Assembly (NCBI GenBank): GCA_964036045.1
Contig: OZ038384.1
Location: 64,453,355-64,517,354, forward strand
Direction: 5' to 3'
Source: Eutreptiella sp. 'Long Island Sound 2002'
Lineage: Eukaryota; Euglenozoa; Euglenophyceae; Eutreptiales; Eutreptiaceae
Length of the DNA: 64,000 nt
Below the pieces are notes generated by a model. It had not been told where the DNA came from. It was given only the letters and a program-made list of their open reading frames with translations, and made no database searches. Numbering within the stretch: the stretch's first letter is position 1; every line of letters begins with the position of its first letter. Shown one piece after another: positions 1 through 64,000 of the stretch. The translations under genes were made by a program, and so were the position numbers.

Positions 1-1196
1 ACGAACAATATCCGACCGCGCAAGCGCCCGCTGCAGCGCCAAGGAACCAACGCCGAACAAACCAACCATGAGGCGGCTAAGACAACCGTGCACGAACAAA
101 ACCGCTGCAGCAGCCACGACATGACCATAAACAGACCGCGCCTAAGCGGGCCAACACCAAACTAGCCAAGCGTGCATGGGTCGAGACGGGAACGGACTCT
201 CGGGTTGGCGACACCGTGGTGCGCCACGCCTGCCGACTACCATACCCATGAACACAACAGAACACCACAACTCTACCATTACGAACCCGACCAACCAACA
301 TTAGCAAACTACACTACACTACACTGGGACAAACCAAGACGCAACTAACCAGCACGGAAACGGCCGTGCCGGCTACACAAACAACATTCGGCTATACAAC
401 CACCGGCAGCAGCGCGACAGAACCCACGCAAACCAAGCCGACCATGAGGCGGCCAAGACAACCGCGCACCAACCACACCGCAGCTGCAGCCGCGACCTGA
501 CCGTAAAGAGAGCACACACAAGCCGGCCAACGCCAAACCAGCCAGGCGTGCACGGATCGAAACGGGAACGGCGTCCAACGGGTCGGCCACACCGTGGTGC
601 GCCACGCCCGCCGACGACCATACCCACGAACAAGACAGAACATCGTGACTCTACCATCACGCAACCGACCAACCAAAATTAACAAACTACACCGAACCAT
701 TCAACGACCGACCAACCAACCACAGCGACCTACTTCGAACCCCCGTCCCCCCGGGAGAGCGCAAGCTAGACCGAGTCAGGAGGCGTGAGTGTGCGCCACG
801 GCATGCGAGTCCCGTAGCACGTGCTTGTTCAAGTCGCCTCACGCCTACTGAAAACCAACCGAGGTAGGGGTGCCTGCAGGACAGGGCCATTGGCCTGGCT
901 CCGGGCCCCTGGGCCCCAGGATCCGGAGGTTGATGAGGATGTGCGATGGGACCCTCCCCCACTTATCATCCGCCCGAAGGAGAGGAATGTGAGACGTCGG
1001 TGGAACATGGGTTACCTCTCTGGGCAGAACCCGCTGAAGGGTACTGCTCGCGGCAACCGCGCCCTTCCCCCATGTGGGAGAGCCGCTTTGTGGGGGCACG
1101 TGCAGTAGAACCTTTGGGGGGTGAGCAAAAGCCCCTCGGTAAGACCCCCTCGGGGCGCAACCCCAGTCCCGAGATGACCTACCTACCTACTTTTGA
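1..1196 (+). mobile_element. Element A: 3' part of a short non-LTR-type element with a CCTA tail
   Basis: No gene is recognised. The first 720 bases are A/C-rich and carry two copies of an imperfect repeat; bases 780-1190 are GC-rich. The end, near 1185-1196, is a run of CCTA units followed by sequence of the gypsy-0 element. The last 60 bases resemble the 3' end of Element B (2166-3224, opposite strand): both have a CCC(T/C)GGTAAGACC block, then CCCGA, then the CCTA tail. A shared 3' end with a microsatellite tail suggests a non-LTR retroposon family. The 5' end is outside the window, so no TSD can be tested. Confidence 0.45.
50..715. repeat. Two-copy imperfect tandem repeat, period about 377 bp
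   Basis: The block CCATGAGGCGG occurs at 66 and 442, and CACCGTGGTGCGCCACGCC at 212 and 590, giving offsets of 376-378. The copies are diverged and no reading frame is conserved, so the small ORFs here are not believed. Confidence 0.6.
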
Positions 1197-1242
1197 ACAA
1201 TGATTGAGGGCTGTGTCCCTGTCCGGACATTAAAGTGGCTGT

Positions 1243-1794
1243 TCAATAAAAAAAAGGGGGGGTGCAATACAACGGTTCGGTATGATTTTTGGGGTTGGCG
1301 TACAAATCCACGGTAGGTCTCAAATCGCCAAGGTCAATGAGGACTTGCTCCCTCAGTGAAGGTAACAAACTGTAGGCTTCTCTCCAGGAGATTCTTAAGG
1401 ATGCTTGAGAATGCAGCAATCCTTTTCCACCTTCATTCTGACCTGATTTTTCACATAGCAATACCAAGGATAATTCATGAGGTTCTGGATTTTTGACACT
1501 GAGTCTCGATGGGATAAAAGTCAAACCTAGAATCGTCTTGGCGTTTTGGCGGATGAAATTCATGCCCAGGCATACCTCAAAAGCCGAAATCTGCATAACG
1601 ATACAAACATGAGGAAGAGTAAAATTGCCCATGCACACATCCACGCATTTTTTTCCTTCGCTGTACGTGTAGTGCCCATCTCCAACCTTGACAGCACAGC
1701 AATTCCTGCGATTCGGATCTGATACCAATGATGAAGCCACAATGGAATCGGTTGCACCAAAATCCAAAACAGCGTCACACATCTCCTCCTCCAC
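1243..1794 (-). pseudogene. gypsy-0 retropepsin (aspartic protease) domain, then start of a Dam-like region
   Basis: This would be the polyprotein protease, a homodimeric aspartic protease that matures gag and pol. About 15 residues in is LDFGATDSIV, matching the D-[ST]-G-A active-site loop with Phe in place of Ser/Thr, which is unusual. A second conserved block, CLGMNFIRQN, corresponds to the IGTDFLRRN flap-side motif of gypsy-1 (11014-12777). The C-terminal VDLYANPKNHTEPLYC aligns with VELFASQQQHIMQLYC of gypsy-1, which leads into the Dam-like domain. The frame stops after a G/T homopolymer run; a different frame seems to continue, so a frameshift is likely. Element A cuts it off at 1196. 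Confidence 0.75.
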
Positions 1795-1896
1795 AATCAG
1801 GGGTAGTCACAACGTGAGACCGTCCTTGACAGCTGCCCTAAGCAGGTCCACAATTTTCTGGACTTCTCAAAATGCTAGGTCTCTCTTCCGCTTCTT

Positions 1897-2165
1897 TTAT
1901 TGGCTCCCAGTGTCCCCCTGAGAAGGCCCGGTCTCGGTTGAAGGGGCTCCAAAATCAGCGCTTTCTGCGGCAGGACCAAAAGGTTTCTTACTTCCGGGAC
2001 CGAATTTAGGTCTTTTTTGCTTCTGGTCTTTCCATTTCTTCTTGGCATCTGACACCGCCTTTTGGGCAGCCTCCTCACCGAGACTAGACTGGATCATAAA
2101 AGTCTTGAGCCTTTCATCCTTCTGTTTGCGTTGAATTTCCAAGCAGTGACCGCTGTAATGATTAG
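1897..2165 (-). pseudogene. gypsy-0 gag C-terminal segment, downstream of the zinc knuckle
   Basis: This reads on from the second half of a CCHC knuckle (NHYSGHC) into a Lys/Gln-rich tail. The first half (CKHCGKT) lies at 3225-3260, on the other side of Element B. Together they give C-x2-C-x4-H-x4-C, the nucleic-acid-binding knuckle of Ty3/gypsy gag. The tail, rich in Lys and Pro, resembles the linker before protease in gypsy-1. Coding is separated from the protease frame by a short non-matching stretch (1795-1896). Confidence 0.7.
2152..2165. repeat. Target-site duplication of Element B, left copy
   Basis: GCTGTAATGATTAG is identical to 3225-3238. It lies inside the gypsy-0 gag zinc knuckle, and removing one copy plus the insert rebuilds the knuckle. 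Confidence 0.85.
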
Positions 2166-3224
2166 GTAGGTAGGTAGGTATCTTCGGGAGCTCGGGATGC
2201 CTCCTTTGACATTGCAGGAAGAAGGTCTTACCAAGGGGACGTCCTGTCCCTCCCACTGCCCTATGTTAGGTGCCTCTTGAGCCGCTCCCGCATTTGCTTG
2301 GGAAGGCATTGTCGCGGCCTACCGGTCCATGTGTCCCGGGTGGGAGGGTGTCCCCACATGTGTCCATGAGTAGGGCCACATGCCCCCTCCTTCGGGCGGC
2401 AGCTCTGGGGGCTGCCCAGCCGTGTGGAGTATCTCTCACCACAAGGGGTATTGCTCCCGCTTGTCTACGGTACGACCGCCTCACCCTTGTGGCTTGAGTT
2501 GCGGGGCCGCTCCGCTTGGCAGGCGACCCCCTCCTGGACTGTGTACTGGCTCGCCTGTCACCGGTTGCATCCATGGCTCCGGGTGACGTTTGCCACGGTC
2601 CCCGATGCAGCCTGGCCGGGCTCGGACCAGCAGCCTTGGAGTACCGCTCCTGCCACTGGCCCGGTGGGACGGCTGGGTCGCCACAGTGTGTCCAACCCAT
2701 GGGGTGTTGGTTCTTTCCTGTCCCCCGGCCGCCCTACGTGTGTGCGGTGTCCTGGGCCTCCCGGCCCCTGTTCACCGGTGTGCCCGCTCGGTGTGTTGTG
2801 TTGCGTGTGCGGTGTCCTGGGCCTCCCGGCTCCTGTTCACCGGTGCGCCCGCTCGGTGTGGTGTGTTGCGTGTGCGGTGTCCTGGGCCTCCCGGCTCCTG
2901 TTCACCTGTGTGTCCGCTCGGTGTGTTGTTTTGCGTGTGCGGTGTCCTGGGCCACCTGGCTCCTGTTCACCGGTGTGCCCGCTCGGTGTGTTGTGTTGCG
3001 TGTGCGGTGTCCTGGGCCTCCCGGCTCCTGTTCACCGGTGCGCCCGCTCGGTGTGTTGTGTTGCATGTGCGGTGTCCTGGGCCTCCCGGCTCCTGTTCAC
3101 CGCCGTGCCCGCTCGGTGTGTTGTGTTGGGTGTGCGGTGTCCTGCGCCTCCTGGCTCCTGTTCACCGGTGTGCCCGCTCGGTGTGTTGTGTTGCGTGTGC
3201 GGTGTCCTGGGCCTCCTGGCTCCT
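2166..3224 (-). mobile_element. Element B: 1.06-kb non-autonomous retroposon with 5' tandem repeats and a TACC tail
   Basis: The insert is flanked by a perfect 14-bp TSD. Read on the minus strand, it begins with 7.5 copies of a 65-bp repeat, has about 570 bases of unique GC-rich sequence, and ends in a TACC-type microsatellite next to the TSD. A long TSD with a 3' microsatellite tail is the mark of target-primed reverse transcription. It encodes nothing recognisable; the 331-, 240- and 213-codon plus-strand ORFs are products of the repeat (65 is not a multiple of 3, so all frames stay open by composition). It shares its 3' end with Element A. Confidence 0.75.
2737..3224. repeat. 65-bp tandem repeat, about 7.5 copies
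   Basis: The unit contains CTGTTCACCGGTG, GCCCGCTCGGTGTG and GTGCGGTGTCCTGG; copies differ by a few bases. In the orientation of Element B it is at the 5' end, where repeated promoter monomers sit in some LINEs, but a promoter role is only inference. Confidence 0.9.
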
Positions 3225-3238
3225 GCTGTAATGATTAG
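3225..3238. repeat. Target-site duplication of Element B, right copy
   Basis: Identical to 2152-2165. Confidence 0.85.
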
Positions 3239-3550
3239 TTTTTCCGCAATGCTTACACTTGATTCGTTTTCCAAATTAGGCAATCAATGTGTCGGGGTTC
3301 AGCTTTTCTTTCCCACCTTTGCCTCCTTTGCCTTTTCCTTTCCCTCCACCACGTCCATCGCCTTTACCAGAACCTCTTCCTCCCTTGTCGCCCTTGCCTT
3401 CTCTCTAGGAGACTCTTAGCTATGCAATCATCGCGTGGCATAGGAGCTCGTCAATGTCCCGCTTGTTGGGAGAACTTCCAGACGGTGGTCCACTAGAAAA
3501 AGAGGTGTCCTTTTCCTTATCTCTCTGATTTTGTTGGTATCGATTCGAAG

Positions 3551-3555
3551 CAGTG
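3551..3555. repeat. 5-bp target-site duplication of gypsy-1, left
   Basis: CAGTG lies directly outside the left LTR and again directly outside the right LTR (38585-38589). Five bases is the size expected for a Ty3/gypsy integrase. Confidence 0.8.
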
Positions 3556-4264
3556 AGAAAGATGTCCTTGAATTATGCCCTAGATATTTTGATGTATTCC
3601 TGCAGGTTTTGTAGTTGAAAACCCAAACCAAAGCAGCAGGTAGAGCAAGGACAGGATGGGGATCGAATCAATGATTGGTTTTGGAATCCAGTGTAACACA
3701 GAAGGGCTGCAGATACACAAAGCAGGTTTATACACAAAGATTCAATCACAAATGGATAATACAAAAGATTTTATATGAAAATTGGTCTGACTCTTGCCTC
3801 AGAGATTGCATTAGGCACTTCATGTGCACTCTTTTGGGTGAAATGGTGCTGGTTAAGAATGTGGGGCATAGATGTCAGGACCACACAGAAAATGACTTGG
3901 CCAAGCAACTGAATTCAGAAACAGTTACAAAGTAGGACCACAATAAGTGGTAGAAACAATTGAGTATAGGGGTCTTGGGGTGGGAGACCACTAGGCTTAA
4001 CCTCCAAGGCCTAAAGCATGAAATGCCTGTTTTATTTCGGTATATCCTCCATGAAGGAAGGTACCTCCGCTCAGTTGAGTGGTAGGGGTGAACTTCATGG
4101 GGGGCTAGGGTCACAACCCTAGTTACTTTCAGAAAGTGTACTTTAGGCAACAAAAGAGAGATAAAAACACTTAAGTTTGTCTTAGCATCAACAAAAGGCT
4201 TTTAAGGGGGGCTTGGCCTGGATCAAGCCCTCCAAGAAAGACATAGCAGTGACTTTTTCTTACT
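3556..4264 (-). repeat. gypsy-1 3' LTR
   Basis: A 709-bp direct repeat of 37876-38584, same length, no indels and about 98.3% identical. The ends form a short imperfect inverted repeat (AGTAAGA and TCTTTCT on the minus strand) rather than the usual TG...CA. It is preceded by a polypurine tract and followed by the 5-bp TSD, which fixes it as the 3' LTR. Confidence 0.9.
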
Positions 4265-4272
4265 CCCCCCTG
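4265..4272 (-). other. gypsy-1 polypurine tract
   Basis: The minus strand reads CCAGGGGGG directly before the LTR start AGTAAG. This is the position and composition of the plus-strand DNA primer of LTR retrotransposons. Confidence 0.75.
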
Positions 4273-4500
4273 GAGTACTAGTTAGCTAAGCTAGTAGGAC
4301 CAAGGAAAAAGGCTCAAATATTCCCAAAATTACCTCAGGAAATGCATTAAACTTACCAAAAACATCCTCATCAGTTCATAGAAGCCTATCACACTGTAGG
4401 TACCCTTGAAAAACAGTGTAATGTACCGTGAATGATGTCCCTTCGAAGGGGCATTCCTCAAAAGTCGCCGGCGTGCGACGAAAACTTTTGGAAAAAGTTT

Positions 4501-4580
4501 GGGGGTAGTGGGGTTTGAACCCAGGACTCTCTCCCTAGAGCACATGTGCTTGCCCACTAGGGTACAGTCGAACGCTCTAA
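4501..4580 (-). other. tRNA-like sequence (box A and box B), possible SINE head
   Basis: The minus strand has a perfect box B (GGTTCAAACCC) with a short T-arm and, upstream, a box-A-like TAGTGGGCAAG. An acceptor stem cannot be formed: the expected GGGGGTA partner of TACCCCC is absent, and the D-stem does not pair. It is therefore more likely a tRNA-derived retroposon remnant than a working tRNA gene. Confidence 0.35.
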
Positions 4581-5289
4581 TGCGGACGGCTATCGCTGTA
4601 TAAACAGCGTTTTAGTATACGTCCTGACCAAGGGCCAGGGCGGAGCAATACTCCCAATGGAGGACACAATCCTCCAGGAGCTGGAAAAAAATAGAAACTG
4701 AAACCAGCAGGGAGTGATTCCTGCGGTTTAGCGGAAGGGGTTGCGATTTAGCAAGTGAAATCGTTAAAAATCGACGAAACCACGCGGGAAATCGTCATTT
4801 TTACACATAACTCAAAGTCGCAGACAAGCGCAAAGGAAGCGGACTCCAAGAAAAGGGTTGCGCAAGCGTCAACGGCTTTTGTAAAAGAAGGTATGAGCCG
4901 TTGGTTTTAGAGTTTTAAAGGAAATTTTTGCACAGTTGCATCAAAATCTTTATAAACTTCAGAGAAAGGTATTCAAATTCAACCGACACCACAAAGCAGG
5001 TCCACAACCCACCTCTCAGGTATGTCAGTGTCATCTCACACGCATGCATTGCGTTCGTGTTGGTTGCTTCGTCAAAACCTTAGGGTTGTCAACGCTGTGT
5101 CCGTTGGGGGTTCGGGTGTTCCTTTTCGTGCTCTGCACAGGTCAAAACAGGAATGAAAGGTATGCGATGCGAATGGAGCACGCAGCGTGCACGTCGGGTT
5201 AGAATATGCGCTGTGCTCGCGATGTGTGTGCCTAATCGAGGCATTCACACGCTGTGACGCTTTCCCTGACCTCAAATTCACCCTTGTTT

Positions 5290-5380
5290 TCTTCTTCACA
5301 GGTAAGTAAAGAAAGCGTTTGTTCGTGTGTGGCCGTGGCGTTAAAGTAGGGTTGCTCAAAACGCTTAGGCTTGTTTTGTG
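5290..5380. repeat. About 90-bp module shared with the LINE-1 leader
   Basis: CACAGGT, then GAAAGCGTTTG, then GCGTTAAAGTAGGGTTG, then ACGCTTAGGC, then TTGTGT occur in the same order and spacing at 14262-14352. The two host elements are otherwise unrelated. Confidence 0.65.
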
Positions 5381-5431
5381 TTCGTTTGAATTCGAGATTC
5401 ACACGATGCATGGTGAGTAAGGTAGGTTAGC

Positions 5432-5453
5432 CCAGGAGGAGCTCACCTCCTGG
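5432..5453. other. Perfect hairpin, 8-bp stem
   Basis: CCAGGAGG, a 6-nt loop, then CCTCCTGG. Function unknown. Confidence 0.6.
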
Positions 5454-5569
5454 TTGAGTCAGTGGTTCGGCCTCCCTTCCCTGCGTGCACATGATGCATT
5501 AAAGGGTAGGCCACGCGAATTGCGCACGGTAAACCTTGTTTAGGTTACCCAGAGGCTCCTCGGTACGTT

Positions 5570-5599
5570 CTTTAAGAGAACCTGAGGAGTCTCTTAAAG
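5570..5599. other. Perfect hairpin, 10-bp stem
   Basis: CTTTAAGAGA, a 10-nt loop, then TCTCTTAAAG. An alternative, less perfect stem uses the upstream CTCCTCGGT and the loop sequence CTGAGGAG, so two conformations are possible. It lies in the gypsy-1 3' untranslated region. Confidence 0.6.
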
Positions 5600-6587
5600 C
5601 TTGCTTGCTTAACAGGGGAGCTGATCCGTCAGCGTGCTTGCGGACAGTGTATTATAGGTCACACTGAGAAGGGTAGAATACCTGCAGTGTAGCTTGGTTC
5701 CTCCGCCGCAAACACCCCTTCATTTGCCTCTGTTGTACAGGTGGGAGAGGTTAAGGGTGATTGGTGCACGCAGCAGCTGCCTTCGGCGGCTATCCATTTT
5801 TCTGCCCCAGCAAAACAGGGGCGCTGATCACAAATCAAATGACTGTGCCTCAGCCAGGACTGGCGAGGGCAGTTCGACTTCAACGACATCTGCGCTGTGC
5901 ACGCAACGAGAGCACCCCTTCCCTCCAAGCCCTAGCAGGGGAAACGCGTTGTGGCGTCCTCTGTTAGGCCACAGTTGCTTAGCAGCGCTGTGTTCTCTTG
6001 TCTTCTTCACAGGAGGGCCGATAGGGCCCGAGACTTCCTTGACAGCAGCCCCAAGTAGCGTGTGTAGGGGTTAGGGTCAGCAGGCCTGGCAGGAGTGGAG
6101 CGCAAGTGATGAGTGCTCACCCTGCCTTCGAAGGCCGGTGCTGGCGTTAGTGAGTGTAGTGTAGTGGTGTCTCCTGTCGCGTGTGCTTTTCCTCGTGGGC
6201 AGGGGAGTGCGTTAGCTTTTGGCCTGTAGCAAAAATGGGCGTTTTGTATGCCCTTAGCACACTTGGCCACCCCTCCCCTCTAGTAGGTAGGGCTTTTGCC
6301 GTCTTACCCCAAGGATAGGCGCCAGCACAGAAATTGGGCGCCATAGGAGTGGTAATAGTACCTGATTAGGACCTTCGGTCCGACGTCAGCGAAGCCCGGT
6401 CTCCGGGAGCCACGCTGGGGAGAGAAGTGAGACACATACAGACATACGTAGCACACTTAGCGGTATGGTAAACCCTGTAAGGAAGGGTAGAACCCCATGG
6501 GTCTGGACCAGTCAGGGGTCCTAACTGTGGGCTCGCTTGTCCCCAAGGAGGGAAGACACACCTTGCCTCATAACACCTTGCTTGTCA

Positions 6588-6598
6588 TTCCCCCCTGG
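6588..6598 (-). other. Second polypurine-tract-like sequence of gypsy-1
   Basis: The minus strand reads ACCAGGGGGGAATGAC, with the same CCAGGGGGGA core as the tract next to the 3' LTR but 2.3 kb earlier and 210 bases after the integrase stop. It may be an internal second primer site or a relic; sequence alone cannot say. Confidence 0.4.
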
Positions 6599-6810
6599 TG
6601 TAGTAAGCCACCGTTCTTCGTTGGCTCTCCAAGGTCATTACATTAGGGCAGTACCCATGCAACACATGGTCAACAAGGCACATACTCGCTGGGTGGCCGC
6701 AATCATGATAAGCGGCCACCTGGCTCACGCTGGAAACCATAGGCATGGGTCTGCAGGGCACAGACAGGGTCAGTGCAGTGCTCAGTAAGCAGTAGACTGA
6801 CACAGGGAGA

Positions 6811-9800
6811 TTAGTTTCGCTTCTTACGCTGGGACATAGTCTCAGCACGGGTTAGGAGCTGCCCCTCGTTGTTCTGAACGAGGTAAGTGCGGAAGATGGG
6901 GTTGATACTCCCATCTGGTTGTATGAAGGGTGACATAGGTTCCCAGGTCGCCTCAGACAACCCATAGCCATCCCACAGGGTTAGGAATTTCCAGCCCTGT
7001 TTATACTTGTGGCGAGCAATACCTGCAACCACGTAGTAACCATCGACTGCCATTTCATCTGCAGTCATCTCTTCGAGTTTGTCTGCCTCCTCTGGACTGG
7101 CAGCGTTCTCTAGGTCTATACGTTCAATCTCACTGTCGCTGAGGCGCCACTCATCCCAAGACAAGTCGTCAGGGGAGTGATAGTGCCTCAACTGCTTAGG
7201 TGCACACAGCAGTTCACCACCTAGACGTGGACTGCACCTGACATGGATCCTGGATGCATCTATCCCGTTGATACGATAGGGTCCAAAGTAAGGGTCCTGT
7301 AGGCAGTTACGTGGCCAGGAGGGTAGGCGTGAATGGTGTACCAAAACAAGGTCACCAACCTTGAAGCTGGCAGGTCGCCGTAGACGGTTCTGTCGGCTCT
7401 GTTCACGGTCACGAATGTGCCTCAGGTTAGTACCAGCCTGGTTAGCCAGAGACTGCTTGTGTTCCAGCCAATCTCCCACAGGGGTCTTGAAGTCCTCAGG
7501 AAAGGGGGTTTTGAAGAAACAGGCAGGTCGTCCTCCATGGAACAGTTCGTGGGGGGTGAAACCCGTAGAAGAGCTCCGCTGTGAGTTCATGGACGGCACT
7601 CCCCAGGGCACTAGGCGTACCCAGTCCTTGGTGCGCTCCTGTTTCATCAGGATTCTTAAGTTTTGCTCCACCACACGGTTCTGTCTCTCACAGAGAGGGT
7701 TAGACGTGTGGGTATAGGGCACACCTGTGGTTACCTCCACGTTGAGGGCATTTAGCACTCGTTTGTACCACCCAGTGTCACTGCGGATGCGTACATCTTC
7801 ATCAGAGTGCACCTGCTTAGGTGCTCCATAGGGTTCGAACGATCGTTCGACCAACATTTTCACAGTCTGCTCACCTGTGATTTTCTTATTGCAAGGGAAC
7901 ACACGGGTGAAGCGAGATGGACCACAGGTGACCACGAGGCACCTATCATAGCCGCCAAAGCGTGGTAGGCCGTGGATGAAATCCACGTAGAGAAGAGAGT
8001 TAGCACAATAGGGTATGGGTAAGCTGGAGATCAGGCCCCTATCCCTACTGTCGCTCTGCTTGCTGGCATGACAGCCACAAGCATCCACAATGGTCTGCAT
8101 ACGCGACCTCAGTTCAGTCAGGGTTAGACTAGAGTAGAAACACTCACGGAAGAAGTCCACTGAGCGATTAGCGCCAGTGTGACCAGAACTGAGATGGGAC
8201 CACTGTAGGCACCCATCCAGTCGTGCCTCAGGCACAACAATTCGGTCCTCGTAGAAGAGGTACTGATTGTTTTTATACCACTGGTGCCCGTCAATGACAC
8301 GGGGTTCGAGACCAGTGCTGAGGGTTTGGAGAATTTCTTCATACTCTGACTGATAGTCGGTTACACTCCAACCCTCCAGGATTCCAGCAGTGCGCATGGA
8401 CAGGTCAAGCTGGACATCCATACGCTGGAAAGCCTCTTTGGCGAGCGCCTCAGAGCTCTCACCAATAAGGGCATCGAAGTTGTTGCGCGAAATATAGTCA
8501 GACAGTTCATTCTTAATCCCGGGGATATGATGCACTGTCAGCCTGAACTGGCTCAGGTAAGTCCACCACCGTTTTAGCTTTGCTTTTTCTGGTGGTGGGC
8601 CCTTCTGAAAAGACTTCACAGGCTCCTGGTCACACAGCCAGACAATAGGGTTAGATCCCAGGAGTCGGGATTGTGACGATAGCACCAACATACCGGCCAG
8701 GAGTTCCTGGTCATAGGTGCTGTAGTTGGAACGCGCTTGGTTCCATTTCCAGTTCCAGTGTCCTAGTGGTACAAGTCGCCACTCACTGGTAGGATAGTCA
8801 TGTTTCAACGAACCATCACGGTTCAGTCCAGTAGTACGATAATGGCAGTGGGTTAGTTCAGCGGGGTTAAGATCCTGCCATTGGTAGATCGTACCACCCC
8901 CCCCTACATCACTGGCATCAGTGATCAGGACTATCTCGCCCTCAGGGCGGGGCACTCCCAGGCAGTTGGAGGAGGCAATCTTCTTCTTCAACTCCTGGAA
9001 ACACTCTTCCTCTCTGGAGGTCCACCTCCAGGGAGTAGGTTTCTTGATCAGGTCAGTGAGGGGTGCAGAGGAGTAAGTAAAATTGTGGATGTGACGCCGA
9101 TAGAAATTACAGGCGCCCACAAAACTCCTCACATCGTGTAGACCCTTCTTAGGGTCATCGCGAATCTGCATGTCCTGTAGGGGCTGCATCTTAGACGCGG
9201 CTGGTTTCCACCAGCCATACCCCACGTCGAAACCCAAATACTCCATCTCCTCTTTCATGAACTCACATTTTTCGAGTTTGATTCGGAGATGGTTTTCTTG
9301 ACAGACAATGAAAAATTCACGGAGGAGAAGGACGTGGTCCTCTTTGGTATTAGTACCCAAACTCACGTCGTCGATGTGAGCCTCCATTTCTGCACCCCGA
9401 GAAATCAATTCTTGTACTAGAGGCCTGCGCCTCAGTATGTACAAAATTTTGTTCATAAGCTCCTGGAAGAGCGCTGGGGCATTAGCCACCCCGAAAGGCA
9501 TAACCTTCCACTTGAAGACACGACCCTTAGGGGTTATAAAGGCCAACAGCTCCTGAGCTGCGGCGGTTAGGTCCACCTGCCAGAAACCAGAGCGTTTGTC
9601 CATTTTGGTCTTATACCTGCATTTGGCAATACGCTCCAGGGTGTTTTCCATGTTAGGAATACTCCCTGAGTGGTTCTGGTTTTTCTTGTTGACCTCACCA
9701 TAGTCTACAACAAGACGTAGGGCAGTCGATCCTGGTTTGGCAACAAGAAAACAGGGACTGCAGTGATGGGGATAGTCCCCGTGTTTATACTCTTCAACGA

Positions 9801-11007
9801 GGCCAGCATCAATGCATTCTTGGATCTGGCGCTCGATTTCTTCAACCTGTTCCTGTGGAGCGGGATAGGGACGACGCCTCACTCGCGTCTTTTCAAATTC
9901 TGCTTTCAATTTCAGGTCCATCTGGACCAGTTTTTTACAAGAAAGGGGAGGCGGCAAGGCGCCGAACACCTCCTCATAGGTTATCAGCAGTTTCTTCAGG
10001 CGGGGGTCAAGGTTAAGACTCTCGAGTTTCTGAAGGAAATCCTCCTCAGCATGGAGGTTGCTTTTTCCATGTTTTTTCTTTTTCTGCCGATCAGCAGTTT
10101 CGGCAGGCACAGTACCATCGTCCCACTCAGGGGGACATTGCTGCCCATAGTGTAGAGAATACACTAGAGGTATCTCAGGATCAGGCAGCGTATAGGACTC
10201 ATCGTCCTCCTCAGACCAGATGGAGGATTTCCAGGTCTGTCTGAGGTATTGCAGCCGCTCTTGGCGCTCAATACCTTCGGCCTTCAGGTACAACAGCCGC
10301 CGGAGTTCTTGAGTGTCATGCTCAGACAATGGCATGTTATTAGCAGCAGGCCGTGCCAGAGCATCAGCACTCCGGGCCACGGGTTCACCTGTGTGCACAG
10401 GCTGCATGTGTAGCACTGGCTTCCCAACAGGGGAAGCGGGTTCAGAGGTTGACTCTAGATCTACCTCCTCTAGCAACAGCTGGGCTAGGAAAGCACTATG
10501 TTTTAGGTCAACACAGCTGGGATCAACAGAGGGAATAGTGCTGGCGATCTCAGACAGTTGGTCGTCAGCATCCTCTTTTACAGCTGCAGGTTCCAGATAG
10601 TCATCGGGAGACTCACACCCTGTAAGTGTGGCAGATAGGTGCTCAGGAGATCGATTTTTGAGATCATAAACGGTCAGGCCACGATTTTCGGCCATGACCT
10701 CTTTCAGTAGCACCTGGTCTAGGTCACACAGGGGTACAGGATTGAGAGATCCGTCGACAATGGACAGGAAACTGGCCCACTCAGGGGCCTGCATAGCTGT
10801 GTCTGAGTCCTCAGGCACATAGATGGGGCCGTCGGGGAGTTGCACTCTTCCCACGGTCATTCGATCTAGCATACGGCGCCAGTAAGCATGTTCACCAGAG
10901 CAACCCCAGTCAGGGGTGCACATAACAACCCTTCCTCCCTCATAAGCGATTTTGGTTAGAACCTTCGCGAGCAGGGAGAAGGGAGGGTTAGCATACGCTA
11001 GGCCCAT
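6811..11007 (-). CDS. pol: gypsy-1 pol: Dam-like domain, RT, RNase H, integrase, chromodomain
   Basis: A 1398-residue uninterrupted ORF. Residues 1-70 are a Dam-like N6-adenine methyltransferase region (YANPPFSLL, then VVMCTPDW). RT follows: MDKRSGFWQVDL near 467, the PFGVANAPALFQ block, and catalytic HIDD (usually YxDD) near 542. RNase H has TDASD near 697. Integrase has a zinc-binding start (HLSSGHTG, then CGCH) and a DDE triad: Asp in YVDF near 1007, Asp in HSDED near 1067, Glu in PLCERQN near 1108. A chromodomain (YYVVAGIARH, then WDGYGLSEATWEP) lies at about 1320-1365 and would tether integration to marked chromatin. The ORF starts at ATG, but the same frame continues upstream across a single TGA into gag-protease, so the ATG is probably not the true start. 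Confidence 0.9.
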   Translation of the reverse strand: MGLAYANPPFSLLAKVLTKIAYEGGRVVMCTPDWGCSGEHAYWRRMLDRMTVGRVQLPDGPIYVPEDSDTAMQAPEWASFLSIVDGSLNPVPLCDLDQVLLKEVMAENRGLTVYDLKNRSPEHLSATLTGCESPDDYLEPAAVKEDADDQLSEIASTIPSVDPSCVDLKHSAFLAQLLLEEVDLESTSEPASPVGKPVLHMQPVHTGEPVARSADALARPAANNMPLSEHDTQELRRLLYLKAEGIERQERLQYLRQTWKSSIWSEEDDESYTLPDPEIPLVYSLHYGQQCPPEWDDGTVPAETADRQKKKKHGKSNLHAEEDFLQKLESLNLDPRLKKLLITYEEVFGALPPPLSCKKLVQMDLKLKAEFEKTRVRRRPYPAPQEQVEEIERQIQECIDAGLVEEYKHGDYPHHCSPCFLVAKPGSTALRLVVDYGEVNKKNQNHSGSIPNMENTLERIAKCRYKTKMDKRSGFWQVDLTAAAQELLAFITPKGRVFKWKVMPFGVANAPALFQELMNKILYILRRRPLVQELISRGAEMEAHIDDVSLGTNTKEDHVLLLREFFIVCQENHLRIKLEKCEFMKEEMEYLGFDVGYGWWKPAASKMQPLQDMQIRDDPKKGLHDVRSFVGACNFYRRHIHNFTYSSAPLTDLIKKPTPWRWTSREEECFQELKKKIASSNCLGVPRPEGEIVLITDASDVGGGGTIYQWQDLNPAELTHCHYRTTGLNRDGSLKHDYPTSEWRLVPLGHWNWKWNQARSNYSTYDQELLAGMLVLSSQSRLLGSNPIVWLCDQEPVKSFQKGPPPEKAKLKRWWTYLSQFRLTVHHIPGIKNELSDYISRNNFDALIGESSEALAKEAFQRMDVQLDLSMRTAGILEGWSVTDYQSEYEEILQTLSTGLEPRVIDGHQWYKNNQYLFYEDRIVVPEARLDGCLQWSHLSSGHTGANRSVDFFRECFYSSLTLTELRSRMQTIVDACGCHASKQSDSRDRGLISSLPIPYCANSLLYVDFIHGLPRFGGYDRCLVVTCGPSRFTRVFPCNKKITGEQTVKMLVERSFEPYGAPKQVHSDEDVRIRSDTGWYKRVLNALNVEVTTGVPYTHTSNPLCERQNRVVEQNLRILMKQERTKDWVRLVPWGVPSMNSQRSSSTGFTPHELFHGGRPACFFKTPFPEDFKTPVGDWLEHKQSLANQAGTNLRHIRDREQSRQNRLRRPASFKVGDLVLVHHSRLPSWPRNCLQDPYFGPYRINGIDASRIHVRCSPRLGGELLCAPKQLRHYHSPDDLSWDEWRLSDSEIERIDLENAASPEEADKLEEMTADEMAVDGYYVVAGIARHKYKQGWKFLTLWDGYGLSEATWEPMSPFIQPDGSINPIFRTYLVQNNEGQLLTRAETMSQRKKRN

Positions 11008-11013
11008 TGCTTT

Positions 11014-11016
11014 TCA
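11014..11016 (-). other. In-frame UGA between gag-protease and pol of gypsy-1
   Basis: Gag-protease ends NNAFRFF, stop, and two codons later is the pol ATG in the same frame. The stop falls inside the Dam-like domain. It could be a programmed readthrough site or a TGG to TGA (Trp to stop) mutation. The presence of two other nonsense codons in this copy makes mutation the simpler reading. Confidence 0.8.
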
Positions 11017-12940
11017 GAAGAAACGGAAAGCATTGTTCAGTTGTTTCGAGCAGTACAACTGCATGATGTGCTGTTGTTGGCTCGCAAACAATTCCACCTG
11101 GATCTCATCCAGGTTTACCTGAAGGGCCGCCAGTCCATTTTCAAGAACGTGATGGGCCAGTTGGTAGTTTTCAGTACGATAGTTCGTTTTGGCTGCGTAG
11201 CGCAGCCCAGACTCTTTTCTTCCTGACAGCTCCAAAGGAACGGAGAATAGCCCACTGCCAAAGTCGCAGTGCAAAGAATAGGGACGCTGTAGGGACAGCA
11301 TTTTTACCTGGGGGTTTCTTCGTAGAAAGTCGGTGCCAATGACGATGTCAAAGGCGTCAGTATCCAACACTCTGCAGTGTTGGGTCACGGTTTCGTCGCC
11401 CAGACATATAGTCACATCGACCCCCCCCAAGGAATGGATGGTACACCCATCCCCTACTCTTATGGCCACAGTCTTAGTTTTCTTGAAAGTCTTTAGCAGG
11501 CGCCGGGCCACTATGGAAAGTGTTGCACCGGTGTCAAGCACCGCTCGAAAAACCTGATCCCCGATTTTCATGAGGATCCAGAAAACCAAGTCCTCCTGTT
11601 CGGAGCCGCCCCCCCATTCCTCATCAGGGAATTTCACATCCACCCCTGCAGCCATGAGGGACTTGGCCATCCAGGCCAAGCGCCTCTTCTTGGAATTATT
11701 CCCCTCAGGGGTAGCGTTATCCCCTTGGGGGCGTTTCTTAGGGTCACCTGCGGCAGGAGCGGGTGTAGCAGCAGGAGTGGGTGTAGCAACGGGCGCTGAT
11801 GAGCGCCTCTGGGGGTTAGGGGGTCCAGTTTTGCCACCCCCCCTGCCACGTCCTTTACCACCTTTATCCCCGTTCGGGGGATTTCTGGCGGGCGTCTGGG
11901 TCTTCTGGCGCTCCGCCTCCTGACGCTTGAGTTTGTCACTCTCCCGTTTCTTGATGTGGCATTCGTCCTCGTAGTGACGACGTTTGCCACAGTAACCACA
12001 GGTGATGGTACACCTGAAATGGTCCTGATGGGTCACAGTTTTCCCATCTTTGGTATGCTGCTGACGTTTCATCTGCAGCATACAGCCACTGCGGAGATCG
12101 CAGTCAGAGGCATGACAAGGTCCCCCCTTGTCATTGACAGGTCGGCAGTAGAACAGGGGGGGTGTGCCTGCATCAGGTTGAACCTCGTTCATGGCACGTA
12201 GGTTGCCCCTCCCTTTACCACCTGCCTGGTTGGTGTTAGTGGGATTTTTATGCCCCTTCCCTTCGCCACTTTCGGGGGTAGGGGTACCACCTCGTCCCAA
12301 ATGCTTCTTGAGGAATTTCTCCATGTGGGAGTCATTCTCTCTCTCAAGAGCTAGCTCAATCAAGAGATCCAGCAGTTCATCGTACGAGTGGGTCCTGCTC
12401 TTCCTCTCAGAGGTGGAGCGGCAATCCTCCCACGTACGCTGGGGGATCTTACTCATGAGCCACAGGTGGGACTCAGTGGCTCCGTAGGAGCCCACGGTCA
12501 TCCTCAAAAATAAGTACTCCAAGTCGCACACATACTCAGAAATTCGCGCAGCGGATGGAAACTCAGGGAGCATAGGTAGCTCCTCGATCTGTGTGCGTAC
12601 GCTGAGGTCAGTCTCATAGACTGGGAATGTTTTCTCCAACCTCAGGAGTACCTCTGCCCAAGTAGAACAGGTTTTCACAATCTGTTTCACCTGTTTTTGC
12701 AAAAACTTCTTTTTGCATGAGCGTTTTAGCAGTGAACATTTGGAGGCCACATCCACATGGGATTGGCCAGTCAACAAAAGGAATTATGCAAATTCTTCTG
12801 CCCATTCGGGCAGATTTTTGGGGTCGAACTCCGGCAATTCCAGCTGGATGTTTGCCTGGGCAATTGGTCTGCCCGTCTTCCCACCCCCCGGAGTTAGGCC
12901 TGAAGGCGACACGCCGGCAAGAGGTGCTAGGGCTGACAGG
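11014..12940 (-). CDS. gag-pro: gypsy-1 gag C-terminal part and retropepsin
   Basis: The longest open stretch is 587 codons from 12777. The frame continues upstream across a TAA (12784-12786) to the LINE-1 insertion at 12941, where it joins the gag part at 36945-37794. In it are a gag core, a Cys/His-rich region ending in the knuckle CGYCGKRRHYEDEC (C-x2-C-x4-H-x4-C) near residue 265, a Gly/Lys/Pro-rich linker, a retropepsin with active site LDTGATLSIV near 416, and IGTDFLRRN about 60 residues later. The end (VELFASQQQHIMQLYC) starts the Dam-like domain. Gag packages the RNA and protease cleaves the polyprotein. The nonsense codon TAA in gag makes this copy probably non-functional. Confidence 0.85.
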
Positions 12941-12959
12941 CCTCTTCTCTCAATCTCTG
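12941..12959. repeat. 19-bp target-site duplication of LINE-1, left
   Basis: CCTCTTCTCTCAATCTCTG is repeated at 36926-36944. It encodes EIERRG of gypsy-1 gag on the minus strand in both copies. Confidence 0.9.
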
Positions 12960-13876
12960 CAGCGCCGGTTCGATATCGACCAGATCAAGGGTCGCGATCG
13001 CAGCAGAAGAAAAATAAAATTACGAGAAAAAGACGCACCGCCAGCAGAAATAAAGCGAAAAATCGTCTTTTCCGACCTCAGAAACCCCCCCAACAATTTT
13101 ACGCCGCTGTTTGGCGAGGTCGCAAAATATAGGACACTCACCAGAAAAGACGAACAATAGAGTCGCGACGGCGAAGAAACTGAGCGTTGCTTGCCCCAAA
13201 CCACCTAGCAAAGTGCGTGTCCTAGGCGCTAGGGACTTGTGCGCGCCCCAAAACAACCCACACATAGACAACAACAACGGCACCGGCCGCCGACAAGCAA
13301 GTATGTTATGTGCCGCGCACCGCGAAAAACCAACGAAACAAGCACAACGCGCGGGAGAGGTAGACAAGGAGAATAAATAGGTAACGAACCGCACCACGGT
13401 AGAGATATACCGCAAGTACACGACCAAGCAATGCAAGCCCGCTCATATAGGAAATACGCGCGAAGGGGATCACAACAAAAAGAGCAAGAGGCCGCACATG
13501 TACCCAAGTATGTTGAATGTCGTGCATGAAAAATACACACAAGCAACAACAACGCCACCGGCCGCCGGAAAGCAAGTATGTTATGTGCCATATGTTGTGT
13601 GCATAACGCCGTAACAAGCGCAAAACAAGTAACGTGATAAGCAACGCCAAAGTGCGCCGCCACGAAAAGCGCAACGAAAACCGCACCGGCAAGGAAAACC
13701 AACAAGAGGTGGCACCAAAAGAACGCCTATGCTCACCCCCACTCGCATAGGGAAAGAAAGGTATGCCCGCACGCGCATGCCCGGAACGCCGCAAGGCCAT
13801 CACCGCCACGGACGAGCAACATGGTATGAAGGGACAAACAGGGAGGAACAAAAAGACCACCGAGGTAAAGCACAAC

Positions 13877-13878
<2 letters not shown>

Positions 13879-13914
<36 letters not shown>
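13879..13914 (+). repeat. Uninterrupted poly(A) tract, 36 bases
   Basis: The A-run lies within the LINE-1 leader. It could mark the 3' end of a retroposed sequence nested in the leader, or simply be an A microsatellite. No flanking TSD was found by eye. Confidence 0.9.
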
Positions 13915-13916
<2 letters not shown>

Positions 13917-14261
13917 AAGTCTACACACGTGACTAGTGGGGTCCAAGTATGTTGCCACGCTACGCTACGTAACCGAGACGTGCCCACCGCCCACCCGCAC
14001 GCCCGCTTATGTAGGAGGCGAAAGGGAACGAAAGGGAACAAAAGGTATGCCGCCGCATGCAAACGAATAGTAGACAAGCCACACACCGCCACCAAGAACG
14101 CAAGTATGTTACCATGTCGTGCCACGTCGCCAACCGCGGAGTTGCGTGGGTTAGAACACACAAATAGCCAGGGAGGGGGACAGGAAGAGCAAACACACAA
14201 ATAGCATAGCGCCGGCGAGTGCCGGGTCCCAACAAACACACATGCACGCATCCATGTTCTA

Positions 14262-14352
14262 TCCTCACAGGTCCCGAAGAGAAGCGTATGCTCGTGTCTG
14301 CGTCGTCCGGGCGTTAAAGTAGGGTTGTCGTAGACGCTTAGGCAAGTATTGT
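14262..14352. repeat. Module shared with the gypsy-1 3' region
   Basis: Matches 5290-5380 block by block: CACAGGT, GAGAAGCGTATG, GCGTTAAAGTAGGGTTG, ACGCTTAGGC, TTGTGT. I estimate roughly three-quarters identity. Confidence 0.65.
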
Positions 14353-14984
14353 GTCGTGCCGTCGTCACACATAAGCGAACGCCCGACAAGGCGGGAGGAC
14401 TAGAACACGTTAAGGTAGTGGGGAAAGAAGCAGGTATGTTGCATGTCACGCCGCGCGCGCGGAACGGGCGACGAGAAAAGGTAGCGACCAAAGGGGGGTG
14501 GAAACAAGCCGGGAGCAAGTGGGGCGATAAACCTACACGCAAGCCGGTCGCACACGAATGTCGCATGACGCCAGCCAGCTCGAGGTGCCGTGTCACGACA
14601 AAACCGCCGCCGCCGCACGCTTGCTTACGCACCCTTCTCTCCCTACGCAGGTCTCAAAAGAGGAAGCCCGGGCCGACAAGGAAAAAGACAGAGACACGCA
14701 ACAAAGCGGAGGCAGGGAAAAAGTGCATGCCAGGGAGAGGGGTAGAGGAAAGGGTAAAGAGCAACGAAGCCGCGAAAGGAACAAGGGGTAGCCAGCGAAC
14801 GAGCAAGGGGCGCACACAGAGGAGGGGACACGGCGGGCACACGGCGAGCACAACACCGCACCGAGACACCGGAGAGGGGAGCACCGGAGGACCAAGGAAA
14901 GAGCAGCACCACGCACCACGACACGCACGGCACAGGCACCACACACACCGCACACACCCAACGAACCCCGGCAACCCACCCGGC

Positions 14985-17900
14985 AGTGGGCGGGCAGACG
15001 GGAGAGGGACAGCGCCTGACCCCAAGCGCCCCTCAACATGGTGGAAGGCACCCCCCCCGGGGACGCCCTTCCGCCACCCCCACAGCGAGCAACGCCGGCC
15101 CGCAAGGGCGCACGCTGTGGGGCCGGTGCCGGGCCCCCACGCCCACACCGACCGCACCCAGGACACGCGGGTCGCGGAACCCTGGCTGCACGCTCCGGAG
15201 GACGGGCAGCCGGGGGAGGGACAGCGCCTGGCACCAGGCGCCCCTCACAACGGTGGAAGACAGCCCCCCCCGGGGACGCCCTTCCGCCACCCCCACAGCG
15301 AGCAACGCCGGCCCGCAAGGGCGCACGCTGTGTGGCCGGTGCTGGGTCCACACGCCCGCATCGACCGCACCCGGGACACACGGGTCGCGGAACCCTGGCT
15401 GCACGCTCCGGAGGACGAGCGGCCGGGGGAGGGACAGCGCCTGGCACCAAGCGCCCCTCACAACGGTGGAAGGCAGCCCCCCCCGGGGACGCCCTTCCGC
15501 CACCCCCACAGCGAGCAACGCCGGCCCGCAAGGGCGCACGCTGTGGGGCCGGTGCTGGGTCCACACGCCCGCATCGACCGCACCCGGGACACACGGGTCG
15601 CGGAACCCTGGCTGCACGCTCCGGAGGACGAGCGGCCGGGGGAGGGGCAGCGCCTGACACCAGGCGCCCCTCACAACGGTGGAAGGCACCCCCCCCGGGG
15701 ACGCCCTTCCGCCAGCCCCACAGCGAGCAACGCCGGCCCGCAAGGGCGCACGCTGTGGGGCCGGTGCTGGGTCCACACGCCCGCATCGACCGCACCCGGG
15801 ACACACGGGTCGCGGAACCCTGGCTGCGCGCTCCGGAGGACGAGCAGCCGGGGGAGGGACAGCGCCTGACACCAGGCGCCCCTCACAACGGTGGAAGGCA
15901 CCCCCCCCGGGGACGCCCTTCTGCCGCCCCCACAGCGAGCAACGCCGACCCGCAAGGGCGCACGCTGTGGGGCCGGTGCTGGGTCCACACGCCCGCATCG
16001 ACCGCACCCGGGACACACGGGTCGCGGAACCCTTGCTGCACGCTCCGGAGGACGGGCAGCCGGGGGAGGGACAGCGCCTGACACCAGGCGCCCCTCACAA
16101 CGGTGGAAGGCACCCCCCCCGGGGACGCCCTTCCGCCACCCCCACAGCGAGCAACGCCAGCCCGCAAGGGCGCACGCTGTGGGGCCGGTGCTGGGTCCAC
16201 ACGCCCGCATCGACCGCACCCGGGACACGCGGGTCGCGGAACCCTAGCTGCACGCTCCGGAGGACGAGCGGCCGGGGGAGGGACAGCGCCTGACACCAGG
16301 CGCCCCTCGCAACGGCGGAAGGCAGCCCCCCCGGGGACGCCCTTCCGCCACCCCCACAGCGAGCAACGCCGGCCCGCAAGGGCACACGCTGTGGGGCTGG
16401 TGCTGGGTCCACACGCCCACGTCAACCGCGCCCGGGACACGCGGGTCGCGGAGCCCTGGCTGCACGCTCCAGAGGACGAGCGGCCGGGGGAGGGACAGCG
16501 CCTGACACCAGGCGCCCCTCACAACGGTGGAAGGCGCCCCCCCCGGGGACGCCCTTCCGCCACCCCCACAGCGAGCAACGCCAGCCCACAAGGGCGCACG
16601 CTGTGGGGCCGATGCTGGGTCCACACGCCCGCATCGACCGCACCCGGGACACACGGGTCGCGGAACCCTGGCTGCACGCTCCGGAGGACGGGCGGCCGGG
16701 GGAGGGACAGCGCCTGACACCAGGCGCCCCTCACAACGGTAGAAGGCACCCCCCCCCGGGGACGCCCTTCCACCACCCCCACAGCGAGCAACGCCGGCCC
16801 GCAAGGGCGAACGCTGTGGGGCCGGTGCTGGGTCCACACGCCCGCACCGACCGCACCCGGGACACACGGGTCGCGGAACCCTGGCTGCACGCTCCGGAGG
16901 ACGAGCGGCCGGGGAAGGGACAGCGCCTGACACCAGGCGCCCCTCACAACGGTGGAAGGCACCCCCCCCGGGGACGCCCTTCCGCCACCCCCACAGCGAG
17001 CAACGCCGGCCCGCAAGGGCGCACGCTGCGGGGCCGGTGCTGGGTGCACACACCCGCATCGACCGCACCCGGCACACACGGGTCGCAGAACCCCGGCTGC
17101 GCGCTCCAAAGGACGAGCGGCCGGGAGAGGGACAGCGCCTGACGCCAGGCGCCCCTCACAACGGTGGCAGGCACCCCCCCCGGGGGCGCCCCTCCGCCAC
17201 CCCCACAGCGAGCAACGCCGGCCCGCAAGGGCGCACGCTGTGGGGCCGGTGCTGGGTCCACACGCCCGCACCGACCGCGCCCGGGACACGCGGGTCGCGG
17301 AACCCTGGCTGCACGCTCCAGAGGACGAGCGGCCGGGGGAGGGACAGCGCATAACACCAGGCGCCCCTCACAACGGTGGAAGGCACCCCCCCCGGGGACG
17401 CCCTTCCGCCACCCCCACAGCGAGCAACGCCGGCCCGCAAGGGCGCATGCTGTGAGGCCGGTGCTGGGTCCACACGCCCGCATCGACCGCACCCGGGACA
17501 CGCGGGTCACGGAGCCCTGGCTGCACGCTCCGGAGGACGAGCGGCCGGGGGAGGGACAGCGCCTGACACCAGGCGCCCCTCACAACGGTGGAAGGCACCC
17601 CCCCCGGGGACGCCCTTCCGCCACCCCCACAGCGAGCAACACCGGCCCGCAAGGGCGCACGCTGTGGGGCCGGTGCTGGGTCCACACGCCCGCATCGACC
17701 GCACCCGGGACACGCGGGTCACGGAACCCTGGCTGCACGCTCCGGAGGACGAGCGGCCGAGGGAGGGACAGCGCCTGACACCAGGCGCCCCTCACAACGG
17801 TGGAAGGCACCCCCCCCGGGGACGCCCTTCCGCCACCCCCACAGCGAGCAACACCGGCCCGCAAGGGCGCACGCTGTGGGGCCGGTGCTGGGTCCACACG

Positions 17901-19095
17901 CCCGCATCGATCGCGCCCGGGACACGCGGGTCGCGGAACCTGGCTGCACGCTCCGGAGGACGAGCGGCCGAGGGAGGGACAGTGCCTGACACCAGACGCC
18001 CCTCACAACGGTGGAAGGCAGCCCCCCCCGGGGACGCCCTTCCGCCACCCCCACAGCGAACAACGCCGGCCCGCAAGGGCGCACGCTGTGGGGCTGGTAC
18101 TGGGTCCACACGCCCACATCGACCGCGCCCGGGACACACGGGTCGCGGAACCCTGGCTGCGCGCTCCGGAGGACGAGCGGCCAGGGAAGGGACAGCGCCT
18201 GACACCAGGCGCCCCTCACAACGGTGGAAAGCACCCCCCCCGGGGACGCCATTCCGCCAGCCCCACAGCGAGCAGCGTCGGCCCGCAAGGGCGCACGCTG
18301 TGGGACCGGTGCTGGGTCCACACGCCCGCATCGACCGCGCCCGGGACACACGGGTCGCGGAACCCTGGCTGCACGCTACGGAGGGCGAGCGCGGCCGGGG
18401 GAGGGACAGCGCCTGACACCAGGCGCCCCTCACAACGGTGGAAGGCACCCCCCCGGGGACGTGCTTCCGCCACCCCCACAGCGAGCAACGCCGGCCCGCA
18501 AGGGCGCACGCTGTGGGGCCGGTGCTGGGTCCACATGCCCGCATCGACCGCACCCGGGACACGCGGGTCGCGGAACCCTGGCTGCACGCTCCGGAGGACG
18601 AGCGGCCGGGGAAGGGACGGCGCCTGACACCAGGCGCCCCTCACAACGGTGGAAGGCACCCCCCCCCGGGGACGCCCTCCCGCCACCCCCACAGCGAGCA
18701 ACGCCGGCCCGCAAGGGCACACGCTGTGGAGCCGGTGCAGGGTCCACTGCCCGCACCGACCGCGCCCGGGACACGCGGGTCGCGGAACCCTGGCTGCACG
18801 CTCCGGAGGACGAGCGGCCGGGGAAGGGACGGCGCCTGACACCAGGCGCCCCTCACAACGGTGGAAGGCACCCCCCCCCGGGCCGCCCTCCCGCCACCCC
18901 CACAGCGAGCAACGCCGGCCCGCAAGGGCACACGCTGTGGAGCCGGTGCAGGGTCCACTGCCCGCACCGACCGCGCCCGGGACACGCGGGTCGCGGAACC
19001 CTGGCTGCACGCTCCGGAGGACGAGCGGCCGGGGGAGGGACAACGCCTAACACCGGGCGCCCCTCGCAACACTGGAAGGCGCCCCCCCGGGGATG
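14985..19095 (+). repeat. 212-bp tandem repeat array, about 19 units, upstream of LINE-1 ORF1
   Basis: The marker (CAACGGTGGAAGG and close variants) recurs about 20 times between 15037 and 19067 at a mean spacing of 212 bases. Units differ by scattered substitutions and small indels; the last three are shortened (TGCAGGGTCCACTGCCC variant). Because 212 is not a multiple of 3, the frame rotates from unit to unit, so the long ORFs on both strands (up to about 400 codons) cannot be a conserved repeat protein. An array directly before ORF1 is where repeated promoter units lie in some LINEs; that role here is inference. Confidence 0.95.
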
Positions 19096-19197
19096 CCCAT
19101 CCACCGCCCCCACACCGAGCAACGCACCAACGCACCAACGCACCAGCCACGGGACATCCGCACCCCGCCCCCTGCTCTTAGACACAGCAACATAGCA

Positions 19198-22100
19198 ATG
19201 GCGGAACCCGCGGCACCACGCAAGACACGCCCCCGATCTCCGACGCTGGACGAAGCACACGAGGTCATCAGGGCGCTGGGACTCAGAGACGGCGAAGGAG
19301 ACCCCCCACAAGAGGACGCGGGCACAGACTCCGACCTGGAGGCATTGCCGGAGCCCCCCGCGGGGGGCGCGCCCGCGGAACCTGCGCCGCCGGCGGGCAG
19401 CGTATCCGCGATCTGCCCCGCGTGGAAACGGGGCCATTGCACCGGCGAAGGCTGGTGCCCCAGACAGCACCCCCAGCCCCATGCCGACGACGGAGCGTTG
19501 CCCGAGGTGAAACCTGCGGCCGCACGCGCCGCCCTACGCTACGGGGTGACGCAGGGCTGGATCCTGGATGAGACCGCGCGCGGCAGCGTGAACATCCAGG
19601 AGGCCGTCTACCGCGTCACCCACGCGGGACAGGCGGCGGTGGCCCTGCACACCCGGGGCCGCCACGGTGGACCCGCAGAGGGGATCATTGTGGATCCCTC
19701 GGGAATGGTGCTGGTCCTGGCGGCGGACATGGTCCGAGGGGTGCTCCACGTGTCCCGCGTGCGGCGGGCGTGCCCACAGTGGACCATCCAGGTGTACACC
19801 CCCCCGCGGGCGTGGCCCTTTTCCACATGGGCGGTGCTCGCCGTCATGTGGCACCTGGCACCAGAGGACGCCCCCACAGGGACCGCGGAGGACATCGCCC
19901 GGGACCTCCACACCTGGCCGGCCGGCCAGGAATACCCCTGGCGCAGGCCCCGGGGCGGCCTCCCGGTGGCACCAGCGGCGGAGGGGCTCAGCCTCGCGGC
20001 AACCCTCCAACGGCACCCCGACAAGTATGCACGCCACTTCCTGCAGACGGGCGCGGTCCCGGCCGCCCCGCCAGACTCCGAGTGGCGATGGGACGCAGGG
20101 GTGGCGCAACCACTGCCGGGCCCCTGGACCCTCCCGTTGTGGTACTTACCAATGGGCACCTTGGCCCACGCCACCCAGGCCGTCAAGGGGGCTTTCCCGC
20201 AGCCGCCCCTCCCCGGCGTGGCCCTGCTCCGCAGCCTGCAGGCGGGGGCCACCTGGGTACGGTGGAGGGAAGGGAAGGGGCGCTCGAGCCCCTACTTCCC
20301 CATGGTCCAAGGCCAGGCGCTGATTCATGCCGAGGGCATGGGGACCGTGGAATGGGGGGCGATCGTGCCCGGCACGGCGTGCAGGTGGATCACGGCGGCC
20401 GCCCCACAGCCCATGCGGTCGCCGCCGGCGTGCCACCGCCTCCTACGGATGGTCCCCTCATTGGCCCCCCGGCACGCCTTTACAAGGGACGTGTGGAAAG
20501 CCGTACTGAGCCACACCAGGGAGTGGCTGACGAACCCGGGTACGCGGTACCCGCCGGGACCGGTGCTCGAACAGCTCACGGCCCCCACACCCGGGGTCCT
20601 CCACGCCCTACACAGGGCATCGGCCCTCACGAAGCAGCTCAACGACGAAGTGCTGGACCTGGCGCTGGAGCCGCTGCGGGTGCTCTACCCGCAGGCACAC
20701 ATCCCAGCCGCGGGCACGTCCAACCGCCTAGGCCGCCTGGGGTTGCAGCGCCGCGTCGAGGCCGCGCACCCAGGAGGCGTGGTGGAACAGTGGCTAACGC
20801 TCCGCAATCCGTCCGCCGCGGAGGGCCACTGGTACCTGCACCAGCTCCTCTTCCAGCCACGGGCAGCCCCGGAACACCGCCGGCAGAACCCGTACCACAC
20901 GCACCCGGAGCGCCGGGGCGCGCAAAACTACCCGCAGCCAATCCCGCCCGCCCTCCCGCCGGGGCAGGGCCCGGAGGCGCTACAGCGGGGCCCCCCGCTC
21001 GACACCGCCACCACGGTACAGCAGTGGGGAGGCGACGATGCGAGCGGTGCCGAACCGGACTGCACGAACTGCGGAGCGGTGGCCTGGATGGCAGCCTGCA
21101 GGCACCTCACCCGAGATACCACGGGACTCCGGCAGTACAGACCCACGGACCGCACGGCGCTGGCGTCCGCGGTCGCGGCCGTCACCATGGGTCCAGTGGC
21201 GGCGTGGCCGGCGCAGCTGCTGCCCCACGTCCCCTGCCGCGACACGCGGCCCCGACGGCCGGCCGCGACACACGAGCCGACGGCGCCCCTCACGGCGGAG
21301 CAACTATACGTCGTCGCGGCGGCTTTGCTAGCAGACGGCGGGGAGAGCTTCGTCCACCACCACGGCCCGGCGCAAATTGCGGGATGCATACAAGGGCCCC
21401 AGCGCGATGCACCAGACCCGTGGCATGCCACACTCCGCGGGCGCACCCGCGTCTGGGGTGCGGGCGATTGCGCACCCCCGCCCGGGCCTAAGCAGGGGGA
21501 GGCGCTGGTACTGCAGACAGCAGGCTACCAAGCCATCGTACACGGCCACGCCAGAGGGTACCGGTCGCACGTCCTGGCCGGAGGCCGATGGGCGGTCTGG
21601 CACAGCACCGCCAGGCAAGGGGCATTCCCGCCCCTGACCCACGTCGACTGGCGACAGGGGCCCACCCAGGCCTACTACATGTCGGCGGACCCCTGGCCGC
21701 TGGCGGTCCTGCTGCACACTGTCAGCGCCCCCAACAAGAGGCAGGAACCGGGGTGGGTCAACCCCCCCGCACTGGTGTGGAGCCCCGACCAGGAGGAGCA
21801 TCTACGGGCCGCGTGGCAGGGAGACGCCATCAGGGCCACGGACGTCCCGGACCTCCACGCGGGGCCCATCACGCACGCCCGCCCAGCGGCTACCCTGGCG
21901 GTGGCCCAACGGGGGCAGCAGAACCCACAGTGGGTGGTCTGCATGTTCAGCCCGGCGGACGCGCACGTCGTCGTCTGCGACCCTGAACGCCTGCCGGGGC
22001 CCGAAGCCGTGATCCGCGTGGCAGACTGCACACGCATGATCATCAAGGCGCTGCGGGAGGGCGAACACCACGCCCTCCTGCTCCAGGTCAGGCTGAAGGA

Positions 22101-22893
22101 CAACGCCCGGGCGGCGAGGCCGGGAGTGTGGCCGGCAGCGGCGCACCCCGCCGACCTGGAGCTCCAGCTGGCGGTCCCGACCACGGTGTACCACTGGCTA
22201 CAGGCCTTCCACGACCTGCGGTGGAGGAGCAAACCCGACCGCCAAATCGGCTCCACGCACTGGCAAACGTGGCTGCAAGCGGACGCGCAGCGCGATGCCG
22301 CCCGAGGCCTCGGGCCCGCGCCCGCGACGCGAGCCCTCGATGCGGCGGCCCCGGGCCGCACGCTGGCACCACACACGGTGCCGCTGGCCAACCTGCCCTT
22401 CGAACCAGCGGCGGAGGGCGCCATTCAGAAGTCGGTGCAGCTCCCCCCGGCGCGAGGGGCCACGGAGCCGACGAAATGCCCGCTGTGTGCGGACAAGTAC
22501 TACACCAGCGGGACGATGCTGGAACACCTGGCGTGGCACGCGGTGCACGCTGCGGCCCCGGCGGACGACAAGGAGGCGGCCGCCAACATCATGCAGGGGA
22601 GAGCACGGAGGTCCCCGTGGCACGCCCCGTACACCCAGCGCCCCCCGCCCCAGGCAGCCGACCACGCAGATGGAGGTGAGGAGGCACCCGGGGCGGCCCC
22701 GGGGGCCGGCGGTGCGGCCCCACCAGGGCCCATGTCCATCCCCGCGGGGCTGGCCCCCCTGGCCCCCCTGACTCCCCCGGTCCCCCGGGCCCCCTTGTGG
22801 GCCCCGCTGGGAACGGGCTCAGCGGATGCGGCGCACCCGGATGCCCTGGCGGCACCAGCGAACCCGGCGGCGATGCCAACGCGGGATAGCTGA
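19198..22893 (+). CDS. LINE-1 ORF1: 1231-residue protein with CCCH and C2H2 zinc fingers
   Basis: The start chosen is the first in-frame ATG outside the tandem array, 10 bases after an ACAG that could be a splice acceptor. Residues 72-91 form a CCCH finger (C-x7-C-x5-C-x3-H, in CPAWKRGHCTGEGWCPRQH). Residues 1093-1115 form a C2H2 finger (C-x2-C-x12-H-x3-H). ORF1 proteins of non-LTR elements bind their RNA, so these fingers fit that role. In between, NCGAVAWMAACRHL (about 624-637) and YQAIVHGHARGYRSHVL (about 777-793) recall the Cys box and His box of ubiquitin-specific proteases, but the position of the catalytic Cys is Ala; this resemblance is weak. The protein is far longer than usual ORF1p. 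It ends at a UGA in frame with ORF2. Confidence 0.8.
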   Translation: MAEPAAPRKTRPRSPTLDEAHEVIRALGLRDGEGDPPQEDAGTDSDLEALPEPPAGGAPAEPAPPAGSVSAICPAWKRGHCTGEGWCPRQHPQPHADDGALPEVKPAAARAALRYGVTQGWILDETARGSVNIQEAVYRVTHAGQAAVALHTRGRHGGPAEGIIVDPSGMVLVLAADMVRGVLHVSRVRRACPQWTIQVYTPPRAWPFSTWAVLAVMWHLAPEDAPTGTAEDIARDLHTWPAGQEYPWRRPRGGLPVAPAAEGLSLAATLQRHPDKYARHFLQTGAVPAAPPDSEWRWDAGVAQPLPGPWTLPLWYLPMGTLAHATQAVKGAFPQPPLPGVALLRSLQAGATWVRWREGKGRSSPYFPMVQGQALIHAEGMGTVEWGAIVPGTACRWITAAAPQPMRSPPACHRLLRMVPSLAPRHAFTRDVWKAVLSHTREWLTNPGTRYPPGPVLEQLTAPTPGVLHALHRASALTKQLNDEVLDLALEPLRVLYPQAHIPAAGTSNRLGRLGLQRRVEAAHPGGVVEQWLTLRNPSAAEGHWYLHQLLFQPRAAPEHRRQNPYHTHPERRGAQNYPQPIPPALPPGQGPEALQRGPPLDTATTVQQWGGDDASGAEPDCTNCGAVAWMAACRHLTRDTTGLRQYRPTDRTALASAVAAVTMGPVAAWPAQLLPHVPCRDTRPRRPAATHEPTAPLTAEQLYVVAAALLADGGESFVHHHGPAQIAGCIQGPQRDAPDPWHATLRGRTRVWGAGDCAPPPGPKQGEALVLQTAGYQAIVHGHARGYRSHVLAGGRWAVWHSTARQGAFPPLTHVDWRQGPTQAYYMSADPWPLAVLLHTVSAPNKRQEPGWVNPPALVWSPDQEEHLRAAWQGDAIRATDVPDLHAGPITHARPAATLAVAQRGQQNPQWVVCMFSPADAHVVVCDPERLPGPEAVIRVADCTRMIIKALREGEHHALLLQVRLKDNARAARPGVWPAAAHPADLELQLAVPTTVYHWLQAFHDLRWRSKPDRQIGSTHWQTWLQADAQRDAARGLGPAPATRALDAAAPGRTLAPHTVPLANLPFEPAAEGAIQKSVQLPPARGATEPTKCPLCADKYYTSGTMLEHLAWHAVHAAAPADDKEAAANIMQGRARRSPWHAPYTQRPPPQAADHADGGEEAPGAAPGAGGAAPPGPMSIPAGLAPLAPLTPPVPRAPLWAPLGTGSADAAHPDALAAPANPAAMPTRDS

Positions 22894-25800
22894 CTCCAGG
22901 AGGACACGACGGGCGACGCCCTGTGGCTCCTCTCGTGGAACCTGCGCAACGGCCTCGTGCCGCCAGACCGGTCCCTCCGGGACACAATTCGGCGGCGCAG
23001 GGGGCCGGCGGCCTGCACCGACAAGGAGCACCTCATCACCGGCATGCTGCCCCAGGAGGGGGGCTTTGCCATCATGCTCCAGGAAACGGGGATCGCCACC
23101 AGGGCGCAGGAGATGCACGTGGCCGCGGCGCTCCGGGACAAGGGGTACACCGCCTACTTCAGCAGCCGGCTGGCGGAGACGGGGGCCACCTCCACCTCGA
23201 GAGGGGGGGGCCTCCTCACCGCGGTCAGCAGCAAGTACGTGGCGGAGCACGAGGTGCTCAGCTTCACGGAAATTGTCCCCGGGAAAGCCGCGGCCCTGGA
23301 GATCCGCACGGACGGGGGAGGCCTCACCCTCATCAACGTCCACGGGCCGCAAGCAGGTTGCTCCCCGTGGGCGGGACGGGCGGCGTTCTGGGCCGACATA
23401 CAAATGTATGCCACGGCACGCAGCCTCGGCGGGAGGCACCCGGTGGTCATCGCCGGTGACACCAACATCTACATGGATGTCCCCGCCAACCCGGCCACGG
23501 AGCATTTCCGAGCGGGCTGGGAAGCCTGCGGCTTCCGAAGAGCCGCGGCAGGCGGAGAGGAGGACATGACCCCCACGCTCCACCCGTCCCAGCACAGGGT
23601 GGACACTTTCCTGGTCAACGAGCCCCTCCTGCCGTGGTCCCTGCGGGAGAGCGTCTGGGCTCGCGGCATGGCACACCCCCAGGTGGTCGGCTCGGACCAC
23701 CTCCCGGTCCGCCTGGCCCTGCCGGGCCTCCTCAGCGCAGCGGGGCGCGCGGCGATGCCCACCCCCTACAGCCACACGGAAGGCCGCCTCCTCCCGTACG
23801 ACGCCGAGGCCGCGCCCGTCCAACACTGCCTGTGGGCGGCGGTCACCGCCGCGCAGGATGAACCCTCACTGGCGCCCTGGCTGGGTCCCGCAGAGCAGCA
23901 CGACTACGGGTCCATGCCCGCGGCTGCGGTGGACAAGGTGTTCGAACACCTCCACGCGACGCATGACGCCCTGGCGCGCGTGGTGGGACGCCGGCAGCCG
24001 TCTCCGGCGGGAACGGACCCGGCGGAGGGGGACCCCCCGGAGAGCGGAAAGCAGCTCCAGGCAGCGGTCCTCCGCTATGACACCCTGGCAGCGCGCGCCC
24101 CGGCAGCGTACCAGGCGGACGCGGCCAGGCATGGCATCCGGTCCGAGGCGGCGCTCCGGCTCACGGAGGAACTGCAGAGTGTGTCGCCCGGGTTCCGCCC
24201 GGCCACGCAGGGCCAGCTGCAGGAGGAGCTGGAGAAGCAAGCAGCCGCCCTCGAGGAGGACATTCGCCAGCTCCGCGCCCTCCTGGCGGCAGACCGCAAG
24301 CGCGCCATCAAGGAATTCTGGCGCCGCCACGCCCCCGACATCGCCCAGCGATGGAAAGCCGTGCGGGGAGCCATAGAGGTAGAGGCCCCAGGCCCGTCAG
24401 GCCTCTGGAACGTGCGGGTTCCCAACACCCAAACGCTCCTCACGGAGGCCCACGACGTGATGATCGCAGTTCGCGCCTTCTGGCGAGAACTGTATGACAA
24501 ACGCCCGGTGGACCTCCCGGGTTTCCAGGCGGTCCTCGGCCGCCACGTCCCCCGGGTCCCTGAGGGAGCCTGGAATCAGGTCCAGGAGTACTCCATGCAG
24601 GACCTGAAGTCCGCCCTGGACAAGGCCGATGGCAAGGCCCCGGGTCCTAACCACGTGGAGGCCCGCTTCATCAAGGCCCTCCCGGCACCCGTCCAGTGGC
24701 TCCTGGTCCACTCCTACCGGGCCATCCTCCGCGGCGCCCCGCCACCGAGGCACTGGAGGGACGCGCACATCTGGCTCAGCCCCAAGGTACCGGGCTCTGC
24801 CAGACTGGACGACTACAGGCCCATAGCCCTGGGCCAGCTGGACATGAAGCTGCTCACGGGCCCCCTCACCCAGCGCATCACGGAGGTGCTCACACGGCAC
24901 GGGGTGGTCAGCGACTGGCAGCAGGGGGCCCTCCCTGGCTCCAACACAGGCCCCCCACTGTTCATGGCGCAGCGGCAGCTCCAGCGGGGAAGGCCCAACT
25001 ACATCTTCTCCTTCGACGCCCGCAAGTCCTTCGACACCGCCCCACACGGCGCCCTCCACCTCATCCTGCGCCACCTCTCCGTGCCGCCGGACGTCATTGA
25101 CCTCCTGCTCTTCCTCCACACGTGCGCCAGGCTGCGCATCGTCACAGCACACGGGCTAACGCAGCCCGTCTACATGCTACGCGGCGTCCGGCAGGGCAAC
25201 CCCGAGAGCCCCCTGCTGTACGCGCTCCTCCTGGAGCCTCTGCTCAGGGCACAGGGGCACCGCCTGCGCCCGCCGGGAGGAACCGAGCACGGCCTCATCC
25301 AGGCCTATATCGACGACCTGCTGGTGGTGGCCCACACGCTGCAGCACTTCGTCGAGGGCGTGGAGGCGGTGGCCGTGTACCTGGGGATGATGGGCATGGA
25401 GCTCAACCCCCGCAAGTGCGCCATGGCCACCACGGAGGGGGTCCCGGGCCTGCAGCTACGCCTCTGCCCCCACCTGGAAAACCCGTGGTACTGGGTACCG
25501 GCGGCGGACTCCGTCCCCTACCTGGGACTCCAGCTGCAGCCGGACGGGGAGTTCTCCCTGCAGCGCAAGCACCGGCTACGCCTGGCAGCAGTGCACCACT
25601 GGTGCCTTAACACCCTCGCGCCACCGAAAGTGGTGCAGGACGTCATCCTGACGATCCTCGGAGGGCTGACGCAGTACGTCGCCCCTTTCATCGCCGACGA
25701 CTCCGACACTGCACGCCACCTGGACCACATCACGGTCCAGGTCGCGAAGGACGGGGCACGATACGCCTTCGACGCCTCGCGGGACAGCCTGCAGGATGAC

Positions 25801-27410
25801 CGGACCCTGGGGCTCACACGGGTGCCCACGCGGTGCCAGCAGGCAGCGGTGGCCCTCGTGGGTACACTCGTCCACCACCGCGCAACCTCCGTGCGCGCGG
25901 AGGTCACCAAGATGTTCTGGGAGATAGCCGGCGCGCACGGAATATGCCCTGAGGTGCACTACCCCGTCCCGGAGTTCGCAACTCTGGCGGGAGGCGACTG
26001 GGTCCAGCGCATACCCCGGGCCCTGGCCGCCCTGGGAGTGGGGATGTACAACCCCATCGAGTGCCCCAGGGCGGCTCATGTCCAACTACACTCCCCGCCG
26101 GGCAAAATCGTCACGCTGCGCACCGCCAAGCTGCGACACCGCGACACGTGCCGCCTGACGGTGCCACACGCAACGCCGTGGCATGGGCACCACGGGCCAC
26201 GCCACCCCTTCCCCGACAACGACGATCCGTGGCCGACGGCGGTGCGGGAGTGCCTCGACCAATGCGCCGATGAACACCTCCATTATTGCCGCCATGAGCA
26301 AGGGCCCACCAACCGCCCCGGGTGGCGCGAAGCCCTGGCCCACCTCTTCCACACCACCGGCACGCGGGACCCCCGCCTGAGACTCGTCCACCCCACGAGG
26401 GCTAAGCAGGACGCCCACACCGGCCCACGGGTGACCCCAGACGGCCTGCACCTCCACGTCGGGGGCTACCGCCGCCGGAACGGCCTGTCCCCCCCAACGC
26501 GGGGGGCGGCGTACCACCCGCCAGCGGCCCTCATGTACATCCTCCGCGACGTACTCGCGGAAAGCGAGCACCAAGAGCCCAACGCGGACGTGGCGTGGCC
26601 AGAGCCCTTACGCCCCCGGCCCCACGCGCCGATGCCGTTGTGGCTGGTGACCACAGACGACCAATGCACCCAAGCGGCGGGACAAGCGCAGCTCCGGGCC
26701 GAGTGGGTGATAGTGCAAGTGGGGGCAGGCCAGCCCGAACCCCGTGGACTCCCCCGTGGCACCGCCCTACTGGTGGCTACGGGGGTGCCGCACGACCCAC
26801 ATATGGCGGTGCACGCGCTGGAGGACCGTCCGGAGGACACAGGACACTTGGTGGTACACCAGCGCGGGGGCCCGGCGTGGCTCAAGGAACATGTGACGGC
26901 GCTACGGTCCTGGGCAAGCACGGTCGCCGCAGCGGAGATCCGGCTGCACGACCACCCGGCGATCAGCCCAGGCGACACCAGGGCGCTGAGCGTGGACCAA
27001 CTGACCCACAGCCACCCCGACGTCCGGTGGCACTCCACCGACCTCAACGCGGGGTGGCTCAGCCCCACCGGATACTACTGGATCCCGGAGGCCTGGGGAC
27101 ACACCTCCTCTGACGCGTCCGGGGGCGGACCCTGCAAACACGCCACCAGCGTCGCTCTCGCCGCCGACCTCACCCGCACGTGGGCGGTGGCCATCTCGGG
27201 CACGGTGCCTGACGGAGAGGGGGTGGCCGCCTCCCTCCCCCTACATTACGATGCACACAGACCATGGGTCCACACGGTGGACGCCGAAGTCTTCCTCCAC
27301 CTCCTGCGGCACGCAGATCGCGAGCGAACCACGGGGGTCCCCGCGGGCGCAGCGAAGGTGGTCAACCAGATGCCCCTGAGGTGGCTCCGGGACGGCCTGT
27401 GCGCGCGGAG
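22894..27410 (+). CDS. LINE-1 ORF2: apurinic-type endonuclease and reverse transcriptase, into RNase H
   Basis: This makes the nick and the cDNA at the target. The frame opens right after the ORF1 UGA. The endonuclease (EEP family) shows LLSWNLRN at 12-19, the catalytic Glu in LQETG near 63, GDTN near 188, HRVD, and SDH near 268. RT shows DDYRPIALG, motif A FSFDARKSFDTA near 708, and catalytic YIDDLLVVA at 805. RNase H begins with DASGGG near 1407 and DAEVFLHLL. The first ATG in frame (23044) is after the first endonuclease motif, so translation must enter from ORF1 (UGA readthrough) or by reinitiation at a non-AUG codon. Near 27397-27420 the frame is lost and the protein continues in another frame. 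Confidence 0.9.
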
Positions 27411-29588
27411 CAACACGCCGGGCACCCGTTCTGGTACGTCCGAGCCACCTTGCACCACAGTGACGCCCTACTGCACAAGGCGGACTGGGCGGCGTCCCAG
27501 GACACCGTCTTGCAGAACACGCCCCCGGACCCTGGCCACGCCCAACTCATCGTCGCCGGCCGTGACGGCCATCTCGATCTACGGCCCCCCACAATGCGGG
27601 TGCTCGGCGAGGTCGCACAACGGGCGCAGACGGACCATGCGCTGACGCACCGGGGACACACACCTCTGGGCGCGGCCCACGCCACGGCCTACGTCCACGC
27701 CCGGGACCTCACCGCGGCGGCCACCAACCGCCGGGCGCTGCGGGCCCGAGACGGCCACACGCCGGTGCAGCGCAGGCTCCGCGTCCGGAAGGAGCGGCTC
27801 TCCGGCGTCGCCATCGTCCCGCAGCCGTGCCTTTTCTGCGGCGGCCCGGAAGAGACCCCGGTGCACATGCACGTGGGCTGCACCCACTCGCGGCTCCTCT
27901 GGCCCCACTACCGCCAGGCGGTGCACGAGGCGGCCCGCCACCTCCCACCTGGGGACAAGGCCCTGTGGGTGGCCTCGTGGCGCTCCGCAGGCGCCATGTG
28001 GACGGAGGTGTTCTGCTCCGGACTGGTGCCCGAGGACGCGGAGGCGCAGCTCCGCGCCATAACCCGATACGACCCGCCGGGAGGGACCTCGGTGGACGAC
28101 TTCCTCCACCACATGCTCCGGCTAGGGGACTTCGCGTGGGAGCTTCGCAACCACCGGCTGGAGCAACTCCTCCACGACCCCCTAAGCGCGGCGGCCCGGG
28201 CGCACCGGTGGCTCACTGCGGCGGAGGGCGACCACCCTCCCCCTCCCCCGCGCCCTGACAAGGACTTCGTAGCCTCCCTCCGTGTTGTGAATGGCACTCT
28301 GGAGTGCCCACTCCAAGAGGGCCCCCACCCGTATCAGGACCTGCCGGGGGGGTTCTCGAGGCACCTGCAAGACGCCCTTTTCCCACCGTGGATCATCGGG
28401 CGCGGCTCCATGACCGCATGGGAGGCGCGCATCGTGGGGGAGGAGTGGGCGCGGGAGTGGGGCCGGTGGTGCGCCGCCACGCGCGCCCCGGAGACCCCTG
28501 CGCAACGATACGCCGCCATCCCGCTCCGGGGGTGGGGGCTGGACACCCGGCCGAGACCCACCATGGTCCGAGGGGCGGGACCTGACCACCCGTGGGACGC
28601 GGCGACGGGGGAATGGCTGCAGGCGGCCCCGGGGCCGCAAATGGGATGGACTGGGGACGTATCCTCACTCGTCAGGACGCCCGTCCCGCCCCGCATCGTC
28701 CTTCACACCGCCAACGTGCTCCGGGCCACAGAGATACGCACGTGGGGACACGCTGCGGCCACCGTCCGGTGGCAACCCCCAGAGGACGGGGCCACCCAAC
28801 TCACCGTGGCGCACTTCAAAGCGGGGGGGGCGGTATACGACGACGCCCTGTCCCGGCTGGGCGACACCCGGGGGCCCTTACTCCTCATGCTCCCCACCGG
28901 TATCGCAGCCGCGCTGCGCCAGGAGCTGGACGGCTGCGAAGGGCTGCGAGTGGGGTGGGAAGCGGTCGCGGACGGCACCCTACTAGCCCTCCTCCACAGG
29001 GACACCGCGAACGGGTGCCAATGGGACGCGCTGACACCCCACCTCACCGGGCGCCACGTGTACATGGCGAGCCCCCCCCAGGGGCACCCCCGCCCGGCGT
29101 GGGACGACCTCATCGCCGCCTTCCACGACCACGGGATCCTCCCCGGCGACACGTGGCAGGAGGTCCAGCGGAAGACGCTTGGCAAGGACTACCGGCGCCG
29201 CGTCCGCGCCCGCTTGCTGGAGATCCGGGACCCCCTCCGACAGAGGTGGGACGACCTCTGGCTCCGCCATCTCGACCCTTGGTCGCCGCCCTCCCACCTC
29301 CCGCACACCTGCCGACTCTGCGGAGAGTGTGACACGGTGTCCTCCGCAGCAGCGACAGGCGCCAACAGGTGCGAGCGGTGCACCCAGGTAGCCGCGTGCC
29401 CCTGGCCCGAACCTCCCGCAGGTCCGCGCAGGCGCACGGAGGAGGAGGCCTTGCGCCGGCGCATCGAGGGGGCACACACCCCCTCACACGAACAGGCGGG
29501 CCCCGCGGGCGCTGCCCTTCTGTGGATCCACGTGCACCTGCGGGACCCCACATCCATTGCGCACCTGTCGCACGTGTTCGCCCCCTAA
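27395..29588 (+). CDS. LINE-1 ORF2, C-terminal part: end of RNase H, zinc fingers, long extension
   Basis: Continues ORF2 after a one-base frame change in the GC-repeat CTGTGCGCGCGGAGC. It completes RNase H with FWYVRATLHHSDALLHKADWAA, the usual W...H...AD pattern. CLFCGGPEETPVHMHVGC at 27829-27882 is the C-terminal Cys/His finger common in plant and protist LINEs. A further 560 residues follow, with a second Cys cluster (CRLCGECD, then CERC) near 29310-29385. The extension matches nothing I recognise. The frameshift may be a real mutation or an assembly error in a GC run. Confidence 0.8.
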
Positions 29589-29627
29589 CCCCCACCCGCC
29601 GCCGCCCTTTGCAGAGCCCGCAGCACC

Positions 29628-30356
29628 ATGCCACGCCGACGGGGGGATGGGCCGGGGCACACCAGGGCCCGCCGCAGAGCGCAGGAGGCGGCCGTCCGGG
29701 GCCTGGTGGCGGACGCGGTGGCGGAGGCAAAAGGAGCGCACGCTGCCGCACGATGCGACCTGGAGGGCAGTGCGAGGGCCTTCCTCAACGAGACCGCCCT
29801 CCCGGCCGTCCGCGCCCTGAACGGAGCGGGGGCCCCTACGTTGCTCCCGGCAATGCACCGGATCGTGAACGCCGTCCGGCCGGGGCTCATCAGCCCGGAA
29901 GCGGCCCTCTACGGGCACTGGATGGAGTGGCGCGAGTCCAATCGGTCGGGCCGGCCCCTGTCCATGGGGGACGCCCTCCGGCTGGCGGGAGCGGGGTCTG
30001 CCATGTCCCTCCGCAGTAGCGCCCCAGCCCTGCTGCACGCCCTCAGGACCCGCTACCCCGGGGACGCGGCCCCGTACCTGAACCAGGCGCGGGCCACGTA
30101 CCCGGGGGGAGTGTCCGAGCTGGATGCGGCGCTCCACCTTCTACACCCGCCGGACGAGGACCTGGAGGTGGGCGAGGTCACGGTGTTCGTGGAAGGCGCG
30201 GACGAGGCGCCCGCCCGCCCCCGGCCGACCGACCCGGTGTATGACGGCACCGGGCCTACCCCCCCCGTACGCCGTCGTCTACGAGGCGTTCCCCAGGGAG
30301 CCCACTTGGTGCCCCGCCCTCCCACCGGCGACGCACGCGCCCCGCGGCTGGGCTAA
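29628..30356 (+). CDS. LINE-1 ORF3: unknown protein, 242 residues
   Basis: It starts at ATG 39 bases after the ORF2 stop. Just before it, a C-rich tract ends in TTTGCAG (29608-29614), a good 3' splice-site match. The protein has a basic N-terminus (RRRGDGPGHTRARRR), an Ala-rich helical middle and an acidic stretch (DEDLEVGEVTVFVEG). It is no known LINE domain. Codon composition is like ORF1 and ORF2 (G/C at third positions), and the sequence is less repetitive than the shadow frames, which supports real coding. It overlaps ORF4 by 116 bases. Confidence 0.5.
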   Translation: MPRRRGDGPGHTRARRRAQEAAVRGLVADAVAEAKGAHAAARCDLEGSARAFLNETALPAVRALNGAGAPTLLPAMHRIVNAVRPGLISPEAALYGHWMEWRESNRSGRPLSMGDALRLAGAGSAMSLRSSAPALLHALRTRYPGDAAPYLNQARATYPGGVSELDAALHLLHPPDEDLEVGEVTVFVEGADEAPARPRPTDPVYDGTGPTPPVRRRLRGVPQGAHLVPRPPTGDARAPRLG

Positions 30357-30861
30357 CCAAGACCTGCCCCCCCCCCTCTCCAGGACCAGGGGTGCCCACC
30401 ACAGGGGGCAGGTCCTCTGGCAAGAGTGCCCTGGCACCTCCCTCCTCCTCCTCGTCGTCGCGTCCCGCGGGGGCTCGGGGCGGATCCTGGGGATCACCCC
30501 CACCCACCTCTATGGGGCCACACCCGTACCCCGCCCCCCCCTCCCGGCGCCCGCGGCGCGGGACGGAGTACACACCTTCCTGCGCACACAGGAGGTCACC
30601 GCCGTTACGGGGGTCCATCTGGTGCGGCTGCCCCCGGCACCGCTCGACGACCCCCGGGGGCCCAGGGCCCTGAGCCCCGCCCCAGACTGGGAGCTGTGGC
30701 GCGGCGCGTGGGCCGCGTGGCTCCCCCGCCTCCCCTCCCAATGCCGGTGGATGGCCGCGGACCCCCGGCCGTGCGGGGCTGACGCCACAGCCGGCCCCCC
30801 ACCCCCTCCCCCCCTCCCCCCCGCAGAGCACCACACGGCACTGCCCACGGCACGGCACTGA
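30241..30861 (+). CDS. LINE-1 ORF4: unknown protein, 206 residues
   Basis: The frame is open from 30124; the ATG at 30241 is preferred because upstream residues are the Arg/Thr-rich shadow of ORF3. It has a plausible globular centre (GQVLWQECPGTSLLLLVVASRG) and a Trp-rich patch (DWELWRGAWAAWLPRL), then a Pro-rich end. Its stop overlaps the ORF5 start as UGAUG, a stop-start arrangement known to couple translation in several non-LTR elements. No family is recognised. Confidence 0.45.
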   Translation: MTAPGLPPPYAVVYEAFPREPTWCPALPPATHAPRGWANQDLPPPLSRTRGAHHRGQVLWQECPGTSLLLLVVASRGGSGRILGITPTHLYGATPVPRPPLPAPAARDGVHTFLRTQEVTAVTGVHLVRLPPAPLDDPRGPRALSPAPDWELWRGAWAAWLPRLPSQCRWMAADPRPCGADATAGPPPPPPLPPAEHHTALPTARH

Positions 30862-32945
30862 TGCACCAGGAGGTAGTGGGAAGGGCGCGCCTGCCACCAC
30901 GCATGCCTACCAGAGTGACAGTAATGGCAGACTCCGATGGGTCCCTCGGGCGGGACGACCGCCACCACCGCCGGTCCCGCTCCCGCTCCCCCGTCTCCTC
31001 CCCAGAGTGGACGGGGGAGACCCTCGCGGAGCGCGAGGAGCGGAGGCTGGCGGAGGCGGCGGTGGTCGGACCGCCGCCGCCGGCCCGGGAACCTGGGCCA
31101 GCCGAGACGGCCGCCCCCGACGCCCAAGCGGCCAGCACCGCCGCCCCGCCCCGCCCTGACGCGCAGGAGGCGGGGACCGCGGCGAGCCACGCCGCGGCCC
31201 CGGCCGCGGCCCCCGGCACGCCGCCGGCAAGGGGGGCAGCCCCGGCACAGGAGCGGGACGCGTCGCCGAGGGCTGCCGCAGCCGCGCAGGAGAGCAAGCA
31301 GGGCGCAAGAGGGGTTGCGACGGACCCCACACGGGCCGTGGGCGCCTCGCCGGCGGCCGCCGCGGCAGCAGCGAAGACCGAGGAGGATGTGCGAGAGTCT
31401 GCGACCGCGGCCACGGGCGCCTCGTCGGCGGCCGCCGCGGCAGCGAAGGAGAGTGCGGAGGGCGCGAGAGGGGCTGCGGCCCCTGGCACGCCGCGCAAGC
31501 GGGGGAAGAACCCCGCACGGGCCGCGGACGCCTCGCCGGCGGCCGCCGCGGCAGCAGCAGTGGGCAGGGAGAGCGCGAAGTACCGCGCCCACGCCAACCC
31601 CGCCCACACCCACACCAGCCCCCCCAAGCCGTACCCCCCCAAGCCCTTCCCCCCGGGGCGGGAGCGGCACGTCCGCCCCCCGGCGCGCGAGCGCTCGCCG
31701 CCGGGCGTCACGCTGCCGCAACTGCAAAGGCAGCGGGACGCCCGGCGAGTGGTCCAGGAAGGGCGCAGCGGCGAGGGGGAGGGGAGCGGCGGACGGCGTG
31801 ACAGGCAGGGGGCAGGGGAGGGGTCGGGGCACGGGAAGGGCGCGCGGGAGCGCGGGCAGGGGGCCCAGGTGCAGGGGACGGAGCGAGGGGTGGTGGGAGA
31901 GCGAGCGGGCCGGGGCGTGGTGGACGAGAGGCGGGACCCGCGACTCGGACAGGGGGTCGGGGAGGGGCCAGGGCACGGGAAGGGTGTTCAGGGGCGAGGG
32001 AAGGGTACCCAGGCGCAGGGGGCTGGACAAGGGGGGATGGGAGAGCGAGCGGGCCGGGGTGTGGGGGACGAGAGGCGGGACCCGCGACATGGGCACGGGA
32101 CCGGAAAGGGGCCCAAGGGCAAGGGCAGGGGCAAGGGCAAGGGCCCCAAGGGACAGGAGGGACGGGGCACGGGAGCCCAGGGGGGAGGGCGGGGCGAGGG
32201 GAGGGGGGCAGAGGGCGGAGCACCCCCGCAGCCGGAAGTGCAGCCGGTGAGGTGCATCCCCCCCGGCATCCAACAGATGCCGGCACACCACACCTACCAC
32301 CACCACCACCACCACCACCACCACCTCTACAACATCGACCCTGACGCCGGCGAGCTCATCCCCCCCCAACCCCCACGACACCAGCACCAGCAAGCCCCCC
32401 CCGCGCCGAGGGCGGAGCCGGCGCGGATGGCCTCGGCGGAGGGGGGACGGGGCGTGGCATCGGCGCCGCAGGTGCAGGAGCAGCGAGGGGGGCCGGCACA
32501 GGGGGCGGAGGAGAGCCGGCCGTGGAACGTGGACTGGGGCGCAGTCCCGGACCCGCTGGGGGGGGAGACCCTCCCCCTGGTGGGGGAAGTGTACGGGTGG
32601 TTGTGCTGGGCCAACCAGGGGACCTCCAGGAGGTCGCGGAACCGGCCCTTCGATGCCGTGCTCCTCCGGAGGGACGGAGGACACCGGGAGGCACCCCCGG
32701 GGGGGTGGGCGGCACCAGAGGACCACGAGAGGGTCCTCAGGTCAGTGATCCGGGCGGCGTGGCCCGACAGGGAGCCGACGTGGCCGGCCTTCCTGGAGGG
32801 GGGAGCGGTGCTCCGCATCGGGGATGCGGACGCCAACAACTGGCTCCCCCGGGCTCTGCGCAGCGCCCTCGCCCACTGGCGCTACCGCCGGCACAACCCG
32901 CCGCCGCCGCAGCCCCAGCCCCCACACAAGCGGCGGCGCAAGTGA
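30861..32945 (+). CDS. LINE-1 ORF5: low-complexity RS/Ala/Gly-Lys protein with conserved-looking C-terminal domain
   Basis: 694 residues starting at the ATG of the UGAUG overlap; a polypyrimidine tract ending GCAG lies 35 bases upstream. The N-terminus has an Arg/Ser patch (HHRRSRSRSP) as in splicing and RNA-binding proteins. Then come Ala-rich repeats (GASPAAAAAA, ESAEGARGAA), a Gly/Lys/Arg tract (GKGPKGKGRGKGKGPKG) and a run of about ten His near residue 480. The last 150 residues look globular, with several Trp (PWNVDWGAVPDPLGG, YGWLCWANQG). The basic and His-rich parts suggest nucleic-acid binding; the function is unknown. The 738-codon ORF on the opposite strand is its shadow. Confidence 0.5.
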   Translation: MHQEVVGRARLPPRMPTRVTVMADSDGSLGRDDRHHRRSRSRSPVSSPEWTGETLAEREERRLAEAAVVGPPPPAREPGPAETAAPDAQAASTAAPPRPDAQEAGTAASHAAAPAAAPGTPPARGAAPAQERDASPRAAAAAQESKQGARGVATDPTRAVGASPAAAAAAAKTEEDVRESATAATGASSAAAAAAKESAEGARGAAAPGTPRKRGKNPARAADASPAAAAAAAVGRESAKYRAHANPAHTHTSPPKPYPPKPFPPGRERHVRPPARERSPPGVTLPQLQRQRDARRVVQEGRSGEGEGSGGRRDRQGAGEGSGHGKGARERGQGAQVQGTERGVVGERAGRGVVDERRDPRLGQGVGEGPGHGKGVQGRGKGTQAQGAGQGGMGERAGRGVGDERRDPRHGHGTGKGPKGKGRGKGKGPKGQEGRGTGAQGGGRGEGRGAEGGAPPQPEVQPVRCIPPGIQQMPAHHTYHHHHHHHHHLYNIDPDAGELIPPQPPRHQHQQAPPAPRAEPARMASAEGGRGVASAPQVQEQRGGPAQGAEESRPWNVDWGAVPDPLGGETLPLVGEVYGWLCWANQGTSRRSRNRPFDAVLLRRDGGHREAPPGGWAAPEDHERVLRSVIRAAWPDREPTWPAFLEGGAVLRIGDADANNWLPRALRSALAHWRYRRHNPPPPQPQPPHKRRRK

Positions 32946-33081
32946 AGGCCCAGACGGCGGGCACGGGAGGGGGGGATGGGCCCCCTGACCCACGCCCCCC
33001 CCACGGTACGGCACGACGTGCGGGGACGCACCGCCACCCGCGGGAGGGAGTGCGGGGGAGCCAAGCGCGGGGAGGAACCGG

Positions 33082-35110
33082 CTGCCCCGCAACCTGCTAA
33101 CCACTGACCGCTAACCATCAACCACCCCCGGCCGGCCGGCGCCGCGCGGCAACGGCCGGGGAGGTGAGGGCCCCGGCGAGGGCCTGCGCGGGCGTCCAGC
33201 TCTCGAGATAGGGGGGGCGGGTGACGGGCGCGACCCCCTGGCCGATGGCTGGCCCCCGGGACCAGGGCCGCCATGCCGCCCCCGCCCCCCCCCCCCACGG
33301 CCGACGAGAGGCATCACCAGGGGGCCAAAGGGCCCCCCCCAACCCACCCCCCCCCCGCACAGACCCGGGGGCGGGCGAGGGGGCGGCCCCCCCACCCCCC
33401 CCCCCCCCGCACCCACCGCAGCAGGGGAGCCACAGGCGCGGCCCTCCGCCCCCCCAGGGCCGGGGGGGCGCCCCCCCCTCAGGGGGAACGGCGGCTGGGC
33501 CTGCTCCCGCGAACCCACACCGGCGTGCCGGGGCAACGCGCACGACGGAGCAGGAAGGAGGCCGCGCCCCACATGACCCTCCCGTAACCACAGCCCGCTC
33601 CGAGATGACGGAGGGAGGGTGTCAAGTCAGATGGGGCCCCCAGGGGGGCGGTCCACGGGCCGCCCCTCACCCCCCCCACCACGGGGCGGCATCAGCCCCG
33701 ACCGCAAGCGCGCGCCGGAAGGGAGCGCACCGGCGACGCGGAGAGAGCCAGGAAGGAGTACCACAGGCCGCCGCCTGGAACGAGAGCAGGGAGGCCGCGG
33801 CGCGACACCCCCCCCCCCCCCCCCGCCCCCCCACCGGCCCGCCGGCCGCAGGGGCCCCGGCCCCCACCCCCCGAGGCTGAAGGGACGGACCCCCCCGCCC
33901 GAGAGGGGAGCCGGAGTGTGACCCGCCCCGACGCCCCAGCCGCCGGCTCCAATGGGGGCCGCGAAGAGCAAGTGGGCCCGCGCCTGCGCACCGGGACGCC
34001 GCGCAGATCGTGCCCAGAGAAGCCGGGTGGGCGCGAACCGGAATGGTATGGGTGGCCACGCCCCCCATGGACAGCACGACGCCAAGGGACGCCCGCTTTG
34101 TTGCCTACCCGGGGAAAGCGGCCCCGCAACCCGCTAACCACTGACTGCTGACCCTCACGGCCACCCCCGGCCGGCCAGCGCCGCGCGGCAACGGCCGGGA
34201 GATGAGGGGCCCCAGGGAGGGACTGCGTGAGGATCCGGCACTCGGTAGAGGGGGGCGGGGGAAGGGCGCGACCCCCCTGGCCGATGGCTGGCCCCCGGGG
34301 CTGGGACCGCCAAGCCGCCCTCCCCTCCCCCCCCTTTTTGGCCGACAGGGGGCATCGCCAGGGAACCGAAGGACCCCCCCCACTCCCCCCCCCCTCCCAC
34401 ACAGGCCCGAGAGCGAGCGGGGTGCCCCCCCCCCCCCCCCCCCCGCACCCACCCCAGCTGGGGAGCCACAGGCGCGGCCCTCCGCCCCCCCAGGGCCGGG
34501 GGGGCGCCCCCACCCACAGGAGGAACGGCGACACGGTAAGGGCAGCGGCGGCTGGACCTGCCCCCACGAACCCACACCGGCGTGCCGGAGCAACGCGCAC
34601 AACGGAACACGAAGGAGGCCGCGCCCCACATGACCCTCCCGTGACCACGGCCCACTCCGAGGGGACAGAGGGGGGGTTTGCAGGTCAGCAGGGGCCCCCA
34701 GGGGAGCGGTCCACGGGCCGCCCCTCACCCCCCCCCCGCCCCGAGGCGGCACTTCAGCCCCGACCGCACGCGCGCGCCGGAGGGGAGGGCCAGAAAGGGG
34801 TACCACAGGCCGCCGCCCGGAACGAGAGCGGGGAGGCCGCAGCGCGACACCCCCCCCGAGGCAAGGGGAATGGACCCCCCCCACCCGAGAGGGGGGCCGG
34901 AGTGTGACCCGCCCCCCCGCTCCGGCCGCCGGCCCACAAAGGGGCCGCGAAGAACAAATGGGCCCACGCCTGCGCACCGGGACGCCGCACAGATCGTACC
35001 CGGAGAGGCTGGGTGAACACGAACCGGAGTGGTATGGGGGGCCACGCCCCCCATGGACAGCGCAACGCCAGTGACGCCCGCTTTGTTGCCTGCCCAGGGA
35101 AGGCAGAGGG
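33082..35110 (+). repeat. LINE-1 3' region: about 1-kb module present twice in tandem
   Basis: Copy 1 (about 33082-34120) and copy 2 (about 34121-35110) each begin with CCCCGCAACC(T/C)GCTAACCACTGAC, contain GCGCCGCGCGGCAACGGCCGG, GGCCGATGGCTGGCCCCCGG and CGCACCGGGACGCCGC, and end with CGCTTTGTTGCCT(A/G)CCC. There are many C-homopolymer length differences. No ORF is conserved between the copies, so this is noncoding. Confidence 0.85.
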
Positions 35111-36925
35111 ACGGAAAGAGGCAGAGCGACCCCCCGCCCTACAGTCAGTCGGCGACCCGGTGGTGCTACTGCCCGGCGATCCAACGCACCCCACCCAGCC
35201 CCCTCCCCTGTCCCGACCCCGTGCGCGTGGACTGGGGCCTCCTGGCACGCGCAACACGCTTCACGGCGCACAGCCCCACCCTCAAGACAGGATTCATAGG
35301 CGACGACACCCCTCAGTGGCGTAAGAGACTCCCGCGGCCCAGTAGTGAGAGCGTCGGTCTTCAATCGTCCAGTGCGGGGGTTCGATCCCGGGCGTTGGTG
35401 CTCCTGGGATCCCTGCACGTAGAGCTCTCTAGTTGGCGACGTGGGAACCACCCCCCCCTCCAGCAACTCGCGCCACCACCGATACCGGTGGATCGGGTGG
35501 AGGTCTCGTTCGTTTTACCCCCCACCCAAGAAAAACAAAACACATGGGAACCACCCACCCCTGCAGCAGTGCGCACCGTCACCTGTACTCAAACAGGTCG
35601 ATGGGAGGCCTCGCCCGGTATTCGAAGGGATCGGTGGGAGACCACCGGTCCCGGGGTTCGAACCAGCTCCTGCGCGGCGCGCGCCTGGCGCGCTACCTCC
35701 GGGGCGGCTGCCTTCAGAGATACACCGGCACCCGGGTCACAGAACAAACGCGCCCGCAACCCCCTCCCCCTGTGCTAGGGCTGCCCTGCTGGGCCGTGAA
35801 CCGGGACATTGGAGCACCACTCCAGCCACGGTCACCCCAACCCCCCCACGCATCCCGCAGGGCGAAGCTCCGTGCGCATCAGGCTCGTCATGAGAATCCG
35901 GCGGGCCGGCGCCTGGACACCAAGACGACACCTCTCTCCCCCCCCACGAGAACAGAGCGGGGCCCCCACAACCGCACGCCCGCAACGCAGACCCCGACAG
36001 CCCACCTAGTGGACGGACAGATGGGGGAAGAGGCACGCCCCACGCCCCACGCAAAGGACGAAGGCACCCCCCGGCAACCCCAAGCCAAGTAGGGGGGAAC
36101 CGGGACCGGACCGCCCCCCCCCAAGCACGCCAGACGGGGCACGGGACCGGGGCAGGACACGCGGAGGGGCACGGACCACATGGAACGGCCCTACCAGCGC
36201 CCAGTGCCGGGACCACGCGAGATGCGCGCGCCACACCACCCAGCGGGGAGCGGACACCGCGAGAGCGCGAGCGCACACACACGAAAAGGACACGCGGGGA
36301 CCACCAGAAGGGCAACCGGACCGAGCGCGCGGAACGCACAGACCACATGGAATGGCGTACCAGCGAGCGAGGATAAGGGACACCCGGATGGGACGGCCCG
36401 CCACACGCAACGCGGGATACGCGGGGCGGGAGGGGGGAAGAAGGGGAAACACAACACCAGGTACCGGCCCGAACCCCCCCGAACCGGCCGCGAGCGCCGC
36501 GCACACACTGACGGGACACTGCACCCGCCATGGCGGTAGTGGCGCACAGCGCCACGCCCCAACCCCTAGGCTAGGCAGCCTCCGCGCCAGCCCAAGGGGG
36601 TCCCACTGGCGACAAGCCAGTAGCACGGGCCCGGCGGCGCCGGTGCCCCGGGCGACCACGCATTAGGGGGGCGACGCAGTGGGTAAGCGCCCGCGGCCAC
36701 GGCTGCGAATTGATGCACTGACCGGGGAGTGGCGAAACGGGGACGCCGGGGAAGGACGGGGCTCCGAGCTCTGTGAACCCGGGGGACTCCGCCACCAGGC
36801 AGGAGGTACGTCTTGGAGGGCCCCCCACTAGGACCCGGTGGGGAGGATATCACCTGGCCCGACCAGGTGGCCCCCCGGGGCCGAAAAGCGTCTAGTACCC
36901 GCAAAATCAAACCTCAAACCTCAAA
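35111..36925 (+). other. LINE-1 3' terminal region with tRNA-like elements and CTCAAAC tail
   Basis: No gene. It contains a box A/box B pair (35343-35389), an isolated box-B match GGTTCGAACCA (35655-35665) and a box-A-like CAGTGGGTAAGCG (36677-36689). The tail CAAACCT repeats end at the TSD. A 5-bp hairpin-prone GC stretch (GGTGGGAGACCACC) precedes the second box B. Part of this stretch could be a SINE inserted in the LINE. Confidence 0.5.
35315..35400 (+). other. tRNA-derived sequence with box A and box B
   Basis: TAGTGAGAGCG (35343-35353) matches box A and GGTTCGATCCC (35379-35389) matches box B exactly. An anticodon-arm-like GTCGGTCTTCAATCG sits between them. The stems do not all pair, so it is not a credible tRNA gene; it looks like a tRNA-derived internal RNA polymerase III promoter as in SINEs. 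Confidence 0.5.
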
Positions 36926-36944
36926 CCTCTTCTCTCAATCTCTG
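36926..36944. repeat. 19-bp target-site duplication of LINE-1, right
   Basis: Identical to 12941-12959. The first CCT could also be counted in the LINE tail, so the true length is 16-19. Confidence 0.9.
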
Positions 36945-37794
36945 TGACAGACACGTCCTGTAGATCAGCCATAGGCACTGTCCTGGCACGGGGGTGAAAG
37001 GGGCTGGGGCAGGTGACTTTAGGCAACAGCCTTGAGACCCTTGATCTCTTGAGATCTTCGGCCAGGGTACTCAGTCTTGGAGAGAGAGAGGGCAACTCTG
37101 GCTTGGGTATGGGTTCTGCAATACCCAGTTTAGCCTTAATGGCCTCCGATAGGGCCGTCACATCTGGATCTTCTGATCCGGACAGGAGTTTGGCCAACAG
37201 CTCGGCCGTATGATCCAGGGCACCGTAGGTTGGCCTTGGATGATGTTGTTCTTCGACTCGGGTCGGACCCACTTCGGGAGCCCTTGGGGTTGGACAACAT
37301 GGTCTTGGATACTCAGGTCTTAGTCGTCTTGGCAGGGATGCAGTGGACGGAGGACCAGAGTGCGCGTAGGACCCTAGGTCTGTATGTGGTCTGGATCCAT
37401 GTACAGCCAATGGCTACTCTCCATCTTCCCCACGGATGGATTTGTAGTACTCCGCATGTAGGATGTACTCATCCATCTTCTTCTTCAGCTCCCCATACTC
37501 CTCACGTCCTTCAATGGCAGTTGAGGATGAAGCTGGACAATTGGATCTGGATATTGAGGCAGCTACACGTCTGTGGAGGTGACTGAAGCTGTCTCCACCG
37601 TGTGCTGCTAAGGCCTCGGTGGTAAGGCCTTTATTTTCTTCCGCCCTTCTGCGTTCTGGATCTCCTTGGGACCCAGATGCGCCACTGAGATGATGTGGAG
37701 CTCGGTAAGGTGGTTCACTCATTGGGTGGGCCATGCTGCCCATTTGCACTTGGACAGTTCTGATGGGCCAGGTCCTGACGCTTGGCGTGGACAT
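36945..37794 (-). pseudogene. gag: gypsy-1 gag, N-terminal part
   Basis: A single frame broken by one TAG (37414-37416) runs into EIERRG at the LINE-1 TSD, where it joins the gag part at 12940. It contains Ser/Pro-rich linker sequence, a short Lys/Glu helix (EYGELKKKMDEYILHAEYYKSI) and LLAKLLSGSEDPDVTALSEAI. Such a variable N-terminus followed by the gag core is usual for this family. It lies 80 bases after the 5' LTR, so this is the beginning of the element's coding region. The open frame that runs on to 36907 past the TSD is LINE-1 sequence. Confidence 0.75.
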
Positions 37795-37861
37795 GATGAA
37801 CTTGTTGTTGAGCTTTTGTGCTGCACTTCTTCTCAGGGTCGGTTCAAAAGGTCACAAGGGA

Positions 37862-37875
37862 CTGTCTCTGCTACC
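37862..37875 (-). other. gypsy-1 primer-binding site, initiator-Met-tRNA type
   Basis: Directly after the 5' LTR the minus strand reads GGTAGCAGAGACAG, close to the TGGTATCAGAGC site used with initiator methionine tRNA in many Ty3 and Ty1 elements. The leading T is C here. Confidence 0.5.
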
Positions 37876-38584
37876 GGAAAGATGTCCTTGAATTATGCCC
37901 TAGATATTTTGATGTATTCCTGCAGGTTTTGTAGTTGAAAACCCAAACCAAAGCAGCAAGCAGAGCAAGGACAGGATGTGGATCGAATCAATGATTGGTT
38001 TTGGAATCCAGTGTAACACAGAAGGGCTGCAGATAGACAAAGCAGGTTGATACACAAAGATTCAATCACAAATGGATAATACAAAAGATTTTATATGAAA
38101 ATTGGTCAGACTCTTGCCTCAGAGATTGCATTAGGCACTTCATGTGCACTCTTTTGGGTGAAATGGTGCTGGTTAGGAATGTGGGGCATAGATGTCAGGA
38201 CCACACAGAAAATGACTTGGCCAAGCAACTGAATTCAGAAACAGTTACAAAGTAGGACCACAATAAGTGGTAGAAACAATTGAGTATAGGGGTCTTGGGG
38301 TGGGAGACCACTAGGCTTAACCTCCAAGGCCTAAAGCATGAAATGCCTGTTTTATTTCGGTATATCCTCCATGAAGGAAGGTACCTCCGCTCAGTTGAGT
38401 AGTAGGGGTGAACTTCATGGGGGGCTAGGGTCACAACCCTAGTTACTTTGAGAAAGTGTACTTTAGGCAACAAAAGAGAGATAAAAACACTTAAGTTTGT
38501 CTTAGCATCAACAAAAGGCTTTTAAGGGGGGCTTGGCCTGGATCAAGCCCTCCAAGAAAGACATGGCAGTGACGTTTTCTTACT
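37876..38584 (-). repeat. gypsy-1 5' LTR
   Basis: 709-bp direct repeat of 3556-4264. It is followed (minus strand) by the primer-binding site and gag. Transcription should start in it; no TATA box position was assigned with confidence. Confidence 0.9.
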
Positions 38585-38589
38585 CAGTG
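38585..38589. repeat. 5-bp target-site duplication of gypsy-1, right
   Basis: CAGTG, as at 3551-3555. Confidence 0.8.
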
Positions 38590-38639
38590 CGCCCGAAAGC
38601 AGAACCACGCGAAGCGGCAAGATGTTTGAAGCGGACGGA

Positions 38640-38657
38640 AAGCTGTGCGCGCTCCTT
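38640..38657. repeat. 18-bp target-site duplication of the 2.6-kb retroposon, left
   Basis: AAGCTGTGCGCGCTCCTT is repeated at 41290-41307 and encodes KERAQL of gypsy-0 gag. Confidence 0.9.
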
Positions 38658-38897
38658 TTTTTTTGGTGCATGGGGGTAGCCCCCCGGCGAGCATAACACA
38701 AAAGCGGCCTAACCACGGGCAAGTGAGCGTTCATGGCGAGCCGAAGTTCATCGAAGGACAGCAGCCATATGTACAGCAACTCAGGGGGTTTGACCCTGCT
38801 CCAAAATGCACCAAAGGCCTGGTTACTGTGGGCTGTGGCTTCGCCATTGGCCCTGTGGTTGGTGTTATGGCGCGAGACGAATCGAAAATGAAATGGA

Positions 38898-38939
38898 CTA
38901 TATATATATTTATATATATATTTATATATATATATATAG

Positions 38940-38974
<35 letters not shown>
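38898..38974. repeat. TA microsatellite
   Basis: Nearly pure alternating TA with a few TTTA interruptions. Confidence 0.95.
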
Positions 38975-38975
<1 letters not shown>

Positions 38976-39659
38976 CTACACCCCTCTCCCCTTAAATCTA
39001 GCTAACAAGCAACAACAAGCAAGCAACAACAAGCAAGCAACAACAAACACTTCTCCTCACAGTTTTGGCCATTGCTCCGCCTCATCGCTCCGGGCTCTAC
39101 TCTACCCTAGCCATCTTGGAGCCCAGGTGGTGCCCTTGCCAAATCCAAGCTTTGAGCCAAAAACTCACCGGTGGCGTCCCGGGGTGGGGGCGCCAAGTCG
39201 GGAGGTGCCCTCCCAAATCTGCGCAGTTTTGGGCCAAAAACAGCCTTTTTTCGCCCAAAACAGCCCCAAAACCCGGGCAAAACGCCCAAATGAAGGGAAA
39301 CGGTGGCTACACTGCACGTGCGGCTTGACTTCAAGGTGTCAAAGAGCCCTCTAGTGCCCTCTAACTCCACGATATGTGTGAGAAACGGCCCAAAAAGGCG
39401 CCAAAAAGCCCCAAAATCTGCGCAATGTGCACCAACACCCCGAAACCAAGAACGGGCCGTATCTTGGGCTACGTGGCTCAGAATCCGATTCCGAGCGCAC
39501 CTAGTCCACCCGCAACCCCCCACTTTTTGTGGTTTCCAGCCCTCAGAATCGTGCAACGAGACGCCTAGACCCCCGAACCAGTGGTCACTTGGTGGAGCCG
39601 GAGGGCAGCCCGGCCCGCGCACGGCGGGGGCCAACGGTGGGTCCACCAGGGTCCCCGGG

Positions 39660-40400
39660 GCAAAAAAAATCATTTTTTCCAAAGTTGTTCCCACACCACT
39701 TGGGATGCTCAAACAAGTGTTTTTAGCCCGTTTTGAGCCCGTGGTGACGCGTTTTGGCCCTTGGAAAATCCCAAAATGCCTTGAAAATGGGCCGTTTTGG
39801 GACCAAAAATGGGTCCAAAATGGGTCAAAAACGCGTTTTTCCAAAAGTGATGCTGGACCATTTGAGATGCTCGGACAAGTGTTTTTTGCCCATTTTGAGC
39901 CCGTGGTGACGTGTTTTGGCCCATGGAAAATCCCAAAATGCCTTGAAAATGGGCCATTTTGGGACCAAAAGTGGGTCAAAAATGGGTCAAAAACGCGTTT
40001 TTCCAAAAGTGATCTTGGACCATTTGGGATGCTCAAACAAGTGTTTTTAGCCCATTTTGAGCCCGTGGTGACGTGTTTTGGCCCATGGGAAATCCCCAAA
40101 TGCCTTGAAAATGGGTGGTTTTACGACCAAAAGTGGGTCAAAAATGGGTCAAAATCGCATTTTTCCAAAAGTGATTTTGGACCATTTGGGATGCTCGGAC
40201 AAGTCTTTTTAGCCCATTTTGAGCCCATTTGGACGGGTTTTGGCCCATGGAAATCCCAATATTCCTTGAAAAGGGGCCGTTTTGGGAGCAAAAATGGGTG
40301 AAAAGAGGGTCAAAAATGCATTTTTTCAAAAGTGATCTTGGACCATTGGGGGTGCACAAACAAGTGTTTTGAGCCCATTTTGAGCCTGTTTTGATCGAGT
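39660..40400. repeat. 162-bp tandem repeat, about 4.5 units
   Basis: CCTTGAAAATGGG recurs at offsets of 162, 162 and 161 bases. Units contain TTTTGAGCCC(G/A), GGGTCAAAAATGGGTC and CCAAAAGTGAT. A related unit in reverse orientation is at 63780-64000, so this is a dispersed family. Confidence 0.9.
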
Positions 40401-40498
40401 TTAGTCCCTTCCGCCACGTGTATGCACCAAGTTGTACCCTTTGCACGTACCTTAGATGGGAGCCACGTAGAGTATGGGAGAGGGGTGTAGATTAGAGG

Positions 40499-40632
<134 letters not shown>

Positions 40633-41289
40633 AGAAATCAGAAACAAACAAGTAACTCCGGACAAAGATCTCCTGGGGTACCATAAAAGATCTCCACCCA
40701 AGTGGAATCCACTGACTTCGCTCCACTAGGCTCCAGTCCAGTGCGGAAATCTGCGATTGGGCGCCAGTGACCTCATGGAACGGAATGGATTGGAAACCAC
40801 TGATCTCCATTCACACAAATCCAGTGACCTCTATTCGTCGGGGGAAAAATCGGATATAAATCAGAGACTCAAAGGATAGCCTCGGACTCACTGATCTCCA
40901 TACATCTGGGGAAAGTCCGCAGTAGACCTCCAGTAGACGTCTGGGGAAAGATCAGATTACTGAGAATCAAGGATGACATCCACACACATCAAAAATCATC
41001 ATGGATCACCACGCTATATAGGATTCCGATCTCCAAAGTCCTGAATGATGTACGAAAAGGAGCAGGAAGAGAGCATCATAGACAACAGAGATGATTCGTT
41101 GACATGAACGTGGTCCCATCTCGTCGATCTGTCAAATGGTATCAAGGGACTAGGGGGGGGGGGTGGCAGATCGCAGGTGCTAAAGATGAGGAAGACAGTG
41201 AAAAACGAGAAAGAAATAGAGAAAAAAAAGAAAAAGGGGGGGAGAAACTCGTCACCCGGAGACCAAAGCGGGGCAGAAACCCCCCAGCT

Positions 41290-41307
41290 AAGCTGTGCGC
41301 GCTCCTT
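41290..41307. repeat. 18-bp target-site duplication of the 2.6-kb retroposon, right
   Basis: Identical to 38640-38657. Confidence 0.9.
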
Positions 41308-41985
41308 CATGAGATCTCTCAGTGAACTATAAGAGTGCATTCGTGCGAAAAGGTTGTTATCCTTGGTCCACTCAACGAATAGCTTATCCTTGATCTTGGA
41401 AGAGAGCTCCAAAAGTTTGCGCTCGTCATTCATATCCCCTCGGTTCAACTTGTTAAACAGCCTTTCCAGTGTTTCAAATAATTTGACCGCTTGCTCTGGT
41501 TTTGGGTCATAAGGTAAATGAGACACCTTTGAGATCTCACCCAGAATTGATAGGTCCGTCTCGAGAGTAGGATAGAGGTCTTGGAGTTTGCTTAGAAAAT
41601 CCTCAAAGCTCGTGGCCTTTTTAAGCAATTTGGAGACTCGTTCTTGAAGATCAGGATGTTTGATGCCTTGAACAATAAGATTAGCTTTCACCCGAACCTT
41701 GGCTTTGACTTTGCCAGTAAGCACCAAATATCGACCAAATGCTTCCGCATACTTCTGGACGTTGCGCCCATCAAACGGTGAGATTTCCATTTTCAGGGCG
41801 TGAATCGTATCCTCCTCATCGTCATGCGACCACTCTAGTTCGTTCATACCTCCACACACTTCGTTAAGTGTTGCAAAGGCCGATGACTCACGCACGACAA
41901 AGGGACTTTTCGTTGTGGGTGGTGAACGACTGAAGGTTGGCATACGCCGAATATCCTCGGACGTTTTAGGGATCTTCCTGTTCAT
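41290..41985 (-). pseudogene. gag: gypsy-0 gag core
   Basis: About 230 residues of a Ty3/gypsy-type gag core. KMEISPFDGRNVQKYAEAFG is the opening, then VKANLIVQGIKHPDLQERV, a helix-rich part with LYPTLETDLSILGEIS, and LRDLMKERAQL. The gag of gypsy-1 has the same landmarks (TFPVYETDLSVRTQIEELP at the equivalent point), so the two elements belong to related families. The reading continues at 38657 and 3555 beyond two insertions. The open frame that extends to 41014 past 41290 is retroposon sequence and not part of gag. Confidence 0.8.
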
Positions 41986-42193
41986 CCGATTAATATGCTT
42001 GAGCCGTTTTGAAAGAATCGGATCATCCGTCTCTGGGATTTCATCTCCAGAGCTAGACTTTCGATTTTACCTTAATTGTCTTGCGCGTACGCCTTTCTCG
42101 TACTTCGGTGGCTTTGTGCTTCATTTTCTCCCCGAAATCGCTCAATAAATAGCTTTCCAGCCAGTCATGCATCTCTTCGTGCTCTTCTTCTGT

Positions 42194-42836
42194 TCATTCA
42201 CCAATTTCATCCTTTAGCTCTTTGGCAAAACGTGTCTCAGGCAATTCAAAAGACCCTTCGGAAACATCGTGTCCAACTTCGGAACTGGACGTCCAAACAG
42301 GTACTCTGTGATGGTCTCCTGAACTGTGACCCTTTGGTAACGACATCGGTTCCAGTAGAATGGTCGGTGGAATGAAAGGAACAGGTGTCGAAGTAGATCC
42401 TGACGGAAAACTCGGTAAACTCATATCTGGAGATGAACCGGTCAAACGTCCGCGCGCGTCGCGCTCTTGAATGGAAGCCTCTTATTGAAAGCCAGTGTCT
42501 CTTGTAGGTAAAAGAAACTCTGCATGTTTTCTTCCTCAATGCGTAAAACACGCTCGCGTTCTTCCAAACCAACCAGTTTCAAAACATCAAGATTACCAAT
42601 AGAATCCAGTTCTTGTTTTCCCACGGGCCGATAACTTTCATATGATTGAAATATTGGTTGTCTTTCTTGATTCGCCGCATCGTCTTCTTGTGCGCCGTGA
42701 ACAAAAGACCCCTGTGACGCTTGTTGATCGTCGACGTTGCTCGAACTCCCGAGGTCGACGCTTTGACGTGTCGAATCGATATCGTGCACAGTCGCATCCA
42801 TACCTTTGCTACCACTGTTAATTTCCGGCTTTGCAT
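42194..42836 (-). pseudogene. gypsy-0 gag N-terminal variable region, degenerate
   Basis: Overlapping minus-strand frames give a polar N-terminal peptide (MDATVHDIDSTRQSVD, then LGLEERERVL-like charged helices) and a Ser/Pro-rich stretch (MSLPSFPSGSTSTPVPFIPP). Charged fragments continue down to 41985 through stops. This is where the variable N-terminus of the gag should be, upstream of the gag core; assignment rests on position and composition. Confidence 0.45.
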
Positions 42837-42849
42837 CTTGATTCTCAGT

Positions 42850-44037
42850 TTGAATAGTCTCTGTTACTTCTCAATGTACTTGCCTTGCTGCTGGTTCCTG
42901 CTCCATTTAGGTACACAGTGATTTCAATAAAAATAAAACCAGACCGGGATTTCAAGACGAGCAGACATGGGATCACTAAAACCAATAAAGTACTTGATGG
43001 GGCTGCACAATGAACAAATACATAATGGGTGATGTTTGGCGTTGCACTGTGTGTATGCATGCATCTATGGATTAGAATCGATCAGGATTTTATTTGCAAC
43101 ATCAGTCTGCATCCTGGACATGGCAGAAACAGTGAACACTGACTTCAGATCAATGCAAAAATGGTATACCCCAGTAATCAGGTCTCCAGTGAAGATGGTA
43201 AAACAGACGCAAAAAAAAATTTTTTTTATAATAAAAAATGATAGAAAGTCACTTTAAAAGTCTTCCAGAAATTTTCTGTGGCTCAGCAAAAAATTAATTC
43301 AGAAATTCAGAGCTCAGCAGGATCTGCCCGGAGGTAGGCGGCGCGCTCACGGGCCAAAAATGTCAAAACAATAGATATAGTCATATGAGGACGTCCTAAC
43401 CATTGATTTCATCCATTCTGGAATTGATCCGCACTAGCAAGATCGCGGCGGAATTCACCGAAATATACAGCTGCTGGCGCTAGCCTGGCAACACCGTCAT
43501 ATTCCGAAATTTTCCTTGGAATATTAACGGGCTGGCAGTTGGAAAACGGCATTCTTCTTGGCGCGGTTGCACTGTATGTGCGCTGGCGGTGGAAGAGGTA
43601 CTAGCAGGAAGGTGGTATTCTCATACCCCAGGTACCTCGATGCCGAAGCACTCCAACGTACCCTGCTGGCGTTTGCGGTTCCCCATAGGCCAGTCCCCTT
43701 TGACAGTGCTTGCACAGCAGTCTTATTGCACATTATACCATGCAACTGCCTGGTGTTCAATCACACGAAGGCCGAAAAATCAAGTCGCACACCCTGCTTA
43801 TTCCGGGCTGTATGTCCGTTTAGACTCGGCTCATCACAGCGATTCCCATGACCTGGCGAGCGCTGGGGGTTCACTGTATCGGCTGGCACCCTAGGACGGA
43901 GCCACTCTAAGCCAATCCAGGTACATGACCCTAACTGCTGCCCCGCATCACCAACGTGCAATGCATTTCAGGACTCTGATATACTCCAAGGCGTCAAGTC
44001 CAGAGATATCCCAGGAGGAGAAGGAAGGAGAGGCACT
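42850..44037. other. No recognised gene between gypsy-0 and gypsy-2
   Basis: This should hold the gypsy-0 5' LTR and the gypsy-2 3' end, but I could not find a matching second copy for either. ORFs are at most 101 codons and overlap on both strands. An A/T run (AAAAAAAAATTTTTTTTAT, near 43211-43229) is the only simple feature. Confidence 0.5.
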
Positions 44038-44571
44038 TCAGACCTGCAGTTCCAGAGATACCTCAGAGAAAGAAAAGGGAGAGGGAAACACCATAGATGC
44101 CACCTGACTCACTGCCCACTGTAGGCCAGAGACCGGCTCAGGGGCTGCAGGGACATCCAGGCGGATGTCAGGGGGTGGAGGATCTGCCTGATTCAGCCCT
44201 AAACTAGACGCCAGGCAGGACAGTTTATAGACACCCTCAGGCTGGGCATCAGGACAGCAGATCAGTTGGTCCCGCGACAGCTTGATTTCGCTGAGAGAAT
44301 CAGTGGACACCGTGATGTGGTGCCGCTGATTGCAGTCCAGCCAGTCTTTATTGATGTCATGCAGGAATGCAGTGACGTCATGCCATCCGGGCTGGTCAAA
44401 ACCGCGGTATTTGACTTTCCACCAAGGTTTGCCGCCTTGGAAGGGCTGTTTGGCCTTCTTTGCTTTCCCTTGAACCTTACCCCTATACTCATGGTCCAGG
44501 ACATCCTCCACAACATAGGAGTTGTCGTGGGAGTCTTGACGCTCGGAGTAATGACGGAGGGGGGGGTTCAC
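44038..44571 (-). pseudogene. gypsy-2 chromodomain
   Basis: YVVEDVLDHEYRGK, a Lys-rich insertion, then WWKVKYRGFDQPGWHDV match a chromodomain: the aromatic cage Tyr, Trp and the W-V-K-Y-x-G-F strand. The domain would bind modified histone tails and guide the integrase. It is out of frame with the integrase 27 bases upstream, so one frameshift has occurred. About 90 further residues are Pro-rich and unrecognised. Confidence 0.75.
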
Positions 44572-44597
44572 ACCATCCCGTCAGGGTATATAGGGCT

Positions 44598-46157
44598 TTA
44601 GCCTTCCCATCGACAGAGGACCTCTTTACCGTTGAGGTTTACTAAGTATGTATTCCTGGAAACCTTAAGGAGGATCTCTGCAAGGCCCTGCCATAACCTG
44701 TCCAGCTTGGGATGTAGGCCAGGCTGAGCGGTCCTGTTTCGCACCAATACGCGGTCTCTCTGCTTAAACTGCAGTGACGGGTGCTTCTTGAGGAAGGCCT
44801 GATACTCCCGCGCATGGAGGTCAGCCGACCTTGATTGGATGAGCTGGCGTTCGTCCTGAGCCCTGCAGAAGTACTTGGTCGCATCCTCCACCCCGGTATC
44901 CACGGTATCCAGGGGGGTTACCTTGCCAAACCTGATAGGGTCCCGGCCGAAAACCAGCCGGTGCGGTGAGTAGGGTGCAATGGGGCCCCGTAGGTCATTA
45001 AGACCCCACAGGGCAAATGGCAGGGCATACGCCCAGTCCAGCTTGCGGAACACTAAGTGTACCCGCAAGACATTGATAATAGACTGGACTGCCCGCTCCG
45101 CACGCTCATTACTCTGTGGCCTATACACTATAGACCTGGCCTGGGTAATGCCAGTAAGACCACAAGGGGCGTCGTAGAACTCTGAGGAGATGATGGACTG
45201 ATTATCAGAATGTATCTCCCTGGGCATCCCAGTAAAAAAAGCAAAATAGTGCAGAAATGGGGCGGCGTTCTTATGGCTCGTCAATCCCTGTTGTCCACAC
45301 GGAATGGCCGGGATATAACCTGTCAAACGACACACGATAACCAGTGCAGAGTCCACCTTCACCCCTGTTTCAGGATGTTTAACTTCACGCAGGGATACAA
45401 AGTCCATTGCCACTGATGCAAAGGGATAGGAGGGCACGGGGAAGGGCTTACATGAGTCGGGATGTCGGCCGCTTCGTGCCTTGGACCTTGCACATACCAC
45501 ACAGGCATCAGCAACCTTCTTCACTCTGTCCCGAAGGTCATCGTCGGACAGATTACGGACATGGAAGTGTCGCTTGAACAGTTGCAGGGTTTTGGGGGTA
45601 CCTGGATGTGCAAAGTAGTGCACTGCTTCTATCACCCTGCTCAGGATGACCACACGAACCAGTGCCCTACCATCCACCATGATATGGGGGTGTCCCCATT
45701 GTGGTTCATGCCACCGGTAGATGCCATACTCCATGTTTTTCTCGATACCCCGGTCCAGCAACACATTCAGGTTGGGGTTCTCAGCATAGTATGGTTCCCA
45801 ATCGTCATACAGGATACTACACGGTGTGACGGAAGCAATCAGGGCGTGGGGAGCATGAGGAGACTCCCTCATCACATGGGCCATACCATAGAGGTCTGCA
45901 TCCTTAAAGAACTCAGGACTCACGGACTCTTCAGCCTCAGAACTACAGTCAGGATCATCAGGATCACTGTGCAGGAGGTTCAGGACACCACACGTGTTAA
46001 TCTTATGGTGATCCAGGCAATCAGGACACCGAGGGGGGTCTGCAGTGAGTGGCTGGCTGCGCGGAGATTGCTGTACCCGTTGCAGTGACCATGGCACTTG
46101 GCCGTATGGCTGCACGGGGGTCCGAACACACTCTCTTCGCGAGATATGGACAGTCAA
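44598..46157 (-). pseudogene. gypsy-2 integrase
   Basis: 519 residues. The zinc-binding N-domain is VHYFAHPGTPKT, then VCARSK (H-x3-H, C-x2-C). The DDE core has Asp in VAMDFVS, Asp in HSDNQSIIS, and Glu in QSNERAERAVQS with the usual spacing. After the core, VLVRNRT and WQGLAEILLKVSRNTYLVNL are the basic C-terminal SH3-like part. Intact over its length; loss of frame on both sides makes it part of a dead element. Confidence 0.85.
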
Positions 46158-46861
46158 TCAATGAGGGCATCATTTAGGGCCTTTTCTTGGGCTTTCCAGT
46201 CCTCATACCCCTGGAAGTTGGCGTCCGAACCACGGAATTTGGTGTCGTCAGCCAGCCCCGCAGGGTAGGCCCATCGGCTGGTCCCGTCCGCGACATCATT
46301 TTCTTTACCCGGCTTGTATACGACAACAATGTTGTACCGGGAAAGAAATTCATGCCAACGGCCGCGACGACCCAGGGGCCCACCCATGATACAGAGATCC
46401 TCCTTGTACCATGACTCGAGGGACTTGTGGTCCGTGAAAACAGTGACCTTATGCCCTGATATCCAGCTCTTGAACTTCAGGAGGCAGGACACGAGAGCGT
46501 AGGTATCCTTTCCCCGCACAGACCACGCCCTTTGTCCGGTAAAGCCCAAGGCGTCCCCCTCAGGACCATAACGGATCCGGCCTTCGAGTTTTTTTGAGTA
46601 GAAGGCGCAAGGAGCCCAGCTACCATCAGGCAATTGCTGCTCCAACACACCCCCTCTGCCAAAATCTGAGGCATCAGTGTGAATCGCATATTCACCCGTG
46701 TCATTGGGGATATACAATGCACACTTCTCGCACAGTGCCTCCTTGATTTTGACGAAACTCTGTCTCATGATCTCAGTCCATTCAATGAAATTGCGATCCT
46801 TGGGATCCTTGCATTTGGCTCCCTCAGGCGCTCTCTGATGCTTTTCTTTCAGTCGTTCCAT
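46154..46861 (-). pseudogene. gypsy-2 RNase H
   Basis: IHTDASDFGRGGVLEQQ carries the first catalytic Asp; KDTYALVSCLLKFKSWISGHKVTVFTDHKSL carries the middle Glu/Asp region; YKPGKENDVADGTSR is the end, with the last Asp. It removes RNA from the cDNA hybrid. The piece is separated from RT by about 150 bases with a frameshift and overlaps the integrase frame by 4 bases. Confidence 0.85.
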
Positions 46862-47013
46862 CAGGGGCGCAGCCAGGGAAGCATATTGGGGTATGTAAAT
46901 GGACTACCAATTACATACTCCGAGAAGTCCCTTCATCTGCTTGGGGGTACGATTCATGGCCTCAGTCCAGTCACAAAATGCAGCCACTTTCTCAGGGGGG
47001 GGGATCTCCGTTT

Positions 47014-48087
47014 CTATTGAAGGATGTGACCACAATATGTAACCCTTTGACAGAAAAGGTGGCACTTTTCCTCCTTCACTTGGAGATGGTGGTCAGCCAG
47101 GCATTTAAAAAGGTTCCTGACCAACTCATAATGCTCAGTTCTGGCCTCTTTTTCGAGGGCGCAATTGTCCAAGAGCTTACCCTTACCCCTGGAAGCCTTG
47201 GGGGGGGGCGTACCCACAAGCAGATCATCAATAGAGGCTCTTACCGAGGGAGGTAGGTGCCTGATGCAGTGCGTGATCATTCTCTGGTAGACCTGAGCTC
47301 CCACTCTCACTGCCATGGGCAGGACGTTCCACTGATACACTCCCCAAGGGGTACAGAAAGCCGTCAGCGGACGACTTTCCTCCGTGAGGGGCATCTGGTC
47401 GAACCCATCCCCAGGGTCCAGGATAGTCCAGAGATGGTTCCCATGCTGTCGCTGGAGGAGGTCCTCAACGACCGGTAGGGGGAATTCATGTCCCTCGAGA
47501 CATGAATTCAAGTACCGATAATCAATGACCAACCTCCACTTGTTTACCCCAGTTTTCGGCTGTAAAAGCCCACATGCCACCCAAGGGCTTTTGGATCCCT
47601 CAATCCACCCTCTTTTCTCAAAACCTCGGACCTTTTCTTTCAGCGCCTCTTCCCGCAGACCTACTGCTTGGATGGGGCTGAACGCCACAGGTTTTGAGCC
47701 CTCTTTCAGCTCCAGCTTGACCCACCCGTCAGGTCCCCTCTTGTTGGCATTGGCCTTGATCTCCTCCCAATTGTTCCGCTCTGAATTGAAAACTGTGTCC
47801 TTGAATTCATCAAGGAGCTTTTTGCGGTACGACTCCACCATCTTCTGAAGATGGGGGTCTGAGGGCTCCTTGGCATCGGCCTCTAGCACCGAACGCACTG
47901 ACCCAGTTCTCGAGTGGAAGAGTTGCTGGGGGGGGGTCCTGTGATCGACCAAATTGGCAGTCTCAGTGCCAACGGGGTCAATCATCCAATCTACCACTTT
48001 CTGGCTGGAGATGCAGGCCTCTACCTTCTTGAGGTGATTCAGGGTGAGGTTCGTGGCGGCAGGGCTGTCCCGGGACGATGACTCCAC
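47014..48087 (-). pseudogene. gypsy-2 reverse transcriptase
   Basis: 357 residues. WRLVIDYRYLNSCLEGHEFPLP is RT block 2, TILDPGDGFDQMPL block 3/motif A, FCTPWGVYQWNVLPMAVRVG block 4, and ASIDDLLVG the catalytic box with Ser where Tyr or Phe is usual (xIDD). The active-site aspartates are present. It ends near the thumb (YCGHILQ). Confidence 0.85.
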
Positions 48088-49189
48088 TTTGGATCGCCGA
48101 TTGGGGTCATTTCTGCTGCCTGTGAGCTGGGCTTGTGGAATGCAGGATAAATCAAATCAATGTCGGGCGAGTTAGGGGGGCCATACCCTTCCTTGGCTCT
48201 CTTCAGTGCCAGGACATTCCAGTTCCAGCGCTTCATGCCCACGGGCCTCTTGCAGAGGCCCGGGGCTGCAGTGGTACCCTCAGGACGCTAGGCTCCCTGA
48301 TGGAGGACCTCTTTGGGGTCAGGATCATTCATGGGCTGTTTCCAGCCGGTCTGGTTCAGTCCCTCTTGCTCAATACCAAGTGCATCGAAGGGTACAGCCC
48401 GGTACTGCAGGTGACCCTCCTGGGAGAGTATTTTACCCTTCCGAGCCCAAAAAATACTCTCCCCTTTCGGTATGTCCCACTGCTATCTCCACTAAACTCC
48501 AAACCCACTTCTCTCTCTTTCGGACTGGTACCACTACCCTGGCCCCCTTCCCAAATGACCTTTTGCATCGTTTCTGGCAGGTCACGAGCTGGCGGGAACA
48601 AAAACAAAGTATGATGCTCCCCTCCCCAAGGGCACATATACCCTTTTGGTGCCTTCCTGGTCTTACAGAAGGGTGGGAGTCAAGTCCGATTTCGCTTCTT
48701 CACTCTTCTTCCCCCACGTCCCTGACCCCACTGACGCCACTGTGCACCCTTCTCGCGCACTCCACTCACAGTCCCGAGGCGGTCAAAGGGGCTGAGTGTG
48801 GGTTCGAGGGGCTCAGTAGTCCCCAAAGCCCTTCGAGCCCATTCACACAACCTATTGCGCCATAGCGGGCGCAGGTGGTATCTTTCATTCTTGAATACGC
48901 CTGGCCGCCTCAGTTTCCGCAGTATCCCAGCAGACTGTCGGGGTCGTATCGTTGGGATCTCCTGAGAAACCCCGGTGGTGGCTGGACTTGCCATTGGGGC
49001 TTTGTCCTGTGGGTCCTGCAGGTTCATGACACTAATGTTCATGGCACCAAACTCCACACCCCCGTGGTCCCGTGAGTATCCGAACCGGCCCATGAACTCA
49101 TCGGGGGGATCGAAACCCAAGGAACCTTCATCACCAGAACAGGACTCGAAATCCTGATCGTGGACATCGGTCGACCGGACTCCTGAGAG
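48039..49189 (-). pseudogene. gypsy-2 region between protease and RT, part 2
   Basis: A frame from the LINE-2 junction (49189) runs to 48680 with GFDPPDEFMGRFGYSRDHGG; it joins the frame at 57852-57483 exactly across the LINE-2 TSD. A second frame at 48637-48356 contains LFPPARDLPETMQKVIWEGG, which resembles the PPFSLLAKVLTKIAYEGG part of the gypsy-1 Dam-like domain; that match is tentative. Multiple frameshifts are present. Confidence 0.55.
49177..49189. repeat. 13-bp target-site duplication of LINE-2, left
   Basis: GGACTCCTGAGAG, repeated at 57483-57495. Confidence 0.85.
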
Positions 49190-49484
49190 GTTTTTTGAAT
49201 GTTCTTAACCGCATCAACTTGTTCTGGGGCTGACGTCCCCCAATGAAAGTATTTACAACAACATATAAAGATATGTACACGGCTGCTCTGATGGTTGGTT
49301 AGATGAACGCTGATTTACCCTGTGGGGGAGGGGGGGGGGTTCAGGAAGGGGCGGAGGGCTGAAGGGGTCGAGAGGAGGAGACAGAAGATCGCTGGATGGG
49401 TGGAAAAAATTTCAGATGTCCCGGGAGGCGTTGGAGTGGGGGGGGGCGGGGGCAGACGGACCTGGGCACCTAGTAGCGGTGGGC

Positions 49485-50480
49485 CTAGAGGGGAGAGGTA
49501 GGCGTGTTTGACGGTAGCGTGTCTTGGAGCGTGGGGGTGGGAGGGGGAGAGCGGTCTTGGCGCGTTTTCGGGGCGCCCAAACGATTGTGGCCTGATGGGT
49601 TTGTGGTGATCGTTGGCGTTTTTGTGGTGGCCGTAGGCGTGAGTGCTGAGGAGGGCGGGGAATGGCCGAGGGGGGGGGGCGGCCGTGGTGCGGATGCGCG
49701 GCTGGACGGGCGTTTGGAGTTTTTTGGCGCGCGGCGAGTGGTTGGTTGTGCTTTGGCTGACGCTGGCTTGGACGGTTTTTTAAGGCGTGTTTGGGGAGAG
49801 GTGGGGGGTGCTGGTGTAGGGGGCGGGTTCCGAGGGGGCATGGGGACGGAGGTACTGAACGCACCTTGGGAAACCGAGAAGGGGTTGAGAGGGTCGGAGG
49901 GGTGCGCCCAAAGTATTGGGTCCAAAGGGAGAGGATTCGAACACAGCCAATCATGTGCTTGGTGGACAGCCTTGTCCAGGTGCTTTACGCGTTCCTCCAG
50001 GGCTAGGCCAAGCATGGCTCTGTGCTCGGTGCGAGTGGAGCCCGGGATCAGCTTGGAGAGGCAGGACCATAGGAACTTAGGTACCAGAGTTCTCATGAAG
50101 TTCCTGCAGTCAGCCTTTGAGGGTCCAGAGAGGCACCAGTGCAGGACAATGAGGCTGAAAGAGGGTCCCCAGGAAGAGACGTATGCCTGGACGTGCTGGT
50201 CCAACGCTTTGCAGAAGGCCAGGCATGATAAAGGGTCGAAAGGATGGTGCTGTCCGCACCTGGAACAGTGGTAGTCGTGGAGCATATTGCTCCACTGGTA
50301 CCCGTGCACATTGTAGCACCCGGACGCCAGCTTGAAAAGCAGGGACGAAAACCAGGATGCTTTATTGTACAGGCTGAAGCTGGGGCCGACTGCTATGTTG
50401 CTCTGGGAATGCTGCGGCAATAGGTGGCGGAATTGCTGCACCTTAAACTTGTGGAGGACAGGCAGGTGGTGTACCGCCAC
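49485..50480 (-). pseudogene. LINE-2 ORF2 C-terminal region with Cys/His finger and Pro-rich tail
   Basis: HCSRCGQHHPFDPLSCLAFC is the Cys/His cluster that follows RNase H in many LINEs. Then come about 90 ordinary residues and a 100-residue Pro/Ser/Thr-rich tail (MPPRNPPPTPAPPTSPQTR). The frame is separated from the RNase H fragment at 50522-50731 by a stop or shift. Confidence 0.65.
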
Positions 50481-50521
50481 TGAACCCAGTGGGGGGGGGG
50501 GGAGGAGGTCCGGGGTAAAAA

Positions 50522-50731
50522 TCAGGCTGCGAGCTGCCCATTTAGAGAAATGGTCCAGATTTCGTTGCCAATGAAATTGGCGTGACCTTTAATCCACATG
50601 ATGTGGAGGGGGTTGGTGATGAGAAGTAGGGCGCTGTGTACGGCGACGGTCCATGTGTCGTCTTGGAACGGGCTGGGCCTATAGACTTGGCATTTCTGGA
50701 GGGTGGACACCACCTGTTCGTTGTCAATCAA
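50522..50731 (-). pseudogene. LINE-2 RNase H, C-terminal fragment
   Basis: HIMWIKGHANFIGNE is the W-x-x-G-H-x-x-x-x-G-N-E end of RNase H I. Only the last third of the domain is here; the beginning is lost in the same deletion that removed the RT core, since RT motif A ends 4 bases away. Confidence 0.7.
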
Positions 50732-51186
50732 GGCACAGAATTAAAGGCTTTATTGAAATCGATGAACAGCGAGTAGCTCTTCTTCGATTTTGCATAAAGG
50801 GCTTTGAGGTGATACGGATGATCAGCGCATTGGTGGCCAGGAAGGCCACCGTGCTGGATTTCTGAAAGGATGTCGTGTGCAAAAGCCTGAGCGCGCAGGT
50901 GTTTGCAGGCAAAAGTGGCCAAGAGTTTGTAAATACAGTTTAAGAGGGCAATAGGACGGTAGTTTGAGGGGGAGAAAGGGTCGCCTTTTTTATAAAGCAA
51001 ACATATTTTCGCGCATAGCCAGTGCGGCGGCAGCGGCGAGTGGAGGAAGCGGTTTAAAATGGAGTGGAAAAAACGTTGAATGGGTTCCGGACAGAGGGCC
51101 AGGATGTAGTTGTTTGTCTTGTCCGGTCCCCCGGCTTTTGATGGCTTACTGTGTTTTAAGTGGTTCTGGAACTCCAGCCAGGTCAC
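50728..51186 (-). pseudogene. LINE-2 reverse transcriptase, N-terminal fragment
   Basis: KAGGPDKTNNYIL, then YKKGDPFSPSNYRPIALLNCIYKLLATF, GLPGHQCADH and motif A LFIDFNKAFNSVP are RT blocks 0 to 3. The sequence stops just after motif A. The catalytic xxDD box, thumb and start of RNase H are missing, so this LINE cannot make its own cDNA. It overlaps the end of the endonuclease ORF by 4 bases and is probably the same protein with a frameshift. Confidence 0.85.
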
Positions 51187-53114
51187 AGGAGGTATGTGGT
51201 CGTTCTTGGCAGAAGCGGGGCATGTGGGCGAGTGGGACAGGACCTCGTCGACGAAGTTCTGGGGGGGGGGGCGTAATCTAGATGCCCTCCAAGATGAAGC
51301 AGGGTGTCCCCAAAAACTTGAGCTACATCCGCCGGGTCACTCAGGAGCTCTTTGGTGGCTGGATCTCTGACTACGAGAGGCTCCAGGTCTTTAGGGCAGA
51401 GGGTGCGAGCAACAGTGGTTTTCATCTGGACACCTCGGACCAGACTACTGTGAAGCTTTCTCTTCGCTTTGGTTTCGTCCGAGGACCGTAAGGTGTTTAC
51501 CACGGACTGAACTTCCGCAATGTGCTCGGGAAATGCTGGGGAAGAGGGAGACGGGGGTGAGCGTAATAATTTCCTGAGCTTGCCGTAGCTCTCTTGGTCC
51601 TTGCGCTGCGGTTTCGGACGCGTGATTTTGTGGTACACAGACCCAACCTGCATAAGGAGAGAATCAGTGGCGGCGATGATCTCTTCCAATGGGGCCCTGG
51701 CAGGGGCGTCCTGGAGGTCCCGGCACCAGTCGGAGATGAGCCGTATGCTGTTGGAGAATTGTTGCTTTTCGTCTCTAGAAAGCTTCCGAAAAATGCAAGG
51801 GGGGTGTGGGGGCTGAGACAGAAGGATCAGGGAGGGGCACTGGAAGACCGCAACCACTGGGTGGTGGTCAGAGATGGTGTAGTCCGTGAGGATCGACGCA
51901 TCCAGAAGGGGAAAGTGCGACACTAGGCGAGGGGACGCAAAGATGTAATCCAGTCTTGCTTCGCTGTCCCAGCGGTCGCTTGCGTAGCGGGTGTACTGCC
52001 TGAGGGAGGGGTGCTCTGACCTGAAAGTGTCCACCAACCTAGATGGGAGGTATTCCACCTCCCCCGTCAGCCAGTGCCACTCATGTAGATCGACCAAGCT
52101 GTGCTGGTCAAGTTCGGGATCCAGAACGCAGTTAAAATCACCCCCCAGGATGTGATTGGGATGATCGTTGAAATAAGAAGCAAGAACTCGCTGTATGGTG
52201 TCACGGTACGGAGCTGGGGCCCCCGTGCGCACCGGGGGGCAGTAAACTGAGAAGACGTGCAGGGGAATTGCTTCCTGAAGGGATATTTTGGCTCCACAGA
52301 TAAGGCCGTCGCTGTCTCTGTGCGGGACACAGCTGGTATATCTCGCGATGCGCGGGCCTGCAATGACCGATACCCCGTGCTTGTGGCCGCAGACATTTGA
52401 GAAGACTTTAGCGCGGTCATTGCCGAAGGCGTACCGCTGTGGGAGGAGAGGGGGAGAGTTTAGCTCCTGAAGGAGTATAATGTCATATCCCTCGTTTAGG
52501 AAATGCAAGATTGCCGGGGGTGCGTTCTGGCTCTTTGCCGTGTTGAAGGACACGACACGGATGGCCGGGACGGAGGGAAGAGAAGGGAGGGGGCGGCGCA
52601 AGCGTTTAGGTTTGAAGGGCTTGTGCACTTGGGGGGGAGGGGGGAAGGAGGGTGTCCGAATGGAGGAATAGCGGGCACCCAGTGGGGAGTCCGGTGTCAG
52701 AAGCGTTGGTATGTGGGCAGGGTCCTCATTTTGTATTGAGGGGTCGGGTTCGCACTGTTGTAGTGCAGAAATCCGAGAGTGAAGTGCTTGTGCGTATGCT
52801 TTGGGCGAGTGGTGTAAGGCCGTGTCACAGGCAGTGCGAAGAGAGGGGTGTATAGCCAGGTCTGTAGAGACACTTGTGTCTGGGACCAATATTCTCGGAT
52901 GGATGTGTGCTTGCTCCACAGGGAGAATCTCCGCGATGCGAGAGACGGTGGCAGTGAGGGAGGCACCGTGCACGCCCACGCGGGCGAGGACCTCTTGACA
53001 CCGTCTCATGTTACTTCTCGTGCGGTGGCACTGACGGGCAGGAGGGGGGCAGAAAGAATATGGGGGCGGGTAGCATTCGGTAGACTCATCAGAGCTTCCC
53101 ACAAGGGGAACCAC
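51183..53114 (-). pseudogene. LINE-2 ORF2 N-terminal part: apurinic-type endonuclease
   Basis: 643 residues. After about 185 polar residues the EEP fold starts with VVSFNTAKS; LQELN (catalytic Glu) follows, then FSVYCPP, GGDFNCVLDP near 325, ARLDYIFAS, and SDHHPVVAVF near 418. These are the metal-binding and catalytic residues of an endonuclease that nicks target DNA. After the endonuclease is the linker with KRKLHSSLVRG. Because RT is deleted, this copy is defective. Confidence 0.85.
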
Positions 53115-53336
53115 AGGATTTTGTGGTCTGGTACACAGTGAGCACAGATCAGCCCGGTCAGGGCATACCTGGCGGTCACAGGGGTTAAGGAATTCATGTT
53201 ACGCACAGGGGGAGTGGTAGAGCGATGGCCTTGCCATGCCTGAGAACATGCAATAATGGTGATGGACGGTATCTGGGGTCTTAAAGCGAAGACCACGTCT
53301 CGTGTGCACAGAAGGGTGACGCCGAGTGTAGGTTCA

Positions 53337-54264
53337 TTAATTCGTCTCATGTTGCCCGGGGTCAGGGGGCCCTGAGGATGTCGTATGGAGGCCCGTTCCT
53401 ACACCAGTGTGACGGAAGACAAGGGATACCCTGGAGTCTCGGGGAATGCGCCGCTTCTCCACTGTGTCAGAGTCGCGAGCTCGGATTTGGTGTTTCCATT
53501 TGTCGCGGGCTTCCCCAGAAATTAGGAGGAGGCTGCGGCGCTGTAGGAAGACTCTTAAAGAGGGTGGATCTGGGGAGGGGACGCGGTTCGAAAACCATTT
53601 CCGCACCTGACCCAAAGGAGCCATCCAGGACATAAGGGCCTAGCTGAGGGACGTCTACGTGGCTCCTCAGGCCACTGCCAGGCTCGTATCGAGCCACTGA
53701 CCACATATTGGGGCATAAGAGAGAGGAAGGCAGGACCTGGGCGCAGGCAGAGAATGCCCGTAGCCCAATCGCTTGAATAAACTCATGTGTGGTCGGTTCA
53801 AAAGGTTCAACTTCTTTTGATTCTGAATTGTACCTGAATCCGAAATGAAGCATTGTGCGGTGCCCCGCGGACAGCCACTGGTGATTTTCATCTGCACTGT
53901 AGGACATCACCAGGGGTTCTTCTTCTTCTGAGAAAAATTCATTGGATATGAAGGCTCCTGTTATCTCCGGGATGGGGTCGAAAACTTTCCCCGTTTGGAG
54001 GTGGAGTTGTGCGATCTTTTCTGTGAGGGAGAGGGGCTTGCTTGTGGACAAGTAATGGTCCCTCGCGAGACTTAGTTGTTCCGCGCTGCCGTAGGCAGTC
54101 GCCGCCTCGATGACTCGTGATAGGAAATCCTGGGCTTCCGAAACTAGGGGGTTGGCGGGAGCAAAAAAGGTTGTCACGCGCGGCCGTGTCGGGGCACTCG
54201 GGGTGAAAGACGAGCTGGGACACAGTGAAGCCCTCTGCAAGGAGCACGGATTCGTAATGAGCAT
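53337..54264 (-). pseudogene. LINE-2 ORF1 C-terminal domain: AlkB-like Fe(II)/2-oxoglutarate dioxygenase
   Basis: AlkB enzymes remove alkyl groups from nucleic-acid bases using Fe(II) and 2-oxoglutarate. Seen here: SVARYEPGSGLRSHVD (the H-x-D iron motif), DGSFGSGAEMVF, then after a one-base frame change near 53600, RRSLLLISGEARDKWKHQI (second iron His) and RVSLVFRH (the 2-oxoglutarate-binding Arg). All catalytic positions are present, in the correct order and spacing. The region before it (LHFGFRYNS) also fits the AlkB start. The frameshift makes this copy inactive. Confidence 0.75.
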
Positions 54265-57207
54265 ATTTCACTCGGTAGACTCGCACCTTAGCCATGGGGG
54301 CGCTGAACAAGGAAATGTGCCGAATTTTCCCAAGCAGGGATACCCCGAACATTACATCAACGTCCGGCGTGGATGAAGGGGCGTGTACTTCTACCAGTTC
54401 GGGATCAGGTGGTTCAGGGAGGGGGTTGAAGCAAGCCTTCACCGGGGAGGGTGGGGGAGGGGCATCTTTGTGCACTTTTCGGGGAGAGGCGGAGAGGTCC
54501 ATTTTGTGTCCCGGGTGTTTGGAGCGCCAAGGAGAGTATCCTCCCCAAGAGATCATGGCTCCCGTAGTGCCCCGATACGTGAACAGGTTTTTTTCTTGGA
54601 AGAGCATGTAACTCATGGAAGTGAGGGGGTCTCGTTGGGGGAGCAAGGGGGATGACTCGTGATAGGAAATCCTGGGCTTCCGAAACTAGGGGGTTGGCGG
54701 GAGCCAAAAGGTTGTCACGCGCGGCCGTGTCGGGGCACTCGGGGTGAAAGACGAGCTGGGACACAGTGAAGCCCTCTGCAAGGAGCGCGGATTCGTAATG
54801 AGCATATTTCACTCGGTAGACTCGCACCTTAGCCATGGGGGCGCTGAACAAGGAAATGTGCCGAATTTTCCCAAGCAGGGAGACCCCGAACATTACATCA
54901 ACGTCCGGCGTGGATGAAGGGGCGTGTACTTCTACCAGTTCTGGATCAGGTGGTTCAGGGAGGGGGTTGAAGCAAGCCTTCACCGGGGAGGGTGGGGGAG
55001 GGGCATCTTTGTGCACTTTTCGGGGAGAGGCGGAGAGGTCCATTTTGTGTCCCGGGTGTTTGGAGCGCCAAGGAGAGTATCCTCCCCAAGAGATCATGGC
55101 TCCCGTAGTGCCCCAATACGTGATCAGGTTTTTTTTTTGGAAGAGCATGTAACTCATGGAAGTGAGGGGGTCTCGTTGGGGGAGCAAGGGGGTGTTGTGA
55201 TAGTTCATGCACACGTAAAACTCGTGTGGTGTTCTGGGAATGGCCCCTAGGATACCGCACCGTCGCGCGGCTTCGCTAGTAACGAGGGATTTCCACACGT
55301 CAATTTGTTTGAAGTCCGACGTGGCCTGTTTGTATGCTTTTGAAGGTACAACCTTGAAAGTTTTGTCCTTCCCTAGATCGGAACCACGGATGCAAAAGAC
55401 CTTGCCGAGCGTCCACAAAGGGTGTTGTAAGATGGTGGAGAGAAGCTTCTCGGCGAGGGGGGTTGGAATGGTGTAATCGAAGCGGAACATATGTTCGGAG
55501 GATGATTGTAGAGGCTGTATGCGTTCCTCCGGAAAGAAAGCATTTTTGGAGTTGACCGAGATGTGGTCGTTTTCGAAATGGAAAAGGCGGTTGACGAGGA
55601 CAGAAAAGTCCCAGGCGTTGCCACGGCGCCGCCTATACTCTCCTCGTTCCCGCTTGGATTTTTTGGAAAGCTCTTTTGGAGAAGAGACGGTGAAGTTCGG
55701 GAGCAAATGCCGTGCAACTTCGAATCGTAGCGTTGTGCGCACCGCGGCCACTTGGACGGTGCCGTCTACCTTATTTATGGCCCATTGTAGGGAGGTGTGA
55801 GGGTGCATGATGTCGCCGTAGCGGATGTGTGCGTGGTGCTTGTGACGGGTGGAGAGGTGAAGGTGAAAATATGGGTATTGAGGAGAGTCAAGCAAGTCGA
55901 GCCGCACGGAGCCATCGGGATTAAGTGATGGGTTGTACGTATTGGCATCCGAAAGCCGGTCTACTCCACATACCCAAGGGGCAAGGGAGATCATGCCGGG
56001 GTTCAAGGGGTTCATGTAGAGGGTCTCCGCCGAAAGGTTGTCTTCCATTCCCGGGAGAATGAAGGAGCCTTCGTACACAACACCGGAATCAAAGGCTTCT
56101 TGCAAGGCTTCGTTGATGGCATGGGCCCACTCGGTCCACCTGTTGCCGTATTTGTATTTGGAGTTGTAGTAATCTTGTGGGTGTGGAAAAATGTAGAACT
56201 TTGGGTGGTGATGAAGGATGTCTTTGAGGTACCTAAAATTGTCATGTCCAATTGTGGAGTAGGCATTGTTGCCGGAGCAATCAATGTCATGGAAAAAGGT
56301 GCACCCGTCGCTCGCGCAAAGGTCTATTGTTGGGTGTACTTGATCATAGATCACTTGCTTGTGGTGTTTCTCTAACACGAGTTGACTTGTATCAACTCCT
56401 AAGGTGTCATGGACATGCGTTTCTCCCCATAGTGCTTGTTGATCGTGTGTGTTGATCTCACCTTTACGTTTAACGAAGAATTTTGCAAAGACACCATCCG
56501 GGGCAAGGGAAGGGTTGAAGAAGGGTTTTCCGGAATTACCATCCGTTTCATCGGGAGTAGGGTCTTCCCCGTCTTTGGCCTTTTCGTGTGTTCCTTCGGG
56601 AGATGGAATACCGCTTGGCGTAGATTGCTCCTCACGTGGCGTTAAGAGAGAGTTGTCGGGCTCAACCTCATTGGTTCTCCTTGCGTTGTCGTTGAGAGCG
56701 GCGTTGTTGTTCATTGCTGAATCTCCACACGGGTCTTCGCGACTTTCTTCTTGTTGTTTCAACTCTTTGGCGTCACATGGATGGCTTCCTTCGGTGTTCT
56801 CGTGCGTGCCTTCGGGCACGGAGTCTTGCACCTTCTCGGAGTTGGTTGGCGGAGCGGGCGCTTGGACTTCATGTTGTGGTTCTTGGGCTCCTTTTCCTTC
56901 GGCGGTGTGAGCCGTTGTCTCGGCGAGTGGGAAGAGTTCTTTTGCGACATCTTCGGGTTGTTCATCGTCTGAAATGACATTGGATGACGTGCCTTCCTCA
57001 TGTGACAGGGAAAAGTTCGCATGAAGGGTGAAATGGGTCGTTCTCGCGCTTGGCGGGCGAAAGCGTAGGGAGAAGCCGACTTTGAGTCAGTTTGGCGTCC
57101 ACTTTAGCCTGAGTTCGAGCAATGAAACTTTTCACGGACTTTAGCTGTTTCCTTTCGGTCTTGTCCTTTGCGGAACGTTCCTTGAGCCCAACTTGCGACA
57201 TTGCCAA
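53939..57207 (-). pseudogene. LINE-2 ORF1, N-terminal and central part
   Basis: Begins with a Lys-rich peptide (MSQVGLKERSAKDKTERKQLK), changes frame near 57000, then a long acidic/Glu-Thr-rich stretch and about 560 residues of an unrecognised but well-ordered protein (HHKQVIYDQVHPTIDLCASDGC, TFFHDIDCSGNNAYSTIGHDN, RRRRGNAWDFSVLVNRLFHF). The largest open frame is 56831-54414. The last 180 residues are duplicated by the 542-bp tandem repeat, and the second copy leads by another one-base shift into the AlkB domain. I do not know the function of the central part. Confidence 0.6.
54109..55191. repeat. 542-bp tandem duplication inside LINE-2 ORF1
   Basis: Unit 54109-54650 is repeated at 54651-55191 with only a handful of differences (for example GCAAAAAAGG versus GCCAAAAGG, AGCACG versus AGCGCG). 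The unit length is not a multiple of 3, so it shifts the ORF1 frame. The high identity shows it arose recently. Confidence 0.95.
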
Positions 57208-57482
57208 GAAAACGGCGTTGCGAAGCTAGGCAAAGGACGGCGCTCACGATTGCGGCTTTGCGCTAGGCAAATAAAATTGACGGCAAGGTTGTTGCGCTTG
57301 CCTCGGCTCCAAATTGCGGCTTTGGGACCTTTGATGGTAATCCACGGGTTCACGGGATCAGCCCAGAACTTGAACAGCCCAAGATTTTCGTTAATCACCG
57401 AGCAGCCTGGACTGCTGGTGGATCCATCAGTAAATTTCTGAGGGTCAATCGAAAAAAAATAGACACTCAGAAAGTGTGCCAA

Positions 57483-57495
57483 GGACTCCTGAGAG
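57483..57495. repeat. 13-bp target-site duplication of LINE-2, right
   Basis: Identical to 49177-49189. Confidence 0.85.
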
Positions 57496-57852
57496 TTCCC
57501 GGTCGACAAGGTCCAGCCAAATCTCGGCAAAGACCGCGATCATCTTGGTCAAGTCCCCAGAGACTTGCAACTGGGCGGCAGGACCTTGATGGGACGGCTC
57601 TTGCTGGATATCAGGGGAAGGAAGTACAGGGGAGGTAGGACAGAGGGAGGAAAGGGTTTTGTCGACCATCGCCTCTTTGGTCTGGTCCCAGTCTGTACCA
57701 GCTGCCAGGACTCTCAGGTGCATCCTGATGGGCTCACCAGTCGTTGGCACTTCAGGCCATGCTGAATGCTTTTCTGGCTGGACGGAGTGGGGTGCCTTCA
57801 CCTGATGGCACAAGCCAGCCAAGAGGGATGTCATGATGCATAGGGCGTCCAC
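57483..57852 (-). pseudogene. gypsy-2 region between protease and RT, part 1
   Basis: The frame reaches the LINE-2 TSD at DRELSGV and resumes in the same frame at 49189. It has a predicted helix (LTKMIAVFAEIWLDLVDRE). Similar linkers lie between protease and RT in this family; no domain is recognised. Confidence 0.6.
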
Positions 57853-57988
57853 CAGCTGTGGGTCGCCCCCTGTCGGCGCTGAAGCAGGGGGAGTATATTT
57901 TTCAATCCAGCCCTCTGGAATTCTGGTGAATCCCAGCCTGGGCAGCTATACTCCCTGACAGGGCGAGTACGACTGATACTAAGTTATG

Positions 57989-58774
57989 CTAATCCCATCC
58001 TTTGGACTGAGATCTTGGGTCACTGCCCTTGGGGGCAGCCCCGGTCAGTCTGTGGACTGCTGATGGGTCCTCTCTCAAGCCCTGCTCAGGCTGTAATCCT
58101 GCTGAACTGGGCGTCAACAAACTGCCCTGCAACTCAGGTGTAATGGGGATGATGGTCGAGCGTATGACCTGGGCATCAGGACCGCTTCCACAGCTGGTCC
58201 CTGCCGGTGAGAGTGAAACCTTTGAAGGCGTCTCCATCATTTCCTGAGGTACAGATTGTGTGTTCAGGATTGTGTGTGTAGTGTCAACTGTCCCATGAGG
58301 TGCTGTCACTTCAGAATAGGTCAGGGTATCAATGGTGGGCGACGGACTGTTGAACCGTTCAGACCAAGGCACAGAAGTACCCAGGCTGCCCTGTGCCCTC
58401 TCGCCCGCACGACTTGCGTCGTGCGTTTGTGGAGCGCAGAGGTGTCCCCCGGAGGCAGGGACATGGCACCCATCGACGAAGGCAGATCCATCTGTGCAGG
58501 AGTGGACCCCTTCATAAGGGACCAAATGCCAAGTGTGAGGCTCGACCAGGGCATTTAACCTTCCGGTGCCCACTCCCGAAGATCTCACTGAACCCTCATC
58601 CCGATTGAAATCTGAAGGACCATCCTCAGTGATCGTTGTTGCAGAAACAGAGTATAATGGGACGACCAACTGAATCGGGTTGTCCCTCTCAACCTGGGTC
58701 AATTCCTGCCTAGGTGGGAGCTCAGAGGCCGGGACAGTGATGGTCTCTCCACTGAGCTCCTCTTCAAAAATCAA
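57989..58774 (-). pseudogene. gypsy-2 linker after protease
   Basis: A 261-residue open frame directly following the protease frame (one base apart). Ser/Thr/Pro-rich and poorly ordered (SSGVGTGRLNALVEPHTWHLVPYEG); no domain is recognised. It probably belongs to the polyprotein between protease and RT. Confidence 0.5.
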
Positions 58775-59260
58775 TCACCCTTGCCCTGGAAAAACTGCCA
58801 AACCATACAGAGCCAATAAGGGATACCCGTCTATGGCTCTGGGCCCAATGTCAGCAATGTACAGAGTTGCATCAGAACATCGGGCTCGGACGTATTTCCC
58901 TTTGTTTGATACGGGGAGTAAGGAGGCCCCATGTATAAAATGGGTGCCTCCCTTCAGGGAATTGGATCCAGCCCCAATCAGCCGTATTGGACTGTCAGCC
59001 TTGAAATGGACCAAATCTGGTACCAACTCACATGCGATGACCCCTATGGCTTCACAACCCGTGTCGATGATGCACTGAAAGTCAAGAGCCGAGGACAGGG
59101 GCTCCAGGGATTTCAAAAACAAGGTCCCCGGCAGGATCAGGCCTTTCCTGGCTGCTGAGTCCACTACCGCTGATCGGGGCGGTCTCAGTATCTCTTGTTC
59201 AACCCCCTTTGAGTACCACCGCGAGGCGCACAGCGTATTTTTCACCCCACAGGCAGTCAA
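58775..59260 (-). pseudogene. gypsy-2 retropepsin
   Basis: QCIIDTGCEAIGVIA is the aspartic-protease active site (D-T-G), with Cys where Ala is usual. IRLIGAGSNSLKGGTHFIHG is the following strand pair. The expected second conserved hydrophobic-G block is YIADIGPRAIDGYPLLALYG. One monomer length, as for retroviral-type proteases. Confidence 0.7.
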
Positions 59261-59453
59261 CCCTCAGGCTGGGGTACCCTGGGCATCCTGTGAGCGGGCC
59301 TACGCCCCGTCGCGTCCGCTCACGCCTCTAATTTCGCTTCGGGGGGGGTTTGGCAGCTTTCTTTGTCTGGGGCTTCAAGTGTGGATGGAGTTTCAAACAC
59401 TGATCAGGGGTGTGCCAAGTGCTGCCACAGCTCTTTCCCTGGGGGTCCCTCCT

Positions 59454-59958
59454 TTAGACCCTTCTTGCGGGCCCCTGAGGGCGGTCGCAGGTGGGGATTC
59501 TTGCGGTAGCAAGTAGCAACCTTGTGTCCCTTGAAGCCACAGGAACTACAGGGGGGTCCAGTCGTTGTGACTTTTTGCCCAAAAATATTGATTTCCAGCT
59601 CCGCACCAGGGGACGCTGGTCGGCTGTCACTCTCTCACTGTGCAGGGGGGGGGTACTCTGGATCCTGCAGCAGGTTATGCACCCCGGCAGGTGATGAGGA
59701 ATACCCCTCATCAGGGGGGCATTCCTGCAGCTGTTGCACCTTGAAGCCCTGGTGCCGCCCCTGCAAATGAGCCAGGTGCTCATCTGTTTTTTCCTGCTGC
59801 AGGAAGTGGACGTGCACAAACAGGTACAGCCGGACATAGTCAAATGACCCGCCAAACTTAGTTTGCTCTGCAATTACCTTTCGGGTCAAGTCAGAGTGCA
59901 GGCGGAGGGCGTCCAGCCAGTCCTTGCTGGCGTCCTCCAGGGTGAATCCTCCCCTCAC
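59454..59958 (-). pseudogene. gypsy-2 gag C-terminal part with zinc knuckle
   Basis: A zinc knuckle is encoded at about 59500-59560: CSSCGFKGHKVATC, C-x2-C-x4-H-x4-C, followed by a basic RKNPHLRPP. Two minus-strand frames cover the stretch, so a frameshift separates the helical part (EDASKDWLDALRLHSDLTRKV) from the knuckle. Confidence 0.7.
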
Positions 59959-60003
59959 CCTCTTGCCCCAATAGCAGAAATCCTCGGAGATCCCACTGAG
60001 CTG

Positions 60004-60840
60004 TCATGCCGTGCAATGAGCTGGTACCACAGTACTCCTGTAGGTATCCCTGAAGAGATCTACATTGGTCTTATTCCTCGCCTCCCATTCCACCTCCTCC
60101 TTTACCTCCTTGTAGGAGAGGCATCGGCCGAGATGGCGGTCCTCAATGGGGCCGGCGATCTGTGGGGGTATGGAGGCCAGGGTTTCCACAATCCGGGCTT
60201 CCTCACCCAGGGCACGCCCCACTGACCGTTCCCACTTTCTCCATTTCAGGAGGTAGTGGTGCACCGTTTCACCCTTTCCATCGCACTTGCGCCGGAGGTT
60301 GGCGCGCTGCAGGTCCCCAAGGGATGTGGGGTCCAGGTGGGGGGTGGCCTGATGACCATAGGCCCCTGGCCCCGTGGTTGCCCAGAATTGGTTGAAAGTA
60401 GTGGGGTTATCCACGGGGCTCGGGGCTGGGTCGTCAGGGAATTCAGCGAAGGCCATACCCCAAGCAGGAATCCCTACTGGTTTGACGTTAGGAAGTTCCT
60501 CATCCTCCGGCCATCTCAGGATTACCCTGGGGTCAAAATTTCCCCGATCATCAAAGTGCGGAGGGTGGAGTTCCTGAAGGTGACGCCGCTTGGGACAATA
60601 ATGATGTGCTTGAGAGGGGGTTGAGGAGTATGGCTGGAGCTGATGGGTGTGTTGATGAGCATATCCAGGAGCTAACACAGGGGGGGGTTCAGAGAATTTG
60701 AAATCTACACTCGGAGGACCATGGGGGGGGTGATAACCTGGCCGTCCCATTTCCGTAGGTCCTTGGGGGGGGGTGATAACCCGGTAATTCTGATGTTCTC
60801 GCTGCATGGGTGGCTGCACAAGGCACATGTGTATGTACAT
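60004..60840 (-). pseudogene. gypsy-2 gag core
   Basis: 278 residues: a Pro/His-rich N-terminus, then NPTTFNQFWATTGPGAYG and a helical core VHHYLLKWRKWERSVGRALGEEARIVETLASIPPQI, then KEVKEEVEWEARNKTN. The KWRKWE...P motif and position before the zinc knuckle fit a retrotransposon gag. It overlaps, in another frame, the His-rich ORF at 60689-61087, so the gag is frameshifted there. Confidence 0.65.
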
Positions 60841-61087
60841 AGGGCTGTGGGATCACATGCAAATTGGGATGGGGCGTCGCATGCACGTGACTATGTAAAT
60901 CAGCAACATGACCAGCCACTCCAGAATGGCCACTGAAATCTGGAGTATGTACATGATGATGGGCTTCATGAATAGCAAAGGGACCCTCTCGGGGCCCTTC
61001 TTCAACACCCTCCTCACCCTGCAATCCCTGAAGCTGCCTCTTGAACTCCATTATGAGCTCATTGCAGCCTGCCACCTGATTCTCCAA
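60689..61087 (-). pseudogene. gypsy-2 gag, His/Pro-rich linker
   Basis: After a helical start (NELIMEFKRQLQGLQGEEG) it is a His-rich stretch (HEAHHHVHTPDFSGHSG, HVADLHSHVHATPHPNLHV). It lies between the coiled-coil and the gag core. Confidence 0.5.
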
Positions 61088-61133
61088 GGCGGTCAGGCGT
61101 TCCCCTTGGGCCCTGACCTCATCTGCAAAGCAA

Positions 61134-62132
61134 TCAAAATCTGTGGGGGGGGAGCAGGGGTCCCAAGGGGGGCTGAGCTGGTGTCACGGGCGCGGTCGTC
61201 ATGACGCTCGTGCTATTAAGTATACTCTGCCGGAACTCAGATCCGGCGCGCTGCTCGTTCTCCATGGTGAGCTGGACTCGCTGCAGCTCTGCCTCCATGC
61301 TCGCCAGCTTGGCCTTGAGGGGGGGGATGGATGGATCCGCTGGGGTCGTTGTAGAACCGGCGGTAGAATCGGTCGCGGCGGCGGCTGATGCCATGGTGGC
61401 CTTGAGCTGGTCGACGTAGCCCGGAAGAGCGCAACTGAGCTCGGCTCCTCGCTGCTCCAGCGCATTGATCCGCTGGATCAGGGGGCCCAGCTGAATTTCC
61501 ACGACGTGCTCCATCTCCATCTCCATGGCCGCCTGGATGGTCGCCAGGTCAAGGGCGGCTGCAGCGGCGGTGATGGCGGCCGCGGTGTTCGCTTGGAGGG
61601 CAGTGAGGACACTGAGTTGGCTCAGCTGTTCGGCCCAGAGCTCATCCCCAGACCTACTGAGCCGCCCAAGCTGGTCATCAAGGTGGCGGACCCGCTGATG
61701 CAAGGTGTGCTGCTCGGTCCAAGCCTGGGTCAGCCTGGCGTCGGTGTGCTGGGCGAGCGAGGGGACGACTCCGCTCAGGTGGCTCACGAAGGCCACGGTC
61801 TCCTGCTGCACGGTAGCGGACTCGGCGGCGAAGCCTCGGTAGTGGGCGGCCAAGGCATCGAGCTCCTGCCACTGCTGCTGCACGTCGATGGTCTCAATGG
61901 TGGCAGACCTCATGCGAAAGATCCGCTGGCCTAGGTGGTTGCTGTGCTCGATTTCCTTGGCGAAGTGCCAGCGGCCACCCTGGGGGTCCTCAGCCCACTC
62001 AGGGAAGGCGTAAGGAGCTTGGTCCACGAGTACGGGGGACGCCGGGGGCGGCCAGCCATTGGACCCCGAGCTGCTTGTTGAGTTGGACCAATGGGGCCCG
62101 GAGCCGTTACTGCGGAGGGCAGTGCCTGCCAC
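61134..62132 (-). pseudogene. gypsy-2 gag N-terminal coiled-coil region
   Basis: 332 residues. The middle is heptad-like helix (LAQHTDARLTQAWTEQHTL, HLDDQLGRLSRSGDELWAEQL, LKAKLASMEAELQRVQLTME), an arrangement expected for gag multimerisation. An Ala/Thr-rich linker (TMASAAAATDSTAGSTTT) separates two helical stretches. It begins with MAGTALRS and is the most upstream gypsy-2 coding piece found. Confidence 0.6.
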
Positions 62133-63060
62133 GGAGAGGACGAGCTACCCGGTTCCCGGGGCCAGGTCCTGCATGTCGGGCTGGAGATGTCGAATCTGAA
62201 GTTGTCCTCGTTGGGGGGGTCTTTGTTAGCACCACTTCTCAGGTAGGTACTCCGGCGTAGCCCTTAGGAGACTTTTGTGATAGTACTCCCGGTGCTTTCT
62301 TACCCACTTGTGTATGTGCGGGGCCGGTACGGGCGCGTTTCCTCGAGGCGAGCAAGTCACAAGCGAAGGCACAGCACTGGACAAGAAGTCTGAAACCTCC
62401 CTGAAACTCAGAGTGAGCGCAGCGATCACAAAAGTAGCCCTTTTGTACATAAAAGGACAAACAGAGATACATCGTGCAACCACAAAAACAGTATGTACAA
62501 AAGACAAAATAGCACAAAGGGAGTCAGAGCAATTGGACAGGGTCCCATACGGATACAAGGGTAGTTATGGGAACCCAGGACCGTCACCCTGACACACATA
62601 GAGGGGCGGGATACAACTCAACGTGGGCCCTGAGATTTACTGCAGGCATCAGGGCACACAAGCAGCAAAAACCAGCAATCAGATGTCACTGACTTTCAAG
62701 TGCTCCCTGGCCACGGTGGGGGGTATTCAAAAACATCTGCGTGGAAGTATCCGAAGGGGCAACAGTCCACCAACATGATACCAAAATATCCTGGCCTATC
62801 TCAACGATACCACGACACTGTATCGAATCTGATGGGCTGCGCACTTTGGTGAAATTCCCCAACAGTGAAAAACAGGGGAGAAAAGAATGCGAATAAATCC
62901 AACATAGTGATAGGCTAAGGTCCAGTAAAGTGCATGCACAAGGGATCTGGAGAGGAGTTGATTGTCCCAGAAGGGCTGACCCTACCTCCCCCTGGCTTCG
63001 GAGCGAAGCAGCTATCTCCAATACACACCTTTTGAGGTGATTTGTACTAACCTCAAAAAA
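62133..63060. other. No recognised gene; expected gypsy-2 5' end
   Basis: The longest ORF is 194 codons on the minus strand (62686-63270) and runs into the next GC-rich block. No LTR-like partner for sequence near 44 kb was found by eye. Confidence 0.5.
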
Positions 63061-63700
63061 GTTCCATGAGCACCACCCCCTACACTCGACAACCCGCACA
63101 CACCCACCGAGGGGAGCCCCACGCCCCGCGGCACGCCCACCCTGCCGAGTGGCCCGCACACGCCCCCCGCGCACACCCCAGAAAACCCAGGCCCACCCCC
63201 TCAGGCGCCCGAATGCAGCCCACGCGTACTGTTCCCCCCCGCGGACGCCAACCCACACAACCTCACACATTGCAGGACCCCGGCGCAGCCAAGCCCGGAA
63301 GGAGGAGACCGCAGCCCCGCACCTCCCTTCCCCACCGCTGCCGACCAGATCGGCCCGCCGGGCCGCCAGGTCACGGCGGGGCCCCCCCAGCCGCCCGTCC
63401 CCAACCTACAGCCCGAGGACATGCCCTCCATCCTCCCCGCCGTGGCCGCAGAAGAAGCCGCCGCCCACAAACCCGCGACCGCCAGCACCGGCGCCCTCAC
63501 ACCTCCGGACTGAGGTCCTCCTCAACCTGGAACCGGACCCCAACCCCCAACCCGACCCCAAACCCAGGCCGGCGCCCAAACGAGCGCACACAACACCACA
63601 AACGCAACGACACCACCCCAAGAGACACCGCCCTAATCAAGACTGAATATTGGAACCGAGCTGGTGGGGGAGGGAACATCAGCTATGACTGGTGAGGGAC
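63061..63700. other. GC-rich block with LINE-1-like composition, origin unknown
   Basis: Sharp change from balanced to C-rich sequence at about 63060, returning near 63640. Open frames on both strands (209 codons from 63066, 165 from 63149) are Arg/Pro/His-rich and look compositional. It may be a truncated GC-rich retroelement, but no TSD or motif supports that. Confidence 0.4.
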
Positions 63701-63779
63701 ATCAAGAATGATTCACACATTGATGGCCCATGATAAAGTGAAATCAGCTTGCACGTGCTCTCAAGGCTTTTCAGACTTC

Positions 63780-64000
63780 TGAGGGCTGAAAATTCCCCAA
63801 AAATGGGCTCAGAATGGGCTCCTTTTACCCGTTGGGGCACCCCAAATGGTCTAGGATGAGGTTTGCAAAAATGCGTTTTTGACCCATTTTTGACTTATTT
63901 TTGGTCCCAAAACAGCCCATTTTCAAGGCATTGTGGGGATTTTCGGAGGATGAACATGGGCCACCACAGGCTCCAAACGGTCCAAAAACACTTGTTTTAG
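63780..64000. repeat. 162-bp-family repeat, reverse orientation, cut by window end
   Basis: GTTTTTGACCCATTTTTGAC and GGTCCCAAAACAGCCCATTTTCAAGGCATT are the reverse complement of the unit at 39660-40400. Confidence 0.8.

What the first reader, a model, noticed from the sequence alone, without database searches (positions are those of the whole stretch)
12960..36925. A 24-kb LINE with a 19-bp TSD, a 4-kb tandem array and five ORFs
The sequence shows perfect 19-bp duplications at both ends, a single strand of coding, an endonuclease-RT-RNase H ORF in the middle and a microsatellite tail. Known LINEs are mostly 4-8 kb with one or two ORFs; one carrying three extra ORFs downstream of RT and several kilobases of repeats would be among the largest described. 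Whether all 24 kb is one element or a composite is the open point.
Basis: partly seen in the sequence, partly recalled or inferred. Interest (0 to 1): 0.9.

Follow-up and report, generated by a model that had tools for sequence, protein, structure and literature searches.

The report
A 24-kilobase LINE retrotransposon family
This stretch is one copy of an exceptionally large copy-and-paste mobile element, several times longer than usual for its kind and repeated in near-identical form elsewhere in the same large genome, and its first two genes look as if they are joined by reading through a stop signal.

Summary
In the source genome (2.28 Gb, host not identified) 5 of 7 other 5'-complete copies read in full are 22.3-24.0 kb and colinear, apart from a variable ~1-kb stretch in the 3' region; all 7 start at window 12993 and end in the same repeat tail. 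The other 2 are 6-kb deletion forms sharing one junction. Exact target-site duplications flank 5 of 8 copies. Corrections: the 5' end is 12993, not 12960 (16-41 nt of unexplained filler precede it); there are three long ORFs, not five; RNase H is unconfirmed. New: ORF1 ends in UGA-CUC in 14 of 14 copies read, and ORF2 follows in frame without an AUG before its endonuclease, suggesting stop-codon readthrough. dN/dS is 0.37, 0.31 and 0.47 for ORF1-3, against 0.79 in the 3' region. Ten paper searches in a partial library showed no LINE of this size. Host, RT clade, copy number and translation mechanism stay open; copies read were sampled from the best-scoring hits.

The parts
12941..12959 (.). 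5' copy of the target-site duplication
   Evidence: exact 19-bp match to 36926-36944
12960..12992 (+). 33-nt filler between target-site duplication and the conserved 5' end; not shared with other copies
   Evidence: 39 of 39 other scored 5' hits match only from 12993; fillers differ between copies
12993..14998 (+). 5' leader of the element
   Evidence: conserved start in 7 of 7 copies read in full
14999..19125 (+). 212-bp tandem array, 19.5 units; 13.6-22.5 units among 8 copies
19198..22893 (+). ORF1 (about 1231 aa from the likely ATG) ending in TGA-CTC; CCCH-like and C2H2-like motifs
   Evidence: relatives start at the same Met (P0034); motifs in 5 of 5 copies by pattern; dN/dS 0.37
22894..29588 (+). 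ORF2: APE-like endonuclease, reverse transcriptase, cysteine-rich C-terminal part; same frame as ORF1; one base short in the window (frame changes between about 27.3 and 27.4 kb)
   Evidence: dN/dS 0.31
29628..32945 (+). ORF3 (1104 aa in the main database cluster); frame interrupted in the window
   Evidence: ATG conserved in 6 of 6 copies; P0125 with 171 cluster members starts there; dN/dS 0.47
32946..36907 (+). 3' region, probably non-coding, with an internal imperfect duplication (33168-34116 against 34207-35104, in pieces) and a ~1-kb length difference between copies
36908..36925 (+). (CAAACCT)n repeat tail
   Evidence: same tail in 20 of 20 fetched 3' ends
36926..36944 (.). 3' copy of the target-site duplication

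Best explanation
The region is one copy of a LINE (non-LTR retrotransposon) family whose full-length unit is 22-24 kb. Shown: constant ends, different insertion sites, target-site duplications in most copies read, three ORFs with signs of purifying selection, an array of variable length, and internally deleted derivatives with the same two ends. Inferred: a ~24-kb RNA starts at the leader or in the array; ORF1 is translated; some ribosomes read through UGA-CUC and make an ORF1-ORF2 fusion (about 0.6); ORF3 is made from its own AUG 13 codons after the ORF2 stop; the ORF2 endonuclease nicks the target, the tail region primes, and the RT copies the RNA by target-primed reverse transcription; short filler is added when the 5' end is attached. 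The 6-kb derivatives keep leader, array and the last ~1.75 kb and would move with proteins supplied in trans.
For: 5 of 7 other 5'-complete copies colinear at 22,335-24,012 bp, all 7 with the same start and end and different flanks. Exact duplications of 15-19 bp in window, C19, C18, C11:24.3M, C11:3.46M, control maximum 10 bp in 56 mismatched pairings. A homologous Gypsy without the insert lies in the window at the C18 target site. EN and RT by Pfam; RT matches R2 and human L1 ORF2p chains. dN/dS 0.37, 0.31, 0.47 in frame against 0.99-1.77 in shifted frames. Removing the window copy with one duplication leaves an ORF running across the junction.
Against: No duplication was found for C5:143.6M and C17:41.05M within ~450-500 bp and only 8 bp for C17:30.9M. 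In the control run the C11:24.3M pair reached only 10 bp, equal to the control maximum, because its 3' side was clipped inside the tail. The ORF3 codon-position signal alone is weak (35/35/54). Readthrough is not measured; no special RNA fold follows the stop (z -0.92). Copies were taken from the best-scoring hits, so older copies are not represented.
Confidence: 0.9

Rival explanations
1. A composite: an ordinary-sized LINE nested with, or beside, other repeats that together look like one element.
For: The 3' region is variable between copies, and the ORF3 and 3' modules have no family match.
Against: 5 of 5 full-length copies at different sites carry all modules in the same order, with duplications at the outer ends; ORF3 is under purifying selection.
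Confidence: 0.05
2. An assembly artefact (false join) made the 24-kb structure.
For: Long repeats are where assemblies fail; no reads could be examined.
Against: Separate copies with different flanks, different array lengths and 1-2% divergence repeat the structure; duplications fit the ends.
Confidence: 0.02
3. For ORF2 expression: not readthrough but initiation at a non-AUG codon, or termination-reinitiation, right after the ORF1 stop.
For: SART1 and L1 use termination-reinitiation (PMC5972666, passages); in some relatives a Met lies between stop position and endonuclease (P0006, P0031).
Against: In 14 of 14 copies read there is no AUG between the TGA and the first endonuclease motif, ORF1 and ORF2 share one frame, and two relatives with a sense codon at the stop run on in frame.
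Confidence: 0.35

Closest known systems
APE-endonuclease LINEs (L1 and relatives)
   Same: EN-RT protein, ORF1 before it, simple-repeat tail, target-site duplications; RT matches human L1 ORF2p and R2 chains
   Different: 24 kb, a third ORF after the RT ORF, ORF1-UGA-ORF2 in one frame, leader plus array before ORF1, 5' filler
Mouse L1 promoter monomers
   Same: tandem units of about 200 bp upstream of ORF1 whose number varies (PMC9022269, passages)
   Different: 13.6-22.5 units instead of a mean of 3-4 in young mouse subfamilies, and a ~2-kb leader lies before the array; promoter role here untested
Giant retroelements: Terminons (Penelope-like) and planarian Gypsy-like elements
   Same: retroelements above 20 kb with additional coding capacity (PMC6431247, section 5 and passages)
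   Different: Those are not LINEs; what I read of that review (abstract, section list, section 5, passages) names no non-LTR element above 20 kb

Membership tests
Non-LTR retrotransposon (LINE) | reverse transcriptase with an APE-like or restriction-like endonuclease | tested here: met
   RVT_1 and Exo_endo_phos above the curated cut-offs
Non-LTR retrotransposon (LINE) | no long terminal repeats | tested here: met
   The repeat finder at 12000-40000 (seed 14, minimum 40) lists no direct repeat pairing the two ends
Non-LTR retrotransposon (LINE) | variable-length target-site duplications | tested here: met
   15-19 bp in 5 of 8 copies, 8 bp in one, none found in two
Non-LTR retrotransposon (LINE) | poly(A) or simple-repeat 3' tail | tested here: met
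   (CAAACCT)n in 20 of 20 fetched 3' ends
Non-LTR retrotransposon (LINE) | 5'-truncated copies | tested here: inconclusive
   1 of 20 fetched 3' ends stops aligning 1.3 kb from the end; its duplication was not checked
LINE with RNase H | RNase H domain in ORF2 | tested here: inconclusive
   no Pfam match at E<=10; model pLDDT 30.5
Any named LINE clade | position in an RT phylogeny | not tested

The most novel reading that the evidence does not exclude
This is the largest LINE family known: a 24-kb element with a highly processive RT (5' truncation rare), a gag-pol-like UGA readthrough linking ORF1 and ORF2, a third selected ORF of unknown role, a long internal tandem array, and a way of attaching the 5' end that leaves 16-41 nt of filler.
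Probability: 0.5. Interest if true: 0.85.

Novelty: new variant of a known kind. Interest (0 to 1): 0.75.

Why it matters
It raises the size that a target-primed retrotransposon is seen to reach several-fold and shows that such a unit can spread with both ends intact. Three questions become testable: how processive a LINE RT can be, whether a LINE uses retrovirus-like stop-codon readthrough to set the ORF1:ORF2 ratio, and what a third ORF under selection does.

Tried and rejected
Composite and assembly artefact: disfavoured by colinear copies. Five ORFs: rejected. RNase H, and a USP-like cysteine protease in ORF1 (a motif resemblance recalled, from no call): two structure jobs gave pLDDT 31.4 and 30.5, so neither is claimed. 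Structured RNA after the UGA: not supported (37 of 200 shuffles fold as well). Rfam: no match at the gathering thresholds. Relatives in viral contigs by six peptide patterns: none; in plasmids: one record, 23% identity over 25% of the query. Host: the rRNA and RuBisCO searches did not complete, so it stays unknown. Source of the filler: not traced. Similarity of array and 3' region: ~72-79% local matches in several fetched copies, nothing at E<=1e-3 in a direct comparison within the window. ORF1-3 relatives outside this family: the three protein searches scored only the ~8000 candidates sharing most words; apart from two RT hits (P0032, P0033, 26-29% identity) the hits are close relatives of the same element by identity.

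Literature: ten answered searches, seen as listings; PMC6431247 (abstract, section list, section 5, passages), PMC5972666 and PMC9022269 (passages). None of the listings or passages seen names a LINE above 20 kb; the library lacks most subscription papers and all bioRxiv preprints.

Full report
Observation. The window holds an exact 19-bp repeat at 12941-12959 and 36926-36944, a 212-bp x 19.5 array at 14999-19125, an EN-RT ORF and a (CAAACCT)n tail. The element is 71.7% GC against 53.0 and 53.4% in the two window flanks.

One element or a composite. The window lies in a 2.28-Gb genome of 2205 contigs (G000, unnamed). A 301-bp 5' probe gave 2407 first-look candidates, of which 40 were scored; the 39 other than the window all match from window 12993 on, at 99-100%. 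An ORF2 probe gave 2098 candidates and a 3' probe 1820, again 40 scored each. These candidate numbers are not verified copy counts; that 5' candidates are not fewer than 3' ones only hints that strong 5' truncation is not the rule. I read 7 of the 39 other 5' hits in full. Five are 22,335-24,012 bp and colinear with the window (97.4-98.9% identical to it in the aligned ORF and 3' regions), except that 4 of the 5 are about 1 kb shorter in the 3' region. Two are 5,975 and 5,989 bp and join window 12993-17884 to 35174-36930 or 36938, with the same junction. A further 8 were read only around the ORF1-ORF2 junction: 8 of 8 carry it; one of them (L053) stops matching 562 bp into the 1501-bp stretch. 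So 24 of the 39 were not read beyond the hit or its short flanks. In the hit lists one more 5'-ORF2 pair lies 15,956 bp apart on C6, against 16,608 in the window, within what array length allows. Of 20 fetched 3' ends (of 39 other scored), 20 have the tail, 18 continue through the 3' region to the edge of the stretch (about 2.4 kb; two of these, an inverted pair on C14, with an extra ~530 bp), 1 stops aligning 1.3 kb from the end and 1 is an internally deleted form.

Ends. Duplications: window 19 bp, C19 17, C18 15, C11:24.3M 19, C11:3.46M 17 (a few of these bases may belong to the tail), C17:30.9M 8; none found for C5:143.6M and C17:41.05M in 499 bp upstream and 450 bp downstream. With mismatched flanks the maximum is 10 bp in 56 pairings; in that run the own pairs gave 19, 17, 17, 14, 10, 8, 8 and 6 bp, the values for C18 and C11:24.3M being lowered because the tail side was clipped. 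Between duplication and conserved 5' end lie 33 nt (window), 41, 17, 26 and 16 nt of copy-specific filler (counted without a GTCG that the seven other copies and two further 5' hits share and the window lacks). A homologous Gypsy in the window at 10479-10493, with one base difference in the 15 bp, is the unoccupied counterpart of the C18 site and lacks the filler. Joining the window flanks at one duplication leaves a minus-strand ORF of 214 aa across the junction, which ends in a stop just before the 589-aa protease-bearing ORF of the Gypsy; so the LINE sits in the upstream part of a Gypsy element. The gag reading of that ORF is a resemblance, not a test.

ORFs. ORF1 is open from inside the array in 4 of 5 other full-length copies (1422 aa stop to stop) and 1280 aa in the fifth and in the window; the main database relatives have 1231 aa (clusters of 439 and 177 members), and the one read, P0034, starts at MAEPAAPRK. 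ORF2 is 2231 aa stop to stop in 5 of 5 and one base short in the window; its main cluster, P0007, has 438 members. ORF3 is 1102-1103 aa stop to stop in 2 of 5 and interrupted in 3 of 5 and in the window; its main cluster, P0125, has 171 members and 1104 aa and starts at the ATG at window 29628. dN/dS, mean of 15 pairs of 6 copies by NG86: 0.37, 0.31, 0.47; in shifted frames 0.99-1.77; in the 3' region 0.79, 0.83 and 0.91 in its three frames. Variable sites by codon position are 32/16/46, 52/38/100, 35/35/54 and 50/47/47. ORF1 carries a CCCH-like and a C2H2-like pattern in 5 of 5 copies (patterns recalled). zf-RVT at the C-terminal side of ORF2 is below its cut-off (E 0.017).

The ORF1 stop. 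TGA CTC CAG is the same in 14 of 14 copies read (window, 5 full-length, 8 partial), and ORF2 follows in frame without an ATG before the first endonuclease motif. In two database relatives the stop position is a sense codon and the protein runs on (P0025, P0031). In P0006 and P0031 a Met lies between that position and the motif, so a start there is possible in some copies. That UGA-CUN is a leaky context is recalled, from no call. No unusual fold follows. I put readthrough at about 0.6. ORF3 lies in the same frame after a TAA but has its own AUG with A at -3, so the shared frame may be chance.

Array and mechanism. The unit number is 13.6-22.5 in 8 copies. By analogy with mouse L1 monomers (PMC9022269, passages) I infer a promoter role; untested. 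The deleted 6-kb forms suggest that leader, array and the last 1.75 kb hold what is needed in cis; inferred from two copies.

Novelty. What I read of the review of oversized eukaryotic elements (PMC6431247: abstract, section list, section 5, passages) has headings for Gypsy-like, Terminon, Helitron, Polinton and Teratorn elements and names no non-LTR element above 20 kb. Ten paper searches listed none either, in a partial library. The element meets the LINE features tested, apart from truncation, which stayed inconclusive; size, third ORF and candidate readthrough make it a new variant of a known kind.

Noticed in passing
L021 (C17:30.90M) and L024 (C11:24.31M): Two ~6-kb internally deleted copies at different sites share the same junction (window 17884 to 35174) and both ends: probably a derivative that spread by itself; L038 may be a third.
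   Followed up: partly
12960-12992 and the 5' junctions of L009-L028: Filler of 16-41 nt between target-site duplication and element start, different in each copy.
   Followed up: partly
12993-36925: The element is 71.7% GC (ORF2 third positions 86.3% in the C5 copy) in flanks of 53%; origin of the contrast unknown.
   Followed up: no
L042 and L043 (C14:51.62M): Two 3' ends in opposite orientation about 6.7 kb apart with the same 3' flank: an inverted duplication.
   Followed up: no
6811-12783 and 44598-48156, minus strand: Gypsy-like elements (RT, RNase H, integrase, protease matches); the LINE sits in the upstream part of the first.
   Followed up: partly
49485-57086, minus strand: A second element with an endonuclease domain (51183-53198) and nearby ORFs with a 300-bp direct repeat (54165 and 54706); an AlkB-like look at 53467-54267 is recalled and untested.
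   Followed up: no
2740-3225; 39695-40386: Tandem arrays of 65 bp and 162 bp; inverted relatives of the 162-bp unit lie near 63.8 kb.
   Followed up: no
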